The notes beneath the pieces are model-generated. The model searched no databases and was not told where the DNA came from. It worked only from the letters and a program-made list of their open reading frames with translations. DNA of 64,000 nt, taken from Polyangiaceae bacterium. Its GTDB lineage: Bacteria; Myxococcota_A; Polyangia; Polyangiales; Polyangiaceae. Shown here piece by piece: positions 1 through 64,000 of this stretch; position 1 is the stretch's first letter; each line of letters begins with the position of its first letter. The stretch lies in assembly GCA_015075635.1 (NCBI GenBank), contig JABTUA010000001.1:372001-436000 (forward strand), read 5' to 3'. The position numbers and the translations under genes were made by a program.

Positions 1-785
1 CGGATCTCTGGGCCCTGTGCGTGGTCTTGTTCGAGCTGATGACCGCGACGCTGCCCTTCAGCGGTGAGAACTACCACGCTGTGCTGCGCGCGATCATCGA
101 AGACGAGTGCCCGAGCCTGAGCGCGTTCGGCGCCGGCGACGACCTGCTCGCGTCCATCGTCGAGCGCGGTCTGAGCAAGGACCCGTCTCGCCGCTTCGGC
201 AGCGCGCGGGAGCTCGGCAGCGCGTTGGCAGAGTGGTTGCTGGGGCAAGGCGTGAGCGAAGACGCCGCTCACGTCTCGTTGCGCGCCGGGTGGCTCGCTC
301 GCGTTTCGGAGCCGCCTACCTCGCTCCAGCCCATGGTGGTCGGCCCGAGCGATCGGCCCCCGAGGGACCCGCGCGCCACGCTCGCCTCCCCGCTGGGGGT
401 GGACGCCGAGAGCGCGAAGTCCAACACGAGCTCCGTCGAGGGGCTGAGCCTGACCGCGAGCCAGGCTGGGCGGCAGAGGCGGCGGCTGTGGCTGAGCAGC
501 GCGCTGGCTGCAGCGCTCGTGCTCGGCGCGGCCGTGATCTGGTTGCGCCCGAAGGAACCGCCGCGTTCGGTGTCGAGCGCCACGCCGGAGGATAGCGTCG
601 CGCCCGTGAGCGTAAGTGCCAGCGCCGAGCCCACCGTGAGCGCTCGGAGCGACCCACCACCAATCCCGAGCGAGGCCGCCGACGCTGGAGCGCCTCGCGC
701 CGAGCCCCAGGGGAGCAAGCGCGAGCCACGCCCGCAGAGCCGCCCCGCCAAGCCCCGAGAGAGCTTTCGCCCGCGCGGCATTTGA
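1..785 (+). CDS. Ser/Thr protein kinase, C-terminal part (5' end outside window)
   Basis: The gene is open at the left edge; the first complete codon is at 3. The visible protein starts inside a Hanks-type kinase domain, at DLWALCVVLFELM, the subdomain IX helix. It continues to about codon 80, so the catalytic loop lies outside the window. A low-complexity linker, one membrane helix (LWLSSALAAALVLGAAVIWL, about 490-546) and a Pro/Ser/Ala-rich periplasmic stretch follow. The protein ends with a basic tail, FRPRGI. The next gene, a pseudokinase, ends almost identically (FRPKGI), which suggests a paralogous or co-acting pair. Kinase identity is clear from the helix pattern although the active site is not visible. 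Confidence 0.85.
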   Translation, partial: DLWALCVVLFELMTATLPFSGENYHAVLRAIIEDECPSLSAFGAGDDLLASIVERGLSKDPSRRFGSARELGSALAEWLLGQGVSEDAAHVSLRAGWLARVSEPPTSLQPMVVGPSDRPPRDPRATLASPLGVDAESAKSNTSSVEGLSLTASQAGRQRRRLWLSSALAAALVLGAAVIWLRPKEPPRSVSSATPEDSVAPVSVSASAEPTVSARSDPPPIPSEAADAGAPRAEPQGSKREPRPQSRPAKPRESFRPRGI

Positions 786-795
786 CGCGGCCTGA

Positions 796-801
796 TAGCC
801 T
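796..801 (+). promoter_or_regulatory. possible -10 hexamer TAGCCT upstream of the pseudokinase
   Basis: TAGCCT lies 18 nt before ATG 820. It resembles the TANNNT boxes seen elsewhere in the window but sits further from the start, so this is a weak call. Confidence 0.3.
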
Positions 802-819
802 AGGGGGCTGGCGCCCAGC

Positions 820-2445
820 ATGACCAGCTCGCCCGCAGAACCAGCCCACATCGGACGCTACGAGCTGGCGCTCTCGCTCGGGCAGGGGCCGTTGGGCGAG
901 CTCTGGGCCGGTGCCGCCACCGACGGGCCAGAGCAGGGCCGAGTGGTCTCCATTCGGCGGATCCGCTTCGGAGGCACGGCGCCCGCCCTGCGCAAGCTCT
1001 CGGCGCGGGCCGCGGAGAGCGCGCGCTCGCTGCGACACCCCAAGGTTGCCGCGGTCCTCGAGGTGCTCGAACGCGATGACGAGCTCGTGATCGTCAGCGA
1101 GCACGTGGACGGCGAGTCGCTCGCCGCGCTGATGAAGCAGGCCATCAACGCCAAGAGCCCCATCCCGCCGGGCGCCGCGCTGGCCATCGTGAGGGACGCG
1201 GCGGACGCGCTGATCGCGACGCGCGACCACTTTGGGAAGGATCCGAGCGCGCCCGAACCGTTCGGGGGCCTGGTCCCGGACGGGCTGGCGGTGGCAGCTT
1301 TCGGCGAGACCATGCTGACCGAGCCTGGGGTCCTGGCAGCCCTGGGCGACGCCGCCGTCCGCTACGCCGCTCTTCCGTATCGCGCGCCGGAACAGCTGGG
1401 CGTCCCGCCGAGGCGCGACGAGCGCGCGGACGTGTACAGCCTCGGCGTGCTGCTCTGGGAGATGCTGGCGAATCGACCGCTGTTCCGCTCGCGGGCCCCG
1501 AGCGACACCGAAGCCGAGACCGAGCTCCGCAGGCTGGTGTTGTCAGGGCCCATTCCGCCGCTCGACACTCTGCCGCGGCAGGGTGCGCCGCTGCCCTCCT
1601 CGCTGGTCGTGCTGGTGGGTCGTGCGCTGTTTCGGGATCCGGAGCAGCGCTTCCCGTCGCTCTCGGCCTTCCGCGAGGCGTTCGACGAGCTACCCCGGGA
1701 TCTGATCGCGCCGCCGGAGCAGGTGGTCGTGACCTTGGAGCGTCTGGCGCGGAACACTCTCGAAGCGCGGCGCGCCACCCTGACGCAGATGAGCGAGGGG
1801 CGCTTGAGCTTCTCGCCGGAGTCGACCCGCGCGACCGCCCGGCCCGCGGCACCGGATGCGCCGGTCGCGGTGGTGATGCCGGCGCTCGCCTCGCTCGACT
1901 CCTTTGCCACACAGGAGGCACCCACCAAGCCGCGCCGCAAGCTGACGCCGGTCGCCTTGCCCGTACCCGAAGGTCTGTCTGCGAAGGAGACCCCGCGCAT
2001 CGGTAGCCAGCGTGGCTCGTCGAAGCCGCCGCCCCCCGTGCCCGCTTCGGCGAAGCTCGAGCCACCGGCGCGGGAGTCCACCAGCTCGGGCGTCAGCGTT
2101 CCGGAAGAGCCCATCCATGCAAAGCCGTCGAGTCTGCGGCGCTTCGCACCGCTCATCGTCGTGGCGGTCGGCGTCGCCGCGATCCTGATCGCCGTGCTCT
2201 CCCGCTCCGGCGGCTCGGGCGAGGCAGGGCCCCCCGCAGCGACCAGCACGCCCAGCGTCGAGAGGCCCGTCGCGACCGCGCCGACGCTGGAGCCCAGCGC
2301 CACCGAGCGCCCCCCGGTCGAGCCCAGCGCAGCGCCGAGCGCCGAACCGGCGCCGAGCGCCTCTGCCGCGCGGCCCAGACCCCGCGACGAGCGACCGGAG
2401 CCCAGGCCCAAAGAACCGAAGGGCTTCCGGCCCAAGGGGATCTGA
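820..2445 (+). CDS. transmembrane protein-kinase-like protein, probable pseudokinase
   Basis: 541 aa. Residues about 13-280 have the Hanks kinase layout: IGRYELALSLGQGPLGELW at the nucleotide loop, PYRAPEQL at the activation-segment end, and ADVYSLGVLLWEML in subdomain IX. The catalytic parts are lost. The VAIK lysine position reads VVSIRRIRF, there is no HRD motif, and the DFG region reads VAAFGETML. It therefore probably binds or scaffolds and does not phosphorylate (inference). One membrane helix lies near 443-463, followed by a Ser/Pro/Ala-rich segment and the basic tail FRPKGI. It follows the kinase ending at 785 and precedes the TPR gene by 28 bp. Confidence 0.85.
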   Translation: MTSSPAEPAHIGRYELALSLGQGPLGELWAGAATDGPEQGRVVSIRRIRFGGTAPALRKLSARAAESARSLRHPKVAAVLEVLERDDELVIVSEHVDGESLAALMKQAINAKSPIPPGAALAIVRDAADALIATRDHFGKDPSAPEPFGGLVPDGLAVAAFGETMLTEPGVLAALGDAAVRYAALPYRAPEQLGVPPRRDERADVYSLGVLLWEMLANRPLFRSRAPSDTEAETELRRLVLSGPIPPLDTLPRQGAPLPSSLVVLVGRALFRDPEQRFPSLSAFREAFDELPRDLIAPPEQVVVTLERLARNTLEARRATLTQMSEGRLSFSPESTRATARPAAPDAPVAVVMPALASLDSFATQEAPTKPRRKLTPVALPVPEGLSAKETPRIGSQRGSSKPPPPVPASAKLEPPARESTSSGVSVPEEPIHAKPSSLRRFAPLIVVAVGVAAILIAVLSRSGGSGEAGPPAATSTPSVERPVATAPTLEPSATERPPVEPSAAPSAEPAPSASAARPRPRDERPEPRPKEPKGFRPKGI

Positions 2446-2459
2446 TCGAGCCAGGGTGC

Positions 2460-2465
2460 TATCGT
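2460..2465 (+). promoter_or_regulatory. -10-like TATCGT before the TPR gene
   Basis: TATCGT lies 8 nt before ATG 2474 with no Shine-Dalgarno sequence between. This spacing would place transcription initiation at or next to the start codon. Confidence 0.45.
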
Positions 2466-2473
2466 CTGCGGAC

Positions 2474-3493
2474 ATGGCTCGCAGGCTGGCAGTGACGCTC
2501 CTGGCCGTTGGTCTGCTGGTCGCCCAGGCGGCGGCTGCGGCTGGCGTCCCCATCGAGAAGGCCAGCAAGGAGCAGCTGAAGGCGGCTCAACGCACCTTCG
2601 AGGCGGCCGACGGCCTGTTCGACGCCAAGCGCTACTCGGAGGCCATCACGGCCTACCGAGCCTCCTACGAGATCGTCGCTAGCCCGAACTCGCGGCTGAT
2701 GATCGCGCGCTCGCTGGCCGCCCTCGGCAAGCTCGACGACGCCTACTACGAGCTGGTCGGCGCGGTGAGCGACGCCAAGAGCGCAGCGGCTGCCGACGAG
2801 AAGTACGCGCCGACGCTCAAGGCTGCCGAGGCCGAGCTCGCCTCGCTCGAGCCGAAGGTCGGGCGTGTGGAGCTGGTGCTCTCGGACGCGTTGAAGGAGG
2901 CGAAGATCAACGTCGGGCCCCGCACGCTGACGGTGCTCGAGCACGCGGCACCCGTCGTGGTCACGCCGGGCAGCGTGGTCGTGGTGGCGGCGTTGCCGGA
3001 CGGCCGCTCGGTGCGCCGCGAGCTCTCCGTGGCCGCAGGTGAGTCGGAGAAGGTGCAGCTCGACCTGCCCGCGGAGTCCGAGCCGTCGCCGACGCCCAAA
3101 CCCGAAGCACCGACCCCGGCGGCGTCCGGTGCCGCTGCGACGAACGATCTGGGCAAGCCCAGCTCGCTCCGGCCCTACGCCTACGTCGCGGGCGGGGTCG
3201 GGGTGGCGGGCCTGGCCACGTTCACGGTCTTCGGCCTGATGAACAAGTCCAAGTTCGACGACCTGGAATCGAGCTGCACCAACGGGAGCTGCGGACCAGG
3301 GCGGCAAGACGACATCGACGCCGGACGCCGCTACCAGACCGTCGCCAATATCGGGCTCGCAGTCGGGATCGTCGGCATCGGCGCGGGCACGACGCTCTTC
3401 CTCTTGTCCGGGAGCTCGAAGAAGAACGAGCGAGCTGCGACGATGCGGGTGCGGGTCGCGCCAGGGTTCGCGTCACTCAGCGGTCAGTTCTGA
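2474..3493 (+). CDS. periplasmic TPR-like protein with two C-terminal membrane helices
   Basis: 339 aa, starting at the ATG that opens a clean signal peptide (MARRLAVTLLAVGLLVAQ). Residues about 30-140 form TPR-like helical hairpins. A small beta-rich segment comes next, then a Pro-rich linker. The C-terminus has two hydrophobic helices (PYAYVAGGVGVAGLATFTVF and NIGLAVGIVGIGAGTTLFLL) separated by a loop with a Cys pair (CTNGSC). The paralogue at 13931-14887 has the same arrangement and Cys pair. The stop overlaps the next ATG by one base (TGATG), so translation with the downstream lipoprotein is probably coupled. It may be an envelope partner of the kinases (inference). Confidence 0.8.
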   Translation: MARRLAVTLLAVGLLVAQAAAAAGVPIEKASKEQLKAAQRTFEAADGLFDAKRYSEAITAYRASYEIVASPNSRLMIARSLAALGKLDDAYYELVGAVSDAKSAAAADEKYAPTLKAAEAELASLEPKVGRVELVLSDALKEAKINVGPRTLTVLEHAAPVVVTPGSVVVVAALPDGRSVRRELSVAAGESEKVQLDLPAESEPSPTPKPEAPTPAASGAAATNDLGKPSSLRPYAYVAGGVGVAGLATFTVFGLMNKSKFDDLESSCTNGSCGPGRQDDIDAGRRYQTVANIGLAVGIVGIGAGTTLFLLSGSSKKNERAATMRVRVAPGFASLSGQF

Positions 3494-4455
3494 TGAAGAA
3501 ACACACCTTCGTCTCGCGCTCGCTCGCCTTCGTGCTACCGCTCGCGGGCGTCATCGCCTGCACCTACGACTACGGCCAGTTCGACAGCTCGGGCACGGGC
3601 GGTGGCGCCGGCACGAGCTCCGGCGGGAGCGCGGGCACGAGCGGCGGCGGCGGCGGCACCACCAGCGGCGGCGGCACCACCAGCGGCGGCGGCACCACCA
3701 GCGGCGGCGGCACCACCAGCGGCGGCGGCACCACCAGCGGCGGCGGCACCACCAGCGGCGGTGGCACCACCAGCGGCGGCGGCACCACCAGCGGCGGCGG
3801 CACCACCAGCGGCGGCGCGGCCGGCAGCGGCGGCGCGGCCACTGGCGGAACCGGTGGTGGCTGTGGGAACGGCGAGAAGCTCTGCGGGACGAGCTGCGTG
3901 CAGGTGACGGACCCGGCCACGGGCTGCAGCGGCCCGAGCTGCGCGGCCTGCGCGCTGGCCAACGCCAGCGCCAAGTGCGGGGGAACGGGACCCGTGTGTC
4001 AGGTGGACCAGTGCACCGGGGTGTTTGCCAACTGCGACAACCAGAACGCGAACGGCTGCGAGCAGGATCTGTCGAAGAGCGACAACCAGCACTGCGGGAG
4101 CTGCGCGAACAACTGCACCACACAGGGCTTCACCACCGGCTTCTCCTGCTCGAATCTGGTCTGCCGCTGCACCAGCCCCGACCAATGCAAGGACGGCGGC
4201 AGCGGGACGGCCACCTGCAACGGGAACGGACGCTGCACCTGCACCGGCACGGAGTGCATGGCCGGCGAAGCCTGCAGAAAGGTCGGCGCGAACCAGGTCT
4301 GCTCGTGCAACGGCGGCGCGGCCTGTGTGCCGGGCCAGGTCTGCTGCAAGGGCCCGCCAGGCTGCAAGGATCTGCAGACGGACACGGCCAACTGCGGTGC
4401 CTGCGGTAAACAATGCGCGACCGGGCAGAGCTGCGTCGGCGGCCAGTGCCAGTGA
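3493..4455 (+). CDS. Gly/Ser-rich, Cys-rich lipoprotein
   Basis: 320 aa. A signal peptide ends in a lipobox (GVIAC), so the mature protein starts at that Cys. Just after it lies TYDYGQFDSSG, resembling FDYDDYDTSGG in the lipoprotein at 13188. Residues about 53-106 are nine perfect 6-residue GGGTTS repeats, probably a flexible spacer away from the membrane. Roughly 200 Cys-rich residues follow, with many CGxC and CxxxC pairs that are likely disulfide-bonded in the envelope. ATG 3493 overlaps the TPR stop. No enzymatic domain is recognised. Confidence 0.8.
   Translation: MKKHTFVSRSLAFVLPLAGVIACTYDYGQFDSSGTGGGAGTSSGGSAGTSGGGGGTTSGGGTTSGGGTTSGGGTTSGGGTTSGGGTTSGGGTTSGGGTTSGGGTTSGGAAGSGGAATGGTGGGCGNGEKLCGTSCVQVTDPATGCSGPSCAACALANASAKCGGTGPVCQVDQCTGVFANCDNQNANGCEQDLSKSDNQHCGSCANNCTTQGFTTGFSCSNLVCRCTSPDQCKDGGSGTATCNGNGRCTCTGTECMAGEACRKVGANQVCSCNGGAACVPGQVCCKGPPGCKDLQTDTANCGACGKQCATGQSCVGGQCQ
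3649..3810 (+). repeat. nine 18-bp tandem repeats coding GGGTTS
   Basis: Nine consecutive units of the form ggcggcggcaccaccagc, almost identical at the DNA level, lie in frame inside the lipoprotein gene. A single synonymous change (ggt for ggc) is visible near 3771. Such homogeneous arrays usually vary in copy number by slippage. Confidence 0.95.
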
Positions 4456-4515
4456 TCGGAGCTTGCGCCGGGCCTCGGCCTCTGCCATGTGGCGTCGGCT
4501 CTCGGGAAACTGCGC

Positions 4516-5469
4516 ATGAAGAAGACGACGCCGAAGAACCAGCCGGCCGGCACGAAGAAGCCAGCGACGAAGCCGGCGGCAGGGAGACCCCCTGTTCCGT
4601 CCAAGGGCGAGCTCGTCGTCAAGGCCGCCGAGACGCTGGCACCCGAGGCGACCAAGGTGCGGGCGCGGGTCCGGCTCGCCGTCGAAGATCCAAAGAAATA
4701 CGCGAAGACTCACGCCAAGGAGCTCGCGCGCCGCGGCGTCACAGCGCCGGTACCCAAGCTGCCCTTCCTGGCACTCATCGACGGGCTCGCCGCCGAGGCG
4801 CGGGTCGCGCTGCTCGACCCCAAGGCCCCCGCGGCAGTCGTCATCGCAGAGCTGCGAAAGCTGAGGGCCCCCTCGAAGCTCGATTTCTCCTGGGCCGACT
4901 CGCTGGACTACGAGACCCTGAGCGACCTACCGACCGAGCGCGTCATCGAGGCCGTCGCCGCGCGAGTCGAGGCGCTGGGCGTGGTCCTGCTCAACCTCGA
5001 CGCCGGCTCGGACCAATGGGCCATCGGCACGGTGCACCGGTCGCGCGTGAACATCACGCTGGCCGCCATGAAGGCGGCCGGGCATCCGGCGCGCATCGTC
5101 GCCGCCAAACCGCTGGCCGACAAGCCAAAGCCCGCAGCCAAGCGCCCACGCGGCGGCTCCGCGCTGGAAGAGTGGCCGGACTGCTCGACCGATCCGTCGA
5201 ACACCTGGCGCTACTTCATCGACGAGGCCGGCGCCCGCTCACTCTGCTTGCGCAAGTGGCCCCAGGCCATCGACGTGATGCAGGAGACCCTGACCGGAAC
5301 GCGCGGCTCGAAGTCGGAGAAGAAGAGCTTCCCCACGCCGCGCGAGTGCACCAGCGCGTACGTCGCGTATTACGAGCAGCTCAAGAGCGAGGGCTGGCGC
5401 CAATACTCGGCCCCGGAGCACGCCAAGGCGCTGAAAGCTGCGGGTCAGAAGGGCACGCCCCAGAAGTAG
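4516..5469 (+). CDS. hypothetical protein, Lys/Ala-rich N-terminus
   Basis: 317 aa from ATG 4516; an in-frame upstream start at 4489 would add nine residues. The N-terminus is Lys/Pro/Ala-rich and low complexity. A globular centre follows, containing GVVLLNLDAGSDQWAIGTV, reminiscent of SMI1/DUF6630-like small domains, but I am not certain. The C-terminal part has a few Cys and Trp residues. There is no signal peptide or membrane helix, so it is probably cytoplasmic. It converges with the methyltransferase gene, and the two coding regions overlap by 25 bp at their 3' ends. Confidence 0.65.
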   Translation: MKKTTPKNQPAGTKKPATKPAAGRPPVPSKGELVVKAAETLAPEATKVRARVRLAVEDPKKYAKTHAKELARRGVTAPVPKLPFLALIDGLAAEARVALLDPKAPAAVVIAELRKLRAPSKLDFSWADSLDYETLSDLPTERVIEAVAARVEALGVVLLNLDAGSDQWAIGTVHRSRVNITLAAMKAAGHPARIVAAKPLADKPKPAAKRPRGGSALEEWPDCSTDPSNTWRYFIDEAGARSLCLRKWPQAIDVMQETLTGTRGSKSEKKSFPTPRECTSAYVAYYEQLKSEGWRQYSAPEHAKALKAAGQKGTPQK

Positions 5470-6233
5470 TAGCCCTTGCCGCCCAGCGCGTAGCGATACG
5501 TGCCGAGCTCCCAGCGGTAGTCGGCGGCGAACGGGCGAACCATCTCGAGCAGCTCCGGGTGCTCGTACACGCGGAGCGTGCTGACGAAGCCGTCCCAGGC
5601 GCTGATCCCCAGCGTGAGCGGCAAGACGCCCCAGGAGAGCACGGCTTTGCCGAGCGTGCGCTCGGGGGTGAGCACCGGGTTCGCGAGCAGCGCCGCCAGG
5701 CCGAACGGCGCGAACGAGAGAAACATGAGCGGGTTGCGCTCGAACGGCTCCGACACCCAGATGGGCGCTCGCGCGCGCACGGCGTCCGCCAGGATGCTTT
5801 GGGCGAGCACCGGCGGGAAGTGGTGGAAGGCGTTGATGATGGCGCGCGCGCGTCCGGCGCCGACCTCGGACGGGATGGCGGTAGCGTCGATGGCGCCGAG
5901 GTGCGCCTGGATCTTCGGCTCCTCCGCCACGAGCCGCTGCCAGGCGCGCTCGCGCGGGAACAGGTCGGTGAGCAAAAGCTCCGGCGGCTCGCGACCCGCG
6001 CGCCGAAATTCCTGGGTGAGGATCTGCGCCGGCCCGCCCGCGCCCGCGCACAGGTCGAGCACGCTGTCCGTACCCGCGGCCTCGAGAAACTCCGCGAAGG
6101 GGTCCACCAGACCCGTGAGCGTGCGCCCCCACGACAGGCCGCGGCTCAAGGACTCGACGACGGTGTCCCGGACGTCCGAGCCGACCCAATCGAGATCGTT
6201 GAACTCGAACAGCTGTAGGCGCGGCAGTGCCAT
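5445..6233 (-). CDS. class I SAM-dependent methyltransferase-like protein
   Basis: About 262 aa from MALPRLQLFEF; longer in-frame starts up to 6359 would run into the divergent kinase gene and are less likely. The motif VLDLCAGAGGPAQIL is a class I SAM-binding motif I. LLLTDLFP would be motif II with its acidic residue, and IINAFHHFPP fits motif IV. The C-terminal third is hydrophobic (SFAPFGLAALLANPVL, LSWGVLPLTLGISAW), suggesting membrane association or a lipid-like substrate (inference). The substrate is unknown. Confidence 0.75.
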   Translation of the reverse strand: MALPRLQLFEFNDLDWVGSDVRDTVVESLSRGLSWGRTLTGLVDPFAEFLEAAGTDSVLDLCAGAGGPAQILTQEFRRAGREPPELLLTDLFPRERAWQRLVAEEPKIQAHLGAIDATAIPSEVGAGRARAIINAFHHFPPVLAQSILADAVRARAPIWVSEPFERNPLMFLSFAPFGLAALLANPVLTPERTLGKAVLSWGVLPLTLGISAWDGFVSTLRVYEHPELLEMVRPFAADYRWELGTYRYALGGKGYYFWGVPF

Positions 6234-6266
6234 GCCCGAGGGTAGCTCGGATGCAGGAAGTTCGGA

Positions 6267-6272
6267 TAGCCT
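6267..6272 (+). promoter_or_regulatory. -10-like TAGCCT before the CNB-kinase
   Basis: TAGCCT lies 7 nt before ATG 6280 in the 46-bp divergent gap, with no Shine-Dalgarno sequence between. Confidence 0.45.
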
Positions 6273-6279
6273 GGCGCGC

Positions 6280-7599
6280 ATGGCGTCAGAGTCCGAGCCG
6301 GTCCAGGTCGACGAGGCGATTCCGGTCGCTGGCGCGCACGGGGTGGATGCAGCGCTCATTCAGCGCGAGGGCGTCCCCACACCGGAGGCCCTGTTCATCC
6401 AGCCGGAGCTCGGGCGGGGAGTCGCGGGCCGCATTCACCCAGCGCTCGACCGCTACCTCTTGCGCAAGGTCGCGCTCAAACGCCTGAGCAAGGAGCTGGC
6501 GCAGCACCCGTTCTACCGCGACGGCTTCGTGGCGGAGGCGCAGATCGCCGGTCAGCTCGAGCACCCGAACGTGGTGCCGGTCTACGAGCTCGGCTTCGGC
6601 GCTGGTGGCGTGCCGTACTTCACCATGAAGCTCGTGAAGGGCGTCTCGCTCACGCAGTGGCTCAAGGACCCGCGACGGCCGCCTGGTACGAGCGAGCGGC
6701 TGGAAGCAGGCCTGGAGATCTTCCTCAAGGTCTGCGAGGCCATCGCCTACGCGCACGACCGCGGGGTAATCCACCGCGATCTGAAGCCAGACAACGTGAT
6801 GGTCGGCGACTTCGGCCAGGTCTACGTGATGGATTGGGGCCTGGCGCGCCTGAGCAGGAGCAAGCCCGCGTCGGGCGCGAACGCACAGATGGAGGCCAAA
6901 GGCGCCGTCGGCACCCCGCCCTTCATGGCGCCCGAGCAGGCTCGGGGCAATCCGCACGAGATGAACGAGCAGACCGACGTGTTCGGCCTGGGCGCCATCC
7001 TGTACCTGCTGGTGAGCGGACGCTTGCCCTACGGCCCGCTGCGCCCGCCCGATGAGATCCTGGCCCGCGCGCGCGCCGGTCAGACCGTGCCCATCGACGA
7101 GGCCATCGGCACGCTGCCCATCGCCAAGCGCATCCGGCAGATCGTGACCCGCGCCATCGCCGCCAAGCCAGCCGACCGCTACCAGAGTGTGGGCGAGCTG
7201 ATGAACGACGTGCGGCGCTTCCTGCGCGGGGGCCTGTACTTGCCGACCAAGAGCTTTGCACCGGGGGAGATCGTGATCCGCGAGGGCGACGTCGGCGACG
7301 CCGCGTACATGATCGCCAGCGGGACCTGCCGCGCCTATCGCAGCGTCGACGGCACCGAGGAGACCCTGGCCACGATGACCACTGGCGACGTCTTCGGCGA
7401 GATGGCGCTCTTGCTCTACGAGCCGCGCGCTGCAACGGTGGTGGCCGTGGATCAGGTCACGCTGATGGTGCTCGACAAGCAGACCTTGGCCGAAGGGCTG
7501 GGCATCGACGGCTGGACGGGCGCTCTAGTGCGGGCCCTCGCGCAGCGGTTCAGTGATCTCGAGCACCAGGTCCGCGCTTCGGGCATGCGCCGCGGCTGA
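6280..7599 (+). CDS. Ser/Thr protein kinase with C-terminal cyclic-nucleotide-binding domain
   Basis: 439 aa, soluble. The kinase domain spans about 40-320: glycine loop LGRGVAGRI, VALKRL lysine, catalytic IHRDLKPDN (Asp near 167), DWG in place of DFG, and GTPPFMAPEQ. It looks active. Residues about 323-425 form a CNB domain (GEIVIREGDVGDAAYMI) with a phosphate-binding cassette FGEMALLLYEPRAATVVA. That cassette keeps the Glu and Arg that contact cAMP or cGMP, so activity is probably gated by a cyclic nucleotide (inference from the family). The order is the reverse of eukaryotic PKG. The CHASE kinase starts 11 bp downstream, so the two probably form an operon. Confidence 0.92.
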   Translation: MASESEPVQVDEAIPVAGAHGVDAALIQREGVPTPEALFIQPELGRGVAGRIHPALDRYLLRKVALKRLSKELAQHPFYRDGFVAEAQIAGQLEHPNVVPVYELGFGAGGVPYFTMKLVKGVSLTQWLKDPRRPPGTSERLEAGLEIFLKVCEAIAYAHDRGVIHRDLKPDNVMVGDFGQVYVMDWGLARLSRSKPASGANAQMEAKGAVGTPPFMAPEQARGNPHEMNEQTDVFGLGAILYLLVSGRLPYGPLRPPDEILARARAGQTVPIDEAIGTLPIAKRIRQIVTRAIAAKPADRYQSVGELMNDVRRFLRGGLYLPTKSFAPGEIVIREGDVGDAAYMIASGTCRAYRSVDGTEETLATMTTGDVFGEMALLLYEPRAATVVAVDQVTLMVLDKQTLAEGLGIDGWTGALVRALAQRFSDLEHQVRASGMRRG

Positions 7600-7610
7600 C
7601 GCTCCGAGCC

Positions 7611-9656
7611 ATGACCGAGGCGACCACCGAACGCACTGCACCGCTCGCGCGGCGCGCTCCGGGCCTGATCGTGCTCGCGGCCGGGCTCGCCGTCTCGGCG
7701 GCCGCCTTCTGGGTGGCGCGCGAACGGGCCCGGGCCGACTGGCAGGCGGACTTCGAGCGAAAGGCGAGCGACGTCTCCGCGGCGCTGGTCAACGGGCTGG
7801 ACGTGCCGCTCGAGGCCTTGCAGTCCTTGCCCGCGCTGTTCGCCAGCTCCGAAGAGGTCACGCGCAGCGAGTTCCGCGCCTTCGTGGCACCTACGCTGAA
7901 GCGCCACCCGGCCATCTACGCCCTGGAGTGGCTGCCGGAGGTGCCGGGCGCCGAGCGCGCGAAGTGGGAAGCGCGCGCGCGCGCCGAAGGTGTGGCGGAC
8001 TTCCAGTTCACCGAGGTCGGCCCGTCGCTAGCCATGGTTCCGGCCAAACCGCGGCCCAGGCACGTGCCGATCTTCTACATGGAGCCCTCGGAGCCCAAGG
8101 CGCTCGGCTTCGACATCGCCTCCGATCCGATCCGGCTCGACCCGTACGACCGGGCCAAGAGCTCGGGGCGCGCCGTCGCCTCCGGGCGCATCCGTCTGGT
8201 CGAGGACGCTCCCGGCGTGCACTCCATCGCCGTCTTTCAACCCGTGCACCGCACCCGCGCCGGCGGCGCGCTCGAGTACCTCGGAGCGGGCGTGGAGGTC
8301 TTTCGCCTGCGCCCGGTCGTCGAGCGCGCGCTCAGGGATTACGACACGGCGAGGTACGCGCTCACTCTCTACGACCAGGACTCGGCGCCGGCAGAGGAGC
8401 GCGTCCTGTACGAGAAAGCAGGGCCGGCCGCCCGCGCTCGAGCCAGCTTTCAGAAGTCGTTCGCCTTCGCCGACCGCAACTGGACGCTGGACGTCAGCAC
8501 CGCGGATCCCGGCTCCGCGGGTCGTTCGTTCGTGCTCTTGGTCGGCGCCCTGCTCAGCCTGCTCGGCGCCGTCGTGGCTCAAGGCGCCCAGACCATCGCG
8601 GGGTTGCGCCGGCGGGTCGCGAAGGTGGAGCAGCTCGGGCAGTACACGCTGGAGAGCAAGCTCGGCGAGGGTGGCATGGGAGTGGTCTATCGCGCCTCCC
8701 ACGCCATGCTGCGGCGTCCCACGGCGCTCAAGCTCCTGCGCAAGGAGCACGGCCACAGCGCGGGGCTCGCGCGCTTCGAGCGCGAGGTGCAGCTCACCAG
8801 TCAGCTGACCCACCCCAACACCATCGCCGTCTACGACTACGGGCGGACTCCGGATGGCGTCCTCTACTACGCGATGGAGTACATCGACGGCATCGACTTC
8901 GAGCACCTGGTCCGCGCCGAGGGACCGCTGCCGCCGGGGCGCGTCGTCTTCCTGATGCGCCAGGTGCTCGGCTCCCTGGCAGAGGCCCACTCCGTCGGCC
9001 TCATCCACCGCGACATCAAGCCGGCCAACCTGATGCTGTGCGAGCGCGGCGGGCTCTCGGACTTCGTCAAAGTGCTGGACTTCGGGCTCGCCAAGCAGCT
9101 GCGCGATCCGAGCGCCGTGGCGGAGACCCACGCCAACGCGGTGATCGGCACACCGCACTACCTGGCGCCGGAGAGCATCGACTCCACGGGCGCGCAGGGA
9201 TCGAGCGCCGACATCTACGCCGCGGGCGCGGTCATGTACTTCTTGCTCACTGGCCACACGGTTTTCGAAGCGAAGACGCTGCTCGAGGTGTGCGCCCACC
9301 ACCTGCACACGCAGCCCCAGCCCCCGAGCTCTCGGCTCGGTCGCCCGCTGCCCGCGGGGCTCGAGGCGGTGGTGCTGGCCTGCCTGAGCAAGGATCCCGC
9401 GAAGCGCCCGGCGTCCGCGGCCGCGCTGGTCGGCGTGCTCGACGAGCTCGGGGACGTGGAGCGCTGGACCCGGCGCGACGCCGCGCGCTGGTGGGAGGTC
9501 CGCGGGCGCGAGCTGATCGCGAGCCGCGAGGCGGAGCAAAGGGAGCGCGCTGAGCGCGCCCGCGAGCGCACGGTCGAGATCGACGTCGTGTCGCGCACCC
9601 TCGGGGAGAGCGAGCCGATGCCTACTTCGGTGCCAGTGTCGCGCCGTAGATCTTGA
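7611..9656 (+). CDS. CHASE-domain transmembrane Ser/Thr protein kinase
   Basis: 681 aa. A membrane helix lies at about 18-36. A periplasmic CHASE sensor domain follows (about 45-290; LQSLPALFASSEEVTRSEF and PAIYALEWLPEV are typical), then a second helix at about 306-326. The cytoplasmic kinase spans about 344-610, with LGEGGMGVVYRA, TALKLL, IHRDIKPANLML, DFGLAKQL and GTPHYLAPE all intact. CHASE domains bind small extracellular ligands and usually cap histidine kinases or cyclases; here the output is a Ser/Thr kinase. It is probably co-transcribed with the CNB kinase. Its 3' end overlaps the convergent lipoprotein gene by 35 bp. Confidence 0.92.
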   Translation: MTEATTERTAPLARRAPGLIVLAAGLAVSAAAFWVARERARADWQADFERKASDVSAALVNGLDVPLEALQSLPALFASSEEVTRSEFRAFVAPTLKRHPAIYALEWLPEVPGAERAKWEARARAEGVADFQFTEVGPSLAMVPAKPRPRHVPIFYMEPSEPKALGFDIASDPIRLDPYDRAKSSGRAVASGRIRLVEDAPGVHSIAVFQPVHRTRAGGALEYLGAGVEVFRLRPVVERALRDYDTARYALTLYDQDSAPAEERVLYEKAGPAARARASFQKSFAFADRNWTLDVSTADPGSAGRSFVLLVGALLSLLGAVVAQGAQTIAGLRRRVAKVEQLGQYTLESKLGEGGMGVVYRASHAMLRRPTALKLLRKEHGHSAGLARFEREVQLTSQLTHPNTIAVYDYGRTPDGVLYYAMEYIDGIDFEHLVRAEGPLPPGRVVFLMRQVLGSLAEAHSVGLIHRDIKPANLMLCERGGLSDFVKVLDFGLAKQLRDPSAVAETHANAVIGTPHYLAPESIDSTGAQGSSADIYAAGAVMYFLLTGHTVFEAKTLLEVCAHHLHTQPQPPSSRLGRPLPAGLEAVVLACLSKDPAKRPASAAALVGVLDELGDVERWTRRDAARWWEVRGRELIASREAEQRERAERARERTVEIDVVSRTLGESEPMPTSVPVSRRRS

Positions 9657-10647
9657 TGTCGTCGATCAGGCCGTTCGCCGGAGTCGCGTCGGTGGCCTTG
9701 TCCGCGCCCACGAAGATCTTCCCTGAAGCGTTGCCGATCGGTTTCACGATCGGCTGGGTGGCGCGCGCCCCGTACTTGGTCGCCTCGACCTTGTCGAAGA
9801 AGACCGACACGGCCGGTGCCCCGGGTGTGCTCGAAAGGCTCCACGCCACGGTGATGCGCACGGGCTTGTTCGGCACGAACGAGTACGCCGTGCTCGGCAC
9901 CGACGTCTTGTGAAACGCGCCAGCAGGATCGTAGATGTACACCGTGAATTCGTTGGAGTTGCTCGAGTCTGCCTTGCGGATCTTGATCCCACCCTCACCG
10001 ACCACGCTCCAGCCGCTCGTCGCGAACAGGTTGTGGACCAGGTTGTCCGTGTGCGCCGCTTTGGGCACGTACCAGAAGTCGATGGTGCCTTTGACGAAGT
10101 CGATGTTGCCGCTCAGCGGAAACTCGACGCGCTCGTTCGGCGCCTCGATCATGATCCCGGACTCGCACTTGCCGCCGTGGAAGTCGTCGTTGGGGAAAGC
10201 GTCGCCGTTACCGTTGCCGACGAACAGGTTGGTGATCGAGGCGTAGTCGTTCAACGTCGAGTGGAGCAACAGCGGCGGGCCGCTCACCTTCCCGCAGTCG
10301 GGCCACGTCGTTCCGCCGCCACCGCCCGTGCCGCCGCCACCACCCGTGCCGCCGCCACCACCCGTGCCGCCGCCACCGCCCGTGCCGCCACCACCACCCG
10401 TGCCGCCGCTGCCACCCGTGCCGCCGCCGCTCGCGCCGCCGGCCCCGCCGCTGGCGCCGGCCGTGCTGCCGCTTGCGCCTCCGGCCCCGCTGGCGCCTGC
10501 CGTGCCGCCGCTCGCGCCGCCGCCTCCGGCGCTCCCGCCGGACGCGCCTCCGGCCCCAGCGGCTCCACCGCTCGCCTCGGATGCAAACTCCTCTCCCGAG
10601 CAGGCCAGTGCCAAGAGCGCAAGCCCCAACGCCGATGACCGCACCAT
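9622..10647 (-). CDS. LamG-like lipoprotein with long Gly-rich spacer
   Basis: 341 aa. The lipobox is LLALAC. About 90 residues of Gly/Ser/Ala/Thr follow, including a 6-residue TGGGGG repeat. The remaining ~225 residues look like a concanavalin/LamG beta-jellyroll: GTIDFWYVP, FTVYIYDPAG, RITVAWSL, ending LIDDIKIYGATL. LamG folds bind carbohydrate or protein ligands; the ligand here is unknown. It is divergent from the gene at 10686, with 38 bp between starts holding two opposed -10-like hexamers. Confidence 0.82.
   Translation of the reverse strand: MVRSSALGLALLALACSGEEFASEASGGAAGAGGASGGSAGGGGASGGTAGASGAGGASGSTAGASGGAGGASGGGTGGSGGTGGGGGTGGGGGTGGGGGTGGGGGTGGGGGTTWPDCGKVSGPPLLLHSTLNDYASITNLFVGNGNGDAFPNDDFHGGKCESGIMIEAPNERVEFPLSGNIDFVKGTIDFWYVPKAAHTDNLVHNLFATSGWSVVGEGGIKIRKADSSNSNEFTVYIYDPAGAFHKTSVPSTAYSFVPNKPVRITVAWSLSSTPGAPAVSVFFDKVEATKYGARATQPIVKPIGNASGKIFVGADKATDATPANGLIDDIKIYGATLAPK
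10312..10420 (-). repeat. 18-bp tandem repeats coding TGGGGG
   Basis: Six cccgtg anchors lie exactly 18 bp apart (10325, 10343, 10361, 10379, 10397, 10415) on the plus strand. They encode TGGGGG-type units in the lipoprotein spacer on the minus strand. Confidence 0.85.
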
Positions 10648-10653
10648 TCGAGC

Positions 10654-10659
10654 AGAATA
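10654..10659 (-). promoter_or_regulatory. -10-like TATTCT before the LamG lipoprotein
   Basis: On the minus strand TATTCT lies 6 nt before the ATG at 10647, with no Shine-Dalgarno sequence between. Confidence 0.45.
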
Positions 10660-10673
10660 TCACGCTTCGGTGC

Positions 10674-10679
10674 TAGCTT
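10674..10679 (+). promoter_or_regulatory. -10-like TAGCTT before the GTG-start lipoprotein
   Basis: TAGCTT lies 6 nt before GTG 10686. It sits 14 bp from the opposed hexamer of the divergent gene, so the two promoters probably exclude each other. Confidence 0.45.
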
Positions 10680-10685
10680 CGCGCG

Positions 10686-11711
10686 GTGTCGCGAGTCAGC
10701 GCCTTGGGATTATCGCTCCTCACCGCGTGCGCAGCCCACGCGCCCGGCCCGACCAGCGAGCCCGCACCGCCCGCGCCTGCGCCGTCGTCGCCTACACCGG
10801 CTCCACCACCGAGCGGAACAGCGAACGCCGAGCCCGCGCCCGCACCGCCTACAGCTGGTCCCAGCGTGAAGCTCTTGGCGTTCCGCCGCGTGCTCGAGGC
10901 GCCGGTGCACTCCCTGGCGCTCGGCGCGAAGGGCCGCGTCGCCGCGCTGGGGGCGGACGCCTGGCTCGACGAGGGCAAGGGCCTTCGCAAGCTCCCGCCA
11001 CCGCCCGCCGCCACACCCGAAGTGCAGATCTACTTCGGCCGCGACGACCTGCCGCGCCTGATGGGGTTCGTCCCCACGCCACACGAGCGACGGGGCGTGT
11101 ATGCGCGCTTCCGCAAAGGCGCCTGGGAACGCGGCGCCAGCGAGATCGGCAAGCTGGGCAGCGTGCCCATGGCGCCGCTCTTCGGCGTGCTCGGCTACGA
11201 CGATCCCGAGGTGGTGTGCGCGCCGGACAAGCTCTGCATCGTCAAGCGCCGAACCGGCTGGACCATGCTGTCGCCGCCGCCGGGGCAACCCCGCGTCGAG
11301 CTGTGCAACGGCGTGGCCTGGGCCTACGACCGCGCGGGCGTACATCGCCTGCACGACAAGGACGGTTGGCGCGCTCTCGACGTGAAGCCGACGTTCTCCC
11401 GCGCCGCGCACCTGTGGGCGATCGGCGACGGAGACATCTGGCTGGCGGAGACCGAGCCGAGCCTCGTTCACCACTTCGACGGCGAGGCCTGGTCGGCGCA
11501 CACCTCGCCCGTCGCCGGACCGCGCGTCCTGTGGGCGACGAGCGCGAGCGATGTCTGGCTCGCCGGCGACGGCGGCGCAGCGCACTACGACGGTGAGATT
11601 TGGAGCCGGGTCGAAGGCGCGCCTGAGAAGGTGCGCGTGGTCACCGGCAGGAGCGCGAGCGAGGTATGGCTCGGGGGCGAGTCGGGGATCTGGCGGGGGG
11701 ACGCGAGCTAG
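10686..11711 (+). CDS. lipoprotein with beta-propeller-like repeats
   Basis: 341 aa from a GTG start. The lipobox is SLLTAC, then a Pro/Ala-rich spacer to about residue 60. The rest has short repeated beta motifs such as GDIWLAETEPSLVHHFDGEAW and SDVWLAGDGGAAHYDGEIW, which resemble blades of a propeller. No catalytic motif is seen. Probably a surface or periplasmic lipoprotein. The GTG is supported by the lipobox position and the hexamer 6 nt upstream. Confidence 0.75.
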   Translation: MSRVSALGLSLLTACAAHAPGPTSEPAPPAPAPSSPTPAPPPSGTANAEPAPAPPTAGPSVKLLAFRRVLEAPVHSLALGAKGRVAALGADAWLDEGKGLRKLPPPPAATPEVQIYFGRDDLPRLMGFVPTPHERRGVYARFRKGAWERGASEIGKLGSVPMAPLFGVLGYDDPEVVCAPDKLCIVKRRTGWTMLSPPPGQPRVELCNGVAWAYDRAGVHRLHDKDGWRALDVKPTFSRAAHLWAIGDGDIWLAETEPSLVHHFDGEAWSAHTSPVAGPRVLWATSASDVWLAGDGGAAHYDGEIWSRVEGAPEKVRVVTGRSASEVWLGGESGIWRGDAS

Positions 11712-11780
11712 TCTCGTTGTGGGCTGGTGTGGTGCCGACCCCTACCTCCCAGGTCGGGCTTGATTTCCATCACCTCGGGC

Positions 11781-11786
11781 TATGAT
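11781..11786 (+). promoter_or_regulatory. possible -10 hexamer TATGAT before the second kinase module
   Basis: TATGAT lies 15 nt before ATG 11802 and is closer to the classical -10 than most boxes here. The spacing implies a short leader. Confidence 0.4.
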
Positions 11787-11801
11787 CCGGCTCGGAGTGG
11801 G

Positions 11802-13169
11802 ATGTCGCTAGGAGCGGGCTCGCTGATCGCCGACAAGGTTCGGCTCGTTCGCCTCCTGGGCTCGGGAGGGATGGGGCACGTCTGGCTGGCCGATCACCTG
11901 GGCCTCGACACGCAGGTCGCGGTGAAGCTGATCGCCGCCGAGCACGCAGCGATCCCCGAGGCGGTCGCCCGCTTTCGCCAGGAGGCGGCCGCGGCGGCGA
12001 AGATGAAGTGCCCACACGCGGTGCAGATCCTCGACTACGGGGTCCAGGAGGGCTGTCCGTTCATCGTCATGGAGCTGCTCGAGGGCGAGGACCTCGCCCA
12101 TCGCATCCAGCGCGCCGGCCCGCTGCCGGTCGCGTTCGTCGGCGACGTGATCACACAGGTGTGCAAGGCGCTTTCCCGCGCGCACGCGCTGGGCATCGTG
12201 CACCGTGACATCAAGCCGGAGAACGTGTTCATCTCCGAGGATCAGGGCGAACGGCTGATCAAGGTGCTCGACTTCGGCATCGCGAAGCGCCGTGGTGACA
12301 GCGAGCTCAGCATGACCTCCACCGGCGTCGCGCTCGGTTCGCCTTACTACATGAGCCCCGAGCAGGTGGTGAGCGCCAAGACCGTCGATCCTCGCTCGGA
12401 TCTCTGGTCGCTCGGCGTCGTCGCGTACCAGGCGATGACCGGCAAGCTGCCATTCGTCGGCGAAACGGTAGGCGCGCTGGCCATCGCCATCAATGAGGGG
12501 ACCTACGAGCCGCCGAGCGCCGCGCGTCCCGGGATCCCCGGCGCGGTGGACGCCTGGTTCCAACGCGCCCTGGTCAAGGATCTGAGCGCGCGGTTCCAGA
12601 CCGCCAAGGAGATGGCAGAGACCTTCGCGCTCACCACCGGTCGCAGCGCCGGCAAGGAGGAATTCGGTGAGGCCGAGACCGACGTGGCGCCGTGTCCCGC
12701 CGCGAAGCTGGACTGCGTCGACAACTGCCCGACCGTGCGCGTGAGCACACCGCTGCTCGAGTTGCACGGAGTGCCGTCTCCGCCGGAGCAAGCGCCGGTC
12801 GCCGCGCTGTCGGGCACGCACATGACGGCGACCGTGAGCCAGAGGCTCGACCGCTCCCGCACTCCGGTAGTCTGGGGGATTGCCTCGGCGGCCGTGTTGC
12901 TCCTGGCGGTCTTCGGGATCGGCTTGGCGTTCGCGTTGCGCAACGGGGCGCCCGCGGCCGACGTCGCGAGTCAAGGCCAGACGGAGCCGGCTCCTGGATC
13001 CCCCGCGCTGACGGAGCCTCAGCCGACCGTCACGCCGTTCGTGCAGGTCCCCGAGACGGCTCCCGACCCCGCCCCGTCGGCCTCGGCGGCACCGTCCGCG
13101 CCCAAGCCTGCCGTGGCCAAGCCAAGGCTCCCGGTGCCACCTCGACCCAAGAAAGACCGGGGATTCTAG
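11802..13169 (+). CDS. transmembrane Ser/Thr protein kinase
   Basis: 455 aa from MSLGAGSLIADKVRL, where the family N-terminus begins; an in-frame extension to 11727 is less likely. The kinase domain, about 10-275, is complete: LGSGGMGHVWLA, VAVKLI, VHRDIKPENVFI, DFGIAKRR, GSPYYMSPEQ. A linker of about 80 residues carries an unusual Cys cluster (CPAAKLDCVDNC). One membrane helix lies at about 356-378. The exterior part is Pro/Ala/Ser-rich and ends in a basic tail (PRPKKDRGF). It is followed by a Cys-rich lipoprotein and a TPR protein paralogous to those at 2474-4455. Confidence 0.93.
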   Translation: MSLGAGSLIADKVRLVRLLGSGGMGHVWLADHLGLDTQVAVKLIAAEHAAIPEAVARFRQEAAAAAKMKCPHAVQILDYGVQEGCPFIVMELLEGEDLAHRIQRAGPLPVAFVGDVITQVCKALSRAHALGIVHRDIKPENVFISEDQGERLIKVLDFGIAKRRGDSELSMTSTGVALGSPYYMSPEQVVSAKTVDPRSDLWSLGVVAYQAMTGKLPFVGETVGALAIAINEGTYEPPSAARPGIPGAVDAWFQRALVKDLSARFQTAKEMAETFALTTGRSAGKEEFGEAETDVAPCPAAKLDCVDNCPTVRVSTPLLELHGVPSPPEQAPVAALSGTHMTATVSQRLDRSRTPVVWGIASAAVLLLAVFGIGLAFALRNGAPAADVASQGQTEPAPGSPALTEPQPTVTPFVQVPETAPDPAPSASAAPSAPKPAVAKPRLPVPPRPKKDRGF

Positions 13170-13172
13170 GTT

Positions 13173-13178
13173 GAAGGA
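13173..13178 (+). promoter_or_regulatory. Shine-Dalgarno GAAGGA of the Cys-rich lipoprotein
   Basis: GAAGGA ends 9 nt before ATG 13188. It is a clear ribosome-binding site and fits an internal operon position, in contrast to the leaderless-looking starts nearby. Confidence 0.6.
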
Positions 13179-13187
13179 CGCGCGCGC

Positions 13188-13934
13188 ATGACACGGCCAC
13201 CCTGGAAGGCCCTGGCGGCTTCGCTCGCTGGCGCGGCGATCACGAGCTGTTTCGTCGCGTTCGACTACGACGACTACGACACGTCAGGCGGCTCCTCCGG
13301 AGGCGACGCCGCCGTCGAAGGCGGTGCCGGCGGCGCTACGAGCGGCGGCGGCGCGCCAGGCGGCGGCGGCGGCGTGGGCGGCTGCGACACCAGCGCGTGC
13401 GGACCAGCTGGGGATTGCTTCGATTGGTCCTGCAGCTGTGGGAAGGTGAACAAGCCCAGCGGCTCGCCGTGCGGGCACAGCTGCGTGCTCGGCATCTCCA
13501 CGCAGAAGACCTGCAACCCTTCGGGGGTCTGCGTTTCGAGCACCAGCGACTGCAGCCCCTACACCTGCGATCCAGCCACCAACGCCTGCCGGACCAAGTG
13601 CGTGCAAACGAGTGACTGCGCTGACAGCTTCATGTGCTCCGGTGACCAGTGCGTGGATTGCAGGACCTGCGGCGAATGGCTCACCGACGTGCAGGTCCCG
13701 TTGCTCTGCCCTGGCGCCACGGGTTGCGCGCAGTGGACGAACCTCGTGCAGAACTGCTGCTCGGCCTCGACGTGCCAGTCTGCTTGCTCCGGCTCCGGAG
13801 ACCTGTGCGCCGGAGGGAACACGAGTTGCTACTCCTCCGGGCCACCGTCCTCGACCTGCTCGCAGTGCCTTCAGGGGAAGAACCCTTGCGCGAGCTACCT
13901 CTCGTTGTGCGAGCAGGACAAGGGCCACCTATGA
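13188..13934 (+). CDS. Cys-rich lipoprotein, second kinase module
   Basis: 248 aa. The signal peptide ends at AITSC (Cys 21). FDYDDYDTSGG follows the anchor, matching the position and style of YDYGQFDSSG in the lipoprotein at 3493. A short Gly/Ala/Ser spacer comes next, then about 180 residues with many Cys in pairs (CDTSAC, CFDWSCSC, CRTC, CCSASTC), probably disulfide-bonded. Its stop overlaps the next start by 4 nt (ATGA). No enzymatic motif is recognised. Confidence 0.8.
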   Translation: MTRPPWKALAASLAGAAITSCFVAFDYDDYDTSGGSSGGDAAVEGGAGGATSGGGAPGGGGGVGGCDTSACGPAGDCFDWSCSCGKVNKPSGSPCGHSCVLGISTQKTCNPSGVCVSSTSDCSPYTCDPATNACRTKCVQTSDCADSFMCSGDQCVDCRTCGEWLTDVQVPLLCPGATGCAQWTNLVQNCCSASTCQSACSGSGDLCAGGNTSCYSSGPPSSTCSQCLQGKNPCASYLSLCEQDKGHL

Positions 13935-14887
13935 GGTTCGCTCCGGTCGTTTCCAGCTTCTGCTTGCTGACGGCGCTGCTCCTCGCGCCACCGACGTTCG
14001 CAGCGCCGAGCGAAGCCGACAAGGTCCGCGCCCGCGCCCTGATGGATCAGGGCGACGCTTTGGTCGAAAAGCAACAACTGTCCGACGCCCTCGCCAAGTA
14101 TCGCGAGGCCCACACGCTGATGAAGGTGACGACTACGGGCATCGAGGTCGCCCGCGTGCTCGAGAAGCTGGGGCGCCTGGTCGAAGCCCGAGAGGTGGCC
14201 GCCGAGGTCGCTGCGATCCCAGCGGCGCCGGGCGAGTCGCCCGCGCTGACCAGCGCGCGGAACGCCGCCGCGGCGCTGCTGAAGGGCCTCGATGCTCGTG
14301 TCCCCAGCGTCACGGTCCGCATGCGAGGAGCGAGCTCCGATGCCGTCCTGCGGGTGGACGGCAAGCCCGTCGCCGCCTCGGCCCTCGGCGCGCCGCACCG
14401 ACTCGATCCCGGACCGCATCAGATCGAAGCTGCGTCGCGTGGAGAGCAGCGGGCCGCCCAAATCGAGCTCGCCGAAGGGGATCACGAGACGGTGACTCTG
14501 GACTTCAGCGCAAGCGCGGTCGCTGCGCCCATGCCGAAACCCGGCGCCGTACGCCCGGCGGAACGAAGCCCAACCCTGGGCTACGTGATCGGCGGCATCG
14601 GCGTCGCGGGTCTCGCCACCGCCGCGGTCACCGGCGCCCTGATCCTGTCGCGCGACGGCAAGATCGAGGACAACTGTCCCGAGAAACGCTGCAACGCCGA
14701 GGGCCGCGATCTCGTCGACGGCAGCCGCACCCTCCTCACCATCAACGCGGTCGCGTTCGGTGTCGGCGTCGTCGGCACGGGGCTCGGCGCCTACCTGGTG
14801 CTGACGAGCGGCCCGGGCGGAGAGACCGCCATCGCTCCACGTGTCGGGCCGCGCTCGGCGGGCGCGGCTTGGCTCGGCAGGTTCTAG
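13931..14887 (+). CDS. periplasmic TPR-like protein, paralogue of 2474-3493
   Basis: 318 aa from the ATG that overlaps the upstream stop (ATGA). A signal peptide (MRFAPVVSSFCLLTALLLAP) is followed by TPR-like helices (about 24-125), a small beta-rich domain and two C-terminal hydrophobic helices (GYVIGGIGVAGLATAAVTGA and NAVAFGVGVVGTGLGAYLVL). The loop between them has CPEKRC and GRDLVDGSRTLLT, matching CTNGSC and GRQDDIDAGRRYQT in the other copy. The shared GGxGVAGLAT helix and Cys pair make homology clear. Probably envelope-located and functionally tied to the kinase. Confidence 0.82.
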   Translation: MRFAPVVSSFCLLTALLLAPPTFAAPSEADKVRARALMDQGDALVEKQQLSDALAKYREAHTLMKVTTTGIEVARVLEKLGRLVEAREVAAEVAAIPAAPGESPALTSARNAAAALLKGLDARVPSVTVRMRGASSDAVLRVDGKPVAASALGAPHRLDPGPHQIEAASRGEQRAAQIELAEGDHETVTLDFSASAVAAPMPKPGAVRPAERSPTLGYVIGGIGVAGLATAAVTGALILSRDGKIEDNCPEKRCNAEGRDLVDGSRTLLTINAVAFGVGVVGTGLGAYLVLTSGPGGETAIAPRVGPRSAGAAWLGRF

Positions 14888-14905
14888 GGGTCGGGCTGAG
14901 TCTGC

Positions 14906-14911
14906 TACCCT
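14906..14911 (+). promoter_or_regulatory. -10-like TACCCT before the acylase gene
   Basis: TACCCT lies 5 nt before ATG 14917, the shortest spacing in the set. Confidence 0.4.
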
Positions 14912-14916
14912 GAGCC

Positions 14917-17418
14917 ATGCGCTCGACGACGGCGGGGCTCGGGCTCCTCGCGCTGCTCTCCGGCTGCGGCACGGACGAGCGCGTGCTCGGCGAGGGACCG
15001 CTCCCCTCACAACCCGTCGAGGTCGTCATGGACGACAACGGCGTGCCCCACGTCTACGGCGCGACGGATCGCGACGCGTTCTACGGCGCCGGCTACATGA
15101 TCGCCAGCCATCGCCTGCTCCAGATCGAGCTGGCCAGGCGCCGCGCCTACGGGCGCTCGGCGGAGGTGTTCGGGGTCGAGCGCCTGGGGGACGACGAGCT
15201 CGCCCGATTGATCGACTGGAGCGGACACGGCGCGCAGGCGGCGGAGCGCACCAAGGCGGGCAACCCCGAGGAGTGGGGGATCATGACCGCCTGGGTCGCC
15301 GGCGTGAACCGCCGCATCGACGAGGTGCGGAGCGGCGCGGTGCCCGCGCCCTTCGGCTTCGCCGAGCTCGGGCTCGAGCCGGAGCCGTGGGAAGCCAAGG
15401 ACGTCCTGGTGATGGCGAAGATGGTCGGCTTCGGCAACGACCTCTCGCTCGAGTTCGAGATCTTCGTGACCCTGGCGGAGAAGCTCCTGCCGGCGCTCGT
15501 GCCGAAGGTGCCGCTCTCGCTGCCTGCCCACCCGGTGTTCGGCGTCCCGCCGGAGGACATGCCGGAGGTGGGGGGCTCGGGCGCCGCCCCGGACCAGCCC
15601 GCTCCTGCCGTGCCTCGCGCTCGACTCGAGCAGACCCCGCGTGCGTCGCGCCTGTGGCGGAGCCTGTGCTCGCTGCGCGTCGGCGGCAGCAACAACTTCG
15701 CAGTGGACGGGCGCTTCACCGACAACGGACGGCCGAAACTCGCGGGGGATCCTCACCTTCCCTTCGGCTTCCCGGGCCTCTTCTACGCGCTGCACATCAA
15801 CAGCAAGGACCGCGGCGGCAGCTTCGACGTGGCTGGCTTCTCGTTCCCGTTCCTGCCCGGCGTCTCCATCGGCCACACCGACGCGCTGGCCTGGTCGCCC
15901 ACCACCGCCTTCGCCGACGTGATGGACGTGTGGGAGGTGCCCATGCCCGACGACAGCACGGTGGTCATCGGCGGCGAGGCGATCGCCTTGCGCGTTCGAG
16001 AAGAGAGCATCGGCCTGCGCGACCCCGGGCAGCCGGTGGGCAGCGGCGATCCGGTGGTGATCGAGGTCCGGGACGTGCCGGGCTTCGGCGTGATTTTGCC
16101 GAACGACATCGCGCCGCTCCCGGTGGCCGCTCCCGGCAAGGCGCTGCTCTTGCGCTGGACCGGCTACGACGACCGCGGCGCGTCCCGTCTGCTCGGCCTG
16201 AATCGCGCCCGCTCCATCGACGAGCTCGACGCCGCGGTGGATTTGCAGACCGGCTTGAACTTCAACATGCTGGCCGCCGACGCCAAGGGCATCACCTACC
16301 GGGTCGGAGTGGAGGTCCCCGTGCGCGACCCGGCGAAACACCCGCCCTGGAAGGTGATGGACGGCTCGGATCCGAGCGCGCTCTGGACGGACGCCGTGTT
16401 GCCGAGGAGCCAGCTGCCTCGCGGTCGCGCGGCAACCCGCGGCTGGCTCGCCACCGCCAATAACGACCCCTTCGGGTTCACCGCCAACGGCCGCGTCGAC
16501 GACGACCCCTGGTACTACGGCGCGCTCTTCGACCCGGGCTGGCGCGCGAAGCGCCTGAGCGACGAGCTCACGCGCCTGACCAAGCAGGGGAACGTGTCGC
16601 TCGCGGATCTCCAAGCGCTCCAGCTCGACACCCGGGAGAACCTCGCGGACGACCTGCTCCCGCTGCTCGAGCAGGCGTTCGCGGCGGCCGCGACGAACGC
16701 GGAGCTCGAGAAGTACCACGACGATCCGCGGCTCGTGACGCTGATGGACGTGCTCGCCAAATGGGATCGTCGCTCCACGCGGGACTCGCCCGGCGCCGTG
16801 GTGTTCACGGCCTTCGCGCACTTCGTGATGGCCACGGCGCTCCAGGACGACCTCTCGCTGCTCTACGGCGCGGTGCTCGATCTGGAGAAGATCGTGCTCC
16901 TGAAGCTGGCGCTCCAGGCGCTGCGCGACGACTTCCCGATCGCCGCGAGCGTGCTCCAGCCCAGCCGCGACGCGGTCTTGCTGACCGCCCTCTTGCGCAC
17001 GGCCACGGAGTTCCTGGAGCCACGCTTCGGCAGCGTGGATCCCAGCGGCTACAGCTACGGCGACCTGCACGTGTCGGTGTTCGAGGACGCGCTCGGCGCC
17101 GGCTTCGAATGGGGCGAGCACCCGAGCGACGGCGGCGAGACTAGCGTCAACGTCGCGCCGCACTCCTGGGCAAACGGCGCCACCCTCGCGCCCCGCTGGC
17201 GCTCCAGCATGGGCCCCATCCTGCGGCTCGCGGTGGAGTTCGACGCCGGCGGCCGCCCGCGCATGCAGTTCAACGCTCCTCTCGGCAACATCGCCGACCC
17301 GAGCAGCCCGCACTCCAAGGACCTCTCCGAGTCCTGGGTCGAGGGCACCTATCGCGACATGCGCTTCACGCGCGCCGACGTGGACGCCCACGTGGAGAGC
17401 CGGCTGGAGCTCAGGTGA
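14917..17418 (+). CDS. penicillin-acylase-family (Ntn hydrolase) lipoprotein
   Basis: 833 aa. The lipobox is ALLSGC. The alpha-chain region opens with PVEVVMDDNGVPHVYGATD, characteristic of penicillin/acyl-homoserine-lactone acylases. Autocatalytic cleavage is predicted between Gly257 and Ser258 in GGSNNF, which frees the nucleophilic Ser. The family usually has SNNW; Phe here is a mild variant. Downstream TGLNFNMLAAD and TANNDPFGF fit the beta-chain oxyanion and active-site Asn regions. Family members hydrolyse beta-lactam side chains, N-acyl-homoserine lactones or other amides; the substrate cannot be told from sequence. Lipid anchoring suggests envelope location. Confidence 0.88.
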   Translation: MRSTTAGLGLLALLSGCGTDERVLGEGPLPSQPVEVVMDDNGVPHVYGATDRDAFYGAGYMIASHRLLQIELARRRAYGRSAEVFGVERLGDDELARLIDWSGHGAQAAERTKAGNPEEWGIMTAWVAGVNRRIDEVRSGAVPAPFGFAELGLEPEPWEAKDVLVMAKMVGFGNDLSLEFEIFVTLAEKLLPALVPKVPLSLPAHPVFGVPPEDMPEVGGSGAAPDQPAPAVPRARLEQTPRASRLWRSLCSLRVGGSNNFAVDGRFTDNGRPKLAGDPHLPFGFPGLFYALHINSKDRGGSFDVAGFSFPFLPGVSIGHTDALAWSPTTAFADVMDVWEVPMPDDSTVVIGGEAIALRVREESIGLRDPGQPVGSGDPVVIEVRDVPGFGVILPNDIAPLPVAAPGKALLLRWTGYDDRGASRLLGLNRARSIDELDAAVDLQTGLNFNMLAADAKGITYRVGVEVPVRDPAKHPPWKVMDGSDPSALWTDAVLPRSQLPRGRAATRGWLATANNDPFGFTANGRVDDDPWYYGALFDPGWRAKRLSDELTRLTKQGNVSLADLQALQLDTRENLADDLLPLLEQAFAAAATNAELEKYHDDPRLVTLMDVLAKWDRRSTRDSPGAVVFTAFAHFVMATALQDDLSLLYGAVLDLEKIVLLKLALQALRDDFPIAASVLQPSRDAVLLTALLRTATEFLEPRFGSVDPSGYSYGDLHVSVFEDALGAGFEWGEHPSDGGETSVNVAPHSWANGATLAPRWRSSMGPILRLAVEFDAGGRPRMQFNAPLGNIADPSSPHSKDLSESWVEGTYRDMRFTRADVDAHVESRLELR

Positions 17419-17470
17419 CGCATGACTTTTCTGGCAACCCGGAGCGCCTGCATGCCGATGGGCGCCCCGA

Positions 17471-18478
17471 ATGTCAGTCCCCGCCATCGCCAGCCGCGCC
17501 CGCGCCGACCGGATCTCCGCGGACGAGAACACGATCCCGGACCGAAGAGCTGCGGGACCGTCCGGCCGGCCCCGGGAAATGTCGAAGGGCACGCAGGCTC
17601 TGCTCGCCGCGCGTGACCAAGCGCTTGCGCAGGCGAAGCGGCTACGTGCAGAGCAATCCACTTCTGTACAGGCTCCGGACGTCCGCTCTGATGGGCAGAA
17701 GCGCATGGACCTGTTCTTCTCTGCCGCGAACGCGGCCTACCGCGTCGACGGGCACGACGTCCGCGTCACGCCGGCGTTCAGGATGCAGGGCGGATATGGG
17801 CCGACGTCCGAACGAGCCGCAGCAGCCTTGAAAAAGGCGCTCCCGCGCGAGTTGATCCGTGAGCTCGGGCCGCGCCTCGACGTGATCGCAAACGGCAAGG
17901 GCACGCCCGAGGAGATCCAGCGGGTGACGCAGGCGCTGATCGACCGCGGGCACCTAGCCGCGATCTCCGGCGGAAGCTCACGCGACCGCGTCCGCCAGCT
18001 GATGTTCGACTTCGGTATCGGACTAGACTGCTCAGGCTTCGCCTACCAGGCGCATGCGGCGGCGCGGGGAGCCCCGAGGAAGTTGGGGCTCCAAGAGGGC
18101 ATCCCGGCGCCGAACAAGAGCAAGGACCTTCGCAAGGCGGGCCCCGGCGACTTGATCGTGCTTGGCGGAAGCCCGGGACACAAGGTCGCCGTGTACTCTC
18201 ATCGCGCGCTCCCCGCCGGTGCTCCGCCTCCGTCGTTCCCCGGACGCCCGGCGGTGCCCGCCGGGTTCTTGCAGGGCGGGCCCGTTCACGTGTTCGAAGT
18301 GGACTCGTCGTGGGGAGCTGGCGGGAGAGCTCCGCTCGGCGGAGTCGCCCGGGAGATCTGGCTGTTCAACGAGAGCACCAAGACCTGGGGCTACTTCGAC
18401 GGTCTGCGCGGAGGGGCTTTCACCGAGTCGAAGAAGGGCGCATACGACCACACGATCGTGGGACTCTTCGGGGTGTGA
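17471..18478 (+). CDS. NlpC/P60-like Cys-His hydrolase
   Basis: 335 aa from ATG 17471; ATG 17579 (MSKGTQALL) is an alternative start. The C-terminal half has GLDCSGFAYQAH (Cys187, the NlpC/P60 nucleophile motif) and AGPGDLIVL plus GHKVAVYSH (His237). This fits a papain-like peptidoglycan amidase/endopeptidase fold. There is no clear signal peptide, so secretion is unresolved. The N-terminal 150 residues are unassigned. Its stop overlaps the next ATG by one base (TGATG), coupling it to the lipoprotein downstream. Confidence 0.7.
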   Translation: MSVPAIASRARADRISADENTIPDRRAAGPSGRPREMSKGTQALLAARDQALAQAKRLRAEQSTSVQAPDVRSDGQKRMDLFFSAANAAYRVDGHDVRVTPAFRMQGGYGPTSERAAAALKKALPRELIRELGPRLDVIANGKGTPEEIQRVTQALIDRGHLAAISGGSSRDRVRQLMFDFGIGLDCSGFAYQAHAAARGAPRKLGLQEGIPAPNKSKDLRKAGPGDLIVLGGSPGHKVAVYSHRALPAGAPPPSFPGRPAVPAGFLQGGPVHVFEVDSSWGAGGRAPLGGVAREIWLFNESTKTWGYFDGLRGGAFTESKKGAYDHTIVGLFGV

Positions 18479-19764
18479 TGGCTCACCGTACGGCCACCTG
18501 GCATGCGATCGCGGTCGGCCTGTCGCTTGCACTCTTCGCGTGCTCTCGCCGAGAGCTGCCGGCGCCTTCGACCCACTCGGCGCCACCCCCGACCACGGCG
18601 CTCCCCACCGCGAGCAGCTCCGCGCCCATCGAGCCCTCCCCTGCCCGCGTTCGCATCGACCCCACATCCAGCCGGGTCACGGTCACCGAGCTCCCCTTTC
18701 ACGCGGTGGACGTAGCGGCTGGGGCTTCCCCCTCGGCTGAATTCCCGAAGGGTACGTTGATCCTCGCGAGGTCCGGCGAGAGCGGATTCGTGCTCATCGA
18801 ATGGGATCCGGCGAGCTCTCGCGTGCTCCGCGAAGCGACTCACCCCTTCGACCCCGGGAGCGGGATTCAGGTCGGCAACACTCGAGCGCTCACGCGCACC
18901 GGCACCGGCTTCGCCTACGCGACCACCGGCTACGAAGATCCGTCACCCATCGAGCTCTGGATCTTGGGCCCCGACTTCGTGAAGAAGCACCACAGGGTGA
19001 TCCACGTCCCGAGCGTGGATGCCAGGAGGCTCTCTCTTCACGGATTGGGCGAGACGCTAGCGCTCTCGTACTGCACGCGGGGAGAGCACCACGTCGTTAG
19101 CTTCGACGTTCCCAGCGGCAAGGTCGTCGGACGAACGACGCTCGGGCGCAAGCTGGCGCTGTGCGTGGGCTTCAGGACTCCGCTCGCTGACGTGCGCGTG
19201 ATCGGCTCCACCGTGTGGGCGGTCTCGGGCGGGCTCAGCGACTACCAAGTGGTGGCGCTCAGCCGCGACCTTCGGCGCGTCGTCTCTCGCTACCCAGTTC
19301 CGACTCCCGGACTCCAGGCGGACGCACGAGAGTCCGCGATCAACATGGGCGCCTTCCCCCGCTTCGACGCAACCGCCGCACGCATCGCGTGGAACACCCG
19401 CGGTGAGCTCCGCATGTCGCGTGCCGAGGACGGAGCACCGATTTGGAGAGGGTTCGTCGATTCCGCCTCGATCTCTCCGGGTCCGGTGAGCGCGCCGGAG
19501 GAGATGGACCTCCCGATTGTCATCGACCCAGATACCGGAGCCGCGTTCTTGGGCGACGGCACCTGGTACGCACCGGACGGAGTCGCGAACCGTGTCTTCC
19601 GCGTCCGCGAAGAGCAACCCGACTACGCACCGGTCCCCGTCCAGCACCGACGCCTCGTGACGTTCGCGCATGGTCGCGCGGTCTTCCTCGGCGTTTCGCC
19701 GGAGCACGCGACGCTCGCGCTGGTGGAGCCCGAGCTCCCGTCGCTCGACGCCGGGTTGCGGTAG
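18478..19764 (+). CDS. lipoprotein of unknown function, beta-rich
   Basis: 428 aa. The start is at the TGATG overlap; it gives a signal peptide with lipobox LALFAC. A Ser/Pro/Thr-rich spacer follows, then about 350 residues of repeating beta strands that could form a propeller (GFVLIEWDPASSRVL, VWAVSGGLSDYQVVAL, RIAWNTRGELRMS). No catalytic motif is seen. Coupling to the NlpC/P60-like gene suggests a shared cell-envelope role (inference). Confidence 0.72.
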   Translation: MAHRTATWHAIAVGLSLALFACSRRELPAPSTHSAPPPTTALPTASSSAPIEPSPARVRIDPTSSRVTVTELPFHAVDVAAGASPSAEFPKGTLILARSGESGFVLIEWDPASSRVLREATHPFDPGSGIQVGNTRALTRTGTGFAYATTGYEDPSPIELWILGPDFVKKHHRVIHVPSVDARRLSLHGLGETLALSYCTRGEHHVVSFDVPSGKVVGRTTLGRKLALCVGFRTPLADVRVIGSTVWAVSGGLSDYQVVALSRDLRRVVSRYPVPTPGLQADARESAINMGAFPRFDATAARIAWNTRGELRMSRAEDGAPIWRGFVDSASISPGPVSAPEEMDLPIVIDPDTGAAFLGDGTWYAPDGVANRVFRVREEQPDYAPVPVQHRRLVTFAHGRAVFLGVSPEHATLALVEPELPSLDAGLR

Positions 19765-19790
19765 TCTCTCGGCTGGATGAGCAACCGCAC

Positions 19791-20249
19791 ATGGACGAAT
19801 CCCACCTCCTCGAGAAGCTCGCGAAGATAGAGGCGCTCTTCGCGGGTACGACCTCCGACGGCGAGCGCGGCGCGGCCGCGGAGGCACGGCGGCGCATCCT
19901 CGAGCGTCTCGCCGAGGTCCGCGCGCTCGATCCCCCCGTCGACTACAAGTTCACCCTGGCCGACACGTGGTCCCGTCGGGTGTTCCTCGCGTTGTGCCGT
20001 CGCTACGAGCTCACTCCCTACCGGCGACGCGGCCAGCGCTACACGACCGTCATGCTGAAGGTGCCGCGCCGTTTCGTCGACGAGACGCTGTGGCCCGAGT
20101 ACACCCAGCTCAACGACACGCTTCGAAGCTACCTCGAAGAGGTGACCGAGCGAGTCGTCAGCCAGGTGCTGCAGGCGGACAGCTCGGAGGCCGACGAGGC
20201 CGACGAACCGCGTCAGCTCAACCTCGGCGGCAAGCGCGACGCATCGTGA
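19791..20249 (+). CDS. small hypothetical protein, DUF2786-like N-terminus
   Basis: 152 aa from MDESHLLEKLAKIEALF. The N-terminal helical pair resembles DUF2786 proteins but I cannot confirm it. The middle has DTWSRRVFLALCRRYELTPY and a basic YRRRGQRYTTVMLKVPRRF, and the C-terminus is acidic. No signal peptide. It sits between a lipoprotein gene and tRNA-Lys, 14 bp before the tRNA 3' end on the opposite strand. Confidence 0.65.
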   Translation: MDESHLLEKLAKIEALFAGTTSDGERGAAAEARRRILERLAEVRALDPPVDYKFTLADTWSRRVFLALCRRYELTPYRRRGQRYTTVMLKVPRRFVDETLWPEYTQLNDTLRSYLEEVTERVVSQVLQADSSEADEADEPRQLNLGGKRDAS

Positions 20250-20263
20250 TGGCGAAGGCCTTG

Positions 20264-20336
20264 TGGGTCATGAAGGACTTGAACCTTCAGCCAACGGATT
20301 AAGAGTCCGCTGCTCTACCAATTGAGCTAATGACCC
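20264..20336 (-). tRNA. tRNA-Lys (CUU anticodon)
   Basis: 73 nt on the minus strand. The acceptor GGGUCAU pairs with AUGACCC and the discriminator is A. The D arm is AGCUCAAUUGGUAGAGCA. The anticodon stem GCGGA/UCCGU encloses loop CUCUUAA with anticodon CUU. The T loop is GGUUCAAGUCC. CCA is not encoded. Confidence 0.97.
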
Positions 20337-20410
20337 ATCCTGGCTCGCGTTTCCGCGGTCAGGGAGGCCCGCTATTACCACGGTGGTCTTCCACGTCAAG
20401 CACGCTCGGC

Positions 20411-20416
20411 TAGCAT
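20411..20416 (+). promoter_or_regulatory. -10-like TAGCAT before the ferritin-like lipoprotein
   Basis: TAGCAT lies 6 nt before ATG 20423, with no Shine-Dalgarno sequence between. Confidence 0.45.
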
Positions 20417-20422
20417 GAACGC

Positions 20423-21733
20423 ATGAGCGTTTTTCGGCTGCGGTCACGCATTCTCCTGACCCTCGGGCTTCCTGCCGCGTGCGCGCCGAGCCCACAGCCG
20501 GAGGCGCCGGAGCCACCGCCGCCCGACCCGGTGGTGACCGCCGCGCCGGAGCCCGAACCTCCGGCGGCGGACGCCTCGGCGCCGCTCGTGATCGCCAGCA
20601 GCGCCGAGCTGCCACCGCCACCGCCACCGCCTCCGCCGCCTCCGCCGCCGCCGCCTCCGGAGAAGCAGCCGCCCGTGCAGAAAGGCGCGTGGCACGCGAG
20701 CTACAAGCTGCCGCCGGGCGCCGAGAAGTGGTGCACGCACGGCAGCGTGCAGTGTGTCCCGTCCAGCACGGTCATCGGCGCGCCGAACGCCAGCGTGGGC
20801 GCGCTGAAGTGCCCCTCGGCCATCGAGGTCAAGTGTCCGTGCACGCCCGCGGGCTGCAACGACTTCGGCCTGCTATGCACCGCCGACTTGCACAAGAACG
20901 TGTCGCTGCGAGAGCGTGCCACCCACAAGGACGCCTGCTGCTACGACTTGCCGCGGCAGTGCGTGCCACCGTACGTCGGGCGTCCGCTCCGCGTGGGCGC
21001 GGAGCTGGTGACGGCGGTTGCGTCCGCGCGCGAGGAATGGTGCGCGGAGCTCGCGGGCGTGGAGGCCGACGCGGAGCTTTGGACGCGCATCGGACAGCTC
21101 GAGCACTCGTCGGTGGCGACGTTTGCGCGCGTGACGCTGGAGCTGCTCGCGCTCGGGGCGCCGCCGGAGCTCGTGCGGGACACGCAGCGCGCGGGGCTCG
21201 ACGAGGTCGATCACGCACGGCTGGCATTCGGCGTCGCCCGGGCGGCGGGCGCAGGGAATGTGGGCCCGGGCGCGCTCGCACTGCCGGCGACGGTCGAGTC
21301 CGACTTCGTGAGCTTCGCGCTGGCGACGTTCCACGAGGGCTGCGTCGAGGAGACCACCGGCGCCGTCGTGGCGCGAGAGATGGCGGCGCGTGAGACGCAG
21401 CCGGTTCTCGGCGCGGTGCTGGCTCGCATCGCCGAGGACGAGGAGCGCCACGCGGAGCTCGCGTGGCGCACGCTGGCGTGGGCGCTCGACGCAGGCGGGG
21501 ACGGCGTGCGCCGCGCTCTCCAAGCCCAGCTCGACGGGCTCGCGCCCGGGTCCGGCACGCGGGCCGCCGTCATCGAGCACCTGGCCCGCCCCTGCCTCGC
21601 GGCCCTGCTCCGCAATCAGCGCGCCCCGCGAACGACCCACCAGCTTGGCTCGACCTGGGGATTCGTGCCCGGAGCCCGAGCCGAAGGCGAGGGCGACGTG
21701 CCCGAAGACCTCGGGGCTCGACAACTGCGATAG
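20423..21733 (+). CDS. ferritin-like domain lipoprotein with polyproline spacer
   Basis: 436 aa. The lipobox is GLPAAC, then a Pro/Ala-rich spacer with 16 consecutive prolines (translation should need EF-P). A Cys-rich segment spans about 97-180. Residues about 215-360 form a ferritin-like four-helix bundle with plausible di-iron ligands: GQLEHSS, LDEVDHARLAF, HEGCVEETTG and EDEERHAELAW. The last ~35 residues (from RAPRTTHQLGS) are encoded by one copy of a 97-bp DNA repeat and are probably not part of the original protein. The ferritin-like domain could oxidise iron or other substrates in the envelope (inference). Confidence 0.82.
   Translation: MSVFRLRSRILLTLGLPAACAPSPQPEAPEPPPPDPVVTAAPEPEPPAADASAPLVIASSAELPPPPPPPPPPPPPPPPEKQPPVQKGAWHASYKLPPGAEKWCTHGSVQCVPSSTVIGAPNASVGALKCPSAIEVKCPCTPAGCNDFGLLCTADLHKNVSLRERATHKDACCYDLPRQCVPPYVGRPLRVGAELVTAVASAREEWCAELAGVEADAELWTRIGQLEHSSVATFARVTLELLALGAPPELVRDTQRAGLDEVDHARLAFGVARAAGAGNVGPGALALPATVESDFVSFALATFHEGCVEETTGAVVAREMAARETQPVLGAVLARIAEDEERHAELAWRTLAWALDAGGDGVRRALQAQLDGLAPGSGTRAAVIEHLARPCLAALLRNQRAPRTTHQLGSTWGFVPGARAEGEGDVPEDLGARQLR
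21613..21628. other. copy of the tRNA-Arg 3'-end flank (att-like 16-17-bp direct repeat)
   Basis: The sequence gcaatcagcgcgccccg occurs here and again at about 21854-21870, where it contains the last seven bases of tRNA-Arg plus flank. Such duplications are typical of integration into tRNA 3' ends, but only about 240 bp lies between them and no integrase is present. Confidence 0.5.
21619..21715. repeat. 97-bp direct repeat, copy 1
   Basis: Copy 1 is identical to copy 2 at 21740-21836 except for one base (21697 C against A). It lies inside the 3' end of the ferritin-like gene and supplies its C-terminal codons. It contains an internal small inverted repeat (cccga...tcggg) near its end. Confidence 0.95.
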
Positions 21734-21739
21734 CAGTTG
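21722..21739. other. perfect hairpin after repeat copy 1
   Basis: caactgc and gcagttg form a perfect 7-bp stem around a 4-base loop (gata). The ferritin-like stop codon lies in this hairpin. A comparable hairpin follows copy 2. Confidence 0.7.
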
Positions 21740-21836
21740 GCGCGCCCCGCGAACGACCCACCAGCTTGGCTCGACCTGGGGATTCGTGCCCGGAGCCCGA
21801 GCCGAAGGCGAGGGCGAAGTGCCCGAAGACCTCGGG
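21740..21836. repeat. 97-bp direct repeat, copy 2
   Basis: The copy is offset exactly 121 bp from copy 1 and lies outside the ferritin-like gene, between it and tRNA-Arg. Confidence 0.95.
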
Positions 21837-21842
21837 AAGCGA

Positions 21843-21858
21843 TGATTGCGTGAGCAAT
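21843..21858. other. perfect hairpin immediately 3' of tRNA-Arg
   Basis: gattgc and gcaatc form a perfect 6-bp stem with loop gtga. It starts 3 nt beyond the tRNA 3' end on the minus strand, so it could act in tRNA 3' processing or termination, or be part of the repeat unit. Confidence 0.55.
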
Positions 21859-21861
21859 CAG

Positions 21862-21935
21862 CGCGCCCCGAGGGATTCGAACCCCCGACCATCGGATCCG
21901 AAGTCCGAAGCTCTATCCAGCTGAGCTAGGGGCGC
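21862..21935 (-). tRNA. tRNA-Arg (UCG anticodon)
   Basis: 74 nt on the minus strand. The acceptor GCGCCCC pairs with GGGGCGC. The D arm is GCUCAGCUGGAUAGAGC. The anticodon stem UCGGA/UCCGA encloses loop CUUCGGA with anticodon UCG. The T arm is GGGGGUUCGAAUCCCUC. CCA is not encoded. Two 97-bp repeats lie downstream of its 3' end. Confidence 0.97.
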
Positions 21936-21991
21936 TTTCGGCCCTTCTCATCCCGCGCCCGGCGGCTCTCGTCAAGCCGTGCGCGTTGTTC

Positions 21992-21997
21992 TACGGT
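21992..21997 (+). promoter_or_regulatory. -10-like TACGGT before the glycosyltransferase
   Basis: TACGGT lies 9 nt before ATG 22007. Confidence 0.4.
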
Positions 21998-22006
21998 CGG
22001 CGGCGC

Positions 22007-23650
22007 ATGCCCAGCACCTCGGTGCCGCCGCCCGCGGAGGCGATCCAGCCCGAGCGTGTGGTGGACCCCGACGGCTGGCTGGTGGTGGCTTCGTGGACGG
22101 TGATCGCGCTGTCCGCGGCGCAGATCCTGCTCTTCTCGTTCGGGCGCGACCAGGGCATCTACGCCACGGTTGCCGACGGCATCCTGCGCGGGCAGATGCC
22201 CTACCGCGACGTGTGGGACTTCAAGCCGCCGGGCATCTTCCTGGTCTACGCCCTGGCCCAGGCGCTGTTCGGCAAGACCATGCTGGCTCCCCGCCTGCTG
22301 GAGGTGGCCGGGCTCATCGGCATGATCGTCGGGTTCATGCGGCTGTCGGAGACCTTCTTCGGCGTGAAGCGTGTCGGGCTGGTCGGCGGCGCCGTGGCAG
22401 CGCTGATCCACGCCCAGCTCGAGTTCTGGCACACCGGGCAGCCGGAGACCTTTGGCGGCTTTCTGACCGTGTGGGCGCTGGTCCTGACCACGCGAGAGGG
22501 CAAGCGCAGTCGCAGGCTCTGGCGCTGGGCGGCCATCGGCGCGCTGCTCGGCTGCGCGTTCCTGCTGAAGCCGCCGCTCGGCGGCGGCGCCATTGCGTGC
22601 GCTGCGTATCTCGCGCGCGACGAGTGGGGCCAAAAGGCGAAATGGCAGGCGGCGCTCTTGCCCTTCGTCGTGGTCGCGCTCGGGAGCCTGGTGCCCATCG
22701 CGGCGTGTGGGCTCTGGTTCAAGGCGCGCGGCGCGTGGGACGCGCTCTACTGGACGCTGTTCGAGTTCACACCGGGGTACACCAAGCTCGGCTGGACCAA
22801 CCGCAGCGCGCCGGAGATGTTCTACTGGGGACTGGAGGAGCTGTTCTTCCGCTTCTCAGCTTTGGCAGCGCTCGGCTTCATCGCGGCGATCGTGATCCGC
22901 CCCATGCACGAGACCGAGCGGCGAGGCTCGTTCTTGATCCTCGGCGTGATGGCGATCCACCTGGCGGGGATCGCGATGCAGGGCAAGTTCTTCCAGTACC
23001 ACTACGCGGCGTCGCTGCCGCTGCTCGCCCTGCTCGGCGGGCTCGGCCTGTACAAGCTCTGGCGGCGGACCTTGGCTGCCGGAGCGAGCGGCGTTCTGGC
23101 CTTCGTGGCCTTCGTGGGCGTCGCCATCAGCATGCGCATCGCGGTGCGCGATCTCGGCAGTTTTTGGGACAGAGCCACGCTGCGCACCGGCTATCTCTTG
23201 CGCATGGGGCCGATCCACTCGCGCGAGCTCTTGGACAAGGAGCTCTACCGGGTCGCGGACTACAACCTGGACGCCAGCAGGCAGGTCGCGCTGGAGGTGC
23301 AGCGGCGCACGCAGCCCGACGCGAAGATCTTCATCTGGGGATTCGAGCCCGGCGTGTACTGGATGGCCGATCGGGCTGCGTCGACGCGGTACATCTACGA
23401 CGTCCCGCAGCGGGTGTCCTGGGGACGCGAGCGTGCCAGAAAGGAGCTGATCGCGGAGCTCACCGCGAACCCGCCCGCGCTGCTCGTCACGCAGCGCGGG
23501 GATCGCTTCAGCTGGGTGACCGGTGACGAATACGACTCCGCCGAGGCGCTGCTCCACTTCCCGGAGCTGGCGCGCATCGTCGAGGCGGATTTTCGTCTGG
23601 TGACGAGCATCGAAGACTTCGACGTGTACGAGCGGCGAAGCGGCGATTGA
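22007..23650 (+). CDS. multi-pass membrane glycosyltransferase-like protein (GT-C, PMT_2/GT39 type)
   Basis: 547 aa with about ten hydrophobic segments. After the first helix comes GRDQGIYATVADGILRGQMP and DVWDFKPPGIFLVY, the first-loop acidic and PPG pattern typical of GT-C enzymes that use polyprenyl-phosphate sugars. A soluble C-terminal domain of about 130 residues follows the last helix. It probably transfers a sugar from a lipid donor on the periplasmic side (family knowledge); the acceptor is unknown. It lies downstream of the tRNA-Arg gene. Confidence 0.78.
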   Translation: MPSTSVPPPAEAIQPERVVDPDGWLVVASWTVIALSAAQILLFSFGRDQGIYATVADGILRGQMPYRDVWDFKPPGIFLVYALAQALFGKTMLAPRLLEVAGLIGMIVGFMRLSETFFGVKRVGLVGGAVAALIHAQLEFWHTGQPETFGGFLTVWALVLTTREGKRSRRLWRWAAIGALLGCAFLLKPPLGGGAIACAAYLARDEWGQKAKWQAALLPFVVVALGSLVPIAACGLWFKARGAWDALYWTLFEFTPGYTKLGWTNRSAPEMFYWGLEELFFRFSALAALGFIAAIVIRPMHETERRGSFLILGVMAIHLAGIAMQGKFFQYHYAASLPLLALLGGLGLYKLWRRTLAAGASGVLAFVAFVGVAISMRIAVRDLGSFWDRATLRTGYLLRMGPIHSRELLDKELYRVADYNLDASRQVALEVQRRTQPDAKIFIWGFEPGVYWMADRAASTRYIYDVPQRVSWGRERARKELIAELTANPPALLVTQRGDRFSWVTGDEYDSAEALLHFPELARIVEADFRLVTSIEDFDVYERRSGD

Positions 23651-23852
23651 GCCGAAGCATTTCGCGCCAACGTGTCGCGCTCTGCACCATCTCGGGCCAC
23701 GCGCGCGCGAGCGTGCAGCGGGTGCGTGACGATTCGTTCGTGCCGCACTCGCTGCGGGATCGTGCGCGCCGGTGCGACGTGATCTCGCACGGTTCGCCGG
23801 CGGCACTCGAATTGCCTCTTGGGCCCGGCCCCGTGGGGGGCTCGTACCAAGC
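23651..23852. other. noncoding interval, nothing recognised
   Basis: About 200 bp between the glycosyltransferase stop and the SRPBCC ribosome-binding site. I see no convincing ORF, RNA or strong hairpin. Confidence 0.4.
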
Positions 23853-23858
23853 GAGGGA
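23853..23858 (+). promoter_or_regulatory. Shine-Dalgarno GAGGGA of the SRPBCC gene
   Basis: GAGGGA ends 6 nt before ATG 23865 and decides this start over longer in-frame extensions. Confidence 0.6.
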
Positions 23859-23864
23859 TTCGTC

Positions 23865-24344
23865 ATGGCAAAGATCCGAAAGTCCATCAGCATTCGCGCG
23901 CCGCTCAACCAGGTCTACGACTTCATGACCCAGCCCGAGAACCTGCTGGAAATCTGGCCGAGCATGGTGGAGGTCAGCCACGTCGCGCGCTCCGCGGATG
24001 GCTCACACAGCTTCGACTGGGTGTACAAGATGGGCGGCATCCACTTCAAAGGACACGCGGCCACCAGCGAGGTGATCCAGTATCAGCGCGTCGTGGTCAA
24101 GAACGACAAGGGCATTCCGAGCACGTTCTTCTGGGCTTACTCCGGCGAGAACGGCAACACGAAGCTGATCCTCGACGTCGACTACACGCTGCCGAGCCGC
24201 CTGCTCGACAAGCTGGCGGAGCCGTTCCTCACCAAGATCAACGAGCGCGAGGCCGAGACGTTGCTCGAGAACCTCAAGAATCGCATGGAGCTCGGCATGA
24301 AGGCGGTGGTGCCCAAGGCCGCGCAGCACGTCAGCCCCCGGTGA
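23865..24344 (+). CDS. SRPBCC (START-like) family protein
   Basis: 159 aa. MAKIRKSISIRAPLNQVYDFMTQPENLLEIWPSM... is the classic SRPBCC/polyketide-cyclase-like opening: strand, APxxxVYDF, helix. LILDVDYTLPSRLLDKLAEPF and a long C-terminal helix close the fold. The family binds hydrophobic ligands in a central cavity. No signal peptide, so it is cytoplasmic. The ligand is unknown. Confidence 0.85.
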   Translation: MAKIRKSISIRAPLNQVYDFMTQPENLLEIWPSMVEVSHVARSADGSHSFDWVYKMGGIHFKGHAATSEVIQYQRVVVKNDKGIPSTFFWAYSGENGNTKLILDVDYTLPSRLLDKLAEPFLTKINEREAETLLENLKNRMELGMKAVVPKAAQHVSPR

Positions 24345-24360
24345 GTCGGATCTGCGCGCC

Positions 24361-24388
24361 GCCCCGAGCGTGAGCCCGCGCTCGGGGC
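24361..24388. terminator. bidirectional hairpin between convergent genes
   Basis: gccccgagcg and cgctcggggc form a perfect 10-bp GC-rich stem with an 8-base loop. It lies between the SRPBCC stop (24344) and the LuxR-type stop (24404). No T-tract follows, so termination is inferred. Confidence 0.55.
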
Positions 24389-24403
24389 GCGCCCGCGCGT
24401 CGC

Positions 24404-24724
24404 TCAAGTCGCGAGCTTGCGCACCAGCTCGATCCGCGAGCTGACCCCAGTCTTCTTGAGCACCGCAGCCACCTGATTGGCCACCGTGCGCACGGCGACG
24501 CCGCGCTCACGAGCGATCTGGTTGTTGGTGAGGCCGCCGAGCAAGCCCCGCGCGACCTCACGCTCGGTCGCGGTGAGCGTCTTGGGCAGTCCGTGCTGCG
24601 GCGCCGGGTACGAGAGCACCAGGTACTCCTCGTCTCCGAGACTGAAGCTCGACGCCCGGAGCCCGAGCGGAGCCCGCAACTCCGCGACCTCTGGTGCCAA
24701 CCCGATCTGTTTCCACTCCCTCAT
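24404..24724 (-). CDS. small stand-alone LuxR-type HTH protein
   Basis: 106 aa. The C-terminal half is a GerE/LuxR HTH: TATEREVARGLLGGLTNNQI then ARERGVAVRTVANQVAAVLK. The N-terminal ~45 residues (LGLRASSFSLGDEEYLVLSY) replace the usual receiver or sensor domain. It is closely similar throughout to the 110-aa protein at 25303. A Shine-Dalgarno sequence (GAGGGG) precedes ATG 24724. It probably binds DNA; without a sensory domain it may be controlled by abundance or by dimerisation with its paralogues (inference). Confidence 0.85.
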   Translation of the reverse strand: MREWKQIGLAPEVAELRAPLGLRASSFSLGDEEYLVLSYPAPQHGLPKTLTATEREVARGLLGGLTNNQIARERGVAVRTVANQVAAVLKKTGVSSRIELVRKLAT

Positions 24725-24729
24725 GTTTT

Positions 24730-24735
24730 CCCCTC
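24730..24735 (-). promoter_or_regulatory. Shine-Dalgarno GAGGGG of the small LuxR-type gene
   Basis: GAGGGG ends 5 nt before ATG 24724 on the minus strand. Confidence 0.55.
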
Positions 24736-24745
24736 GAGATCTTTC

Positions 24746-24751
24746 AGCCTA
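24746..24751 (-). promoter_or_regulatory. -10-like TAGGCT with a normal leader
   Basis: TAGGCT lies 21 nt before ATG 24724 with the Shine-Dalgarno between. This is a leadered contrast to the leaderless-looking starts. Confidence 0.35.
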
Positions 24752-24777
24752 ACGCCGGGTGTCCCCGAGCAAAATGG

Positions 24778-25248
24778 TCATTTCTTCGGCATCGTGCCCC
24801 GGCTCGCCCCGAGCACGGCGATCAGCTCCGCCTGGTTCTCGAGGCCCAGCTTGCCGAGGGCCCGCTTGAGCGACTTGGCGACCGTCGAGATGCTGACGCC
24901 CAGCGCGGCGGCGATGTCCTTCAAGGGGGCGCCCCGCACGCGGCGCTCGACCACCGACAGCTCCCGCTCGGTGAGCTGGACTCCCCGGAGCTTCGTGCCC
25001 TTGCTGCGACGAGCCACGACGTACCTGCGGCCGTCCTTGTCGAAACGCTGGATGATCCGCAGCCGGCCCGACACCAGGTCGCGCCAAGCTTTGTCGCAGG
25101 CCTCGGTGTCGGCATCCGAGCTCGCACGATCCGCAGCCAGCGCTACATCTCCGAGCGATCCTCCCCCAGGCCCGTTACCGGGCTGCGGAACGCGCACCAT
25201 CTTCCCCCTCCCCAATACCAGCGCCCCCGCCTGCGTCTCCATAGTCAT
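24778..25248 (-). CDS. LuxR-type HTH protein with short N-terminal region
   Basis: 156 aa (the ATG at 25239 is an alternative start). The HTH lies near 90-150: LTERELSVVERRVRGAPLKD then IAAALGVSISTVAKSLKRAL. Ahead of it, AWRDLVSGRLRIIQRFDKDG RRYVV corresponds to LWQGLVSGQWTLVDHFDSDG RRFVV in the 331-aa protein at 25906, so the two share this segment as well as the HTH. It looks like a shortened relative that lost the N-terminal sensor half. Same strand as the gene at 24404. Confidence 0.82.
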   Translation of the reverse strand: MTMETQAGALVLGRGKMVRVPQPGNGPGGGSLGDVALAADRASSDADTEACDKAWRDLVSGRLRIIQRFDKDGRRYVVARRSKGTKLRGVQLTERELSVVERRVRGAPLKDIAAALGVSISTVAKSLKRALGKLGLENQAELIAVLGASRGTMPKK

Positions 25249-25302
25249 TTTTTCGAAGTGCGCGACGGGTCACGTTCGCAAGTATGGTCAGCGCCCCTTC
25301 CA

Positions 25303-25635
25303 ATGGGACGCCGCCGCAAAGAGCCACCACGACGCGCGCCGGAGATCGCTCCACCTCCCGGGCTGCGCGCGGTGCGCTTCGCGCTCGGCGGTCGCGACGT
25401 CGCGGTGTTGAGCTTTCCAACCGACCAGCTCCGAATTCCCGAAACGCTCAGCCCGGCGGAGCGCGACGTGACGCTCGCGCTGCTGCACGGGGCAACCAAC
25501 GCCGAGATCGCCGAACGACGCGGCGTCGCCGTGCGCACCGTCGCCAATCAGGTCGCGTCCATTTTCAGGAAGCTGGGAGTGTCCAGCCGCACCGAGCTGG
25601 CAGCCAAGCTCGGATCGGCGCGGAAGAAGCGCTAG
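25303..25635 (+). CDS. small stand-alone LuxR-type HTH protein, paralogue of 24404-24724
   Basis: 110 aa from MGRRRKEPPRRAPEIAPP. GLRAVRFALGGRDVAVLSF, then LSPAERDVTLALLHGATNAE and IAERRGVAVRTVANQVASIF, mirror the 106-aa protein on the other strand, including the recognition helix VAVRTVANQVA. The N-terminus is basic. It is divergent from the gene at 24778 with 54 bp between starts. The TAG stop lies inside a palindrome that recurs at the stop of the gene at 25906. Confidence 0.83.
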   Translation: MGRRRKEPPRRAPEIAPPPGLRAVRFALGGRDVAVLSFPTDQLRIPETLSPAERDVTLALLHGATNAEIAERRGVAVRTVANQVASIFRKLGVSSRTELAAKLGSARKKR

Positions 25636-25647
25636 GGGGCGTCCCTA
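25633..25647. repeat. palindrome TAGGGGGCGTCCCTA, copy 1
   Basis: TAGGG-GGCGT-CCCTA begins with the stop codon of the LuxR-type gene at 25303. A near-identical copy (one base different, in inverted orientation) overlaps the stop of the convergent LuxR-type gene. Confidence 0.8.
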
Positions 25648-25664
25648 GTTCGGTGGGCGACAAG

Positions 25665-25699
25665 GCGGCTCGATGCGAGCCGCTCGGCGGTGAGCCGAG
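25665..25699. other. two tandem perfect hairpins
   Basis: gcggctcg/cgagccgc (8-bp stem, 3-base loop, 25665-25683) is followed at once by ctcggc/gccgag (6-bp stem, 25683-25699). The gagccg in each 3' arm could pair alternatively with the same upstream cggctc, as in attenuator-like structures. It lies just after the LuxR-type stop. Confidence 0.55.
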
Positions 25700-25893
25700 C
25701 CCCGGGATCACTCGAGCAGTCTTGCCATGATCAGATCACGTTCCGCCACTGAGAGGCGAGTGCGAATGCCGGCGGGACGCGTTGCGCGACGACCCTTGGA
25801 AGTCCCCGGAGGGGGATACCCGACGGGGTGGACCGGCGCCGGCCGTTTCGACCGAACGGAAGAGTCGCGTGGCGTTGGCCAGCGGAGCGCGAA

Positions 25894-25908
25894 TAGGGAC
25901 ACCCCCTA
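25894..25908. repeat. palindrome TAGGGGGTGTCCCTA (minus strand), copy 2
   Basis: Read on the minus strand it starts with the TAG stop of the 331-aa LuxR-type protein. It matches copy 1 at 25633 in 14 of 15 bases. Confidence 0.8.
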
Positions 25909-26901
25909 GCCAGCGAGCCGTTGCCCGAGCAAGCCGGCGAGCTCGACCCGCCCGGCCACCCCGAGCTTCTTGCAGATGGCGGCAACGGCGGCGGAAACGG
26001 TCGAGACGCTGACTCCAAGCTCGTAGGCCACGAGCTTGTAGGGGTGCCCCAGAGCCACGTAGCCGAGCACGCAACGCTCGAGCTCCGAGAGGCCGGGCGA
26101 GGTACGCGTCTCCGGCACGTTGCGCACAGCCACGACGAAGCGCCGCCCGTCCGAGTCGAAGTGGTCCACCAGAGTCCACTGACCGGACACCAGACCCTGC
26201 CACAGCGCCATTGCCTCGTCGGCGTCGCGGCGACGAAGCCCGCTGCGCGCGCGATCGATGGCGCGCGCGGCACGGCGCAGCGCTTCGCGTGCGGGCCCTT
26301 CGGCCGCGCTGCCGACCGCGTGCTTCAGCTCTCCGCCTGGCTCGAGCACGGCGTCACCGCGGTCCGACAACGTGGCGACGTCGTTCGCGATGCTGGCGCG
26401 TAGGCGACGGCCGACGGCGACGTGCGCGGCGAGCTGCGCCCAGGCCTGCGCTTCGCGACGCGTGATGTCGACGCGATCCGCCGCCGGCACCAGCACCGAA
26501 CAGCCCGTGTCGTTGGGGTTCGCGGCGGTGATGACCAGGAAGTCCTGCACTCCGAAGGCGGCACGCATGCGGTCGGACACCACGTAGCGCTCGCGCAGCT
26601 TGCCGAACACGGCCCGCGTCGTGGTGCAGGGTCCGCTGCGGTACATGACCATGCGCTGCTCGTGGGGCATCGCCAGGTGAGCGGGCAAGGCCGCGTCCGC
26701 CCACCCCGGCGGCATGCCGTGGTCGATCACCGGGTCGACGCGTGGTCGCGCGGGATCGGAGAAGTCGTAGCCATAGGCCACCAGCGACGAGCCTCGATCG
26801 AGGCAGGAGCTGAGCGAATCCACCACGCGCCCGAGCCACTCGGGCTCGGGATCGCCCAAGTGGTAGGCCGCCTCTAGGACTGAGATCCGGTCGCCCCTCA
26901 C
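25906..26901 (-). CDS. LuxR-type regulator with N-terminal sensor-like domain
   Basis: 331 aa from a GTG start. The N-terminal ~190 residues form an alpha/beta region (SLVAYGYDFSDPARPRVDPV, GVQDFLVITAANPNDTGCSV) that could be a GAF-like ligand-binding domain; this is a guess from pattern. A linker and SGQWTLVDHFDSDGRRFVV follow, then a C-terminal GerE HTH: LSELERCVLGYVALGHPYKL then VAYELGVSVSTVSAAVAAIC. It is probably the full-length member of the local family, from which the 156-aa protein looks truncated. Confidence 0.83.
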   Translation of the reverse strand: MRGDRISVLEAAYHLGDPEPEWLGRVVDSLSSCLDRGSSLVAYGYDFSDPARPRVDPVIDHGMPPGWADAALPAHLAMPHEQRMVMYRSGPCTTTRAVFGKLRERYVVSDRMRAAFGVQDFLVITAANPNDTGCSVLVPAADRVDITRREAQAWAQLAAHVAVGRRLRASIANDVATLSDRGDAVLEPGGELKHAVGSAAEGPAREALRRAARAIDRARSGLRRRDADEAMALWQGLVSGQWTLVDHFDSDGRRFVVAVRNVPETRTSPGLSELERCVLGYVALGHPYKLVAYELGVSVSTVSAAVAAICKKLGVAGRVELAGLLGQRLAG

Positions 26902-26910
26902 GCTTCGACG

Positions 26911-26916
26911 AGTGTA
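26911..26916 (-). promoter_or_regulatory. -10-like TACACT before the 331-aa LuxR-type regulator
   Basis: TACACT lies 9 nt before the GTG at 26901 on the minus strand. Confidence 0.4.
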
Positions 26917-26929
26917 TCAGGTTGAAACG

Positions 26930-29293
26930 CTAGTGGAGGGCCCATCCATCCAGGCAGACCGGTCGCGCGCTGGTGTCCCGGGTGGTGACGCTGAGCTCGA
27001 TGTCGTGCTCTCCCGGGGCCAGGCGGGAAGTTTCGATCACCTCGAACCGAGCCCCCGGGAGGTTCGGCACCCGCAGCACGCCGACCCTCACACTATCCAC
27101 GCGCAGCTCGGCACGGGCAGCCTTTCGCCCCCAGATCATGGCGGAGTCCTCGAAGCCGCCGACCAGCACCAGCTTCCGCCCCAGCGCGCCGCGCCAGGCC
27201 ACCGTGGCGGGCCTACCCCGTTCGGGTGACAGCCACGCCATCCCCCGTACCGCGCCGCCGACCCTACAGGGCCGGGAGGGTGCACTGCCGGGGAGGCTCG
27301 AGAGCGTGTGGCTCACTCCGAGCCCCGCCACGCCGAGCACGCGATAGTAGCCGAAGCGCCGGTCCTCGAGCGGCGTGCCCAGGGCGCGGAGCTGACGCAA
27401 GAGCTCGTTCTCCCGCCCGGCTCGCAGCACGAACCAGGCCCGAGGGCGACCCAGCGCACCGAACGGCCCGAGCGCGGGGTCCAGCACGTCGCGCGCGGCG
27501 CCCGCGGGCAGCGCCTTCGGCCGCACGAACGCGACGTCCCACTCCGCGCGATCCACCAGAGCGTCCCCGGGGGCAAGAGCGCGCGCCACGTGCTCGCGCG
27601 CGGCGCGCTGACCGACGTCGCGCTGCGCCACGATCAACGTCCACGACACGTAGGCTGCGGCGGCGCCGGACGAAGCCAGCGCGACGATCGCGACGCGAAG
27701 CACACGCCTCGACGGCATCGCCGGCTTCCGCGCGAGCTCGAGCTGGTGTCCTCCCGCGGCGGCGAAGGCCGCGAACAGCGAGCACCCCAGGTAGAAGCTG
27801 TCCCAGATGATGCCGTTGAACATGATCAGGAGCACGTAAGCGGTGCCCGCGGGCGCGATGTAGCGACGGGCGCCGCGCAGGAAGAACGCGACGACCAGCA
27901 GCACGAGCGGGAGCACGAGCTGTGCCCGGGGCATCCACGCGGTGGCCTGGGCCTTGTAGAGCGGACCGGAGAAGCCGAACTTCTCCCAGAACCAGTCCTG
28001 GTGCACCGGACCGTACTCGACCAACCAACGGAAGGTGCCGAACCAGAAGGCGTCGGGGTTCTGTGCCACGAACGGCACGAGCAGCGCCGCGGAGACCACG
28101 CCGGTGAGGGCTACCTTCGGCAGCGCCGCGCGGAGGCCGAGATCTCGTACCAGTGCGACCAGCACGAACGGCGCCACCACCGCGGCGAAGTGCCGGGTCG
28201 CGAGCGCGACGCCGAGGAAGAACGCTGCGAGCCACCACTTCTTGCGCAGCGTGCACGCCAAGACGAGCGCGAGCACCAGCCACCAGGCGTGTGGCTCCGC
28301 GTAGATGCCGTTCCACGCCATGCTGGGGCTGAACAGCCAGACCGCACCGAAGGCCGCCGCCGCGCCCTGCGCCCGCTCGCGCCACGCCGGGCGCACACCG
28401 CTCGCGACCCAGAACAAGCCGAGCACCACCGCAGCATCCGCGACCAGGCCCATCACGCGGAAGTCGAGCGCGCCGAAGAAGCGCGGGACGCACCAGACCA
28501 GCCACATCCCTGGCAGGTAGGTCAGCGGCACCACGCTCCCGCGCTGCATCTGGTGCAAGCCGTAGGGGTTCAGCCCGGACAGGAACGCGTCCTGCGCGTC
28601 CTTCACCAGGGGCAGCATGTCTCGGGTGGCCGGATCGATCTTCCAGGTCTCGAGCCCCACCCAGCGCAAGCCGAGCCCCGCCCCGAGCAACGCCAAGAGG
28701 CGCACCAGCGGCGGGACGCGCGGCACGAACAGGAGCGCGATCAGGACGATGGCCGCGGTCCAGGTGAGCGTGTCCAGATCAGGCCGCGCGTAGGGCAGCA
28801 CCGGGAGGGACTGCACGCGCTGCTTGCCCATCAGGTGCGCGAGGAACACCAGGGCTACCAGCAGCCCCAGGCGCTCCACGTCGCGCCCGCTCGAGCGCCC
28901 GCGGAGCAGCCGGCCGCCCAGCGCCACCGGGTAGGCCGCGAGCACCGGCGCGTACATGAAGAGCTCACGCTGCCGCAGCGTCCCGATGGGTGGCATCGGG
29001 TACTCCTTCGGCGCGAGCAGCGGCAGGAGCCAGCGCGCCATCAGCCAGAGGCCCGCGGCAATGGCGGAGAGCCCGAGCGCGCGCCCCAGCCACGTGAGCC
29101 AGCGCGGCGGTGCGAAGGGCGCCGGCTCCGGCGGCGCGATCCAAAGCACACCGGCGAACAGCGCGAGCAGACCGCTCGTGGCGAGGACGGTGTCGCCGAA
29201 GGTGGTGCCCACCCACTCGGCGACGACGACCAGCGGCAGGAGCCATACGAACAGCTCCGCCAGAGCTCGCCGCGCCGACCCGAAGACCCGCAT
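26930..29293 (-). CDS. large multi-pass membrane glycosyltransferase-like protein (GT87/DUF2029-like)
   Basis: 787 aa with about a dozen hydrophobic segments in the first ~560 residues. A soluble beta-rich C-terminal domain of about 200 residues (VAWRGALGRKLVLVGGFEDS, APGEHDIELSVTTRDTSARP) follows. SGLNPYGLHQMQRGSVVPLTYLPGMWL resembles the NPY...YPP loop of GT87-type mannosyltransferases that use polyprenyl-phosphate-mannose. The next gene upstream on this strand encodes a putative synthase of that donor 21 bp away, supporting this assignment (inference). Confidence 0.72.
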   Translation of the reverse strand: MRVFGSARRALAELFVWLLPLVVVAEWVGTTFGDTVLATSGLLALFAGVLWIAPPEPAPFAPPRWLTWLGRALGLSAIAAGLWLMARWLLPLLAPKEYPMPPIGTLRQRELFMYAPVLAAYPVALGGRLLRGRSSGRDVERLGLLVALVFLAHLMGKQRVQSLPVLPYARPDLDTLTWTAAIVLIALLFVPRVPPLVRLLALLGAGLGLRWVGLETWKIDPATRDMLPLVKDAQDAFLSGLNPYGLHQMQRGSVVPLTYLPGMWLVWCVPRFFGALDFRVMGLVADAAVVLGLFWVASGVRPAWRERAQGAAAAFGAVWLFSPSMAWNGIYAEPHAWWLVLALVLACTLRKKWWLAAFFLGVALATRHFAAVVAPFVLVALVRDLGLRAALPKVALTGVVSAALLVPFVAQNPDAFWFGTFRWLVEYGPVHQDWFWEKFGFSGPLYKAQATAWMPRAQLVLPLVLLVVAFFLRGARRYIAPAGTAYVLLIMFNGIIWDSFYLGCSLFAAFAAAGGHQLELARKPAMPSRRVLRVAIVALASSGAAAAYVSWTLIVAQRDVGQRAAREHVARALAPGDALVDRAEWDVAFVRPKALPAGAARDVLDPALGPFGALGRPRAWFVLRAGRENELLRQLRALGTPLEDRRFGYYRVLGVAGLGVSHTLSSLPGSAPSRPCRVGGAVRGMAWLSPERGRPATVAWRGALGRKLVLVGGFEDSAMIWGRKAARAELRVDSVRVGVLRVPNLPGARFEVIETSRLAPGEHDIELSVTTRDTSARPVCLDGWALH

Positions 29294-29314
29294 CTTGGCG
29301 CGGGAAACGCTAGC

Positions 29315-30058
29315 TCAGATCTCGCCGCGCAGGGCGGCCAACCTGAGCTTCCAGACCATCATGATGGCCTCGGCGAAGATGCGGCGGCTCATCTTGCTCT
29401 CCCCGGCACGGCGATCCACGAACACGATCGGCACCTCTTTGACGCGCAGGCCTCGGAGCAGGGCACGATACGTGGTCTCGATCTGGAAGGAGTAGCCGTT
29501 CGAGCGGATGCTGGCGAGGTCGATGGTGCGGAGCGCCTTGGCGTTGAAGGCCTTGTAGCCGGTGGTCAGATCCTTCACCGGCACGCCCAGGATCATGCGG
29601 GAGTAGAGCGAGCCGCCCTTCGAGAGCACGTGGCGTCCGAGCCCCCACCCCTCCACGCCGCCGCCGGGGATGTTCCGCGAGCCGATCACGACGTCGTTGC
29701 CCTCCGCGAGCGCCTGGAAGAACGCCGGCAGGTAGTTCGGGTCGTGCGACAGATCCGTGTCCATCTCGAAGAAGTACTGGTAGCCCTCGCCGAGCCCGCG
29801 TTCGAAGGCCTGCACGTAGGCCGTGCCGAGCCCCAGCTTGCCCGGCCGGTGCAGCACCTTGATGCGCGCGTCGCTCTTGGCCAGCTCGTCCGCCACCTGC
29901 CCCGTGCCGTCGGGCGAGCTGTCGTCCACGATCAAGAGGTGCGCGCGCGGCGCCACCTCCAGCGTGGCCCGCACGAACAGCGGCAGGTTGTAGCGCTCGT
30001 TGTACGTGGGCGTGACGATCAGCGCGCCGGCACCGAGCAGCTCGGCCTTGTCGTTCAT
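29315..30058 (-). CDS. polyprenol-phosphate mannosyltransferase (GT2, DPM1/Ppm1-like)
   Basis: 247 aa, the usual length of single-domain DPM1/Ppm synthases. VTPTYNERYNL, LLIVDDSSPDGTG and EMDTDLSHDP (the DxD metal/nucleotide-sugar site) are family hallmarks. GSRNIPGG, LTTGYKAFNAKAL and QIETTYRAL also match. It transfers mannose from GDP-mannose to polyprenyl phosphate at the cytoplasmic face, making the donor for GT-C enzymes such as its neighbour. It lacks C-terminal membrane helices. Same-strand run 30722 to 26930; 7 bp separate it from the aldolase gene. Confidence 0.9.
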   Translation of the reverse strand: MNDKAELLGAGALIVTPTYNERYNLPLFVRATLEVAPRAHLLIVDDSSPDGTGQVADELAKSDARIKVLHRPGKLGLGTAYVQAFERGLGEGYQYFFEMDTDLSHDPNYLPAFFQALAEGNDVVIGSRNIPGGGVEGWGLGRHVLSKGGSLYSRMILGVPVKDLTTGYKAFNAKALRTIDLASIRSNGYSFQIETTYRALLRGLRVKEVPIVFVDRRAGESKMSRRIFAEAIMMVWKLRLAALRGEI

Positions 30059-30065
30059 GCGCCGA

Positions 30066-30722
30066 TCACTTCTTCTTGCGGTTGGCCCAGGCGTCGTTGA
30101 ACTCGCGGATCGTGCTCTCCGTACGCGGGTTCCACAGCATCTTGCGCAGGATGGGCGGTGGCACGGTGACGATGTGCGCGCCGTCCATCAGCGCCTCGTT
30201 CACGTCCGCCATGTGGCGCACGCTGCCGACGATGATCTTCGAGCCGATTCCCTCGCGGTCCAGGATGGCGCGCGTCTCGCGCACGATGGGGCGCACGTCG
30301 TAGCCCATGTCCTTGACGCGTCCGCTGAAGATGCTGACGTACGTCGCTCCCGCGAGGGCGGCGAGGTACGCTTGGTTGAAGCTCATCATGCAGGTGACGT
30401 TGGTCGGCACCTGCCTGTCCGTGAGCTGCTTCAGCACCTTGAGGCCGGTCTCGCTGAACGGCACCTTCACGCAGATGCGCTTCCGGTCCCAGTCCCAGTA
30501 GGCGAGCGCTTCCTCCAGCATCTCGCGCTCCGTCTCCGTAGTGAGCTCGACCGAGACGTGACCCTGCGAGGCAGCGACCACCTCCAGGATGCGTTCCTTC
30601 AGGTCCGCGTCGGGCGCCTCGCGGCTGATGATCAGCGGGTTGGTCGTGACGCCCGACACGACGCCCCAGGAGAAGATCTCAGCGGTCTCTTTCGGATCCG
30701 AGCTGTCCAAGAAAAGCGCCAT
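30066..30722 (-). CDS. transaldolase / fructose-6-phosphate aldolase family protein
   Basis: 218 aa from MALFLDSSDPKE, the family length for FSA/TalC-type enzymes; an in-frame start 21 nt upstream is less likely. VSGVTTNPLII, ICVKVPFSETG (Schiff-base lysine, Lys86), VTCMMSFNQAYLAALAGATYVSIFSGRV and IIVGSVRH are conserved. It acts on sugar phosphates in the cytoplasm: transaldolase or fructose-6-phosphate aldolase. Sequence alone does not separate these. Confidence 0.9.
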   Translation of the reverse strand: MALFLDSSDPKETAEIFSWGVVSGVTTNPLIISREAPDADLKERILEVVAASQGHVSVELTTETEREMLEEALAYWDWDRKRICVKVPFSETGLKVLKQLTDRQVPTNVTCMMSFNQAYLAALAGATYVSIFSGRVKDMGYDVRPIVRETRAILDREGIGSKIIVGSVRHMADVNEALMDGAHIVTVPPPILRKMLWNPRTESTIREFNDAWANRKKK

Positions 30723-30783
30723 GGCGGGCTGAGATATACGCAATCCGACACGGTTGGGCGAGGGGATTCACCCCGGGATCGGC

Positions 30784-30789
30784 TAGCCT
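30784..30789 (+). promoter_or_regulatory. -10-like TAGCCT before the small Tat lipoprotein
   Basis: TAGCCT lies 7 nt before ATG 30797. Confidence 0.45.
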
Positions 30790-30796
30790 GTCCGTC

Positions 30797-31165
30797 ATGC
30801 CGGTTTCGCGTCGGACGCTGCTGGCGATGGGCGCCGGATTCGCGGGGATGGCCTGCGATCTGATCCAGGTGTTGAAGCCCGCCGAGGTCTCCTTCGAAGT
30901 CGACAAGGAGCAGGCCGGCGTGGGCGAAGAAGTGGAGGTCCGCTTCTCGATCCTGGAGCGCGGGGGCGGCCAGCGCTACTGGGTCACGTTCCTGCCGGAG
31001 TCCGCGCCGTTCGACGATCCGAGCGGCGAGGTCGAGGTGCCACGCGGGATTCAGAGCGTGCGCGTCTCGGCCAGCTCGCCGGGACCGCACTCGGTTCGGG
31101 TCCTGTCGGAGCGCGGCGGCCAGAAGCGGATGGTCGCCTGGCGCAAGGTCGGTGTCTCGCCTTGA
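30797..31165 (+). CDS. small Tat-type lipoprotein
   Basis: 122 aa. MPVSRRTLLAMGAGFAGMAC combines a twin-arginine n-region (SRRTLL) with a lipobox (GMAC), so it is probably exported folded and lipidated. The mature ~100 residues are an Ig-like beta sandwich (PAEVSFEVDKEQAGVGEEVE, IQSVRVSASSPGPHSVRVLS). No cofactor site is obvious. The stop overlaps the next ATG (TGATG). Confidence 0.78.
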   Translation: MPVSRRTLLAMGAGFAGMACDLIQVLKPAEVSFEVDKEQAGVGEEVEVRFSILERGGGQRYWVTFLPESAPFDDPSGEVEVPRGIQSVRVSASSPGPHSVRVLSERGGQKRMVAWRKVGVSP

Positions 31166-32073
31166 TGCCGCGGCTGGTGCTCCTCCGCGACTACGCCACT
31201 CTGAGTGGGCACACGCTCACGCTCCAAGTCCCTGCCTGGCATTGGCTCTGGCGCGGCATCGTGCTGGCGCTGAGTCTGCCGCTCTCGTTCGCGCTCCTGG
31301 CGGTGCTGGCCTCCCTCGACGAACGAGGCGTCGCCGCCCCGAGCGTGGTGTTCGCGGGCCTCGGCGGCGTGTCGTTCACGGCCGGCGTGCTGCTCGCGCT
31401 CGCTTCGCCGCTCTTGTCGGCCCGCACGCGCACCACGCTGGACTTCGCGCAAGGCGTCCTGACCCGAGCGCGCTCTCCCTCCCCGGTTCCGCTCGCGGCG
31501 CTGTCCGGCCTGCGCGTGGCCCGCCCCGGCCAGCTCGGCACGTTCGTCCATCTGTGCGCGACGCGGACGGGCGCTCCCGACGTGAGACTCCTCGGGCCGC
31601 TGGTCCCAAAGCACGCGCGCGAGGCGAGCGAGCTCGCCGGCTGGCTCGGCACGCGGCTCGGCTTGCCGGTGGACTCCGCGAGCGTCGAAGCGCCCCAGGC
31701 TTCGAGCAGCGATCAGCTCGCCGGCGTGCTCTGCTACCTGCCCATCCAGGGCATCTTCTTCGCCGCGTCGCTCTACTACCTGTTCACCGCCAAGCAGCGC
31801 CCGTTCGTGCGCTTCTGCGCGATTCAAAGCCTGAGCCAGCTCGGCTTCTCGATCGCCGCCCTTGCCGTTTTGCTGATCGCGCTCGGCGTCCCGGTCGCGC
31901 TCACCGAGCCGTCGCCGCTCCAGACCGCGCTCGTGGTGTCGCTCGCCGTTGCCCTCACGGGGTACTGGCTCTGGAACTTCGGCGCCCACGCCTACGCCTG
32001 CTGGGCCGCGTACGAGGGCAGGCTCTGGGTGATGCCCTGGCTCGGCTTCTGGGTGCGGCGCTTCCTGCCCTGA
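31165..32073 (+). CDS. membrane protein with C-terminal DUF4870/Tic20-like region
   Basis: 302 aa from ATG 31165, which overlaps the upstream stop. Two helices near 30-85 are followed by a cytoplasmic-looking domain. A C-terminal bundle comes next (LAGVLCYLPIQGIFFAASLY, RPFVRFCAIQSLSQLGFSIA, and two more) that resembles DUF4870 proteins. Function is unknown. It converges with the HAD gene; only 4 bp separate the stops. Confidence 0.7.
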   Translation: MPRLVLLRDYATLSGHTLTLQVPAWHWLWRGIVLALSLPLSFALLAVLASLDERGVAAPSVVFAGLGGVSFTAGVLLALASPLLSARTRTTLDFAQGVLTRARSPSPVPLAALSGLRVARPGQLGTFVHLCATRTGAPDVRLLGPLVPKHAREASELAGWLGTRLGLPVDSASVEAPQASSSDQLAGVLCYLPIQGIFFAASLYYLFTAKQRPFVRFCAIQSLSQLGFSIAALAVLLIALGVPVALTEPSPLQTALVVSLAVALTGYWLWNFGAHAYACWAAYEGRLWVMPWLGFWVRRFLP

Positions 32074-32077
32074 ACCG

Positions 32078-32683
32078 TCAGCCCGCTTTGACGATGGCGC
32101 GCGCGATCTCGTCGAAGCGCGCGGCGACCAGATCGGGCGAGACGCTCGGCCCGCCCTTGAGCGGGCAGAGCTCGCAGCGGTTCAGCGGGAAGACGAGCGC
32201 CGCCCGGACGCCGGCGGCGCGGGCGGCCTGCACGTCGCTCGGGGCGTCGCCGATCATCCAGGTCTGCGCGGGATCGAGCCCGGCGTGCTGGATGGCGCGG
32301 AGCAAGAGCCCCGGCGCGGGCTTGCGGCAGTCACACGCCACCGCCAGCGCCGGATCGCCGCCCGGGCCGCCTTCCGGGTGGTGCATACACACCTCGAAAG
32401 CGGCGATCGCGAGGCCCTCGCGCTCGAGGAGCTCGACCAGCGCGCGGTTGGTGCGCTCCACCGCCGCGGCAGAGAACTGCCCTTTGGCCGGGGCCGGCTG
32501 GTTCGAGGCGACGCACAGCACGTAGCCGGCGTCACCGAGGACGCGGAGGCCCTCGAGCACGCCCGGCAGGAGCTTCAGCTGGCTCGGGTGGAAGGCCACG
32601 CTGATGGCGCCGCTGTCTTCGTCGCGCACCACGTCGATCAACGTGGCGTCGCGATCGATGATGGCGCCCTTCTTTCCCGGCAT
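32078..32683 (-). CDS. HAD phosphatase, GmhB-like
   Basis: 201 aa from MPGKKGAIIDRDATLIDVV. Motif I is DRDATLID, where GmhB has DRDGTLI. SNQPAPAKG is motif II-like, a zinc-site-like CMHHPEG...CDCRKP follows, and MIGDAPSDVQAA is motif IV. The architecture matches D,D-heptose-1,7-bisphosphate 7-phosphatase and histidinol-phosphatase-like HADs. LPS heptose synthesis is possible but not demonstrated. Confidence 0.85.
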   Translation of the reverse strand: MPGKKGAIIDRDATLIDVVRDEDSGAISVAFHPSQLKLLPGVLEGLRVLGDAGYVLCVASNQPAPAKGQFSAAAVERTNRALVELLEREGLAIAAFEVCMHHPEGGPGGDPALAVACDCRKPAPGLLLRAIQHAGLDPAQTWMIGDAPSDVQAARAAGVRAALVFPLNRCELCPLKGGPSVSPDLVAARFDEIARAIVKAG

Positions 32684-32693
32684 GGGCTCGCGG

Positions 32694-32699
32694 ACGTTA
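32694..32699 (-). promoter_or_regulatory. -10-like TAACGT before the HAD phosphatase
   Basis: TAACGT lies 10 nt before the ATG at 32683 on the minus strand. Confidence 0.35.
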
Positions 32700-32745
32700 G
32701 CACGGCTTTTTCTGCGACGGGGGTGCCGTGCTAAGGGGCTCTGCC

Positions 32746-33531
32746 ATGCGCCCCACGCGGCCGATCCCACTGGACCTCGACGCCACCGAGTACTCCTACG
32801 TGGAGCGCCCGAACAGCGTGCTCGTGGACCTGGTGTCGCGCCACGTGATCGCCGGACGCGTCGGCGCGCGCATCCTGGACATCGGCTGCGGCGCCGGCGC
32901 CAACGCCCGCGAGCTCAAGGCGAAGCACCCGAGCGTGTTCATCTCCGGCGTCGAGCCCAACGCCCGCGCCGCGGAGCTCAGCCGCGCGGTCATGGACGAG
33001 GTCTTCGTGGGCCTCGCCGACGCCTGGCTCGCGCGCGGGGAGACGCGCGCGTTCGACGGCGTCATCCTCTCCGACGTCGTCGAGCACACGCCAGATCCGG
33101 TGGGTTTCCTCCGCGAGCTGTCCCGGGCGCCGAGCCTTGGCGACGCGCGCCTGGTGATCTCGGTGCCGAACTACGCGGTCTGGTACAACCGGTTGCGCAC
33201 GCTGGCGGGCCGCTTCGACTACGCCTGGTCGGGGCTCTACGATCGCACGCACCTGCGCTTCTTCACCCGGCGCTCGCTGGCGGGCCTGCTCCGGTACTGC
33301 GATCTTCGCGTGGTGGAGGAGCGCTGCACGCCTTCGCTGGTGCAGTCCGCCGCGCCGGTCTTGCGCAGGCTGTTCGAGAAGGACGTCGCAGCCGGCGCTC
33401 ACCTCACGCTGGCGGAGTCACCGGCGTTCCGCGCCTATCGCCGCTTCGTCGAGCCGGCGGAGGCCGCGGTGTGCGGCGTGTGGCCGGAGCTCCTGGGCTT
33501 TCAGCTGGTGTGCGTCGCGGAGCGAGCGTGA
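32746..33531 (+). CDS. class I SAM-dependent methyltransferase
   Basis: 261 aa from MRPTRPIPLDLDATEYSYVE. ILDIGCGAGANARELK is motif I, SGVEPNARAAELS supplies the acidic residue, and FDGVILSDVVEHTPDPVGFL is motif IV. RLVISVPNYAVWYNRLRTLAG and DRTHLRFFTRRSL are typical of methyltransferase-11-type enzymes in polysaccharide loci. The target is unknown. It ends 1 bp before the convergent stop at 33533. Confidence 0.88.
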   Translation: MRPTRPIPLDLDATEYSYVERPNSVLVDLVSRHVIAGRVGARILDIGCGAGANARELKAKHPSVFISGVEPNARAAELSRAVMDEVFVGLADAWLARGETRAFDGVILSDVVEHTPDPVGFLRELSRAPSLGDARLVISVPNYAVWYNRLRTLAGRFDYAWSGLYDRTHLRFFTRRSLAGLLRYCDLRVVEERCTPSLVQSAAPVLRRLFEKDVAAGAHLTLAESPAFRAYRRFVEPAEAAVCGVWPELLGFQLVCVAERA

Positions 33532-33532
33532 C

Positions 33533-34078
33533 TCAGCGCTCGAACACCCGATTGGCGCTGAGCTCCCAGCGTCCGTCCTTCAGGTTCAAGGTCGCGCGCC
33601 CCTCCAGGCCTTCGATGTCGTAGCGGTAGTAGAGCTTCGCCTGCGTTCCCGTGCGCTCGACCTTGGTGAAGACGAGCACGGCTTCTTTCTTCGACTTCGG
33701 CTCGGGCACGACCTTCACGTTGTGCGAGGCGGCGATGACCTCGAGCTTCGCCGGGAGCTTCTCACCGGAGACCTTGAGCGGCGACCGCCCCGGCTGCTTG
33801 AGGTGCAGCTTGTCGAGCAGCTCCTGGTCGCTGAGCAGTGCCTGCATCGCAGCCTCGAGATCCTTGCCTTCGAGCGCGACCGTGGCCTCCTCGCTCTCCG
33901 CAGGCGCGGGGCTCTCGCCGCCCGCCGCGGACTTCGGCGCCGGCTCCTCCGCGGTCGTGGTCTCGGCGGGCTCGTCGGCCTTCTCCGCGGTCGCCGGCTC
34001 GCCGCCGGCCGCCGCACCCCCACCGCAGCCACACAGCAGGAGCAACGCCAACACGCCCGAGATTCGCCCCGCGCTCAT
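33533..34078 (-). CDS. small lipoprotein of unknown function
   Basis: 181 aa from MSAGRISGVLALLLLCGC; the lipidated Cys is probably residue 18. An acidic Ala/Glu/Pro spacer runs to about 65. It is followed by a compact domain with ALEGKDLEAAMQALLSDQEL, then KLEVIAASHNVKVVPEPK and a beta-rich end (YRYDIEGLEGRATLNLKDGR). No known motif. It lies 19 bp downstream of the Cys-repeat lipoprotein, probably in the same transcript. Confidence 0.72.
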   Translation of the reverse strand: MSAGRISGVLALLLLCGCGGGAAAGGEPATAEKADEPAETTTAEEPAPKSAAGGESPAPAESEEATVALEGKDLEAAMQALLSDQELLDKLHLKQPGRSPLKVSGEKLPAKLEVIAASHNVKVVPEPKSKKEAVLVFTKVERTGTQAKLYYRYDIEGLEGRATLNLKDGRWELSANRVFER

Positions 34079-34097
34079 GCCCGAAGCTCTACCACAG

Positions 34098-35294
34098 CTA
34101 GGGGCACGGGTTCGCACCGCAGGTGCAAAAGCCGGCCTTGCAGGTCCCACCGCCGTAGCAGGTCCCGCACTGCACGTAGCCGCCGCAGCCGTCCGGCTCG
34201 GTGCCGCACTCCTTGTAGTCGCAGAACTCCTTCGGGGTGCAGCTGCACTGGTTGGCGGTGCAGGTCTGGGGAGCGGTGCAGCTCCCGCAAGAGAGCGTCC
34301 CGCCGCAGCCGTTCGAGATGTCACCGCACGCGGCGCCCTGGGCCGAGCAGCTGGTGGGGGTGCAGGCGCACTTGCCGTTGCCGTTGCAGGTCTCGGGCGC
34401 CGTGCAGCTGCCGCAGTTGAGCTGCCCGCCGCAGCCGTTGGACGCGCTGCCGCACTCCCGACCCAGGCTGCCGCAGGTGTCCGGCGTGCAGCCGCACTTG
34501 TTGGGCGTGCCGCCGCCGCCGCAGCTGTCCGAGCCGCTGCAGCTTCCGCAGGACAGCGTCCCACCGCAGCCGTCGGAGATGCTGCCGCAGTCCTTGCCTT
34601 CCCCCGCGCAGGTCTTGGGCACACAGGGCGCTGTGCCGCACTTGTTCGGGCCCGCGCCGCCACAGAACTGTCCGCTCGCGCAGGTGCCGCAATCCAGCGT
34701 GCCGCCGCAGCCGTTCGGGATCGTGCCGCAGCTCGCTCCCGCCGCGGCGCAGGTGGTCGGCTGGCAACCGCACTTGCCCTCGGCGGAGCAGGTGTCGGGC
34801 GCGGCGCAGCTCCCGCACGAGAGCTGCCCGCCGCAGCCGTCGTCCCGCGTCCCGCACTGTGCGCCCAGCGTCTGACAGCTCGCGGGCAAACAGCCGCAGA
34901 CGTTGGGCACGCCGGTGCCGCTGCAGGTGTCGGGAGCGACGCAGCTGCCGCAGTCCAGCACCTTCTCGCAGCCGTCCGAGATCAGACCGCACTTGGCGGC
35001 GAGCGACTGGCAGGTCTTGGCGATACACGGCGTGTCGCCGCACTTGTTGGGGCCCGCGCCGCCGCAGAAGAGGCCCTCGGCGCACTTGCCGCAGTCGAGG
35101 GTGCCGCCGCAGCCGTCGGCGATCTGCCCGCACTCCGCGCCGGCGGCCCCGCAGGTCTTCTTCTTGCAGCTGCCGGCGTCGCCGCCCCAGGTGCCGGCCC
35201 CGCCGTCGCTCGAGGCGTTGCTCTTCAGGTCGTCGAGGCTGCCGAGGGAGCAGCCGACCGCGAGGGCTCCGATCAACGCGAACGCGAGCCTCAT
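34098..35294 (-). CDS. Cys-rich lipoprotein with eight tandem repeats
   Basis: 398 aa. The lipobox is LAVGC. Eight copies of a ~40-residue module, centred on DGCGGTLDCGxC with flanking CxxxxxxCG and CxxxGxxNxCG, fill residues about 43-398. Cys content is very high and almost certainly disulfide-bonded outside the cytoplasm. The second repeat is degenerate (DGCEKVLDCGSC). Probably an extended surface lipoprotein; binding partner unknown. Confidence 0.85.
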   Translation of the reverse strand: MRLAFALIGALAVGCSLGSLDDLKSNASSDGGAGTWGGDAGSCKKKTCGAAGAECGQIADGCGGTLDCGKCAEGLFCGGAGPNKCGDTPCIAKTCQSLAAKCGLISDGCEKVLDCGSCVAPDTCSGTGVPNVCGCLPASCQTLGAQCGTRDDGCGGQLSCGSCAAPDTCSAEGKCGCQPTTCAAAGASCGTIPNGCGGTLDCGTCASGQFCGGAGPNKCGTAPCVPKTCAGEGKDCGSISDGCGGTLSCGSCSGSDSCGGGGTPNKCGCTPDTCGSLGRECGSASNGCGGQLNCGSCTAPETCNGNGKCACTPTSCSAQGAACGDISNGCGGTLSCGSCTAPQTCTANQCSCTPKEFCDYKECGTEPDGCGGYVQCGTCYGGGTCKAGFCTCGANPCP

Positions 35295-35301
35295 GACGGA
35301 C

Positions 35302-35307
35302 AGTGTA
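35302..35307 (-). promoter_or_regulatory. -10-like TACACT before the Cys-repeat lipoprotein
   Basis: TACACT lies 7 nt before the ATG at 35294 on the minus strand. Confidence 0.45.
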
Positions 35308-35422
35308 TCCCGTCGCGGATCGGGGTACCACGCGCCGCGCCCGCAGAAGATGCCGTGTCAATGACGGCTGGGACGGTCAAAATGGGCTGAAACAGCCAGC
35401 TTCCGGCCCTCGCCGCCGGTGC

Positions 35423-35428
35423 TACGCT
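35423..35428 (+). promoter_or_regulatory. -10-like TACGCT before the transglutaminase operon
   Basis: TACGCT lies 7 nt before GTG 35436. Confidence 0.45.
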
Positions 35429-35435
35429 CTGCCGG

Positions 35436-37037
35436 GTGAGCCGTCGCTTCGCGAAGCTCCTCTTGGTGTTGCTCGCCGCCATCGCGTTGCCCGCGCACGC
35501 CGCTGGTCCGGTTCTGCACACCTACTTCGACCCCGACCCGGCGGAGGATCTGGCCCTGCACGCGACCACCGCCGACGGCAAGCTCCCGGCGGCCATCGAG
35601 ACACCCAGCGGCGTGGCCCAGGCACCCGACCCGCTGCGCGCACCGCGCAACAACGAGCAGACCTACGGCGGCAGCTCCACGCCCTCCACCATCGACGCGA
35701 CCTATCGCATCGATCGCAACACCTCGCGCCCCGACCTGGTCAGCTACGACGATCCGTTCATCCCCGCGGTGACCCCCTTCAAGCGCCTGTTCGCCTACGA
35801 CGTGGTGGAGCAGTCGCTCGAGCTCGGCGTCGCCGACAAGGCGCTGGTGAAGCTGAACGTCGGGGGCAGCGTGCGCAGCGGCGACGACCAGTTCTACGCC
35901 GACATGAACGTGGACCTGGTCGCGGAGACCGCGGTACGCATCCCGAGCGTAGGCCCCGGGACGCGTGTGCTCTCCGCTCACACCAACCCGCCGGTGAGCT
36001 TCCAGCTCCAGCGCGACGGCGCGGAGAACTGGTTCATCCGCTCGAGCGAGAGCCGGCGCGTGCGGCTCGTGCTCCAGCTGGCCATCGGACGCGAGACGTT
36101 CGGAAGCCCGTTCGCGGCGGACGCCAGCTACGCTTCGCTGTCGCGCTTCCTCCCGCGCATGCCGCAGGTCATCAAGGCCGCAGGCGAGCGGGTGCTGGAG
36201 AAGATCGGCATCTCGCGGGCGATGACGCCGGCGGCCGCCGTCGGCGCGCTGGTCGGGCACTTCCGCAGCTTCGCGCCCTCCGACGATCGACCGCTTTCTT
36301 CCGGCGCGGCGCTGTACGAGGAGCTGGCGCTGAGCAAGAAGGGTGTGTGCCGGCACCGCGCCTACGCCTTCATCATCACCGCGCAGGCGCTGGGCCTTCC
36401 GACGCGCATGATCCGCAACGAAGCCCACGCCTGGGTCGAGGTGTTCGACGGGCAGCTCTGGCACCGCATCGACCTCGGGGGCGCCGCGGAGCGACTCGAC
36501 ACGGAGCGCGATCCGTCGCAGCCCATGCACGCCCCGCCCAGCGACCCCTTCACCTGGCCCGAGGGCGCCGAGAGCGCTCAGGATCTGGTGCAGCGCACGA
36601 TGTCGCCGAGCGGCGGCTCGAGCCGCACCACTCCGGCTGCCGGCGCCGACGGCGGCGCGCAGGGCGACGGCGGCGTGGCGGTCGTTCCGGTCCCCGCCCA
36701 AGCTCCCGGCGCCGCGGACGGCGGCACCACGCCGGTGGACGACCGCCCGGCCTCCAAGCTCGGCGTCGTGTTGAAGAACGGTAGCGTGAAGCGCGGCGAG
36801 CCGCTGGCGGTGGCCGGGCGCGTGGAGTCGGACGGCGACGGCTGCCGCGGCGTCCGGGTGGACTTCGCGCTCAGGAGCGAGAGCGGCAAGCTGATCCCGA
36901 TCCAGTCGCTGTCCGCGGGCGACGACGGAAAATACGACGGTGCCATCGTGGTGCCCCCGAACCTGGAGGTGGGCGACTACGAGCTGGTGGTCTCCACTCC
37001 TGGAGACGCGCGCTGCGGCGCAGGGACGGGTGAATGA
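35436..37037 (+). CDS. secreted transglutaminase-like (TGc) protein
   Basis: 533 aa from GTG, with a Sec signal peptide (MSRRFAKLLLVLLAAIALPAHA). The TGc core has Cys305 in KKGVCRHRAYAFI, His331 in NEAHAWVEV and Asp346 in WHRIDLGG, a complete Cys-His-Asp triad. After a Gly/Ala/Pro linker a C-terminal Ig-like domain follows (LGVVLKNGSVKRGEPLAVAG). Bacterial TGc proteins are often proteases or transpeptidases. Its stop overlaps the VWA start (ATGA). Confidence 0.85.
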   Translation: MSRRFAKLLLVLLAAIALPAHAAGPVLHTYFDPDPAEDLALHATTADGKLPAAIETPSGVAQAPDPLRAPRNNEQTYGGSSTPSTIDATYRIDRNTSRPDLVSYDDPFIPAVTPFKRLFAYDVVEQSLELGVADKALVKLNVGGSVRSGDDQFYADMNVDLVAETAVRIPSVGPGTRVLSAHTNPPVSFQLQRDGAENWFIRSSESRRVRLVLQLAIGRETFGSPFAADASYASLSRFLPRMPQVIKAAGERVLEKIGISRAMTPAAAVGALVGHFRSFAPSDDRPLSSGAALYEELALSKKGVCRHRAYAFIITAQALGLPTRMIRNEAHAWVEVFDGQLWHRIDLGGAAERLDTERDPSQPMHAPPSDPFTWPEGAESAQDLVQRTMSPSGGSSRTTPAAGADGGAQGDGGVAVVPVPAQAPGAADGGTTPVDDRPASKLGVVLKNGSVKRGEPLAVAGRVESDGDGCRGVRVDFALRSESGKLIPIQSLSAGDDGKYDGAIVVPPNLEVGDYELVVSTPGDARCGAGTGE

Positions 37038-38245
37038 GCGAGCTCGTCGTCCCGTTCCTGTACGAGCTGCGCGCGCGGCGCCTGCCGGTCGGCGCGCAAG
37101 AAGCTGTGCAGCTCGCCCGAGCGCTGGCGCTGGGTCTGCACGAGAACAGCCTGGACGGCTTCTACTACGTGTCGCGCGCGCTGATGGTGCACCGCGAGAG
37201 CGACCTCGACAAGTTCGACGAAGCCTTCCTCTCCCACTTCAAAGGCGTGGTGTTCGAGACCACCAGCTTCTTGAAGGAGCTGGAGGACTGGCTGAAAGAC
37301 CCGAAGATCCTCCAGGGTCTCACCGAAGAGCAGAAGGCCGCGCTCGAGGAGCTCGACATCGACGAGCTGCGCGAGCTGCTCGAGCAGCGGCTGCGCGAGC
37401 AGAAGGAGCGCCACGAGGGCGGCAATCGCTGGATCGGCACCGGCGGCACCAGCCCCTTCGGCACCGGCGGCCACCACCCGACCGGCATCAGCATGCGCTC
37501 GGGCTCCGGCGGGCGCGGCGGGCGCAGCGCCATGGGCATGGCGGACGCGCGACGCTATCGCCCGTACCGCTCCGACTTGGTGCTGGACGTGCGGCAGATC
37601 GAGGTCGCGCTGCGCAAGCTGCGCTCGTTCACCCGCGAGGGCGCGGTGGACGAGCTGGATCTCGACGGCACTATCGACGCCACCGCCAAGAACGGCGGCG
37701 AGCTCGAGATCGTCACCCGCCCGCCCCGGCGCAGCAACGTGCGCGTCCTGTTGCTCATGGACGTGGGCGGCTCCATGGACCCCTTCGCGCACACCTGCTC
37801 GCAGCTGTTCAGCGCGGCGAAGCGCGCCTCGAACTTCCGCGAGCTCCGCACCTATTACTTCCACAACACCATCTACGGGCGCGTGTACTCGACGGACGGC
37901 CTGATGGACCCCATCGAGGTGCCGCGTCTCGTCGATCAGCTGAACGCGCGCTGGAAGGTGATCTTCGTGGGCGACGCGGCGATGGCACCGGGCGAGCTCC
38001 TGGGCACCGGTCCCTGGGGCTCACCCGCGGGCGGGCAGACCCTGTCCGGGCTCGACTGGCTGATGTACATCCAGGAGCGCTTCGAGCGCACGGTCTGGCT
38101 CAACCCCGATCCTCCGCAGTACTGGAGCGGCGGCACGGCCAAGGGCATCTCCGAGCTCTTCTCCATGCACCACCTGACGCTCGAGGGCCTGACCGAGGCG
38201 ATGGCGCACCTGTCGAAGGCCGCCGCGCGGCGCGGCCTCGCGTAG
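37034..38245 (+). CDS. VWA-domain protein, CoxE-like
   Basis: 403 aa, no signal peptide. The N-terminal ~130 residues are helical with a charged coil (LEELDIDELRELLEQRLREQ), then a Gly-rich hinge (GTGGTSPFGTGGHHPTG). The C-terminal VWA domain contains LLLMDVGGSMDPF, with Asp243 and Ser247 of the MIDAS site; the first Ser is Gly, so metal binding may be altered. CoxE-like proteins normally work with a MoxR AAA+ ATPase, and none is encoded nearby. It overlaps the transglutaminase gene by 4 nt and abuts the next gene. Confidence 0.82.
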   Translation: MSELVVPFLYELRARRLPVGAQEAVQLARALALGLHENSLDGFYYVSRALMVHRESDLDKFDEAFLSHFKGVVFETTSFLKELEDWLKDPKILQGLTEEQKAALEELDIDELRELLEQRLREQKERHEGGNRWIGTGGTSPFGTGGHHPTGISMRSGSGGRGGRSAMGMADARRYRPYRSDLVLDVRQIEVALRKLRSFTREGAVDELDLDGTIDATAKNGGELEIVTRPPRRSNVRVLLLMDVGGSMDPFAHTCSQLFSAAKRASNFRELRTYYFHNTIYGRVYSTDGLMDPIEVPRLVDQLNARWKVIFVGDAAMAPGELLGTGPWGSPAGGQTLSGLDWLMYIQERFERTVWLNPDPPQYWSGGTAKGISELFSMHHLTLEGLTEAMAHLSKAAARRGLA

Positions 38246-40093
38246 ATGAAGCGCTGGCTCGCCGCGTCGATCGCTCTGGCGGTCCTTGCGCAGAGCTGGA
38301 TCGCCGACGCCAGGCCCGCCTGCGATCCGGGCATCGCGGCGTGGCTCGAACGCTGCTCGCCGCGCTTCGAGCTCGTCGCCTGCCACCGCGGCGTGGTGGT
38401 GGTGCGCGCGCCCGACGCCAGGCTGGACGTGGAGCTCCGCGCGCGCTCCGAGCGGAGCTTCCGCAGCGCCGGTGCGCTCGGCCTCTCGCCCGTCGGGCAG
38501 TTCCCCGACTGGTCGAAGGAGAGCGAGGCGAGGCGCGCGACTCTGGACACGCTGGCGAGCTGCGCGGAGCGCGATCCCAGCTTACCGCTCGAGCGGACGG
38601 CCGCCGGCGCCGAGCCGACCCCGCTGCGCCCGATCCGGCCGCCGTGGCTCGTGCTCGCCGCCATCGCAGCGCTCGCGCTCGCGTTCGGCCGGACGCTCCG
38701 CCCGACGCGGGAGGCGCTGGCTGCCCTCGGGCTCGGCCTGGTCACCGGCGTCGCGCGTTGGCTGTCCTTCGGCGGCTCGTATTTCCACCAGAACGGCCAG
38801 GGCCCCGCATGGATCGCCCACGCACTCGGCGAGGACCCCGGGCTCGCCGGCTACGGGCCAGGCTTCCCCGAGCTGTTCGGTGCAGTTGCGCGGCTCTCCA
38901 GCGCGGATCCGGAGCGCGGCGTCTGGCTGGTGCAGTCGGTGCTCGCGGCCTGCGTTCCCCCGGCTGCGTGGCTCGTCGCCCGGCGGCTCGGCGCGGGGAC
39001 TTGGGTCGCCGCCGCGCTCGCGCTCGGCTGCGCGCTCGATCCGTTGCTCGGGCGCCTGGCGGCGACGGAGTCCTACTTCGCGAGCTCTCTCTCTCTCGGC
39101 ATGCTCGCCAGCGCAGCCTGCGCGCTCGCCGCGCCGCGCCCGCGCTCGCCGCGCTTCTGGCTGCCGCTCTGCGCCGCGGGGCTCCTGCTCGCTCAGTCGC
39201 TGCGAGTCCACCCCGGCGCCTGGCCCGCAGCGCTCGCCGTCCCGCTGCCGCTCCTGTTCGGTCCCGGCTCGTGGCGCCGGCGTCTGCGCCTGGCCGCGCT
39301 CGGGCTCGGGCTCGTCGCCCTGATGGTGGCGCTGACCTCGGGTCCCGCGCTCGCCGAGGTGTTGCGCGGTCCGCTCGGCCAGAAGTGGCTGCCCGGCACG
39401 CGGCTGCGCTGGGACCGGCTGGGCAGCGCGGTCCTCCTCTGTTCGATCGCGAGCGCGCTCGCCCTGGCTCTTGCGCGGCGCTCCTGGCGAGGAGCAGCGC
39501 TGGCGCTCACGGGCGCGCTGACGCTCGCAGCGCTGCGGCTCACGGATCTGCTGAGCGATCCCAACCCTGCCGTCGCCGCCGCTCACCCGCGCACGTTCCT
39601 GCCCGCGGTCGTGTGTCTCTTCGCCGTGGTCGGCCGCGAGCGGAAGCTCCGGCCGAGCCTCGCGTTTCTGCTGATCGCCGGCTCGCTGCTCGCCGTGCCC
39701 TACCGGCTCGGCCTCACCCGCTTGCCCACCGACGTACGGGAGGCGCTCTTCGTTCGCGAGCTCAGGCCGCGACTCGAGCCGGGCGCCCGCGTCGCGTACC
39801 TGGAGCGCGCCGGCTCGGGGGTCGCACGTCTGCCGCTCTACCAGGGCAACGAGCGCGCGCCGCTCGGTGACGCCGACTCGAGCTTCGACCTTCGCTCGCT
39901 CCCCGCTCCGGCGTATTACTTCCGTTCCTCGCTCTGCGCCACGCCCCAAGGTGGCCCGGTCTGCGCCGCACTGGAGCGAGACGTGGTCCTCGAGCCCGTC
40001 GCCGAGCGCGCGCTGCCCGCCCTTCCGAGCATGCGCTGGAGCGCCTACGCTGGGGACGAGGTGCGCGTAGTCTTGTTCAGGATCCGCCGATGA
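38246..40093 (+). CDS. multi-pass membrane protein, GT-C-like
   Basis: 615 aa, starting directly after the VWA stop. A signal-like N-terminus and ~110-residue periplasmic-looking segment precede about ten hydrophobic helices. A short soluble C-terminal domain follows (YLERAGSGVARLPLYQGNER). SFGGSYFHQNGQGPAWIAHA in the first loop is reminiscent of GT-C enzymes, but the catalytic DD/DE pair is unclear. Its last codons overlap the next start by 4 nt (ATGA). Confidence 0.68.
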   Translation: MKRWLAASIALAVLAQSWIADARPACDPGIAAWLERCSPRFELVACHRGVVVVRAPDARLDVELRARSERSFRSAGALGLSPVGQFPDWSKESEARRATLDTLASCAERDPSLPLERTAAGAEPTPLRPIRPPWLVLAAIAALALAFGRTLRPTREALAALGLGLVTGVARWLSFGGSYFHQNGQGPAWIAHALGEDPGLAGYGPGFPELFGAVARLSSADPERGVWLVQSVLAACVPPAAWLVARRLGAGTWVAAALALGCALDPLLGRLAATESYFASSLSLGMLASAACALAAPRPRSPRFWLPLCAAGLLLAQSLRVHPGAWPAALAVPLPLLFGPGSWRRRLRLAALGLGLVALMVALTSGPALAEVLRGPLGQKWLPGTRLRWDRLGSAVLLCSIASALALALARRSWRGAALALTGALTLAALRLTDLLSDPNPAVAAAHPRTFLPAVVCLFAVVGRERKLRPSLAFLLIAGSLLAVPYRLGLTRLPTDVREALFVRELRPRLEPGARVAYLERAGSGVARLPLYQGNERAPLGDADSSFDLRSLPAPAYYFRSSLCATPQGGPVCAALERDVVLEPVAERALPALPSMRWSAYAGDEVRVVLFRIRR

Positions 40094-40584
40094 GACGCCG
40101 GCTCTTCCTGGGCGTGCTGCTCGCGGCCATCCCGCTGCGAGCCGAAGAGCGAGTGATCGAGGCGGGACGCGAGCGCGAGATCCTGGCGCTGCTCTCCCCT
40201 CACGAGCTGGCGCACGAGGTCGTCCCGGGTTGGAAGCTCTGGAACGTGAAGATCGGTTCCCGAGCCATCGAGCTCGAGCTCGCGGGCCCGGATGGCACGC
40301 AGGCGCGGCTCACGCTGACCGAGCGCGGCGACGCACGCGAAGAGGTGAGCGCGAGCTTCGGCATCGCGCGGGACCTCGAGGCGCGAGCCGCGGGCCGCGC
40401 CGCCGCCGATGCCCTCGTGGCAGCCTTGAAGAAGAACGACTCTGGCAGCTTCTGGCACGCGCGGCCGCGCGCCGTGACCACGCCCCCAGCCGAGCCTCCC
40501 GACATCTCCCCCAGCATCGCTTGGCCGCTCGGCGTGGCAGGGCTCTCGATCGCCGCGATGTGGTGGCTCTCGCGACGCGCCTGA
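40090..40584 (+). CDS. small secreted protein with C-terminal membrane helix
   Basis: 164 aa. A signal peptide (MRRRLFLGVLLAAIPLRAEE) is followed by a ~110-residue alpha/beta domain (VIEAGREREILALLSPHELA). A C-terminal helix (IAWPLGVAGLSIAAMWWL) ends in RRA, a short tail-anchor-like signal. Last gene of the coupled operon that begins at 35436. Function is unknown. Confidence 0.68.
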   Translation: MRRRLFLGVLLAAIPLRAEERVIEAGREREILALLSPHELAHEVVPGWKLWNVKIGSRAIELELAGPDGTQARLTLTERGDAREEVSASFGIARDLEARAAGRAAADALVAALKKNDSGSFWHARPRAVTTPPAEPPDISPSIAWPLGVAGLSIAAMWWLSRRA

Positions 40585-40592
40585 CTCCGCGC

Positions 40593-40598
40593 TATCCT
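40593..40598 (+). promoter_or_regulatory. -10-like TATCCT before the frameshifted lipoprotein
   Basis: TATCCT lies 7 nt before GTG 40606. Confidence 0.45.
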
Positions 40599-40605
40599 CG
40601 GGCTC

Positions 40606-41245
40606 GTGCGCCTCTCCAGCTTCTTCCTCGGGCTCTCGGTCTTGGCTTGCGGTTCCTCGGGTAGCGGCGGCGACGCAGCGTCTTGCTTCGACGGCGGCGC
40701 TTGCCCCACGGGCTACGTGTGCGGGCCGAACGGCAGCTGCGTGTCGCAGGGCAGCGGGGGCTCCGGCAACACGGGCGGCGGCGGCGTGGGCGCGAGCGGC
40801 GGCGCGAGCGGTGCAGGCGGCGCGGGCGCGACCGCCGGCGCAGGCGCGACCGGCGGCGCAGGCGCGACCGGCGGCGCGAGCGGGCCGGCGGCGCGGGCGC
40901 AGCGGCGGCTCGACCACGGGCGGCAGCGGTGGCGTGGGTGGCGGCAGCGGCGGCGGCTCCAGCGGCTGCCAAGACGCCTTCTGGCAGAAGAGCTGCCAGA
41001 CCATCAGCTCCGGCGACGCGACCTGCGACAGCTGCGCAAAGACCTACTGCTGCAACAAGATCGATCCTTGTCTCGCCAACCAGAACTGCGCGCAGGGTCT
41101 GTACTGCGCGCTCACCTACTGCGCGAACGCCGCGGACCCGCTGTCTTGCCTGATGTCCAGCTGCCTGAGCTGCGCTTCGTCGCAGCCGCTGATCGACGTC
41201 TCGACCTGCTTGCAGACAAATTGTCCGACCCAGTGCCCGTTCTGA
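40606..41245 (+). pseudogene. Gly/Cys-rich lipoprotein gene with a frame change near 40880-40915
   Basis: The GTG start, lipobox (SVLAC) and Cys-containing Gly-rich part (CFDGGACPTGYVCGPNGSC) are in one frame as far as GATGGASG. That frame then becomes Arg/Leu-rich and atypical. The adjacent frame resumes the expected GRSGGSTTGGSGG spacer and a Cys-rich end (CQDAFWQKSCQT to CPTQCPF), stopping at 41245. The change falls in a GC-rich repeat tract, so slippage, a real mutation or a sequencing indel are all possible. Its last 134 bp overlap the convergent MYXO-CTERM gene. Confidence 0.65.
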
Positions 41246-42131
41246 GCCGGCGCCCGAGCAGGCCGAGCCCGAGCAGCAGGAGCGCGCCGAGCCCTGCTGA
41301 ATTCGACCTCGGCGCCCGACAACCGCAGCCCTGATCCTCGGCCACCGGGCCCTCCCGGACCAGGTGCTCCGGAATGCTCACTGTCTTGGTCGCCTCGACG
41401 CCCTTGCCTGGCTCCGGGCAGAGCTCCTGGTCGAAGACCACCGCGTCGAGCGCATCGCGCACCACCACGCGGGCGCAGTCCGCGGTGGTATCGAGCTGGG
41501 GAATGTCCGCACGCGCGCGGTTCGAGAGCGCGAACCTGGAAGCGATGCCCTGCTCGAGGCTGACGCTTCCGGACACCAACTGGCCGAAGCTCGAGTCCGC
41601 CGCGGACAGCTCCACGAAGAGCAGCGCGGGCGCGTCGGCCTCGACCTGTGCCTGGAACCTGCCCTTCGTGTGTTTCAGTTCGATTTCGGGCTGAGCGCAG
41701 CCCAGCTCCTCGTCCAAGACGGTGTGCTCGAGGCTCACTCGCAAGGAACGCTCGACGATCTTCGGCGCTCGTTCAGTAGCCTCGAACTCCCGCTCGTCGG
41801 ACTCCTGGTCCGCCGCAATCGCCAGCCGGTAATACGCGCCGGCGTCGAGCGGGGCGCTGGGTCTGATCAAGTCGAAGGTCCAGGCGCACAGACTCTGGCT
41901 AGTGAAGGTCCGAAGGGTCTCCGAGGGAACCTCCTCCCCCAGCTCGGTGCGCAGCGTCACGCTCGCGTTTCCCGAGTGGACGACCAGCCAGGGTCCGGCA
42001 GCCGGCGCCAGATTGCTGGCCGACGCCAGGAGCACTCGCGGCGGTGGCAGCTGACAAGTACACGCTTCCGCGCTCGGCGACCGGGCGAAGGCGCCGATAC
42101 CCACCGCGCACGCCGCCAGGACCTGCCGCAT
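41112..42131 (-). CDS. secreted protein with MYXO-CTERM-like tail and extra extension
   Basis: 339 aa from MRQVLAACAVGIGAFARSPS (signal peptide). The body is beta-rich with few motifs. Near 265-296 comes GCGCRAPRSN, a hydrophobic helix (LGALLLLGLGLLG) and RRLR, the Cys-helix-Arg pattern of the MYXO-CTERM sorting signal. Such signals normally end the protein. Here about 43 more basic, Ser-rich residues follow, entirely antisense to the end of the convergent lipoprotein gene. An original stop may have been lost. Confidence 0.72.
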   Translation of the reverse strand: MRQVLAACAVGIGAFARSPSAEACTCQLPPPRVLLASASNLAPAAGPWLVVHSGNASVTLRTELGEEVPSETLRTFTSQSLCAWTFDLIRPSAPLDAGAYYRLAIAADQESDEREFEATERAPKIVERSLRVSLEHTVLDEELGCAQPEIELKHTKGRFQAQVEADAPALLFVELSAADSSFGQLVSGSVSLEQGIASRFALSNRARADIPQLDTTADCARVVVRDALDAVVFDQELCPEPGKGVEATKTVSIPEHLVREGPVAEDQGCGCRAPRSNSAGLGALLLLGLGLLGRRLRTGTGSDNLSASRSRRRSAAATKRSSGSWTSGKTAGPRRSRSR

Positions 42132-42337
42132 CCTCACGTTTGTCGTAAAGGGTGGCGGCCTGGATCGGATCATGTTCCCTCTCGGCGCAGTCTAGCGCTG
42201 GCGCTCCCAGACGCACTCATCGAACGGACCGCAGAGCTTGCCGAGCGGGCGCACGCCAGGGCAATGCAGAGCAGGCCGCCGCGCAGCACCCGCTGACACT
42301 ACCGCATTTCGTCTCGACCGGCGCGCCACGGCTCCGC

Positions 42338-42343
42338 TACCGT
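42338..42343 (+). promoter_or_regulatory. -10-like TACCGT before the lipoprotein
   Basis: TACCGT lies 6 nt before ATG 42350. Confidence 0.45.
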
Positions 42344-42349
42344 CGCCGC

Positions 42350-42979
42350 ATGTCGAACGTCACTCTCGTGTCGAAGACCTTGTTGATCGCCGCCACCGCC
42401 GCGTTCACTTGCGGCTGTGACGAAGAGAAACCCGCCGCCAAGCCGGCACCGAGCGCAACGGTCGCGGCGCCGCCGCCGCAGCCGAGCGCGACGGCGAGCG
42501 CCGCGCCGCCCGCCCCGAAGCACGACTGCCCCGAAGGCACCGCCGGCGACGGCACCTTCGAGAAGCCCTGCGAAGCCAAGGGCACGGCGCGCACCATGGA
42601 GGTGACCTGGACCGGAAAGATGGACGACAAGGGTCCTTCGTTCCGCGTGGTCAACACCTCGAAGGCGGACATCTTGTACGGCAAGCTGGTCGTCTATTTC
42701 TACGACAAGGCCGGCAAGCAGCTCGAGATCAAGGACGAAGACAAGGCGCGGCCCCACAAGACCTGCGCCGGGAACATCTTCGACGGTCCGATGAAGGCCG
42801 GCGAGAAGGCGGTCATCACCTTCTCGTGCGTGAAGAAGGAGCACGTGCCGGAGGGCGCGGCGGCCATCCAGGGCGAGCTCGAGGTCGTCGGCTACACCGA
42901 CTCGAGCGGCAAGAAGAACGAGTGGTACTGGCGCAACAAGGAGCTGACTCCGGACGCGCGCCCGAAGGCCAAGAAGTAG
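42350..42979 (+). CDS. lipoprotein of unknown function
   Basis: 209 aa from MSNVTLVSKTLLIAATAAFT; the lipobox is probably TCGC. A Pro/Ala/Ser spacer runs to about 60. A beta-rich domain follows with three conserved-looking Cys (CPEGT, CEAKG, KTCAGN), where DILYGKLVVYFYDKAGKQLE suggests an FxLYD-like fold. Two bp separate its stop from the convergent gene. Confidence 0.72.
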   Translation: MSNVTLVSKTLLIAATAAFTCGCDEEKPAAKPAPSATVAAPPPQPSATASAAPPAPKHDCPEGTAGDGTFEKPCEAKGTARTMEVTWTGKMDDKGPSFRVVNTSKADILYGKLVVYFYDKAGKQLEIKDEDKARPHKTCAGNIFDGPMKAGEKAVITFSCVKKEHVPEGAAAIQGELEVVGYTDSSGKKNEWYWRNKELTPDARPKAKK

Positions 42980-42981
42980 GC

Positions 42982-43479
42982 TCACATCCCCGCAGGCACC
43001 GGCACCACGCCCTCGTTCTTCTCGACCAAGGTAGCGAGCGCGCCGAGCACGGCGGAGTAGTCCGCGTCCTCCAGGGACTCGGCCGTGGGACGCGGCTGGA
43101 GCGTGAACAGCGCGTAGCGCGCGGTCGACTTGGGTGGCCGGCGCGGGTCGCGCTCCTTCAGCATCAGCGCCACGCGAAAGCCTCGCTCGCCGCTCGCGAC
43201 GTCCACCAGGATGCGCTGCTCGTGCACCGGGCTCACGCCGCGCACGCGCCAGCTCTCGGTCAGGCTCGCGCCGGGACCGAGGCCGTCGAGCAGCGCCGCC
43301 ACGTCGGCGGTCGGCGGGTCGGGCCAGGCGTTGGGGAAGCGCTCGCTGGCAATCGCGGCTGGAGCCACCGGCGCCGGATCGGCGGGGCCGCGGAGCGCGA
43401 GCACGATCGCGAGCACGACGAGCGCCACGCCGCCGAGCAAGGCGAAGCCGACGCCGGCACCCGAGCTCCGCCGGCGCAT
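42982..43479 (-). CDS. small protein with one N-terminal membrane helix
   Basis: 165 aa. MRRRSSGAGVGFALLGGVAL continues as one anchoring helix (to about 30). A ~130-residue exterior domain follows, with WRVRGVSPVHEQRILVDVAS and GFRVALMLKERDPRRPPKS. No known motif. Last gene of a four-gene minus-strand run, 3 bp after the MYXO-CTERM gene. Confidence 0.65.
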   Translation of the reverse strand: MRRRSSGAGVGFALLGGVALVVLAIVLALRGPADPAPVAPAAIASERFPNAWPDPPTADVAALLDGLGPGASLTESWRVRGVSPVHEQRILVDVASGERGFRVALMLKERDPRRPPKSTARYALFTLQPRPTAESLEDADYSAVLGALATLVEKNEGVVPVPAGM

Positions 43480-43482
43480 GGC

Positions 43483-43851
43483 TCAGGCGCGACGCCGTCC
43501 GAGCCAGAGAAGCGCCGCCGCCAACCAGATGGCGCGCGCGCCGAGCTCCGCGCGCTGGCCCGGCATGGTGCTGCACCCCTGCTTCTTCGCTGGGGCCGCG
43601 CCTTCGACGCAGCGCAGGCACTCGCGCTGAATGGTCTTGCCCGTGGACTTGTCGAGCTGGTTGCACATCGACTTCTTGCAGACCCCCGCGCTCTTGCCGT
43701 CGTTGCCCGCGTTGTTGCAGGCCTGGCCTTCGCTCGAGCAGAAATCGATGGGAGGAACGTCGGCGCGCGCCGGGCCCGAGAGCCCGAGCAGCAACGCCAA
43801 TGCGAGAGTCGCCCGCCACATGAGGGAAAGGAGTCGCACGGGCAGGCTCAT
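43483..43851 (-). CDS. small Cys-rich protein with MYXO-CTERM-like tail
   Basis: 122 aa. The start overlaps the upstream glycosyltransferase stop by 4 nt (ATGA), which favours it over the later in-frame ATG. A signal peptide (WRATLALALLLGLSGPARA) is followed by about 65 residues with eight Cys (CSSEGQAC, CKKSMC, CLRC). Then come QGCSTMPG, a hydrophobic helix (ARAIWLAAALLWLG) and terminal RRRA: the MYXO-CTERM pattern, ending as expected. Probably processed and released to the surface. Confidence 0.75.
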   Translation of the reverse strand: MSLPVRLLSLMWRATLALALLLGLSGPARADVPPIDFCSSEGQACNNAGNDGKSAGVCKKSMCNQLDKSTGKTIQRECLRCVEGAAPAKKQGCSTMPGQRAELGARAIWLAAALLWLGRRRA

Positions 43852-45344
43852 CTCGCAAGCGCGCAGGTGAAGAGCGTGGTGCCCGCCTCGCGCAGCACCA
43901 CCGCGCAGGCCGGAGCTTCTTCCACCGCGTCGCTGCGCAGCCAGACGAACAGGTGCTGCTCACGCTCGAGCAGCCTCGGGATCGACTCGAGACGCGCGCC
44001 GTAGAGCGTGCGGCGCCCGCGCAGGCACAGCACGGCGGGGCAATCCACGCCGGCGTCGCGCCCCGGGAAGGCCTTCTCGAGCCGCCAGCTCGCCTCCGCG
44101 ATGGACCACTCGGGCACCACGGCCACCGGCTCCCGCGGGTGAGCCGCGAGCAGCGCCAGCGTCAGCGGCGTGCGGCGGCCCGTGGAGAGCTCCGGCCCGC
44201 TCGCGGTGCCGGCGTAGTAGGCCGGAACCAGGGCCGCGTGCCCGAGCGCGACGAACGATGCCACGACCACACCCAGCCGACCGAGCCCGCGGGCGCTCAC
44301 CACCGTGACGCAGGCGAACAGGGGCACGACGTGCAGCACGTAGCGGGCGCGCACCGCCGTGATGAGCGACGCGCACAACAGGGTCAGGACCGCGGCCAGG
44401 AGCGCGCCGAGCGCCCGCTGCTCGCTGGGTCCGAGGGCGCCTCGACGCGTCCCGGCCACGATCAAAGTCAGCGCCAGGAGCGCATTGAACGGCGCCGCCG
44501 GTCCGGACCAGAGGCCGAGCACGTCGGCGAGGGCGCGCACCACGCCGGTCGGCGCGTGCGGTCCGCCGCCGACCCCGAGCCAGAGCGTCGGCAGCGCCAC
44601 CGGAGCCAGGAACGCGGTCGCCGTGAGCGCAGCGCCGAGCCCGCCGACGACACCCACCGCGAGCGACGCGCGCCGGCGCACGCTCGCGAGCGCCACGAGC
44701 GCGCTGCCCAGGAGCGGCGGCAGCGCCAGGTACTCCGAGCACAGAGTGGCCGCCGCCACCAGCGAGTAGGCGACGAACCAGCGCTCCCTTCCCGTGGCCA
44801 AGGCTCGCGACAAGCACGCGTGCGCCGCCAGCACGCCGAGCGCACACAGCGCATAGCCGCGCGCGAGCTGCGAGGTGTGCAGCGCGGCAGGCATCAGCGC
44901 GAGCCACAGACCGGCGAGCCCAGCCGCGGCGCTACTCGCCGAAGCGCGCACCACCGCGTAGGCGAGCGCCACCGTCGCCACGCCCGCCAGCACCGAGACC
45001 GAGCGCGCGTGGGTGAGCTCCCCGGCGCCCCCGACCCAGGTCATGAGCAGCGCGGGCAGCGGCGGGTGCAGGCGCGCGTCGCTGGCGCGGGCCCACTCCG
45101 CGAGCGAGGCGAGCCCGAGGCCCACCGGCTCGTCGTTGTCCACCGGCCGCGACTCGAGCAGGAAGAGCCGGGCGCCGAGCGAGAGGCCGACCAAGCAGAG
45201 CAGCTGCCAGAGATCGACGGGACGCCACGGCCTTCGCCGCTCCGGCGTCACCCGCGGCAACGCGCGCCTGAGCCGAGCCCGTACCAGCGTGACCGCCAGC
45301 GCCGCGGCAAACCCTGCGAGCGCCGCGAGCCCCGGAGAGGCCAC
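43848..45344 (-). CDS. multi-pass membrane glycosyltransferase (GT39/PMT_2-like)
   Basis: 498 aa from GTG. About ten hydrophobic segments. The first loop has ESRPVDNDEPVGLG and LHPPLPALLMTWVG, and later SQLARGYALCALG, the DNDE/HPP/ARGY set of bacterial GT39-like enzymes that use polyprenyl-phosphate sugars. The C-terminal ~100 residues are soluble. It lies 3 bp downstream of the chemoreceptor-like gene and is probably co-transcribed with it. Confidence 0.8.
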   Translation of the reverse strand: MASPGLAALAGFAAALAVTLVRARLRRALPRVTPERRRPWRPVDLWQLLCLVGLSLGARLFLLESRPVDNDEPVGLGLASLAEWARASDARLHPPLPALLMTWVGGAGELTHARSVSVLAGVATVALAYAVVRASASSAAAGLAGLWLALMPAALHTSQLARGYALCALGVLAAHACLSRALATGRERWFVAYSLVAAATLCSEYLALPPLLGSALVALASVRRRASLAVGVVGGLGAALTATAFLAPVALPTLWLGVGGGPHAPTGVVRALADVLGLWSGPAAPFNALLALTLIVAGTRRGALGPSEQRALGALLAAVLTLLCASLITAVRARYVLHVVPLFACVTVVSARGLGRLGVVVASFVALGHAALVPAYYAGTASGPELSTGRRTPLTLALLAAHPREPVAVVPEWSIAEASWRLEKAFPGRDAGVDCPAVLCLRGRRTLYGARLESIPRLLEREQHLFVWLRSDAVEEAPACAVVLREAGTTLFTCALAR

Positions 45345-45347
45345 GGC

Positions 45348-46958
45348 TCAGGACAGCGCTTTCTTCAGCTTCTCGGTGTTGGTGATGAGATCGCGCAGCG
45401 CCGCGTCCTGGCGCCGCGCCGTGTCCTCGAGCCGCGACGCCGAGACCAAAGCGTGCTCCGTCCCCCGCGTCTGCGAGCGGTGCGACGAGTTGATCTGGTT
45501 GACCATGTGGCTGATGCTCTCGATGGCCTGGGTGATCTGGCGTCCGCCACGCGCCTGCTCCTGGCTCGAGCGCTCGACCTGCTGGGCGATGGAGCGCATC
45601 TTGTCGCTGCTCTTGATCACCAGCTCCGAGCCGCGCGCCTGCTGGGCGGTAGCCGCGGCGATCTGCTGCACGGTCTCGGCGATGCGCCCGATCGCGTCCG
45701 TCACCTGCTTGCTGCCCTTGGCCTGCTCCACCGTGGCGCGGGCGATGGCGCGCACCATGTTGGTGCTCTTCTGCGAGCTCTCCAGGATCTTCTTGAGCGC
45801 GCGCTCCGCTTCGTTCGAGACCTCGACGCCGCGATCGACGTTCTGAGCGCCGCGCTCCACCGCCTGGATGGCGTTGCGGCTCTCGGACTGGATGGTCTTG
45901 ATGAGATCCGCGATTTCCTTGGTGCTGGCGCCGGCGCGCTCCGCCAAGTCCTTGATCTCGTCGGCCACCACGGCGAAGCCCTTGCCGTGCTCGCCGGCCT
46001 GAGCGGCGATGATGGCGGCGTTCAGCGCCAAGAGGTTGGTCTGCTCCGCCACGTCGTCGATGACGTTGAGGATCTGCCCGATGGCGTCGATGCGCGAGCC
46101 CAGGTTGGAGATCACCGCCACCGCCTCCTGGCTGCTCTCCTTGATGCGATAAATCTCGCCGATGGTCTTCAGAATGGCCTCGGCGCCGCGCTCAGCGTCC
46201 TGCGCCACCTCCTCGCTCAGGCGCGCCGTCTCGTTGGCGTTCGACTGGACCTGATCGATGGAGACGTCCATCTCGTTCATGCTTGAGCTGGTCTCTTCGG
46301 CGGTCAGCGACAGCGCGTCGACGTTCTTCGCGACCTCCTTGATCGAGAAGGCCATCTCCTCGATGCTGCTGACGCTCTCGCGCACGCTGGAGGCGAGCTC
46401 GACGATGTTCGAGGCGACCTCCTCGTTGGTCGCCGTCATCTCCAAGATCGAAGAGCTGGACTCCTCGGCGCTCGCCGCCAGGACCTCGACGTGCTGCGCG
46501 ATCTCGCGCAGCGACGAGGCCGACTCCTTGATGGTCCGGGCGGTGTCCTCGCTGGCGTCGATCTGCCCCGCGACGCCTTCGGTCAAGCTGCGCAGCGCGT
46601 CCGAGACGGCGCGCGACGCCTCGTCCACCGCGTTGATGCGCTCTTCCTCCCGGGCCTGCAGCTCGTTCACGCTCTCGTGCAGCTCGATCAGCTCGTCGTA
46701 CAGGGATTTCACCGCGGGATCGGCGCCCGCCGGCAGCTCCGGCCGCTTGCCGTCGCGCAGCCGCCGCACCGCGGACACCACCCCGTCGAGCAAGCCGCTC
46801 GGCGCGCCGCCCGAGGCCGCGAGCCAGGCGCCCACCGCGCCGGCCCCGCCGATGGCGAGGGCGAAGGCCGCGATGTCCTGGCGCAGAAACGCCGCGACGA
46901 TCCCGGCAATCAGGGGAAGCCCCACACCCAGAAGCTGACGTTGGGACAGACCGTTCAT
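45348..46958 (-). CDS. methyl-accepting-chemotaxis-like protein without periplasmic domain
   Basis: 536 aa. Two short hydrophobic helices ([37 protein letters not shown]) are followed by ~450 residues of coiled coil. The signalling tip [28 protein letters not shown] is the conserved MCP hairpin that contacts CheA/CheW. There is no extracellular sensor, so the input may be the membrane or a partner. First gene of a run with a glycosyltransferase and MYXO-CTERM protein; no cheA or cheW is in the window. Confidence 0.9.
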
Positions 46959-47089
46959 GCTCGCCCGGAGCCGCGAGGTTATTGGGCCGCCGCGCGGGCG
47001 CCAAGAGAAAGGTCAGTCGACTCTCGGCAAGAACGCCGGACTGCGCAGGGATCAGCAGCAAAGGCGGCCACGAGAGGCCGAAACCCGAG

Positions 47090-47545
47090 TCAGCGCTGGG
47101 AGACGACGCGGCGGGGCGGCGGCTCCGCGTGCGGCACGGAGTCGGGATGCGCCTGTTCGACCCAGATGTCTTTGAAGCGCAGCTTCTTCTTCTTCTGGGG
47201 CGGGTGCTTGGTCTGGGGAGCTTCGTGGCTCGGTCGAACGGCGGGCGGGCCCGCGGGGCGAGGCGGCGAGTGGTCGGCCCGAGCCGGCGCGGGTTGCGGC
47301 ACCGGGGCCGTGCTCGGCCGGGCGGGCTGCGGAGCGGCCTCGACCGCTGGCGGTGCCATCGGTGCAGCGGCCGGCGCGGCAGGCTGCGGGGCCGGGCTCA
47401 CGGCAGGGGGCGAATGTGCAGTGCCGGGCGGCAGGTAGGCCACGTTCGGGCCGGCCGGGGCGACGGGTCCGCTGCCCACGCTGGCCGAAATCGTGCAGCC
47501 GTTGGCCAAGGCACCCAGGACCAGGCAGAGGGCAAATCTCGTCAT
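47090..47545 (-). CDS. Pro/Ala-rich lipoprotein
   Basis: 151 aa. MTRFALCLVLGALANGC is a lipoprotein signal peptide. Nearly all the mature protein is Pro/Ala-rich and disordered, then a short basic patch (QKKKKLRFKDIWVEQ). No domain is recognised. It could be a spacer or a peptidoglycan-spanning lipoprotein. Confidence 0.65.
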   Translation of the reverse strand: MTRFALCLVLGALANGCTISASVGSGPVAPAGPNVAYLPPGTAHSPPAVSPAPQPAAPAAAPMAPPAVEAAPQPARPSTAPVPQPAPARADHSPPRPAGPPAVRPSHEAPQTKHPPQKKKKLRFKDIWVEQAHPDSVPHAEPPPRRVVSQR

Positions 47546-47586
47546 GCTCTACCCGATTACACGTCGGCGAGCCCTCGACTCTTCCC

Positions 47587-49245
47587 TCAGGCCGAAGAAG
47601 GCACGGGGGCCTCGGAGAGCAGCGTCGGGCCGGCCACGGGCAGAACGACCGTGAACAGGGCACCGCCGCCGGCCGCGTCGGCGTGCAGAATCTCCCCGCC
47701 GTGCTCGACGACGATGCGGTGCACGATGGCGAGACCCAGGCCCGTGCCCTCCGGCTTCGTCGTCACGTAGGGCTCGAACAGGCGATCGCGAAGCTCCGGC
47801 GGGACGCCGGGTCCGTTGTCGCGCACCGAGAGCACGACTCTGTCGGGCCCGTGGGGCCGAAGCTCGACGGTGACGCGCGGGTCGGGCCGCGCCTTCGCCG
47901 CGTCGATCGCGTTCTGGATCAAGTTGGTCAAGACCTGCACCATCTGATCGGCGTCGGCGTTCACGATCGGCACCGGTGACACGACGAGCTCGAGCTCCGC
48001 GCCGCTGCTCGCGTGCAGGTTCACCACCTTCTTCGCCACCTCGGCGAGCTCCGTGGGCGCAGGGTTCGGGGGGGGCAGCCGGGCGAAGCGGGTGAACTCC
48101 GAGACGATGTTGCTGATCCGCGTCACCTCTTCGAGCACCGTACGCGTCGCTTCGTCGAAGTACTCGTCGAAGGCCGGATCGTCGCGCGCGCGCAGCCGGC
48201 GCAGGGTCTCGACCGCCGCGCGGATCGGCGCCAGCGGGTTCTTGATCTCGTGGGCCACGCGCCGGGCGATCTCGCGGCGTGCGGCGATGCGTTCGGTGGC
48301 CGCCAGGCGCTTGCGCAGCTGGGTCAGGTCGGCGATGGCTTGATTGAAGGCGTTGGCCAGCTCCACCAGCTCCTTGCCGCCCTCGCCCTTCACCGGCTTC
48401 GGCTCCCCCACCGCGACCTCGCGCGCCTGCGCGGCCATCTTGACGATGGGTCGCGCCAGGCCCCGAGAGAGCAGCATCGCCATCAAGAGAGCCGCGCCGA
48501 ACGAGCCCGCGCCGATCACGATGATGGTGGAGTCCAAGGCTTGCAGCGCCCGGGCCAGCGGCACCCGCGACTGGCTCGCGAACAGCGTCATGCCGCCCAG
48601 CTCCTGGATGGTGACCGCCGTGATCATGTCGCCGCCGGAGCTGGGTCTGGACAAGGACAGCCGCACGCCGTGTGCCTCGGCAGTTGCCTGGAGCATCGGA
48701 TCGAGGTGGCGCGCAGCGTACAGCCCGACCCAGAGCTTCTTGTTCTCCTGGTCTCGCACCAGACACCCGGCCTCGACGGCGAGGGGCGGCGCCCCGGTGC
48801 GCAAGCGCGCGGAGCCGCCGGCGCCCTGCAGGCGCTCTGCCAGCTTCTTGTCACGCTTGCCGGTGAGCCCATCGGCATGCCCCGCGCCGAGCACCTCGCC
48901 CTCGCTCGTCACGAGCGTGAGCTCGTCCAGTCGCAACGCCTTCATCAGCTCGGGCACGCGCAGGCTGAGCGACAACCTGCGCGAGTCGAGGTCCCGCGCC
49001 TTCAGCCCGACCAGCGCGCTGTCCACCATGGGGTCGTGCTTGCACAGAGGCCCCACCAGCTCCGGCAGGTCTCGCACCGCCGTCCCGAGCTGGCGCTCCA
49101 GCCTCTGGAACGCGGCAGCGCCTTGCTCGCGGAAGCGCTCCTCTTCGGTACGCCTCCAAGCCTCGCGCACACCGAACCCCAGCGTCACCGTGGTGACGAC
49201 GGTGAGCAGGAGAGTTGCCACGAGCAGGCGTTGCGCCAGCGTCAC
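47587..49245 (-). CDS. orphan sensor histidine kinase, NtrY/HAMP type
   Basis: 552 aa from GTG. A membrane helix lies at about 8-25. A ~230-residue periplasmic sensor region follows, then a second helix (STIIVIGAGSFGAALLMAML) and a HAMP-like region (RGLARPIVKMAAQAREVAVG). HisKA contains RVAHEIKNPLAPIR with His332, and HATPase has NLIQNAIDAA, VRDNGPGVPP and GTGLGLAIV. It appears catalytically complete. No response regulator gene lies within the window. Confidence 0.92.
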   Translation of the reverse strand: MTLAQRLLVATLLLTVVTTVTLGFGVREAWRRTEEERFREQGAAAFQRLERQLGTAVRDLPELVGPLCKHDPMVDSALVGLKARDLDSRRLSLSLRVPELMKALRLDELTLVTSEGEVLGAGHADGLTGKRDKKLAERLQGAGGSARLRTGAPPLAVEAGCLVRDQENKKLWVGLYAARHLDPMLQATAEAHGVRLSLSRPSSGGDMITAVTIQELGGMTLFASQSRVPLARALQALDSTIIVIGAGSFGAALLMAMLLSRGLARPIVKMAAQAREVAVGEPKPVKGEGGKELVELANAFNQAIADLTQLRKRLAATERIAARREIARRVAHEIKNPLAPIRAAVETLRRLRARDDPAFDEYFDEATRTVLEEVTRISNIVSEFTRFARLPPPNPAPTELAEVAKKVVNLHASSGAELELVVSPVPIVNADADQMVQVLTNLIQNAIDAAKARPDPRVTVELRPHGPDRVVLSVRDNGPGVPPELRDRLFEPYVTTKPEGTGLGLAIVHRIVVEHGGEILHADAAGGGALFTVVLPVAGPTLLSEAPVPSSA

Positions 49246-49251
49246 CGTCGG

Positions 49252-49257
49252 ATCCTA
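49252..49257 (-). promoter_or_regulatory. -10-like TAGGAT before the histidine kinase
   Basis: TAGGAT lies 6 nt before the GTG at 49245 on the minus strand. Confidence 0.45.
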
Positions 49258-49323
49258 GCTGATTGTTCCAGAACGCCGAAACCGGTCCGCTCCTTCCCGG
49301 TTGCAGAGAGGCGCGCGCGCTCG

Positions 49324-49329
49324 TAGCTT
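49324..49329 (+). promoter_or_regulatory. -10-like TAGCTT before the large lipoprotein
   Basis: TAGCTT lies 9 nt before ATG 49339. Confidence 0.4.
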
Positions 49330-49338
49330 CCCGGGCCC

Positions 49339-51876
49339 ATGCGCAGCGCCTTCGTGCTCGCTCTCTTCGCTCTCGGTTGCACCGGCGGCGCAGAGCTGCC
49401 CGAAGCTCAGCGCCCGCAGCGGAAGGCTCCGAATTCCAGTGCGCGCCCGGCTCCGAGCTCCTTCGAGAGCGTGCGCTTCACCAGCGTTCCCGCCGGCACC
49501 TTCGGTCCATACGTCGCGATCACCCCGACCGGCGGCGTCGCGCTCTGGGCGCAGACCGCCGAGAAAGGACGCGCGTGGCTGGGAGTCACCTTCGACGAGC
49601 GGGGCCAACATCGCGGCGGACCGCAGCGCCTCGCGGTCGCGCCCGACGAGGTCGGCCTCGCCGTGGTCGAGCCCGCCGCCGCGGGCTTCACGCTGCTCTG
49701 GACCCGGAGCGACACCGCGGGCACCTTGCTCGAGTCGCTGGAGCTCGACGCGCGGGGCAAGCCGCGAGGTGCGCCGATTCCCCTCGCCGCGATCAAGGGC
49801 GAGGTGGTGTGGATCGATCACGTCTCGACCCCGCGTGGCTCCCTCGCCTTCTGGGGCGTGAAGGGTCCCGGCGGCGCGGATCTGTTCGCAGCGCTGGTGG
49901 GCGGCGAGCGCGTCGAGCCGAAGCCTTTCGCCAGAGGCGTGAGCGCCTGGCAGGCGGCAGCGTTCGGCAGCGGAGCGGCCGTTGGTCTGGTTCGGGACAA
50001 GGGCCAGGTCGAGGTCCAAACATTGGACGAGCACGGCGCGCCCGCGGAGCGAGTGGAGGTCAGCGCCGCGGCGTCGGCGGCCGCAGATCTCGACATGGTG
50101 AGCAGCGAGCGCGGCCTGCTCCTGGCCTGGTCGGATCACGGCAGCGCCGAGTCGCGCGTGGTGTTGGCCCGGCTGGACGGCTCCCGAAACCTGACCTTGC
50201 CGCCCACTCCGCTCGCCGGTGTGCTCGGCGACCAGGTGCTCGTGCGGTTGGTGCCACCGGAGAGCGGTCGCGGCAGCGCGTATCTCGCCTGGGAAAACCT
50301 GCTGGAGCGGCCGGCCGCCGGGCGGGCCATCGTGCTCGCGCCCGTCGCCGCCGACGGCAGCTTGGGAACCGCGCGCACCATCCTCGACCACGCGGCCAGC
50401 GACGGCTCGCTGCCGGAGCTGGCGGCCACGGCGGACGGGCTCGCTGCGCTCACGCTGGCTCGCGCCTGTCGCAAGGGCGAGGACTGCGCGAAGGCGCCGC
50501 TTCTGCCGACCTTCGTGGAGCTCGATGGCGCCCTCGAGGTGAAGGCGTCGGAGCCGCTCGGCATCAGCGCGCTGCGCGGCGAGGTGCCGGACCTGGCGTG
50601 GGGACTCTCGTGCGCGACCAAGCCGTGCCTGGTGATGGCGGCGCAGGCGCTGAGCCCGACGCCGATCTGGGCCGTGAGGGCCACCCCGCGCGCGACGAGC
50701 TTCGTCCCGGCGGCGCGTCGGGCGGAGCGCTCCGGGCCGCCACGCGTGGCGTCCCTCGAGGTCGTGGCCAAGACCGAGCCGCTCGCGGATCTGGCGCTCG
50801 GGCGCCTCGGCTCGACCTCCCTCGCGGCCTGGGTCACCTACTTCGATCCGACCGCACCTTGGGAGAAGCTGACCAAGCCCGCCGCGGATGGTCGGCTGGA
50901 TCCGCCGCGCGCGCTCTTGCAGGTCCGGGCCGGATCGCTGCCGCCGGAGACCATCTCGATCCGCGCGCGCTCGCTCGGAGGCGTCGCCCTCGGCCCGAGC
51001 GCCTCCGGTTCAGCCGAGGCCCTGCTCGCCTGGACGGCCATGGACTTCAAGCTGCCCCAGGTCTTCGTCACCGTGGTGGACGACAAGGCCAAGAAGCTGC
51101 GCCAGCGCATGCTCACCCGCGCGCCCGGCGAGAAGTCGGACGTCGCCGCGACCGGGGTCGGCGACGGCTGGCTGGTCGCCTGGATCGACGAACGCAGCGG
51201 TGATCCGGAGCTCTACGCCGCCCGGGTCAACCGCTTGCTGCAGAACGCAGGCCCGGAGAAGCGCATCACCAGCGCCGCGGGTGGCGCCGCCGAGGTGGCG
51301 CTCTTGCCCCGAGGGCAAGACGCGCTCGTGGCCTGGTCCGACGCTCGGGACAAGGAGCACCCGGGCGTCGGCGACATCTACGTCGCGCTGCTCAAGGGCG
51401 CGGATGCCTCGCTCTTGGGCGCCGAGCAAGTGGTCGCAAAGACTCCGCGTCACTCGCGCTCCCCCGCGCTCAGCGCCCTGGGCAAGGGTGCGTTGCTGGC
51501 ATGGATCGAGGAGAGCGTCTCGGCGAGCGGTGAGCCCGGCGATGCAGAAGCACGCGTCGTCGAGCTCGGCGCCGACGGTCGGCCGGTCGGCTCCTCGGTG
51601 GGTGTATCCGCGAGCGCCGGTCCGCCGGGTGCCGTCGCGGTGGACTGCGAGGACGCGCATTGTCGCGTGCTCCTGCTCGTGCAACGCGAGCGCGGACCGG
51701 AGCTCTGGGTCGCCGACTGGTCGGCTGGCAAGCTGGGCGCTCCGCGGCGCTTGTTGGGCCTCACCTCGGGCGTGCCCCTGACGATCCCCCCCGCCGTGCT
51801 GGGCCCCGAGGTCCTGCTGGCCGATCGCGCCGGCAACCAGGGCCGCGCGCGCCGCCTGTTGGTGGACTGGAAATAA
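49339..51876 (+). CDS. large lipoprotein with beta-propeller-like repeats
   Basis: 845 aa. The lipobox is FALGC. The mature protein has repeated strands of the form LLAWSDHGSAESRVVLARLD, WLVAWIDERSGDPELYAARV and ALVAWSDARDKEHPGVGDIY, spaced about 45-60 residues. This suggests one or two propellers. No catalytic residues are recognised. The stop is followed 2 nt later by a strong terminator. Confidence 0.78.
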   Translation: MRSAFVLALFALGCTGGAELPEAQRPQRKAPNSSARPAPSSFESVRFTSVPAGTFGPYVAITPTGGVALWAQTAEKGRAWLGVTFDERGQHRGGPQRLAVAPDEVGLAVVEPAAAGFTLLWTRSDTAGTLLESLELDARGKPRGAPIPLAAIKGEVVWIDHVSTPRGSLAFWGVKGPGGADLFAALVGGERVEPKPFARGVSAWQAAAFGSGAAVGLVRDKGQVEVQTLDEHGAPAERVEVSAAASAAADLDMVSSERGLLLAWSDHGSAESRVVLARLDGSRNLTLPPTPLAGVLGDQVLVRLVPPESGRGSAYLAWENLLERPAAGRAIVLAPVAADGSLGTARTILDHAASDGSLPELAATADGLAALTLARACRKGEDCAKAPLLPTFVELDGALEVKASEPLGISALRGEVPDLAWGLSCATKPCLVMAAQALSPTPIWAVRATPRATSFVPAARRAERSGPPRVASLEVVAKTEPLADLALGRLGSTSLAAWVTYFDPTAPWEKLTKPAADGRLDPPRALLQVRAGSLPPETISIRARSLGGVALGPSASGSAEALLAWTAMDFKLPQVFVTVVDDKAKKLRQRMLTRAPGEKSDVAATGVGDGWLVAWIDERSGDPELYAARVNRLLQNAGPEKRITSAAGGAAEVALLPRGQDALVAWSDARDKEHPGVGDIYVALLKGADASLLGAEQVVAKTPRHSRSPALSALGKGALLAWIEESVSASGEPGDAEARVVELGADGRPVGSSVGVSASAGPPGAVAVDCEDAHCRVLLLVQRERGPELWVADWSAGKLGAPRRLLGLTSGVPLTIPPAVLGPEVLLADRAGNQGRARRLLVDWK

Positions 51877-51878
51877 AA

Positions 51879-51909
51879 AAAACCCCTGGTGACGAGCACC
51901 AGGGGTTTT
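51879..51909. terminator. bidirectional Rho-independent terminator
   Basis: A perfect 13-bp stem (aaaacccctggtg / caccaggggtttt) with a 5-base loop, an A-tract before it and four T after. It begins 2 nt past the stop at 51876, unusually close. Confidence 0.9.
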
Positions 51910-52156
51910 GGAGACAGCTCTGCGCGGGCGAGAGGAGCCTCACCGCTTCATGAGCGGCGGTCGCGCCTTCTATGCGGTTGGGCGGGCTCGGGAGGAGGGC
52001 GCGCAACGGCTCGTTCTCGATGTTCCACGCAGGACTGATGGTTCGTGATCCCTCGGACACCTCCTTGGCGGTTCACTTGGGTCAACATCGCCGGCGGGGG
52101 ACCTATTCCGAAAAAATTCAGTGCCTGCTTCGGCCCGCGGGCCAGCGCGATCCGCC
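51910..52156. other. noncoding interval, nothing recognised
   Basis: About 250 bp between the terminator and the convergent DUF2330 stop. I see no gene, tRNA or strong hairpin. Confidence 0.4.
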
Positions 52157-54166
52157 TCAATCCGTAGCGAAAACCAGCTCGACCGACACGCTCACGGGGG
52201 CCCGGGTCGGCTTGGGGAAGGTCATGGGGCGCAAGGCGTCGGCGACACAGGTCCCCAGGGCTGGCGCCTGCTTGACGGTCGCCCGGATCCCAGTCGCGAC
52301 CCCCTCCGCGTCGATGCTGAGCTGGAGCAGAACCCGCGGGTTTGGCTGCTGCGCCGCGTGCTTGGCGTGGCAAGCCACCAAGAGCCCGTGGCGCGAGCGG
52401 ATCACTCGCAACACGATCGCCTCCAGCAGGCCATCGGAGACCTTCGGGTTGGCCGTGCGCAGCCGCGGCCGCCGCACGAAGGTGACCCGGCTCCGAGCGC
52501 TGACGAAGCTCCGCGCGACGCGCTGCGCCTCCTCGCTGCGCGCACCGAAGTAGCCGTGCGTGCGCTCCGTGCGCTCACCTCCCTCCGGAGAGAACACGGT
52601 CTCCGAGATGCGCTTCTCGATGCACTCGCGGGTCTTCTTCGGCAGCGGGCCGAGCGCACGAGCCTTCTTGACGGCGCCCTTCGCGTCCAAGTCGGCCTCC
52701 AGCGTCACCACCACGTCCAGCCCCGCGGCGCACTCGCCAGCCAGCTTCAGGGTCTCCGTGAAGGCGCTGTCTTCCTCGTGCTCCGAGGCGCCCAGCCCGC
52801 CCGGCTCCGGCAACGACCAAACCGGCACGTAGCCGTCGAAGCGGTTCGCCAACACGTCCAGGACAGCCTGCCTTCGCGCCTCGGGATCCCGCGGCGCGAT
52901 GAACGCCTCCGGCAGCGCCGCGAACGACGCGCTGGCGGAAGGTGCGGCGAGCGCCGCCGAGGTGCTCGCCGCCGGAGCGGGGGACGGCGCGCCACGCTCG
53001 CAGGCCAACGGAACGGTCCAAAGCAGCACCAGCAGTCCGACCCAGCGCCGGCGACGCAGGCACAAGAGCGCCGCAACGGGCAGCCACCATGCTCCCGCGC
53101 CCGCGCGCGATAGCCCGCAGGACAGCGCGTTCGCGCTCGCGGACGGAGCTGGGACCGCGGCGCTCGGAGCTGCCTCGAGGCGCGCGTCGAGCAGGGGCAG
53201 GAGGCGCGCGCGCGCCGACCGGCAGGCGTCGTCGCAGTCGCTCGACGGCACGAACAGCACGTCCTCCCAGCCGTGGCGCTTCGGCTTGAAGTCCCCGAAG
53301 GTCTGCACGAAGCGGCTGCGCGGCAAGAGGCCCGAGAGCTCCTTGCCCAGGCTCTCTTCCAGCTCTCCGACCGCGGGCACGTAGCGATCGCCCTCGCTGA
53401 AGGGACGGCGCAGGCGCCACTCGGCCTGGTGGGTCACGCCGGCATAGGGAACCACGAGAGCGTCGCTCACCACCCACAGCGACAGCTCGCGGTTCTTCTG
53501 CTCGGGCGCGTCACTGGGCTCGCGGTACGGGTAATACGGCAGCTCGCTCTCGAAGCTGATGCGAAGCGTGCGACTGGTCATCTCCTCGTCGGCATTCGGC
53601 GTGCCGTCGTAGCGCAGCGCGACGAAGTGGAAGCCGAGCCGGATGTAGCCATCCATCCAGGCCTTGCCGGAGTCGCTGGACTTGAAGCCGTGCTTCTCGA
53701 GCCACGCGCCCAGCGCGCTCTCGTCCGTCGCCGTGAGGATGAATGCGGTGAAGTCGCCGACGCGCTTCGTCTCGACGACCTGCACCGGCGGCGGCTTGGC
53801 GCCACGCCCGGCGCCGAGACCCGCGCCGTACCCGACTCCGGAGACGGTGCCGAGCGTGACCCACTGGCTGAGCAGCCGGGAGCCGAAGCTCTTCTCCAGC
53901 GCGTCGAACGGGGACTTCTCGACGCTGTGGACGCTGGGGCGGCTGGGCGTGGGCACCACGAAGCCGAACGCGCCGCCCGCGTGCGCGAAGCGCAGCTCGC
54001 GGACGAAGTGCTGCATCCTGGTGGCGCTGTCCCAGACGATCAGCGTGCGCTCCAGGCCGAGGCGGGGCGGCGCCTTCACCCAGGTGCCGGAGGGAAACGC
54101 GCCGCAGGCACGGGCCGGACGCGGCGCGAGGCACGAGAGGATCAGCAGGAGAACCCAAAGGCGCAT
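52157..54166 (-). CDS. DUF2330 protein fused to a lipoprotein-like second half
   Basis: 669 aa. A signal peptide ending at ARACGAFPS and the ~360-residue body (ERTLIVWDSATRMQHFVREL; FGFVVPTPSRPSVHSVEKS) match DUF2330. Near 345-375 SCGLSRAGAGAWWLPVAALL then CLRRRRW resembles a MYXO-CTERM signal, which should be the end. It continues in frame with GLLVLLWTVPLACERG, a lipobox-like Cys near 389, a disordered spacer and an AgmX/TonB-like C-terminal region (NPRVLLQLSIDAEGVATGI). It looks like two envelope proteins joined; no intervening stop exists. Confidence 0.78.
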   Translation of the reverse strand: MRLWVLLLILSCLAPRPARACGAFPSGTWVKAPPRLGLERTLIVWDSATRMQHFVRELRFAHAGGAFGFVVPTPSRPSVHSVEKSPFDALEKSFGSRLLSQWVTLGTVSGVGYGAGLGAGRGAKPPPVQVVETKRVGDFTAFILTATDESALGAWLEKHGFKSSDSGKAWMDGYIRLGFHFVALRYDGTPNADEEMTSRTLRISFESELPYYPYREPSDAPEQKNRELSLWVVSDALVVPYAGVTHQAEWRLRRPFSEGDRYVPAVGELEESLGKELSGLLPRSRFVQTFGDFKPKRHGWEDVLFVPSSDCDDACRSARARLLPLLDARLEAAPSAAVPAPSASANALSCGLSRAGAGAWWLPVAALLCLRRRRWVGLLVLLWTVPLACERGAPSPAPAASTSAALAAPSASASFAALPEAFIAPRDPEARRQAVLDVLANRFDGYVPVWSLPEPGGLGASEHEEDSAFTETLKLAGECAAGLDVVVTLEADLDAKGAVKKARALGPLPKKTRECIEKRISETVFSPEGGERTERTHGYFGARSEEAQRVARSFVSARSRVTFVRRPRLRTANPKVSDGLLEAIVLRVIRSRHGLLVACHAKHAAQQPNPRVLLQLSIDAEGVATGIRATVKQAPALGTCVADALRPMTFPKPTRAPVSVSVELVFATD

Positions 54167-54172
54167 CCGGTC

Positions 54173-54178
54173 AGGTTA
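54173..54178 (-). promoter_or_regulatory. -10-like TAACCT before the DUF2330 fusion
   Basis: TAACCT lies 6 nt before the ATG at 54166 on the minus strand and shares two base pairs with the opposed TATCCT. Confidence 0.45.
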
Positions 54179-54182
54179 TCCT
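54177..54182 (+). promoter_or_regulatory. -10-like TATCCT before the esterase lipoprotein
   Basis: TATCCT lies 7 nt before ATG 54190; its TA base pairs are shared with the divergent TAACCT. Confidence 0.45.
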
Positions 54183-54189
54183 CTCGGGT

Positions 54190-56586
54190 ATGCGCGGCGT
54201 GGTGCTTTCTGCTTTGCTGGTGTTGGGCATCGTCGCGACGGGCGCTTGCAGCGACGACGAAGAGCGAGGCGCGGCCTCCGGCGGTGCGGCCGGCAGCGGC
54301 GGCACCGAAGCAGGGCTCGGCGGCGCCGCCGGAAGCGCAGGCGACGCGAGCACGCTGCCGCCGAGCCCGCCGGTGAAGGTCGCGATCCCGGCGTGGCGCA
54401 TGGCCATCGTGCAGAGCTCGGCCGACGACACGGTGATCGGCGCGGTCTCGGACGGCTCCTTCAGCATGCCGCCCGTCGGCGAGTACCTGGGCCTGGACTG
54501 GAGCGACGTGGTGCCCGGGGAGAACGGCGAGCTCGTCGACGTCAACGGCGACCTCGCCTACGCGGTCGCACAGGTCCAGGTCCCGGAGGGCCATCACGTG
54601 TTCGCGCGCGGCGACACGGTGGCGAGCTTCCTGGTCGGCAAGAGCTACCGGCAGCCCGGGGACTTCTACGCCTCGCACCAGCTCCGAGTGCCGGTGCTCA
54701 CGCGGGGCAGCCAGGGGCTCGTGGTGGTCCGCACGCTCGGTCGCCGCGGCGCGCCGCAGGTGGAGCTCTGGTCCACCTCCAGCGAGCTCCACCTCAACAC
54801 GGAGGACGCCACCATCCCCGACTTCGTCGCGGGCTCTACCGAGGACCGCCCCGCCGGCGTCGCGGTGTTGAACCTCACCGATCACGCGCTGGCCGACGTG
54901 TCGGCCAAGGTGCTGGAGAGCGAGGACTTCCAGGCCACGAGCGTGCTCCATCCCTACCTCGCCGGCGCCGCGGTCACCCAGCTCTCGTTCGATCTGGTGC
55001 CGAAGCCGACGACCAAGACGGAGCTCACCGCCAAGCTCCGGGTCGAGTCGCCCTCGCTGGCCCACGGCTACGACGCGGAGCTGAAGATCCCGGTGGTGCC
55101 CGACGGCGACCGCTACCGCCGCACGCGCCGCTCCGACGTGGACGGCTCGACCCAGTACTACGCGGTGCTCCAGCCGAAGGGCACGCCCGGCGCCAAGCCT
55201 GGTCTGATCCTCAGCCTGCACGGCGCCGGCGTGGAGGCGAAGGGCCAGGCCGAGGCCTACGGCCCGACCTCGTGGGCCTACCTGATCGCCGCGACCAACC
55301 GCCGGCGCTTCGGCTTCGACTGGGAGGAGTGGGGACGCCTCGACGCGCTCGAGGCCTTCGAGCACGCGCTCGCCACGCTGCCGGTCGATCCGCTGCGAAC
55401 GCACCTGACCGGGCACTCCATGGGCGGGCACGGCAGCTGGCACGTGGGCGTGCACTTCAGCGATCGCTTCGCGGTGATCGGCCCGAGCGCGGGCTGGATC
55501 TCCTTCGACACCTACGGCGGGCAACCGCTCCCGAGCGGGCCCATCGGCCAGGCGCGCGCCGCCAGCAAGACCCTCGACTTCAAGGAGAACCTCGCCAACG
55601 ACGCCGTCTACATCCTGCACGGCAGCGCCGACACCAACGTGCCCGTCTCGCAAGCGCAGACCATGTTCGCGGAGCTCGGCCCGATCGTGAAGGAGCTCAC
55701 GTATCACGAGGAGCCCGGGCAAGATCACTGGTGGGATCTCGATCCCAATGAAGAAGGCGCGGACTGCGTGGACTGGGCGCCGATGATCTCGCTGATGGAG
55801 CAGAAACAGCGTGATCCGACCTGGCTCGACTTCCGCTTCGTGAGCCCGGGTCCCTGGGTCAGCTCGACGCGCAGCTTCGTGAAGGTGCTCTCGGTGACGA
55901 GCCCGATGCAGAACTTCGAGGTCACCTCCAGCGTCAACGGCACCGCGGTGGACCTGGTCACCAAGAACGTGCGCTCGCTCACTCTCGATGCGGCGGCGCT
56001 CGCGACGAAGGGCATCACCAGCGTCAGCGTGGACGGCACCGCTCACGCCGTGGGCGCCAGCCCCATCAGCGTGGGTCCGACCACGGGCAAACGCCCGGAC
56101 CTGTCCGGCCCGCTGAACCAGGTGTTTCAGCGGCCGTTCTGCTTCGTGTGGGACGACGCCGGTTCGATCGTGTACCGCGACTACGTCGCGCTCTTGACCT
56201 CCTGGTGGTCCACCATCGGCAACGGGCACGCCTGCGGGCTCCCGCTCTCGAAGCTCACGCCCGCCCTCGAGGCCGAGCGGAACCTGGTGTTCGTCGGCGT
56301 GGCAGCTCCGGCGGGCCTGCCCATCAGCTGGACCGCGAACGAGATCAGCGTCGGGCAGAAGAAGCTCGGCGACTCGGCCCTGGCCTTCGTGTACCCGAAG
56401 GGCGAACGCCTACGCGCCTACCTCTTCGCCACCGCCGGCAGCGAGCTCTTGCTCCACCGTTACGTGCCGTTCTCGTCGCGGGCAGGCATGCCCGACTACC
56501 TGGTCTTCGACGCAGGTGGCGCGACCGTGGCCGGCTTCTTCGACGCGGAGTGGAAGCTCGACGCCAAGTACGCGACCGGGCTGTAG
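54190..56586 (+). CDS. alpha/beta-hydrolase lipoprotein (esterase/peptidase-like)
   Basis: 798 aa. The lipobox is ATGAC, then a Gly/Ala/Ser spacer. The hydrolase domain lies about 330-520: oxyanion region LILSLHGAGVEA, nucleophile Ser410 in TGHSMGGHGSW, Asp481 in HGSADTNVPVS and His513 in GQDHWWDLD. This is a complete triad of the PHB-depolymerase/prolyl-oligopeptidase-like group. The N-terminal ~300 residues are beta-rich and may bind substrate. Anchored in the envelope; substrate unknown, but the GH31 neighbour hints at polysaccharide side chains (inference). Confidence 0.85.
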   Translation: MRGVVLSALLVLGIVATGACSDDEERGAASGGAAGSGGTEAGLGGAAGSAGDASTLPPSPPVKVAIPAWRMAIVQSSADDTVIGAVSDGSFSMPPVGEYLGLDWSDVVPGENGELVDVNGDLAYAVAQVQVPEGHHVFARGDTVASFLVGKSYRQPGDFYASHQLRVPVLTRGSQGLVVVRTLGRRGAPQVELWSTSSELHLNTEDATIPDFVAGSTEDRPAGVAVLNLTDHALADVSAKVLESEDFQATSVLHPYLAGAAVTQLSFDLVPKPTTKTELTAKLRVESPSLAHGYDAELKIPVVPDGDRYRRTRRSDVDGSTQYYAVLQPKGTPGAKPGLILSLHGAGVEAKGQAEAYGPTSWAYLIAATNRRRFGFDWEEWGRLDALEAFEHALATLPVDPLRTHLTGHSMGGHGSWHVGVHFSDRFAVIGPSAGWISFDTYGGQPLPSGPIGQARAASKTLDFKENLANDAVYILHGSADTNVPVSQAQTMFAELGPIVKELTYHEEPGQDHWWDLDPNEEGADCVDWAPMISLMEQKQRDPTWLDFRFVSPGPWVSSTRSFVKVLSVTSPMQNFEVTSSVNGTAVDLVTKNVRSLTLDAAALATKGITSVSVDGTAHAVGASPISVGPTTGKRPDLSGPLNQVFQRPFCFVWDDAGSIVYRDYVALLTSWWSTIGNGHACGLPLSKLTPALEAERNLVFVGVAAPAGLPISWTANEISVGQKKLGDSALAFVYPKGERLRAYLFATAGSELLLHRYVPFSSRAGMPDYLVFDAGGATVAGFFDAEWKLDAKYATGL

Positions 56587-56594
56587 TCTGGCGC

Positions 56595-59063
56595 TCAGAG
56601 CCTGAGCACCTCCCAGCGCACCCGGCGCTCGGGGCCGCCGCTGACCACCAGGCGCACGTCACCGAAGCTGAGCTCCGACCCGGTAGCGAGACTGGTGCTC
56701 ACCCGCAGGCGCTTCACGTCGCCCTTCTCGTCCGCCGCGAAGCAGCCGGAACAGCTCGCCAGATCGGCCTCTGCGACCTCGACGAGCTTGGCGGGATTGC
56801 CGGAGTCGCTGCCCAGGCGGAACGCCTCGAGCAGCGTGCCGTCCGCCAGCTCGAGGCGCGCCTGCCCGAGCGGGCCGAGCACCACCTTCACGTCCAGGCG
56901 ATCGGCGACGTCGTCGAGACTGACCACGTCCGGATCCGTGGCGGGCGCCAGGGTGTCGATGCTGGGATCGAGCAGCGGCAGGATCTGGTTCTCGACCAAG
57001 AGAAGTGGCAGCTGTCCGAGCGGCGCGGGGATGCTCACGACCTGATCGCCGGTGAAGAGCCGGTAGCTCTCGAAGTGCACGAAGCGACCCGGTGGGAGCC
57101 AGGTCTTCTTCTCCACCACGCCGCGACGCACCACCGGCGAAGTGTACAGGGCCGGCCCCAGGTAGAAGGCGTCGTCTACGGCGCGGGCGGCCGCTGCCTC
57201 CGGGTGCAGCAAGAACGGGTGCAGGGTGAGCGGGCGCCCGCTCGCACTCGCCTCGCGCGCCAGCGTCAGGAAGTACGGCTGAAGCCGGGTGTGCAGGCGC
57301 GAGTAGCGCGCGTACACCTCCGTGGTCTCCGCGTCGCTCCACAGCGTCCACTTGGTCTGCTTGCCCAGCGGGTTCGCGCAGGCGTTCTGTTCCATCATGA
57401 TGGGCGAGACGGCGCCCAGCTCCACCCAGCGCAGGAACACCTCCTTGTCCCGCGGCACGTCGGTGATGCACTTGAAGCCGGTCACGTCGCTGCCCCAGTA
57501 GGGCACGCCGCTCATCGACAGGTTCACGCCGCCGCGCAACGACGACGGCAGGCCCTGGCTCTCGTCGAAGGTCGCCTCGGCGTCGCCTCCCCACACTGCG
57601 GGCACGTACTTCTGCGTGCCGCTGTAGCCGGAGCGCACGAAGAACAGGTAGTCGCCCGGGCGCTCCTTCTCCATCAGATCGTGGGCCGCCTTCGCGGACA
57701 GGACCGGGTACTCGTTGTGGACCTCGTCGCCGCGGCGCCCGTCGTGGAACACGGCGTCGCGCGGCGTGTATTCGCCGAAGTCGTGCATCCAACCGTCGTA
57801 CCCGAGGTCGAGCGTGCGCTTCAGCAGTCCCTGGTACCAGCTGACGGCGGCAGGGTTGGTCAGATCGATCGCCGCGATCGAGAGCAGTTGCCCTGAGATG
57901 AACTCGGTGAGCGTGGGCTCGCCATCCGGACCCTTGACGAAGTAACCTTGGCTCTTGCCGTAGGCGTAGTCCGCGGCGGCGTTCGGGTGGTTCTCGGCGA
58001 CGTACGGGTTGTTGTACGCCATCACCTTGTAACCCGCGGCGTGCGCGGCCTTCGTCCAGTCCGCGAGGGCCTGCTCTTTGCCCTTGTGCGACAGCGCCGG
58101 CAGGAAGTGGACGGCGTCGTCCACGGCGGTGCACGCCACGTCCTTGTCGCGCATCAGCTGCCACTCCAGCACGCCGTCCACCAGCGAGCCCGAGCCGACG
58201 CGGCGGCGCGGTCCGAACACCCACTGCGCGGGCACCGGCGGCCGGCCCGTGTCCTCGGTGTACTGATCGAGGCTCTTCAGCGGATCGGCGTTGACGTAGA
58301 TGGTCGCGTCGAACTGCGTGGTGTTCGCCGCCAGCCGCCAGGCGTCCTCGCGATCGGACGCGAAGTGGAGCTCGGTCCGGTAGGTCGTGTCCGCGTGGAG
58401 CGCGTAGCCGCGGCTCGACAGGAAGAACGCGACCGGAAAGTAGGTCATGCTCGGCCCGTTGGGCCAGGGGTTCTCCGGCCCGATCGGCGTCTTCTCGCCC
58501 TTGCCGAGCGCGCCCTCCTCGGCCCAGCTGTAGATCGGCCAGCCGCGGTGATCGACGCTGCCGAAGCGCTCGCCCATGCCGAAGAAGCTCTCGTCCGGGC
58601 CGGAGCGGAAGCCGAGCGTGGTCTTGTTCAGCTCTCCGGGGTCATCCATCGCGAGCGACAGCCGCACGCGCGCGCCCTCGACGCTCACGCGCAGCGTCAA
58701 ACGCGCGCCGTCGCCCTCGAGGTCCAGGAACGCCCAGCTCTCACCCGACTCGCGCAGCGTCGCGCGGGACACGCTCCGCCAGGGCTCCTCGTTGGCGCGA
58801 TACCCGTCCCAGCCGGGCAGGCTCTGGGCGATGAAGTCCGGGGTGTCGAGCGTCGCCGCGGGGCCACCATAGCCGTCGCGGCCTTCGCCTCGCGTCGTCT
58901 CCAGCACCGTCTTGCCGTCCGCGTCCCGGAGCTCCAGCGAAAACGGCGAGAGCCGGACCTGCACGCTGGCGCCCTCGGAGACGAGAAGCGGGCCCCGGTC
59001 CAGGCGCTCGTCGTCGCAGCCGAGCGAAACCAAGCCGATCGCGAGCACCAAGCAACGCTTCAT
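56595..59063 (-). CDS. GH31 family glycosidase lipoprotein
   Basis: 822 aa. The lipobox is VSLGC. The N-terminal beta-sandwich runs to about 280 and the barrel follows. Asp428 in GYDGWMHDFGEY is the expected nucleophile and Asp494 in YVPAVWGGDAEA the likely acid/base. GVPYWGSDVTGF and FYLGPALYTSPV are also GH31-like. GH31 enzymes cleave alpha-glucosides, alpha-xylosides or sulfoquinovosides; HDFGEY resembles the sulfoquinovosidase/alpha-glucosidase branch but does not fix the substrate. Lipid anchoring suggests envelope action. Confidence 0.87.
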   Translation of the reverse strand: MKRCLVLAIGLVSLGCDDERLDRGPLLVSEGASVQVRLSPFSLELRDADGKTVLETTRGEGRDGYGGPAATLDTPDFIAQSLPGWDGYRANEEPWRSVSRATLRESGESWAFLDLEGDGARLTLRVSVEGARVRLSLAMDDPGELNKTTLGFRSGPDESFFGMGERFGSVDHRGWPIYSWAEEGALGKGEKTPIGPENPWPNGPSMTYFPVAFFLSSRGYALHADTTYRTELHFASDREDAWRLAANTTQFDATIYVNADPLKSLDQYTEDTGRPPVPAQWVFGPRRRVGSGSLVDGVLEWQLMRDKDVACTAVDDAVHFLPALSHKGKEQALADWTKAAHAAGYKVMAYNNPYVAENHPNAAADYAYGKSQGYFVKGPDGEPTLTEFISGQLLSIAAIDLTNPAAVSWYQGLLKRTLDLGYDGWMHDFGEYTPRDAVFHDGRRGDEVHNEYPVLSAKAAHDLMEKERPGDYLFFVRSGYSGTQKYVPAVWGGDAEATFDESQGLPSSLRGGVNLSMSGVPYWGSDVTGFKCITDVPRDKEVFLRWVELGAVSPIMMEQNACANPLGKQTKWTLWSDAETTEVYARYSRLHTRLQPYFLTLAREASASGRPLTLHPFLLHPEAAAARAVDDAFYLGPALYTSPVVRRGVVEKKTWLPPGRFVHFESYRLFTGDQVVSIPAPLGQLPLLLVENQILPLLDPSIDTLAPATDPDVVSLDDVADRLDVKVVLGPLGQARLELADGTLLEAFRLGSDSGNPAKLVEVAEADLASCSGCFAADEKGDVKRLRVSTSLATGSELSFGDVRLVVSGGPERRVRWEVLRL

Positions 59064-59129
59064 GCGCGGAGCCTGGCGCGATCGCCGGGCGGCGTCGAGT
59101 CGATCTGGTCGCTCTCCGGCTGCGGATGG

Positions 59130-59135
59130 TACGCT
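59130..59135 (+). promoter_or_regulatory. -10-like TACGCT before the MopE-like lipoprotein
   Basis: TACGCT lies 7 nt before ATG 59143. Confidence 0.45.
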
Positions 59136-59142
59136 GCCGCCC

Positions 59143-60843
59143 ATGGTGCGACGTGACACGAGGGGCCTTCCGTTCGCTGTCTGCTTGATGCTGGGGGCGG
59201 CAGCGGGCGCAGTAGCGTGCGGGGAAGAGTTCGAGCCGTCGTCGGGCGGTGGCACCGGGGGTACCGACGGTGGCGCCGGCACTGTTGGCAGCAGCGCCGG
59301 GGGTGTCGGCGGCGGCGGCACCGGTGGCAGCAGCACCGGAGGAGTCGGCGGCGGCGGCACCGGTGGCAGCAGCGCCGGCGGGACGGGGGGTTCGCCGGCA
59401 GGCGGCGCCAGCGGGTCGGGTGGCTCCGGTGGCGCGCCGGAGTGCACCACGGACAGCGAGTGCGACGACGGCAAGGCGTGCACCGGCAAGGAGACGTGCA
59501 GCGGGGGCAAGTGCCAGGCGGGCACCCCGGTGACCTGCAACAACCCCGATCCGGCCAACTGCACGGCCGGCTGCAAGGAACCCGGCGGGACCTGCGCCGT
59601 CACCGGGAACGACGCGGACGGAGACCAGCACAAGGCGAACTGCGCCGCGGATCCCGGCGACGACTGCGACGACACGAACCCCTCCACCTACGCGGGCGCC
59701 ACGGAGCTGTGCGACGGCAAGGACAACAATTGCAACGGGAAGGACGACCTCCAGGACGGGCTGACGCTGAGCGGCGTCACGAAGAAACTCGTCGGTGAGG
59801 CCGGAAAGGACCACTACTCGCCGGAGATCGCGTGGTGCCCCGGGGGCTCCAAGTTCGTCATGGTCTGGACCGACACCCGCGAGGGCAGCCCGCGGATCTA
59901 CGCCGCGTCGGTGACGCCCAGCGGGGTCGTTGGCCTCCAGAAGAACGTGTCGGGGACGGTCGCCGGCGAGGCGGTCGAGCCGCGCATCGCCTGCCACGGG
60001 AGCGAGTGCGCGGTGGTCTGGCGCCAAACCGAGTTGCCCATCGACGTGTTCTTCCAGCGCCTCGACTGCGACGCGGCGATGGTAGGCGCCAAGGTGAACG
60101 TGAGCGAAACGCCTGGTGGTCTGAACCTGAGTCCGTCGGTCGTGCGGTTCGGCAACGACTGGATCGTGAGCTTCCTCGAGAAAGACGCCATGGGGCAGCC
60201 TGCGGCCTATCGAGTCGTCGGCGCCGATGGAACGCTGAAGACGAGCACCCAGTTCGTCAGCGAGTCGACCGGGCTCCGTTACCAGATCGTGTCGGCAGCC
60301 ACGACCACCCACGTGGGGTTCGCCTGGGAGCTGACGAACAACGTGGTGGAGTGGGCACGCATCGACTCCGCGCTGACCCTGTCCTCGACCCAGGCGCTCA
60401 GCCCCAAGCCTGCGCCGACGGGCCAGGTCTCGAAGGACGCGGCCATCGCGACGCACCTGGGCAACCTCGCCATCGCTTGGAGGACCAGCACTGCTTCCAG
60501 CGCCAAGATCGAATACGTGGAGCGCACCGGCGGCGGGAGCACGGTCTGCACCGCCGCTTCACTGGCGAGCTACCCGGAGATGTACGTGATGGGCGTCGCC
60601 AGCCACAAGGACGGCGCTCTGGTCGCCGCCCTGACCGGCGCGTCCAACATCTTCGACATCAAGCTCGTGCGCGCGAAGAACTGCACGAAGCTCGACGAGC
60701 TCACGATCGGTTCCCAGACCTTCGGGACGGGGATCGGCGTGCGCACCGGGAGCATCGCCGGGGGCGCCGGCGGGTACGCGGTCGTCTGGGCCGCGGCCCA
60801 GAGCATCTACGGGCGCTTCGTCGGGCCGAACCTCTGCGACTGA
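59143..60843 (+). CDS. Gly-rich lipoprotein with MopE-like metal-binding motif
   Basis: 566 aa. The lipobox is GAVAC. A Gly/Ser/Thr spacer runs to about 105. A Cys-rich part (CTTDSECDDGKACTGKETC) follows, then a MopE-type motif near 170-210: DADGDQHKANC, DDCDDTNPSTYAGA, ELCDGKDNNCNG, with acidic side chains that probably hold Ca2+ or another metal. The C-terminal ~350 residues are beta-rich with propeller-like repeats. Surface location likely. Confidence 0.82.
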   Translation: MVRRDTRGLPFAVCLMLGAAAGAVACGEEFEPSSGGGTGGTDGGAGTVGSSAGGVGGGGTGGSSTGGVGGGGTGGSSAGGTGGSPAGGASGSGGSGGAPECTTDSECDDGKACTGKETCSGGKCQAGTPVTCNNPDPANCTAGCKEPGGTCAVTGNDADGDQHKANCAADPGDDCDDTNPSTYAGATELCDGKDNNCNGKDDLQDGLTLSGVTKKLVGEAGKDHYSPEIAWCPGGSKFVMVWTDTREGSPRIYAASVTPSGVVGLQKNVSGTVAGEAVEPRIACHGSECAVVWRQTELPIDVFFQRLDCDAAMVGAKVNVSETPGGLNLSPSVVRFGNDWIVSFLEKDAMGQPAAYRVVGADGTLKTSTQFVSESTGLRYQIVSAATTTHVGFAWELTNNVVEWARIDSALTLSSTQALSPKPAPTGQVSKDAAIATHLGNLAIAWRTSTASSAKIEYVERTGGGSTVCTAASLASYPEMYVMGVASHKDGALVAALTGASNIFDIKLVRAKNCTKLDELTIGSQTFGTGIGVRTGSIAGGAGGYAVVWAAAQSIYGRFVGPNLCD

Positions 60844-60856
60844 CCGACCCGGTCAG
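60840..60856. terminator. short hairpin containing both convergent stop codons
   Basis: ctgaccg and cggtcag form a perfect 7-bp stem with a 3-base loop. The TGA of the lipoprotein (60841-60843) and the TGA of czcA on the minus strand (60853-60855) both lie inside it. Confidence 0.35.
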
Positions 60857-63800
60857 CCCTCCGACCCGTCCGCGTGCTCCGGCTTGCCGCCGAAACGCAC
60901 GTACAAGGCCGGCAGCGCCAAGAGCGTGACCAGCGAGGCGGTCACCAGGCCGCCGATCACGACCGTGGCGAGCGGGCGCTGCACCTCGGCGCCGGTGCCG
61001 GTGGCGATGGCCATGGGGACGAAGCCCAGCGCGGCGACCAGCGCCGTGACCAGGACGGGGCGCACGCGCTCGTCCGCGGCGCCCAGCACCGCGGCGCGGG
61101 TCTCCTCGCCGTGCAGCTGCCGATTGCGGACAGAGGCGAGCAGCACCACGCCGTTCAGGGTGGCGACGCCGAACAGCGCCAGGAAGCCGACCGCGGCGCT
61201 CACGCTGAGGTCGAGGCCGCGGAGCGCCAGGGCCACGAAGCCCCCGGTTGCCGCCGCCGGCACGTTGACGAAGATGAGCAGCGCGGGGCGGATCGAGCCG
61301 AACGCCAGGTAGAGCAGCACCAGCACCACGGCCAGGGTGAGCGGCACCACCACGGCCAGGCGCGCGCTGGCGCTCGCCAGGTTCTCGTATTCACCGCCGT
61401 ACTCCACGTAGTAGCCGGGCGGCAGCTTCACGGCGTCGATGCGCGTGCGGAGCTCTTGGACGAAGCTCGCCAGATCGCGACCGCGCACGTTGACCTCGAT
61501 GAGCACGCGGCGCCGGCCCTGCTCGCGGCTGACCTGCGCCGGGCCGTCGGACATGCTCACGCGGGTGACGTCGCCGAGCAGCACCGACCTGCCTTCGCCG
61601 AGCGGCACGCGCACGCGCTGGATCGGGCCGTCGTCCGCGGCGGGCACGCTGGCCGCGCGGAGCATCACGTCGAAGCGCCGCTCGCCTTCGATCAGGTGGC
61701 CGGCGTGCCGGCCGCTCTTCAGCGTCTCGACGAAGGCGGTGAGCTCCGCCGAGCGCACGCCGCGCCGGCCCATCTCGCGCGTGTCCGGCGTCAGGGTCAG
61801 CATGCTGAGCCCGCTCATCGGCTCGACGCGCACGTCGGCGGCGCCGCGGGTCGCGCCGATGACCTGGGTCAGCTCCTCGGCCACCTTGCGCAGCTTGCCC
61901 AGATCGTCACCGAAGATCTTCACGCCCACGTCGGCCTTCACGCCGCCGATCAGCTCGTCCACGCGCATCTCGATGGGCTGCGTGAAGCCGAAGGCGGCCC
62001 CCGGCAGCGCCTTGTGCAGCTCGGGACCGAGCACCTCGGCGAAGCCCGCGGCGTCCTCAGCGGTCTTCCACTCCTTGCGCGGCTTCAGGATCACCAGCAC
62101 GTCGCTCTGCTCCGGGCCCATCACGTCGGTGGCGACATCCGGGCTGCCGGTGCGGCTCACCACGCGCTCCACCTCCGGGTAGCGCATCAGCACCTGCTCG
62201 ACGGCGGTGGTGCCCCGGGACGCCTCGCCCAGGGTCACGCTGGGCGGCCGGGTGACCTGGATGGCGAGATCCCCTTCCTCGAGCCGGGGGATGAACTCCG
62301 CGCCGCGCGTGCTGGCCACGAGCGCGCCGGCCAGGATCAGCACGGCCACGCCCACGCCCGCGAGCCGCCAGCGGTCCACCAGCGCCGTGACCACGGGCCG
62401 GTAGCCGCGCTTCAGCCATTTGACGATGCGCGGTTCGTCGTGGTGCGCGCCCGTCAGGAGCAAGCCGCCGATGGCGGGCACCCAGGTGAAGGTCAGGATC
62501 AGCGCCACGCCCAGCGCGAACAGCACCGTCAGCGCCATGGGCCGGAACATCTTGCCTTCCACGCCCTGGAGCAGCAGCACCGGCGCGTAGACGATGGCGA
62601 TGATGAGCACCGCCATCGTCACCGCGCGCCCCATCTCGCCGGCGATGCGCCCCATGGCTTGTTTGCCCGAGAGGTGGTGGGTGGCCATGGCCGCCAGCGC
62701 GCCCTCGATCACCACCACCGAGCCGTCCACCACCAACCCGAAGTCGATGGCGCCCAGGCTGAGCAGGTTCCCGCTCACGCCGAAGTAGCGCATCAGGATG
62801 AAGGCTCCCAGCATGGACAGCGGGATGACGGAGGCGACCACCAGGCCCGCGCGCAGGTTGCCGAGCATCACCAGGAGCACCAGCGCCACGATCGCGCCGC
62901 CCTCGAGCAGGTTCTTTTTCACCGTGCCGAGGACCTCGTCCACGAAGGCCGATCGGTCGTAGAAGGGCTCGATCACCACGCCCTCGGGCAGGCTCTTCTC
63001 GACCTCCGCCAGCCTGTCCTTCACGCGTGCGACCACCTGGTGCGCGTTCCCGCCGGCGATCATCTGCACCATGGTGTAGACGGTCTCGCCCTTGCCGTCG
63101 GCGGTCGCGGCGGCGAAGCGTGGCGCGCTGCCGTCCACGACCTCGGCCACGTCTTGCACCAGCACCGGCCTCGTGGTGCCGTTGTGGGCCCGCGTCGCCA
63201 CGACCTGCCGCGCCACGTCCTCGCGGGTGCGGTACGAGGCCTCGGCGCGGACGAAGGTGCCTTCTTCGGTGCGCTCCACGAAGCCGGCGCTGACGTTCTG
63301 CCCCGCCCCGAGCACGGCCTCCTCGACCATCTGCGCGGTGACGCCGTTCGCCAGCATCGAGCGTTCGAGCAGGCGCACCTCGATCTGCCGCGTGTCGCCG
63401 CCCCACGAGTTCACCTCGACCACGCCGGGCACCGAGCGCAGCCGGTAGGCGATGTCCCAGTCGAGCAGCGTGCGGATCTCGCGCAGCGAGTGGCCGGGCC
63501 AGCGCACCGTGAAGTGGTAGACCTCGCCGAGGCTGGTGGTGAGCGGCCCCAGCTCCGGCCGCCCGGCGCTCGGCGGGATGACCTCGCGGGCCGCCGGCAA
63601 GCGCTGCGCCGTGAGCTCGCGGGCAGTGGCGAGCGCGGTGTCGTCGTCGAACACCAGCGTCACCGCGCTCACGCCTGAGCGCGACACCGAGCGGATGCGG
63701 GTGACGTGGGGCACCCCGGTCATCGCCAGCTCGACGGGCTGGGTGACCAGCCGCTCGACCTCGGTCGGCGAGAGCCCCGGCGCGCTGGTGAGGACCTGCA

Positions 63801-63939
63801 CTTGTACGTTGGTCAGATCGGGCACCGCGTCGATGGGCAGGGTCTGGTAGCTCCTCACGCCGACCACGATCAGCGCGACCACACCCAGGATGGTGAGCAG
63901 CGGGAACTCGACGACCAAGCGAGCGAGACGACCGATCAT
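60853..63939 (-). CDS. czcA: CzcA-type heavy-metal efflux RND pump
   Basis: 1028 aa, normal for HME-RND transporters. The N-terminus IGRLARLVVEFPLLTI and DAVPDLTNVQVQVLT are typical. The helix-4 motif AIDFGLVVDGSVVVIEG keeps the Asp, Asp and Glu of CzcA-type (Zn/Co/Cd/Ni) proton relays, unlike the CusA-type pattern. Two large periplasmic loops follow helices 1 and 7. It exports metal from the periplasm across the outer membrane using an adaptor and an outer-membrane channel. The adaptor gene ends 4 bp upstream. The exact metal is not proven. Confidence 0.93.
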   Translation of the reverse strand: MIGRLARLVVEFPLLTILGVVALIVVGVRSYQTLPIDAVPDLTNVQVQVLTSAPGLSPTEVERLVTQPVELAMTGVPHVTRIRSVSRSGVSAVTLVFDDDTALATARELTAQRLPAAREVIPPSAGRPELGPLTTSLGEVYHFTVRWPGHSLREIRTLLDWDIAYRLRSVPGVVEVNSWGGDTRQIEVRLLERSMLANGVTAQMVEEAVLGAGQNVSAGFVERTEEGTFVRAEASYRTREDVARQVVATRAHNGTTRPVLVQDVAEVVDGSAPRFAAATADGKGETVYTMVQMIAGGNAHQVVARVKDRLAEVEKSLPEGVVIEPFYDRSAFVDEVLGTVKKNLLEGGAIVALVLLVMLGNLRAGLVVASVIPLSMLGAFILMRYFGVSGNLLSLGAIDFGLVVDGSVVVIEGALAAMATHHLSGKQAMGRIAGEMGRAVTMAVLIIAIVYAPVLLLQGVEGKMFRPMALTVLFALGVALILTFTWVPAIGGLLLTGAHHDEPRIVKWLKRGYRPVVTALVDRWRLAGVGVAVLILAGALVASTRGAEFIPRLEEGDLAIQVTRPPSVTLGEASRGTTAVEQVLMRYPEVERVVSRTGSPDVATDVMGPEQSDVLVILKPRKEWKTAEDAAGFAEVLGPELHKALPGAAFGFTQPIEMRVDELIGGVKADVGVKIFGDDLGKLRKVAEELTQVIGATRGAADVRVEPMSGLSMLTLTPDTREMGRRGVRSAELTAFVETLKSGRHAGHLIEGERRFDVMLRAASVPAADDGPIQRVRVPLGEGRSVLLGDVTRVSMSDGPAQVSREQGRRRVLIEVNVRGRDLASFVQELRTRIDAVKLPPGYYVEYGGEYENLASASARLAVVVPLTLAVVLVLLYLAFGSIRPALLIFVNVPAAATGGFVALALRGLDLSVSAAVGFLALFGVATLNGVVLLASVRNRQLHGEETRAAVLGAADERVRPVLVTALVAALGFVPMAIATGTGAEVQRPLATVVIGGLVTASLVTLLALPALYVRFGGKPEHADGSEG

Positions 63940-63943
63940 GGGC

Positions 63944-64000
63944 TCACTCCAGCCGCGAGCGCATCAGCTCGCCCTTCAAGAGCAGCGCCCCGCGCTCCAC
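63944..64000 (-). CDS. C-terminus of RND periplasmic adaptor (CusB/CzcB family), partial
   Basis: Only the last 18 codons are in the window, reading VERGALLLKGELMRSRLE then TGA at 63944-63946. The sequence fits the membrane-proximal end of CusB/CzcB adaptors (...GAxLLKxELxRSRLE). Its position 4 bp before czcA on the same strand supports this. Confidence 0.6.
   Translation of the reverse strand: MERGALLLKGELMRSRLE

Follow-up and report, generated by a model that had tools for sequence, protein, structure and literature searches.

In the 64,000-nt stretch of Polyangiaceae DNA analysed here (the window), as in the genome to which it belongs, a TANNNT hexamer recurs a few bases upstream of start codons. 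We regard these boxes as very likely to be -10 elements of the RpoD (sigma-70) type that adjoin start codons, giving mRNAs predicted to be leaderless or nearly so. With the box ending 5-10 bases before the start, transcription is expected to set in on the start codon or only a few bases away from it; and because the gaps span this whole range, leaders of 1-4 nt may occur on some messages. The (near-)leaderless reading, which covers leaders of 0 and of 1-4 nt alike, is well supported: positional enrichment, a G ahead of the box, a weak -35 signal, start-codon specificity and a low content of Shine-Dalgarno (SD) sites all speak for the -10 elements that the initial annotation had proposed. RpoD holoenzyme would recognise TANNNT, aided by the G two bases before the box and, for part of the genes, by an element resembling TTGACA that lies 17-18 bp further upstream. 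At gap 6, the expected +1 would coincide with the first letter of the start codon, and the ribosome would then recognise the 5'-terminal AUG or GUG itself, without a leader or an SD site. SD genes coexist with them in the same genome, more commonly inside operons.

Boxes and start codons in the window

The initial annotation had listed 19 boxed starts, each of which opens an ORF (122-845 codons). A direct check of the letters of the window found TANNNT at precisely the claimed gap in all of them, with no GGAG, GAGG or AGGA between box and start; a tetramer of this type lies within or 5' of the box in two cases (49245 and 54166). The dinucleotide ahead of the box had been described as gc, ga or gg, which holds for 16/19 (22007 has tc, 49339 cg and 54190 gt), and G stands two bases 5' of the box in 17/19. 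Only 22007 and 42350 among these genes reach a 4/6 match to the -35. A 20th box, beyond the earlier list, is TACCCT (6239..6244, - strand), with a gap of 5 to ATG 6233-.

A codon-only start caller picks the same start for 9/19 of the listed genes, and a model to which upstream signals were added does so for 15/19. Starts on which the latter agrees include those behind TAGCCT (6267..6272, +; gap 7 to ATG 6280), TATTCT (10654..10659, -; gap 6 to ATG 10647-), TAGCCT (30784..30789, +; gap 7 to ATG 30797), TACGCT (35423..35428, +; gap 7 to GTG 35436), TACCGT (42338..42343, +; gap 6 to ATG 42350), TAGGAT (49252..49257, -; gap 6 to GTG 49245-) and TAGCTT (49324..49329, +; gap 9 to ATG 49339). TACCCT (14906..14911, +) stands at gap 5 before the ATG at 14917 of a penicillin amidase family protein. 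The four starts missed by the upstream-signal model are picked by neither caller; they follow TAGCTT (10674..10679, +; gap 6 to GTG 10686), TAGCAT (20411..20416, +; gap 6 to ATG 20423), TATCCT (40593..40598, +; gap 7 to GTG 40606) and TACGCT (59130..59135, +; gap 7 to ATG 59143). By eye, the N-termini of all four are signal peptides ending in a lipobox-like Cys motif. An automatic lipobox test was positive for three (10686, 40606 and 59143) and negative for 20423.

The box is retained at several orthologous starts. TATCGT (2460..2465, +; gap 8 to ATG 2474) has a TANNNT counterpart at gap 9 in each of two relatives, L009 and L010. TACGGT (21992..21997, +; gap 9 to ATG 22007) is matched by TAGCGT at gap 9 in the L009 orthologue, and TACACT (35302..35307, -; gap 7 to ATG 35294-) by TAGACT at gap 6 in that of L010. 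For TACACT (26911..26916, -; gap 9 to GTG 26901-), an L010 relative (39% identical) has a GTG start with TAGCCT at gap 6. Two other starts provide counter-evidence: the box before 6233- is missing in both L009 and L010, and where the window has TAACGT (32694..32699, -; gap 10 to ATG 32683-), both relatives have TACGGT farther away, at gap 16 by reading.

At one divergent gene pair the boxes overlap. TAACCT (54173..54178, -; gap 6 to ATG 54166-) and TATCCT (54177..54182, +; gap 7 to ATG 54190) face in opposite directions and have the TA at 54177-54178 in common; a second overlapping pair was found at C1b 173442/173470. This arrangement resembles the bidirectional promoters described by the Grainger group (PMC12825309), as far as the portion of that paper considered here goes, in its overlapping, opposite -10-like boxes; it differs from them in that the boxes share TA alone and both adjoin start codons. 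We considered whether leaderless promoters of this bidirectional kind form a general class and do not claim one, since near/near pairs of overlapping opposite boxes did not exceed controls in 1.26 Mb (5, vs near/far counts of 6 and 2 and a far/far count of 2) and the pattern was equally common in a genome lacking the leaderless signature, G119 (whole-genome fixed-gap pairs vs backward control: 12 vs 0 in G119, 9 vs 1 in G000).

Enrichment of TANNNT before start codons

Gene-based and calling-free counts were made on 1.26 Mb sampled from the same 9.47 Mb genome. A gene was scored as boxed only with an exact TANNNT; genes too close to a segment end were left out, and ORFs had to reach 150 codons in the comparison of 64 hexamer classes, 120 with codon-only starts and 110 in the upstream-signal models. 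By this measure 176/937 sampled genes (about 19%; 120/636 in a first sample and 56/301 in a hold-out) carry a box. When upstream DNA was displaced as a null, the first sample gave 10, 2, 2 and 0 box genes and the hold-out 2, 1 and 0. With starts chosen by codon only and upstream sequence ignored, 94 boxes fell at gaps 5-10 where 10.5 were expected (623 genes), and 39 where 5.5 were expected in the hold-out (292 genes). TANNNT ranked first among the 64 XYNNNZ classes (53 vs 6.7 in 312 leading genes). An estimate by EM of a 43% box share was discarded in favour of exact counts, because shuffled upstream DNA already yields shares of 22-24%.

We also counted hexamers without any gene calling. Ahead of ATG, gaps 6, 7, 8, 9 and 10 held 52, 49, 26, 41 and 28 boxes, where gaps 14-30 averaged 15.4; the excess ahead of GTG was weaker (52, 44, 29, 44 and 39 vs 32.8), and there was none ahead of TTG, CTG, ATC or GTC in the same 1.26 Mb. 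The whole-genome pattern count for ATG agrees with the sampled regions (1370 TANNNT near vs 631 far), so that the positional enrichment on which the initial annotation had staked its reading is borne out.

Could the boxes be a product of chance or gene calling, namely TA-rich hexamers at mis-chosen starts, or in-frame TAG and TAA stops that end an upstream ORF? In-frame TAG/TAA boxes are indeed over-represented at gaps 6 and 9 in codon-called internal genes, an ORF-calling effect. Against this, the peak persists without gene calling and is seen for both TA[CT]NNT and TA[AG]NNT, TGANNT has no peak, the displaced null is near zero, and 100 kb of E. coli shows no clear excess (169 near vs 152 far). 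Such an artefact is therefore extremely improbable. The Rhodococcus megaplasmid pRHL1, intended as a positive control, gave a weak signal (269 near vs 221 far). The same in-frame stop effect, together with a weak peak in the hold-out, led us to drop a two-peak gap rule (6-7 plus 9): gap 9 accounted for 29/120 box genes in the first sample and for 8/56 in the hold-out.

Promoter-like features and the predicted 5' end

G occurs two bases 5' of the box in 76/120 box genes, compared with 40% of all 1179 TANNNT (p 3e-7). In the first sample, a TTGACA match of >=4/6 was found at spacer 17 in 17/120 box genes, and at any other spacer from 10 to 25 in at most 5; in the hold-out 2/56 matched at spacer 17 and 4 at 18, and the mean match still peaked there. 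An extended -10 G and a -35 at about 17 bp thus accompany the boxes, the -35 signal being weak; no peak at 17-18 was seen in the boxes of G084, G128 or E. coli. L001 carries an RpoD-type gene whose regions 2.4 and 4.2 look canonical. An SD tetramer was present in 10/120 box genes vs 155/516 others in the first sample and in 3/56 vs 83/245 in the hold-out, differences that are partly built into the classes.

The box favours genes that lead an operon, as a tendency only: 113/522 leading and 33/272 internal (closely spaced same-strand) genes have it (Fisher p 0.001), while SD sites show the opposite distribution (102/522 and 93/272). The earlier statement that internal operon genes use SD sites thus stands as a tendency and falls as a rule, given the 33 internal genes with a box. 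Its example, 13188, does have AAGGA 9 nt upstream as claimed; a TANNNT is present there as well, at gap 15.

That the box occupies and replaces the SD position might suggest a ribosome-contact or translation-enhancing element within an ordinary leader. We consider this very improbable: the -35-like signal at 17-18 bp, the extended -10 G and the preference for leading genes are features of promoters, and in Deinococcus the same motif was not replaceable by a ribosome site, according to the part of PMC12340547 used here. The extended -10 G, the weak -35, the start-codon specificity and the scarcity of SD sites are likewise more in keeping with a promoter than with a site of ribosome contact.

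A closer alternative, which we hold to be rather unlikely, is that the boxes are true -10 elements with +1 slightly upstream of the start codon; leaders would then be about 1-5 nt long and the messages not strictly leaderless. The spacing from -10 to +1 varies among known promoters, and gaps 8-10 also rise above background in the calling-free ATG counts given above. The main peak is nonetheless at gaps 6-7, which in G128 and G003 form almost the sole peak. The base before the start codon points both ways: C stands there in 24/29 gap-9 genes of the first sample, as if +1 were the codon even at that gap, and in only 4/8 of the hold-out. Over all box genes, C immediately precedes the start in 114/176, vs 109/222 SD genes (p 0.002) and 281/539 others (p 0.004), which is only suggestive of a 5' end at the start codon.

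Distribution in Myxococcota and relation to known leaderless genes

When 14 other genomes were sampled over 40-60 kb, the signal was clear in G084 alone (9 vs 0.8), suggestive in G016, G025 and G111, and neither in the remainder. Samples of this size were too small to decide and were therefore replaced by whole-genome pattern counts. In G070, of the same genus, a first 60 kb sample had a box at 0/30 genes, a result that speaks against the reading, yet the whole-genome count (1051 vs 471) matches the strength of the window's own genome. Of 141 Myxococcota genomes, 50 had a clear signature (z above 5) and 18 a weak one; in the other 73 it was not seen. Peaks at gaps 6-8 are present in genomes from three other families, and z exceeded 5 in no genome of families f14 (15 genomes), f12 (14), f18 (11) or f16 (7). 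The excess declines as the AT-driven background climbs (Spearman -0.46); GC content alone was rejected as an explanation of which genomes have the signature, since f18 genomes with a low background (such as G018 and G121) also lack it.

In the window's own genome, lipoprotein-like genes make up 33% of box genes vs 12% of SD genes. This bias was not repeated in G084, from another family (8/53 vs 19/178, p 0.46), and was not significant in smaller samples (G128, G003, G070, the f1 pool and G065); we dropped it as a trait of the phylum and keep it for this genome only. A tentative explanation, on balance doubtful, is that leaderless promoters are favoured for lipoproteins here, maybe through membrane-directed translation or easy capture of stand-alone surface genes, and that other families of the phylum lost the leaderless mode.

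Leaderless gene starts are already known from other bacteria, which limits the novelty of the present ones. Mycobacterium tuberculosis, with a high-GC genome, reportedly has many leaderless genes alongside SD genes. There, in another phylum, 5' ends were mapped (Cortes et al. 2013, PMC3898074, as excerpted), whereas our evidence is a signature in sequence alone. Novelty is limited further because leaderless genes were predicted in delta-Proteobacteria in 2011: in the sections of Zheng et al. 2011 (PMC3160421) drawn on here, 8/33 genomes of that group were positive, with a mean of 15.8% of genes (5.7-20.6), compared with about 19% of sampled genes in ours. The TA-led genes of that study likewise have TANNNT, about 12 bp before the start, where it replaces the SD site and is tied to operon position. 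The strings 'Myxococc' and 'Anaeromyxobacter' had no match in the portion of its main text at hand, in which we also found neither a survey within Myxococcota nor a lipoprotein analysis; both were made here.

In Deinococcus-Thermus, mutation and interaction with RpoD prove a -10 motif to be the promoter of leaderless mRNA (PMC12340547, in the same part as above), an experimental proof to set against a reading of DNA letters in this genome. The hexamer is the same, mostly 6-7 bp before the ORF, and most genes lack a classical -35; in D. radiodurans close to a third of the genes have it, vs about one fifth of the genes sampled here. The covered part of PMC5397173 gave no match for deltaproteobacteria, Myxococc or Sorangium, and no mapped leaderless genes in Myxococcota were found in the literature searched by titles and the openings of abstracts, a search that left most subscription journals outside. 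What is new is the description of a Polyangiaceae-type genome, the survey of 141 Myxococcota genomes and the lipoprotein bias within this genome.

If the (near-)leaderless reading is true, tools that seek mainly SD sites may misplace gene starts, many of them GTG, in such genomes; attention to the box would help to correct these starts. The patchiness of the signature within one phylum offers a natural comparison for asking what allows leaderless genes to be retained in one lineage and lost from another.

TANNNT boxes in the window and in relatives

The window (GC 70.7%) covers bases 372001-436000 of contig 1 in a genome of 9.47 Mb in 5 contigs. The initial annotation had listed nineteen TANNNT boxes, each with its gap to the start codon and with no Shine-Dalgarno (SD) sequence in between. 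All 19 were found in the sequence at those gaps, and an SD tetramer was present between box and start in 0 of the 19. A G occupied position -2 relative to the box in 17 of them and an extended -10 (TGN triplet) lay upstream of 8; a TTGACA match of at least 4/6 at a spacer of 16-18 accompanied only 2 of the 19. A twentieth box precedes start 6233 (reverse strand), which is divergent to 6280 at a distance of 46 bp.

We compared 16 window starts, including 8 of the 19 boxed ones, with loci of two relatives (L009 and L010). The box at start 2474 was retained in both, with a gap of 9 in each. That at 22007 was retained in L009 (gap of 9; L010 gave no match), and those at 26901 (39% identity, GTG start, gap 6) and 35294 (gap 6) were retained in L010, L009 being unalignable at the former and without a match at the latter. 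At 32683 (reverse strand) the relatives' box lies 16 nt from the ATG, compared with a gap of 10 in the window. The N-terminus at 6280 gave no alignment to the relatives' loci, 30797 and 35436 had no match there, and the box of 6233 was present in the window and absent at L009 and L010. Separately, a TAGCGT lies 13 nt upstream of the ATG at 29293 (reverse strand) in all three genomes; a box at this distance would leave roughly 7 nt of leader. When named species genomes were scanned with the protein at 26930-29293, two relatives emerged, Polyangiaceae bacterium MAG.220 and Myxococcales bacterium NC_groundwater_781. In MAG.220 the S11 match agrees in place and score with that of G070, a genome listed in the genus of this one, and the present genome is accordingly taken as a Polyangiaceae-type member of Myxococcota.

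Position relative to start codons and promoter-like features

The genome-wide positional enrichment implied by the initial annotation was borne out: over the whole genome, TANNNT preceded ATG 1370 times at gaps of 5-9 vs 631 times at gaps of 14-18, and the near-minus-far excess of about 740 covers ATG starts only. In 100 kb of E. coli K-12 the counts were 169 near vs 152 far, and a Rhodococcus plasmid chosen as positive control gave a weak signal (269 near vs 221 far). When starts were set by codon use only, 94 boxes lay at gaps 5-10 in 864 kb (623 genes) against 10.5 expected from gaps 15-59, and 39 against 5.5 in a separate 400-kb hold-out (292 genes). Upstream of 312 leading genes, TANNNT ranked first of the 64 XYNNNZ hexamer classes (53 vs 6.7; runner-up below 2-fold), and no comparable TANNNT peak stood before the 3054 ATGs that lie in frame inside these genes. 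A count free of gene calling, over 1.264 Mb, gave 52, 49, 26, 41 and 28 TANNNT-ATG pairs at gaps of 6, 7, 8, 9 and 10, where gaps 14-30 averaged 15.4; the signal was weaker for GTG (52, 44, 29, 44 and 39 vs 32.8), and no excess was seen in this count for TTG, CTG, ATC or GTC.

The codon-use, hexamer-ranking and gene-calling-free tests are independent of the three-class model (box, SD or neither, the box class requiring an exact TANNNT) that gave the share of genes with a box. Since this model was seeded with TANNNT, its gene counts are a measure of frequency and not motif discovery. The first sample had an exact box at 120 of its 636 genes and the hold-out at 56 of its 301 (about 19%). With model and rule unchanged but the upstream DNA shifted by 30, 45, 60 or 90 nt, the first sample yielded 10, 2, 2 and 0 boxes; shifts of 45, 60 or 90 nt yielded 2, 1 and 0 in the hold-out. 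Box genes favour leading positions (113/522 leading vs 33/272 internal) and SD genes internal ones (93/272 internal vs 102/522 leading).

G at -2 of the box was found in 76 of the 120 genes (63%) vs 40% across the sample's full set of 1179 TANNNT hexamers (p 3e-7). A TTGACA-like signal appeared at 17 bp, with a match of at least 4/6 in 17 of 120 and at most 5 at each other spacer from 10 to 25. The mean TTGACA match in the hold-out peaked at spacers 17 (1.84) and 18 (1.64); just 2 of 56 sites at spacer 17 and 4 of 56 at spacer 18 reached 4/6. No such peak at 17-18 was seen upstream of boxes in E. coli or two other Myxococcota genomes (G084 and G128). Transcription usually starts with a pyrimidine at -1 and a purine at +1. 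C preceded the start in 114/176 box genes, compared with 109/222 SD genes (p 0.002) and 281/539 others (p 0.004), a preference that transcription starting at the codon would predict. Among gap-9 box genes it did so in 24/29 of the first sample and 4/8 of the hold-out. On this sequence evidence, the TANNNT boxes are very probably -10 elements, and the genes behind them leaderless or nearly so; our confidence was reduced slightly because the -35 signal is absent upstream of the boxes in those other genomes.

RpoD-type regions 2.4 and 4.2 were present at one (L001) of five sigma loci examined. Sigma70 region 2 had 48 matches in the 9.47 Mb, and alternative sigma factors are accordingly numerous.

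Divergent boxes and kinds of boxed genes

Starts 54166 (reverse) and 54190 (forward) are separated by 23 bp, and their boxes, TAACCT and TATCCT respectively, overlap in TA (54177-54178) within AGGTTATCCT. This is possibly a two-way leaderless promoter, and another pair built alike occurs at C1b 173442/173470 of the sampled genome. No general enrichment of shared divergent boxes was established: the gene-calling-free count over 1.264 Mb gave 5 near/near sites vs 6 and 2 near/far, and a fixed-gap divergent pattern (9 vs 1 control in this genome) was as common in G119 (12 vs 0), a genome without the signature.

Lipoprotein-like N-termini, called by a regular expression and a hydrophobicity test and not by a trained predictor, occur in 9 of the 19 listed genes. 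Among 937 genes of this genome they mark 58/176 box vs 27/222 SD genes (Fisher 6e-7), and among leading genes only, 40/113 vs 17/102 (p 0.002). Without gene calling, they were found in 49/139 box-preceded ATG ORFs of at least 100 codons, 41/521 SD-preceded and 11/136 distant-box ones, the latter two including many false starts. The bias was missing in G084 (8/53 vs 19/178). The window also holds three genes with protein kinase domains in a stretch of about 12.4 kb (820-2445, 7611-9656 and 11727-13169), one with a CHASE sensor domain.

Distribution across Myxococcota

TANNNT-ATG counts at near gaps (5-9) and far gaps (14-18) were converted to z in 141 genomes; z exceeded 5 in 50, was 3-5 in 18 and lay between -3 and 3 in 73, the high background of AT-rich genomes masking small excesses. 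In the window's class, this genome included, 25 of 29 genomes had z above 3 (exceptions G035, G088, G021 and G119), as did 43 of 112 in other classes, and 20 of 39 families had at least one genome above 5. No genome exceeded 5 in families f14 (15 genomes), f12 (14), f18 (11) and f16 (7), in which z was above 3 in 0, 2, 2 and 1, respectively; the leaderless signature may have been lost or never gained there. Family f18 includes genomes of low AT background. In sampled DNA, gap profiles peaked at 6-8 in G084 (19, 20 and 14 vs 4.8) and at 6-7 in G128 (6 and 6 vs 1.2) and G003 (7 and 6 vs 0.8); samples of G070 (same genus), the f1 pool, G065 and G056 had no sharp peak.

Leaderless genes of this kind are already known. 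They have been predicted across bacteria, including 8 of 33 delta-Proteobacteria genomes at a mean of 15.8% (PMC3160421), and proven in Deinococcus (PMC12340547). The value of the present case lies in its taxon, in how patchily the signature is distributed and in the bias towards lipoprotein-like genes.
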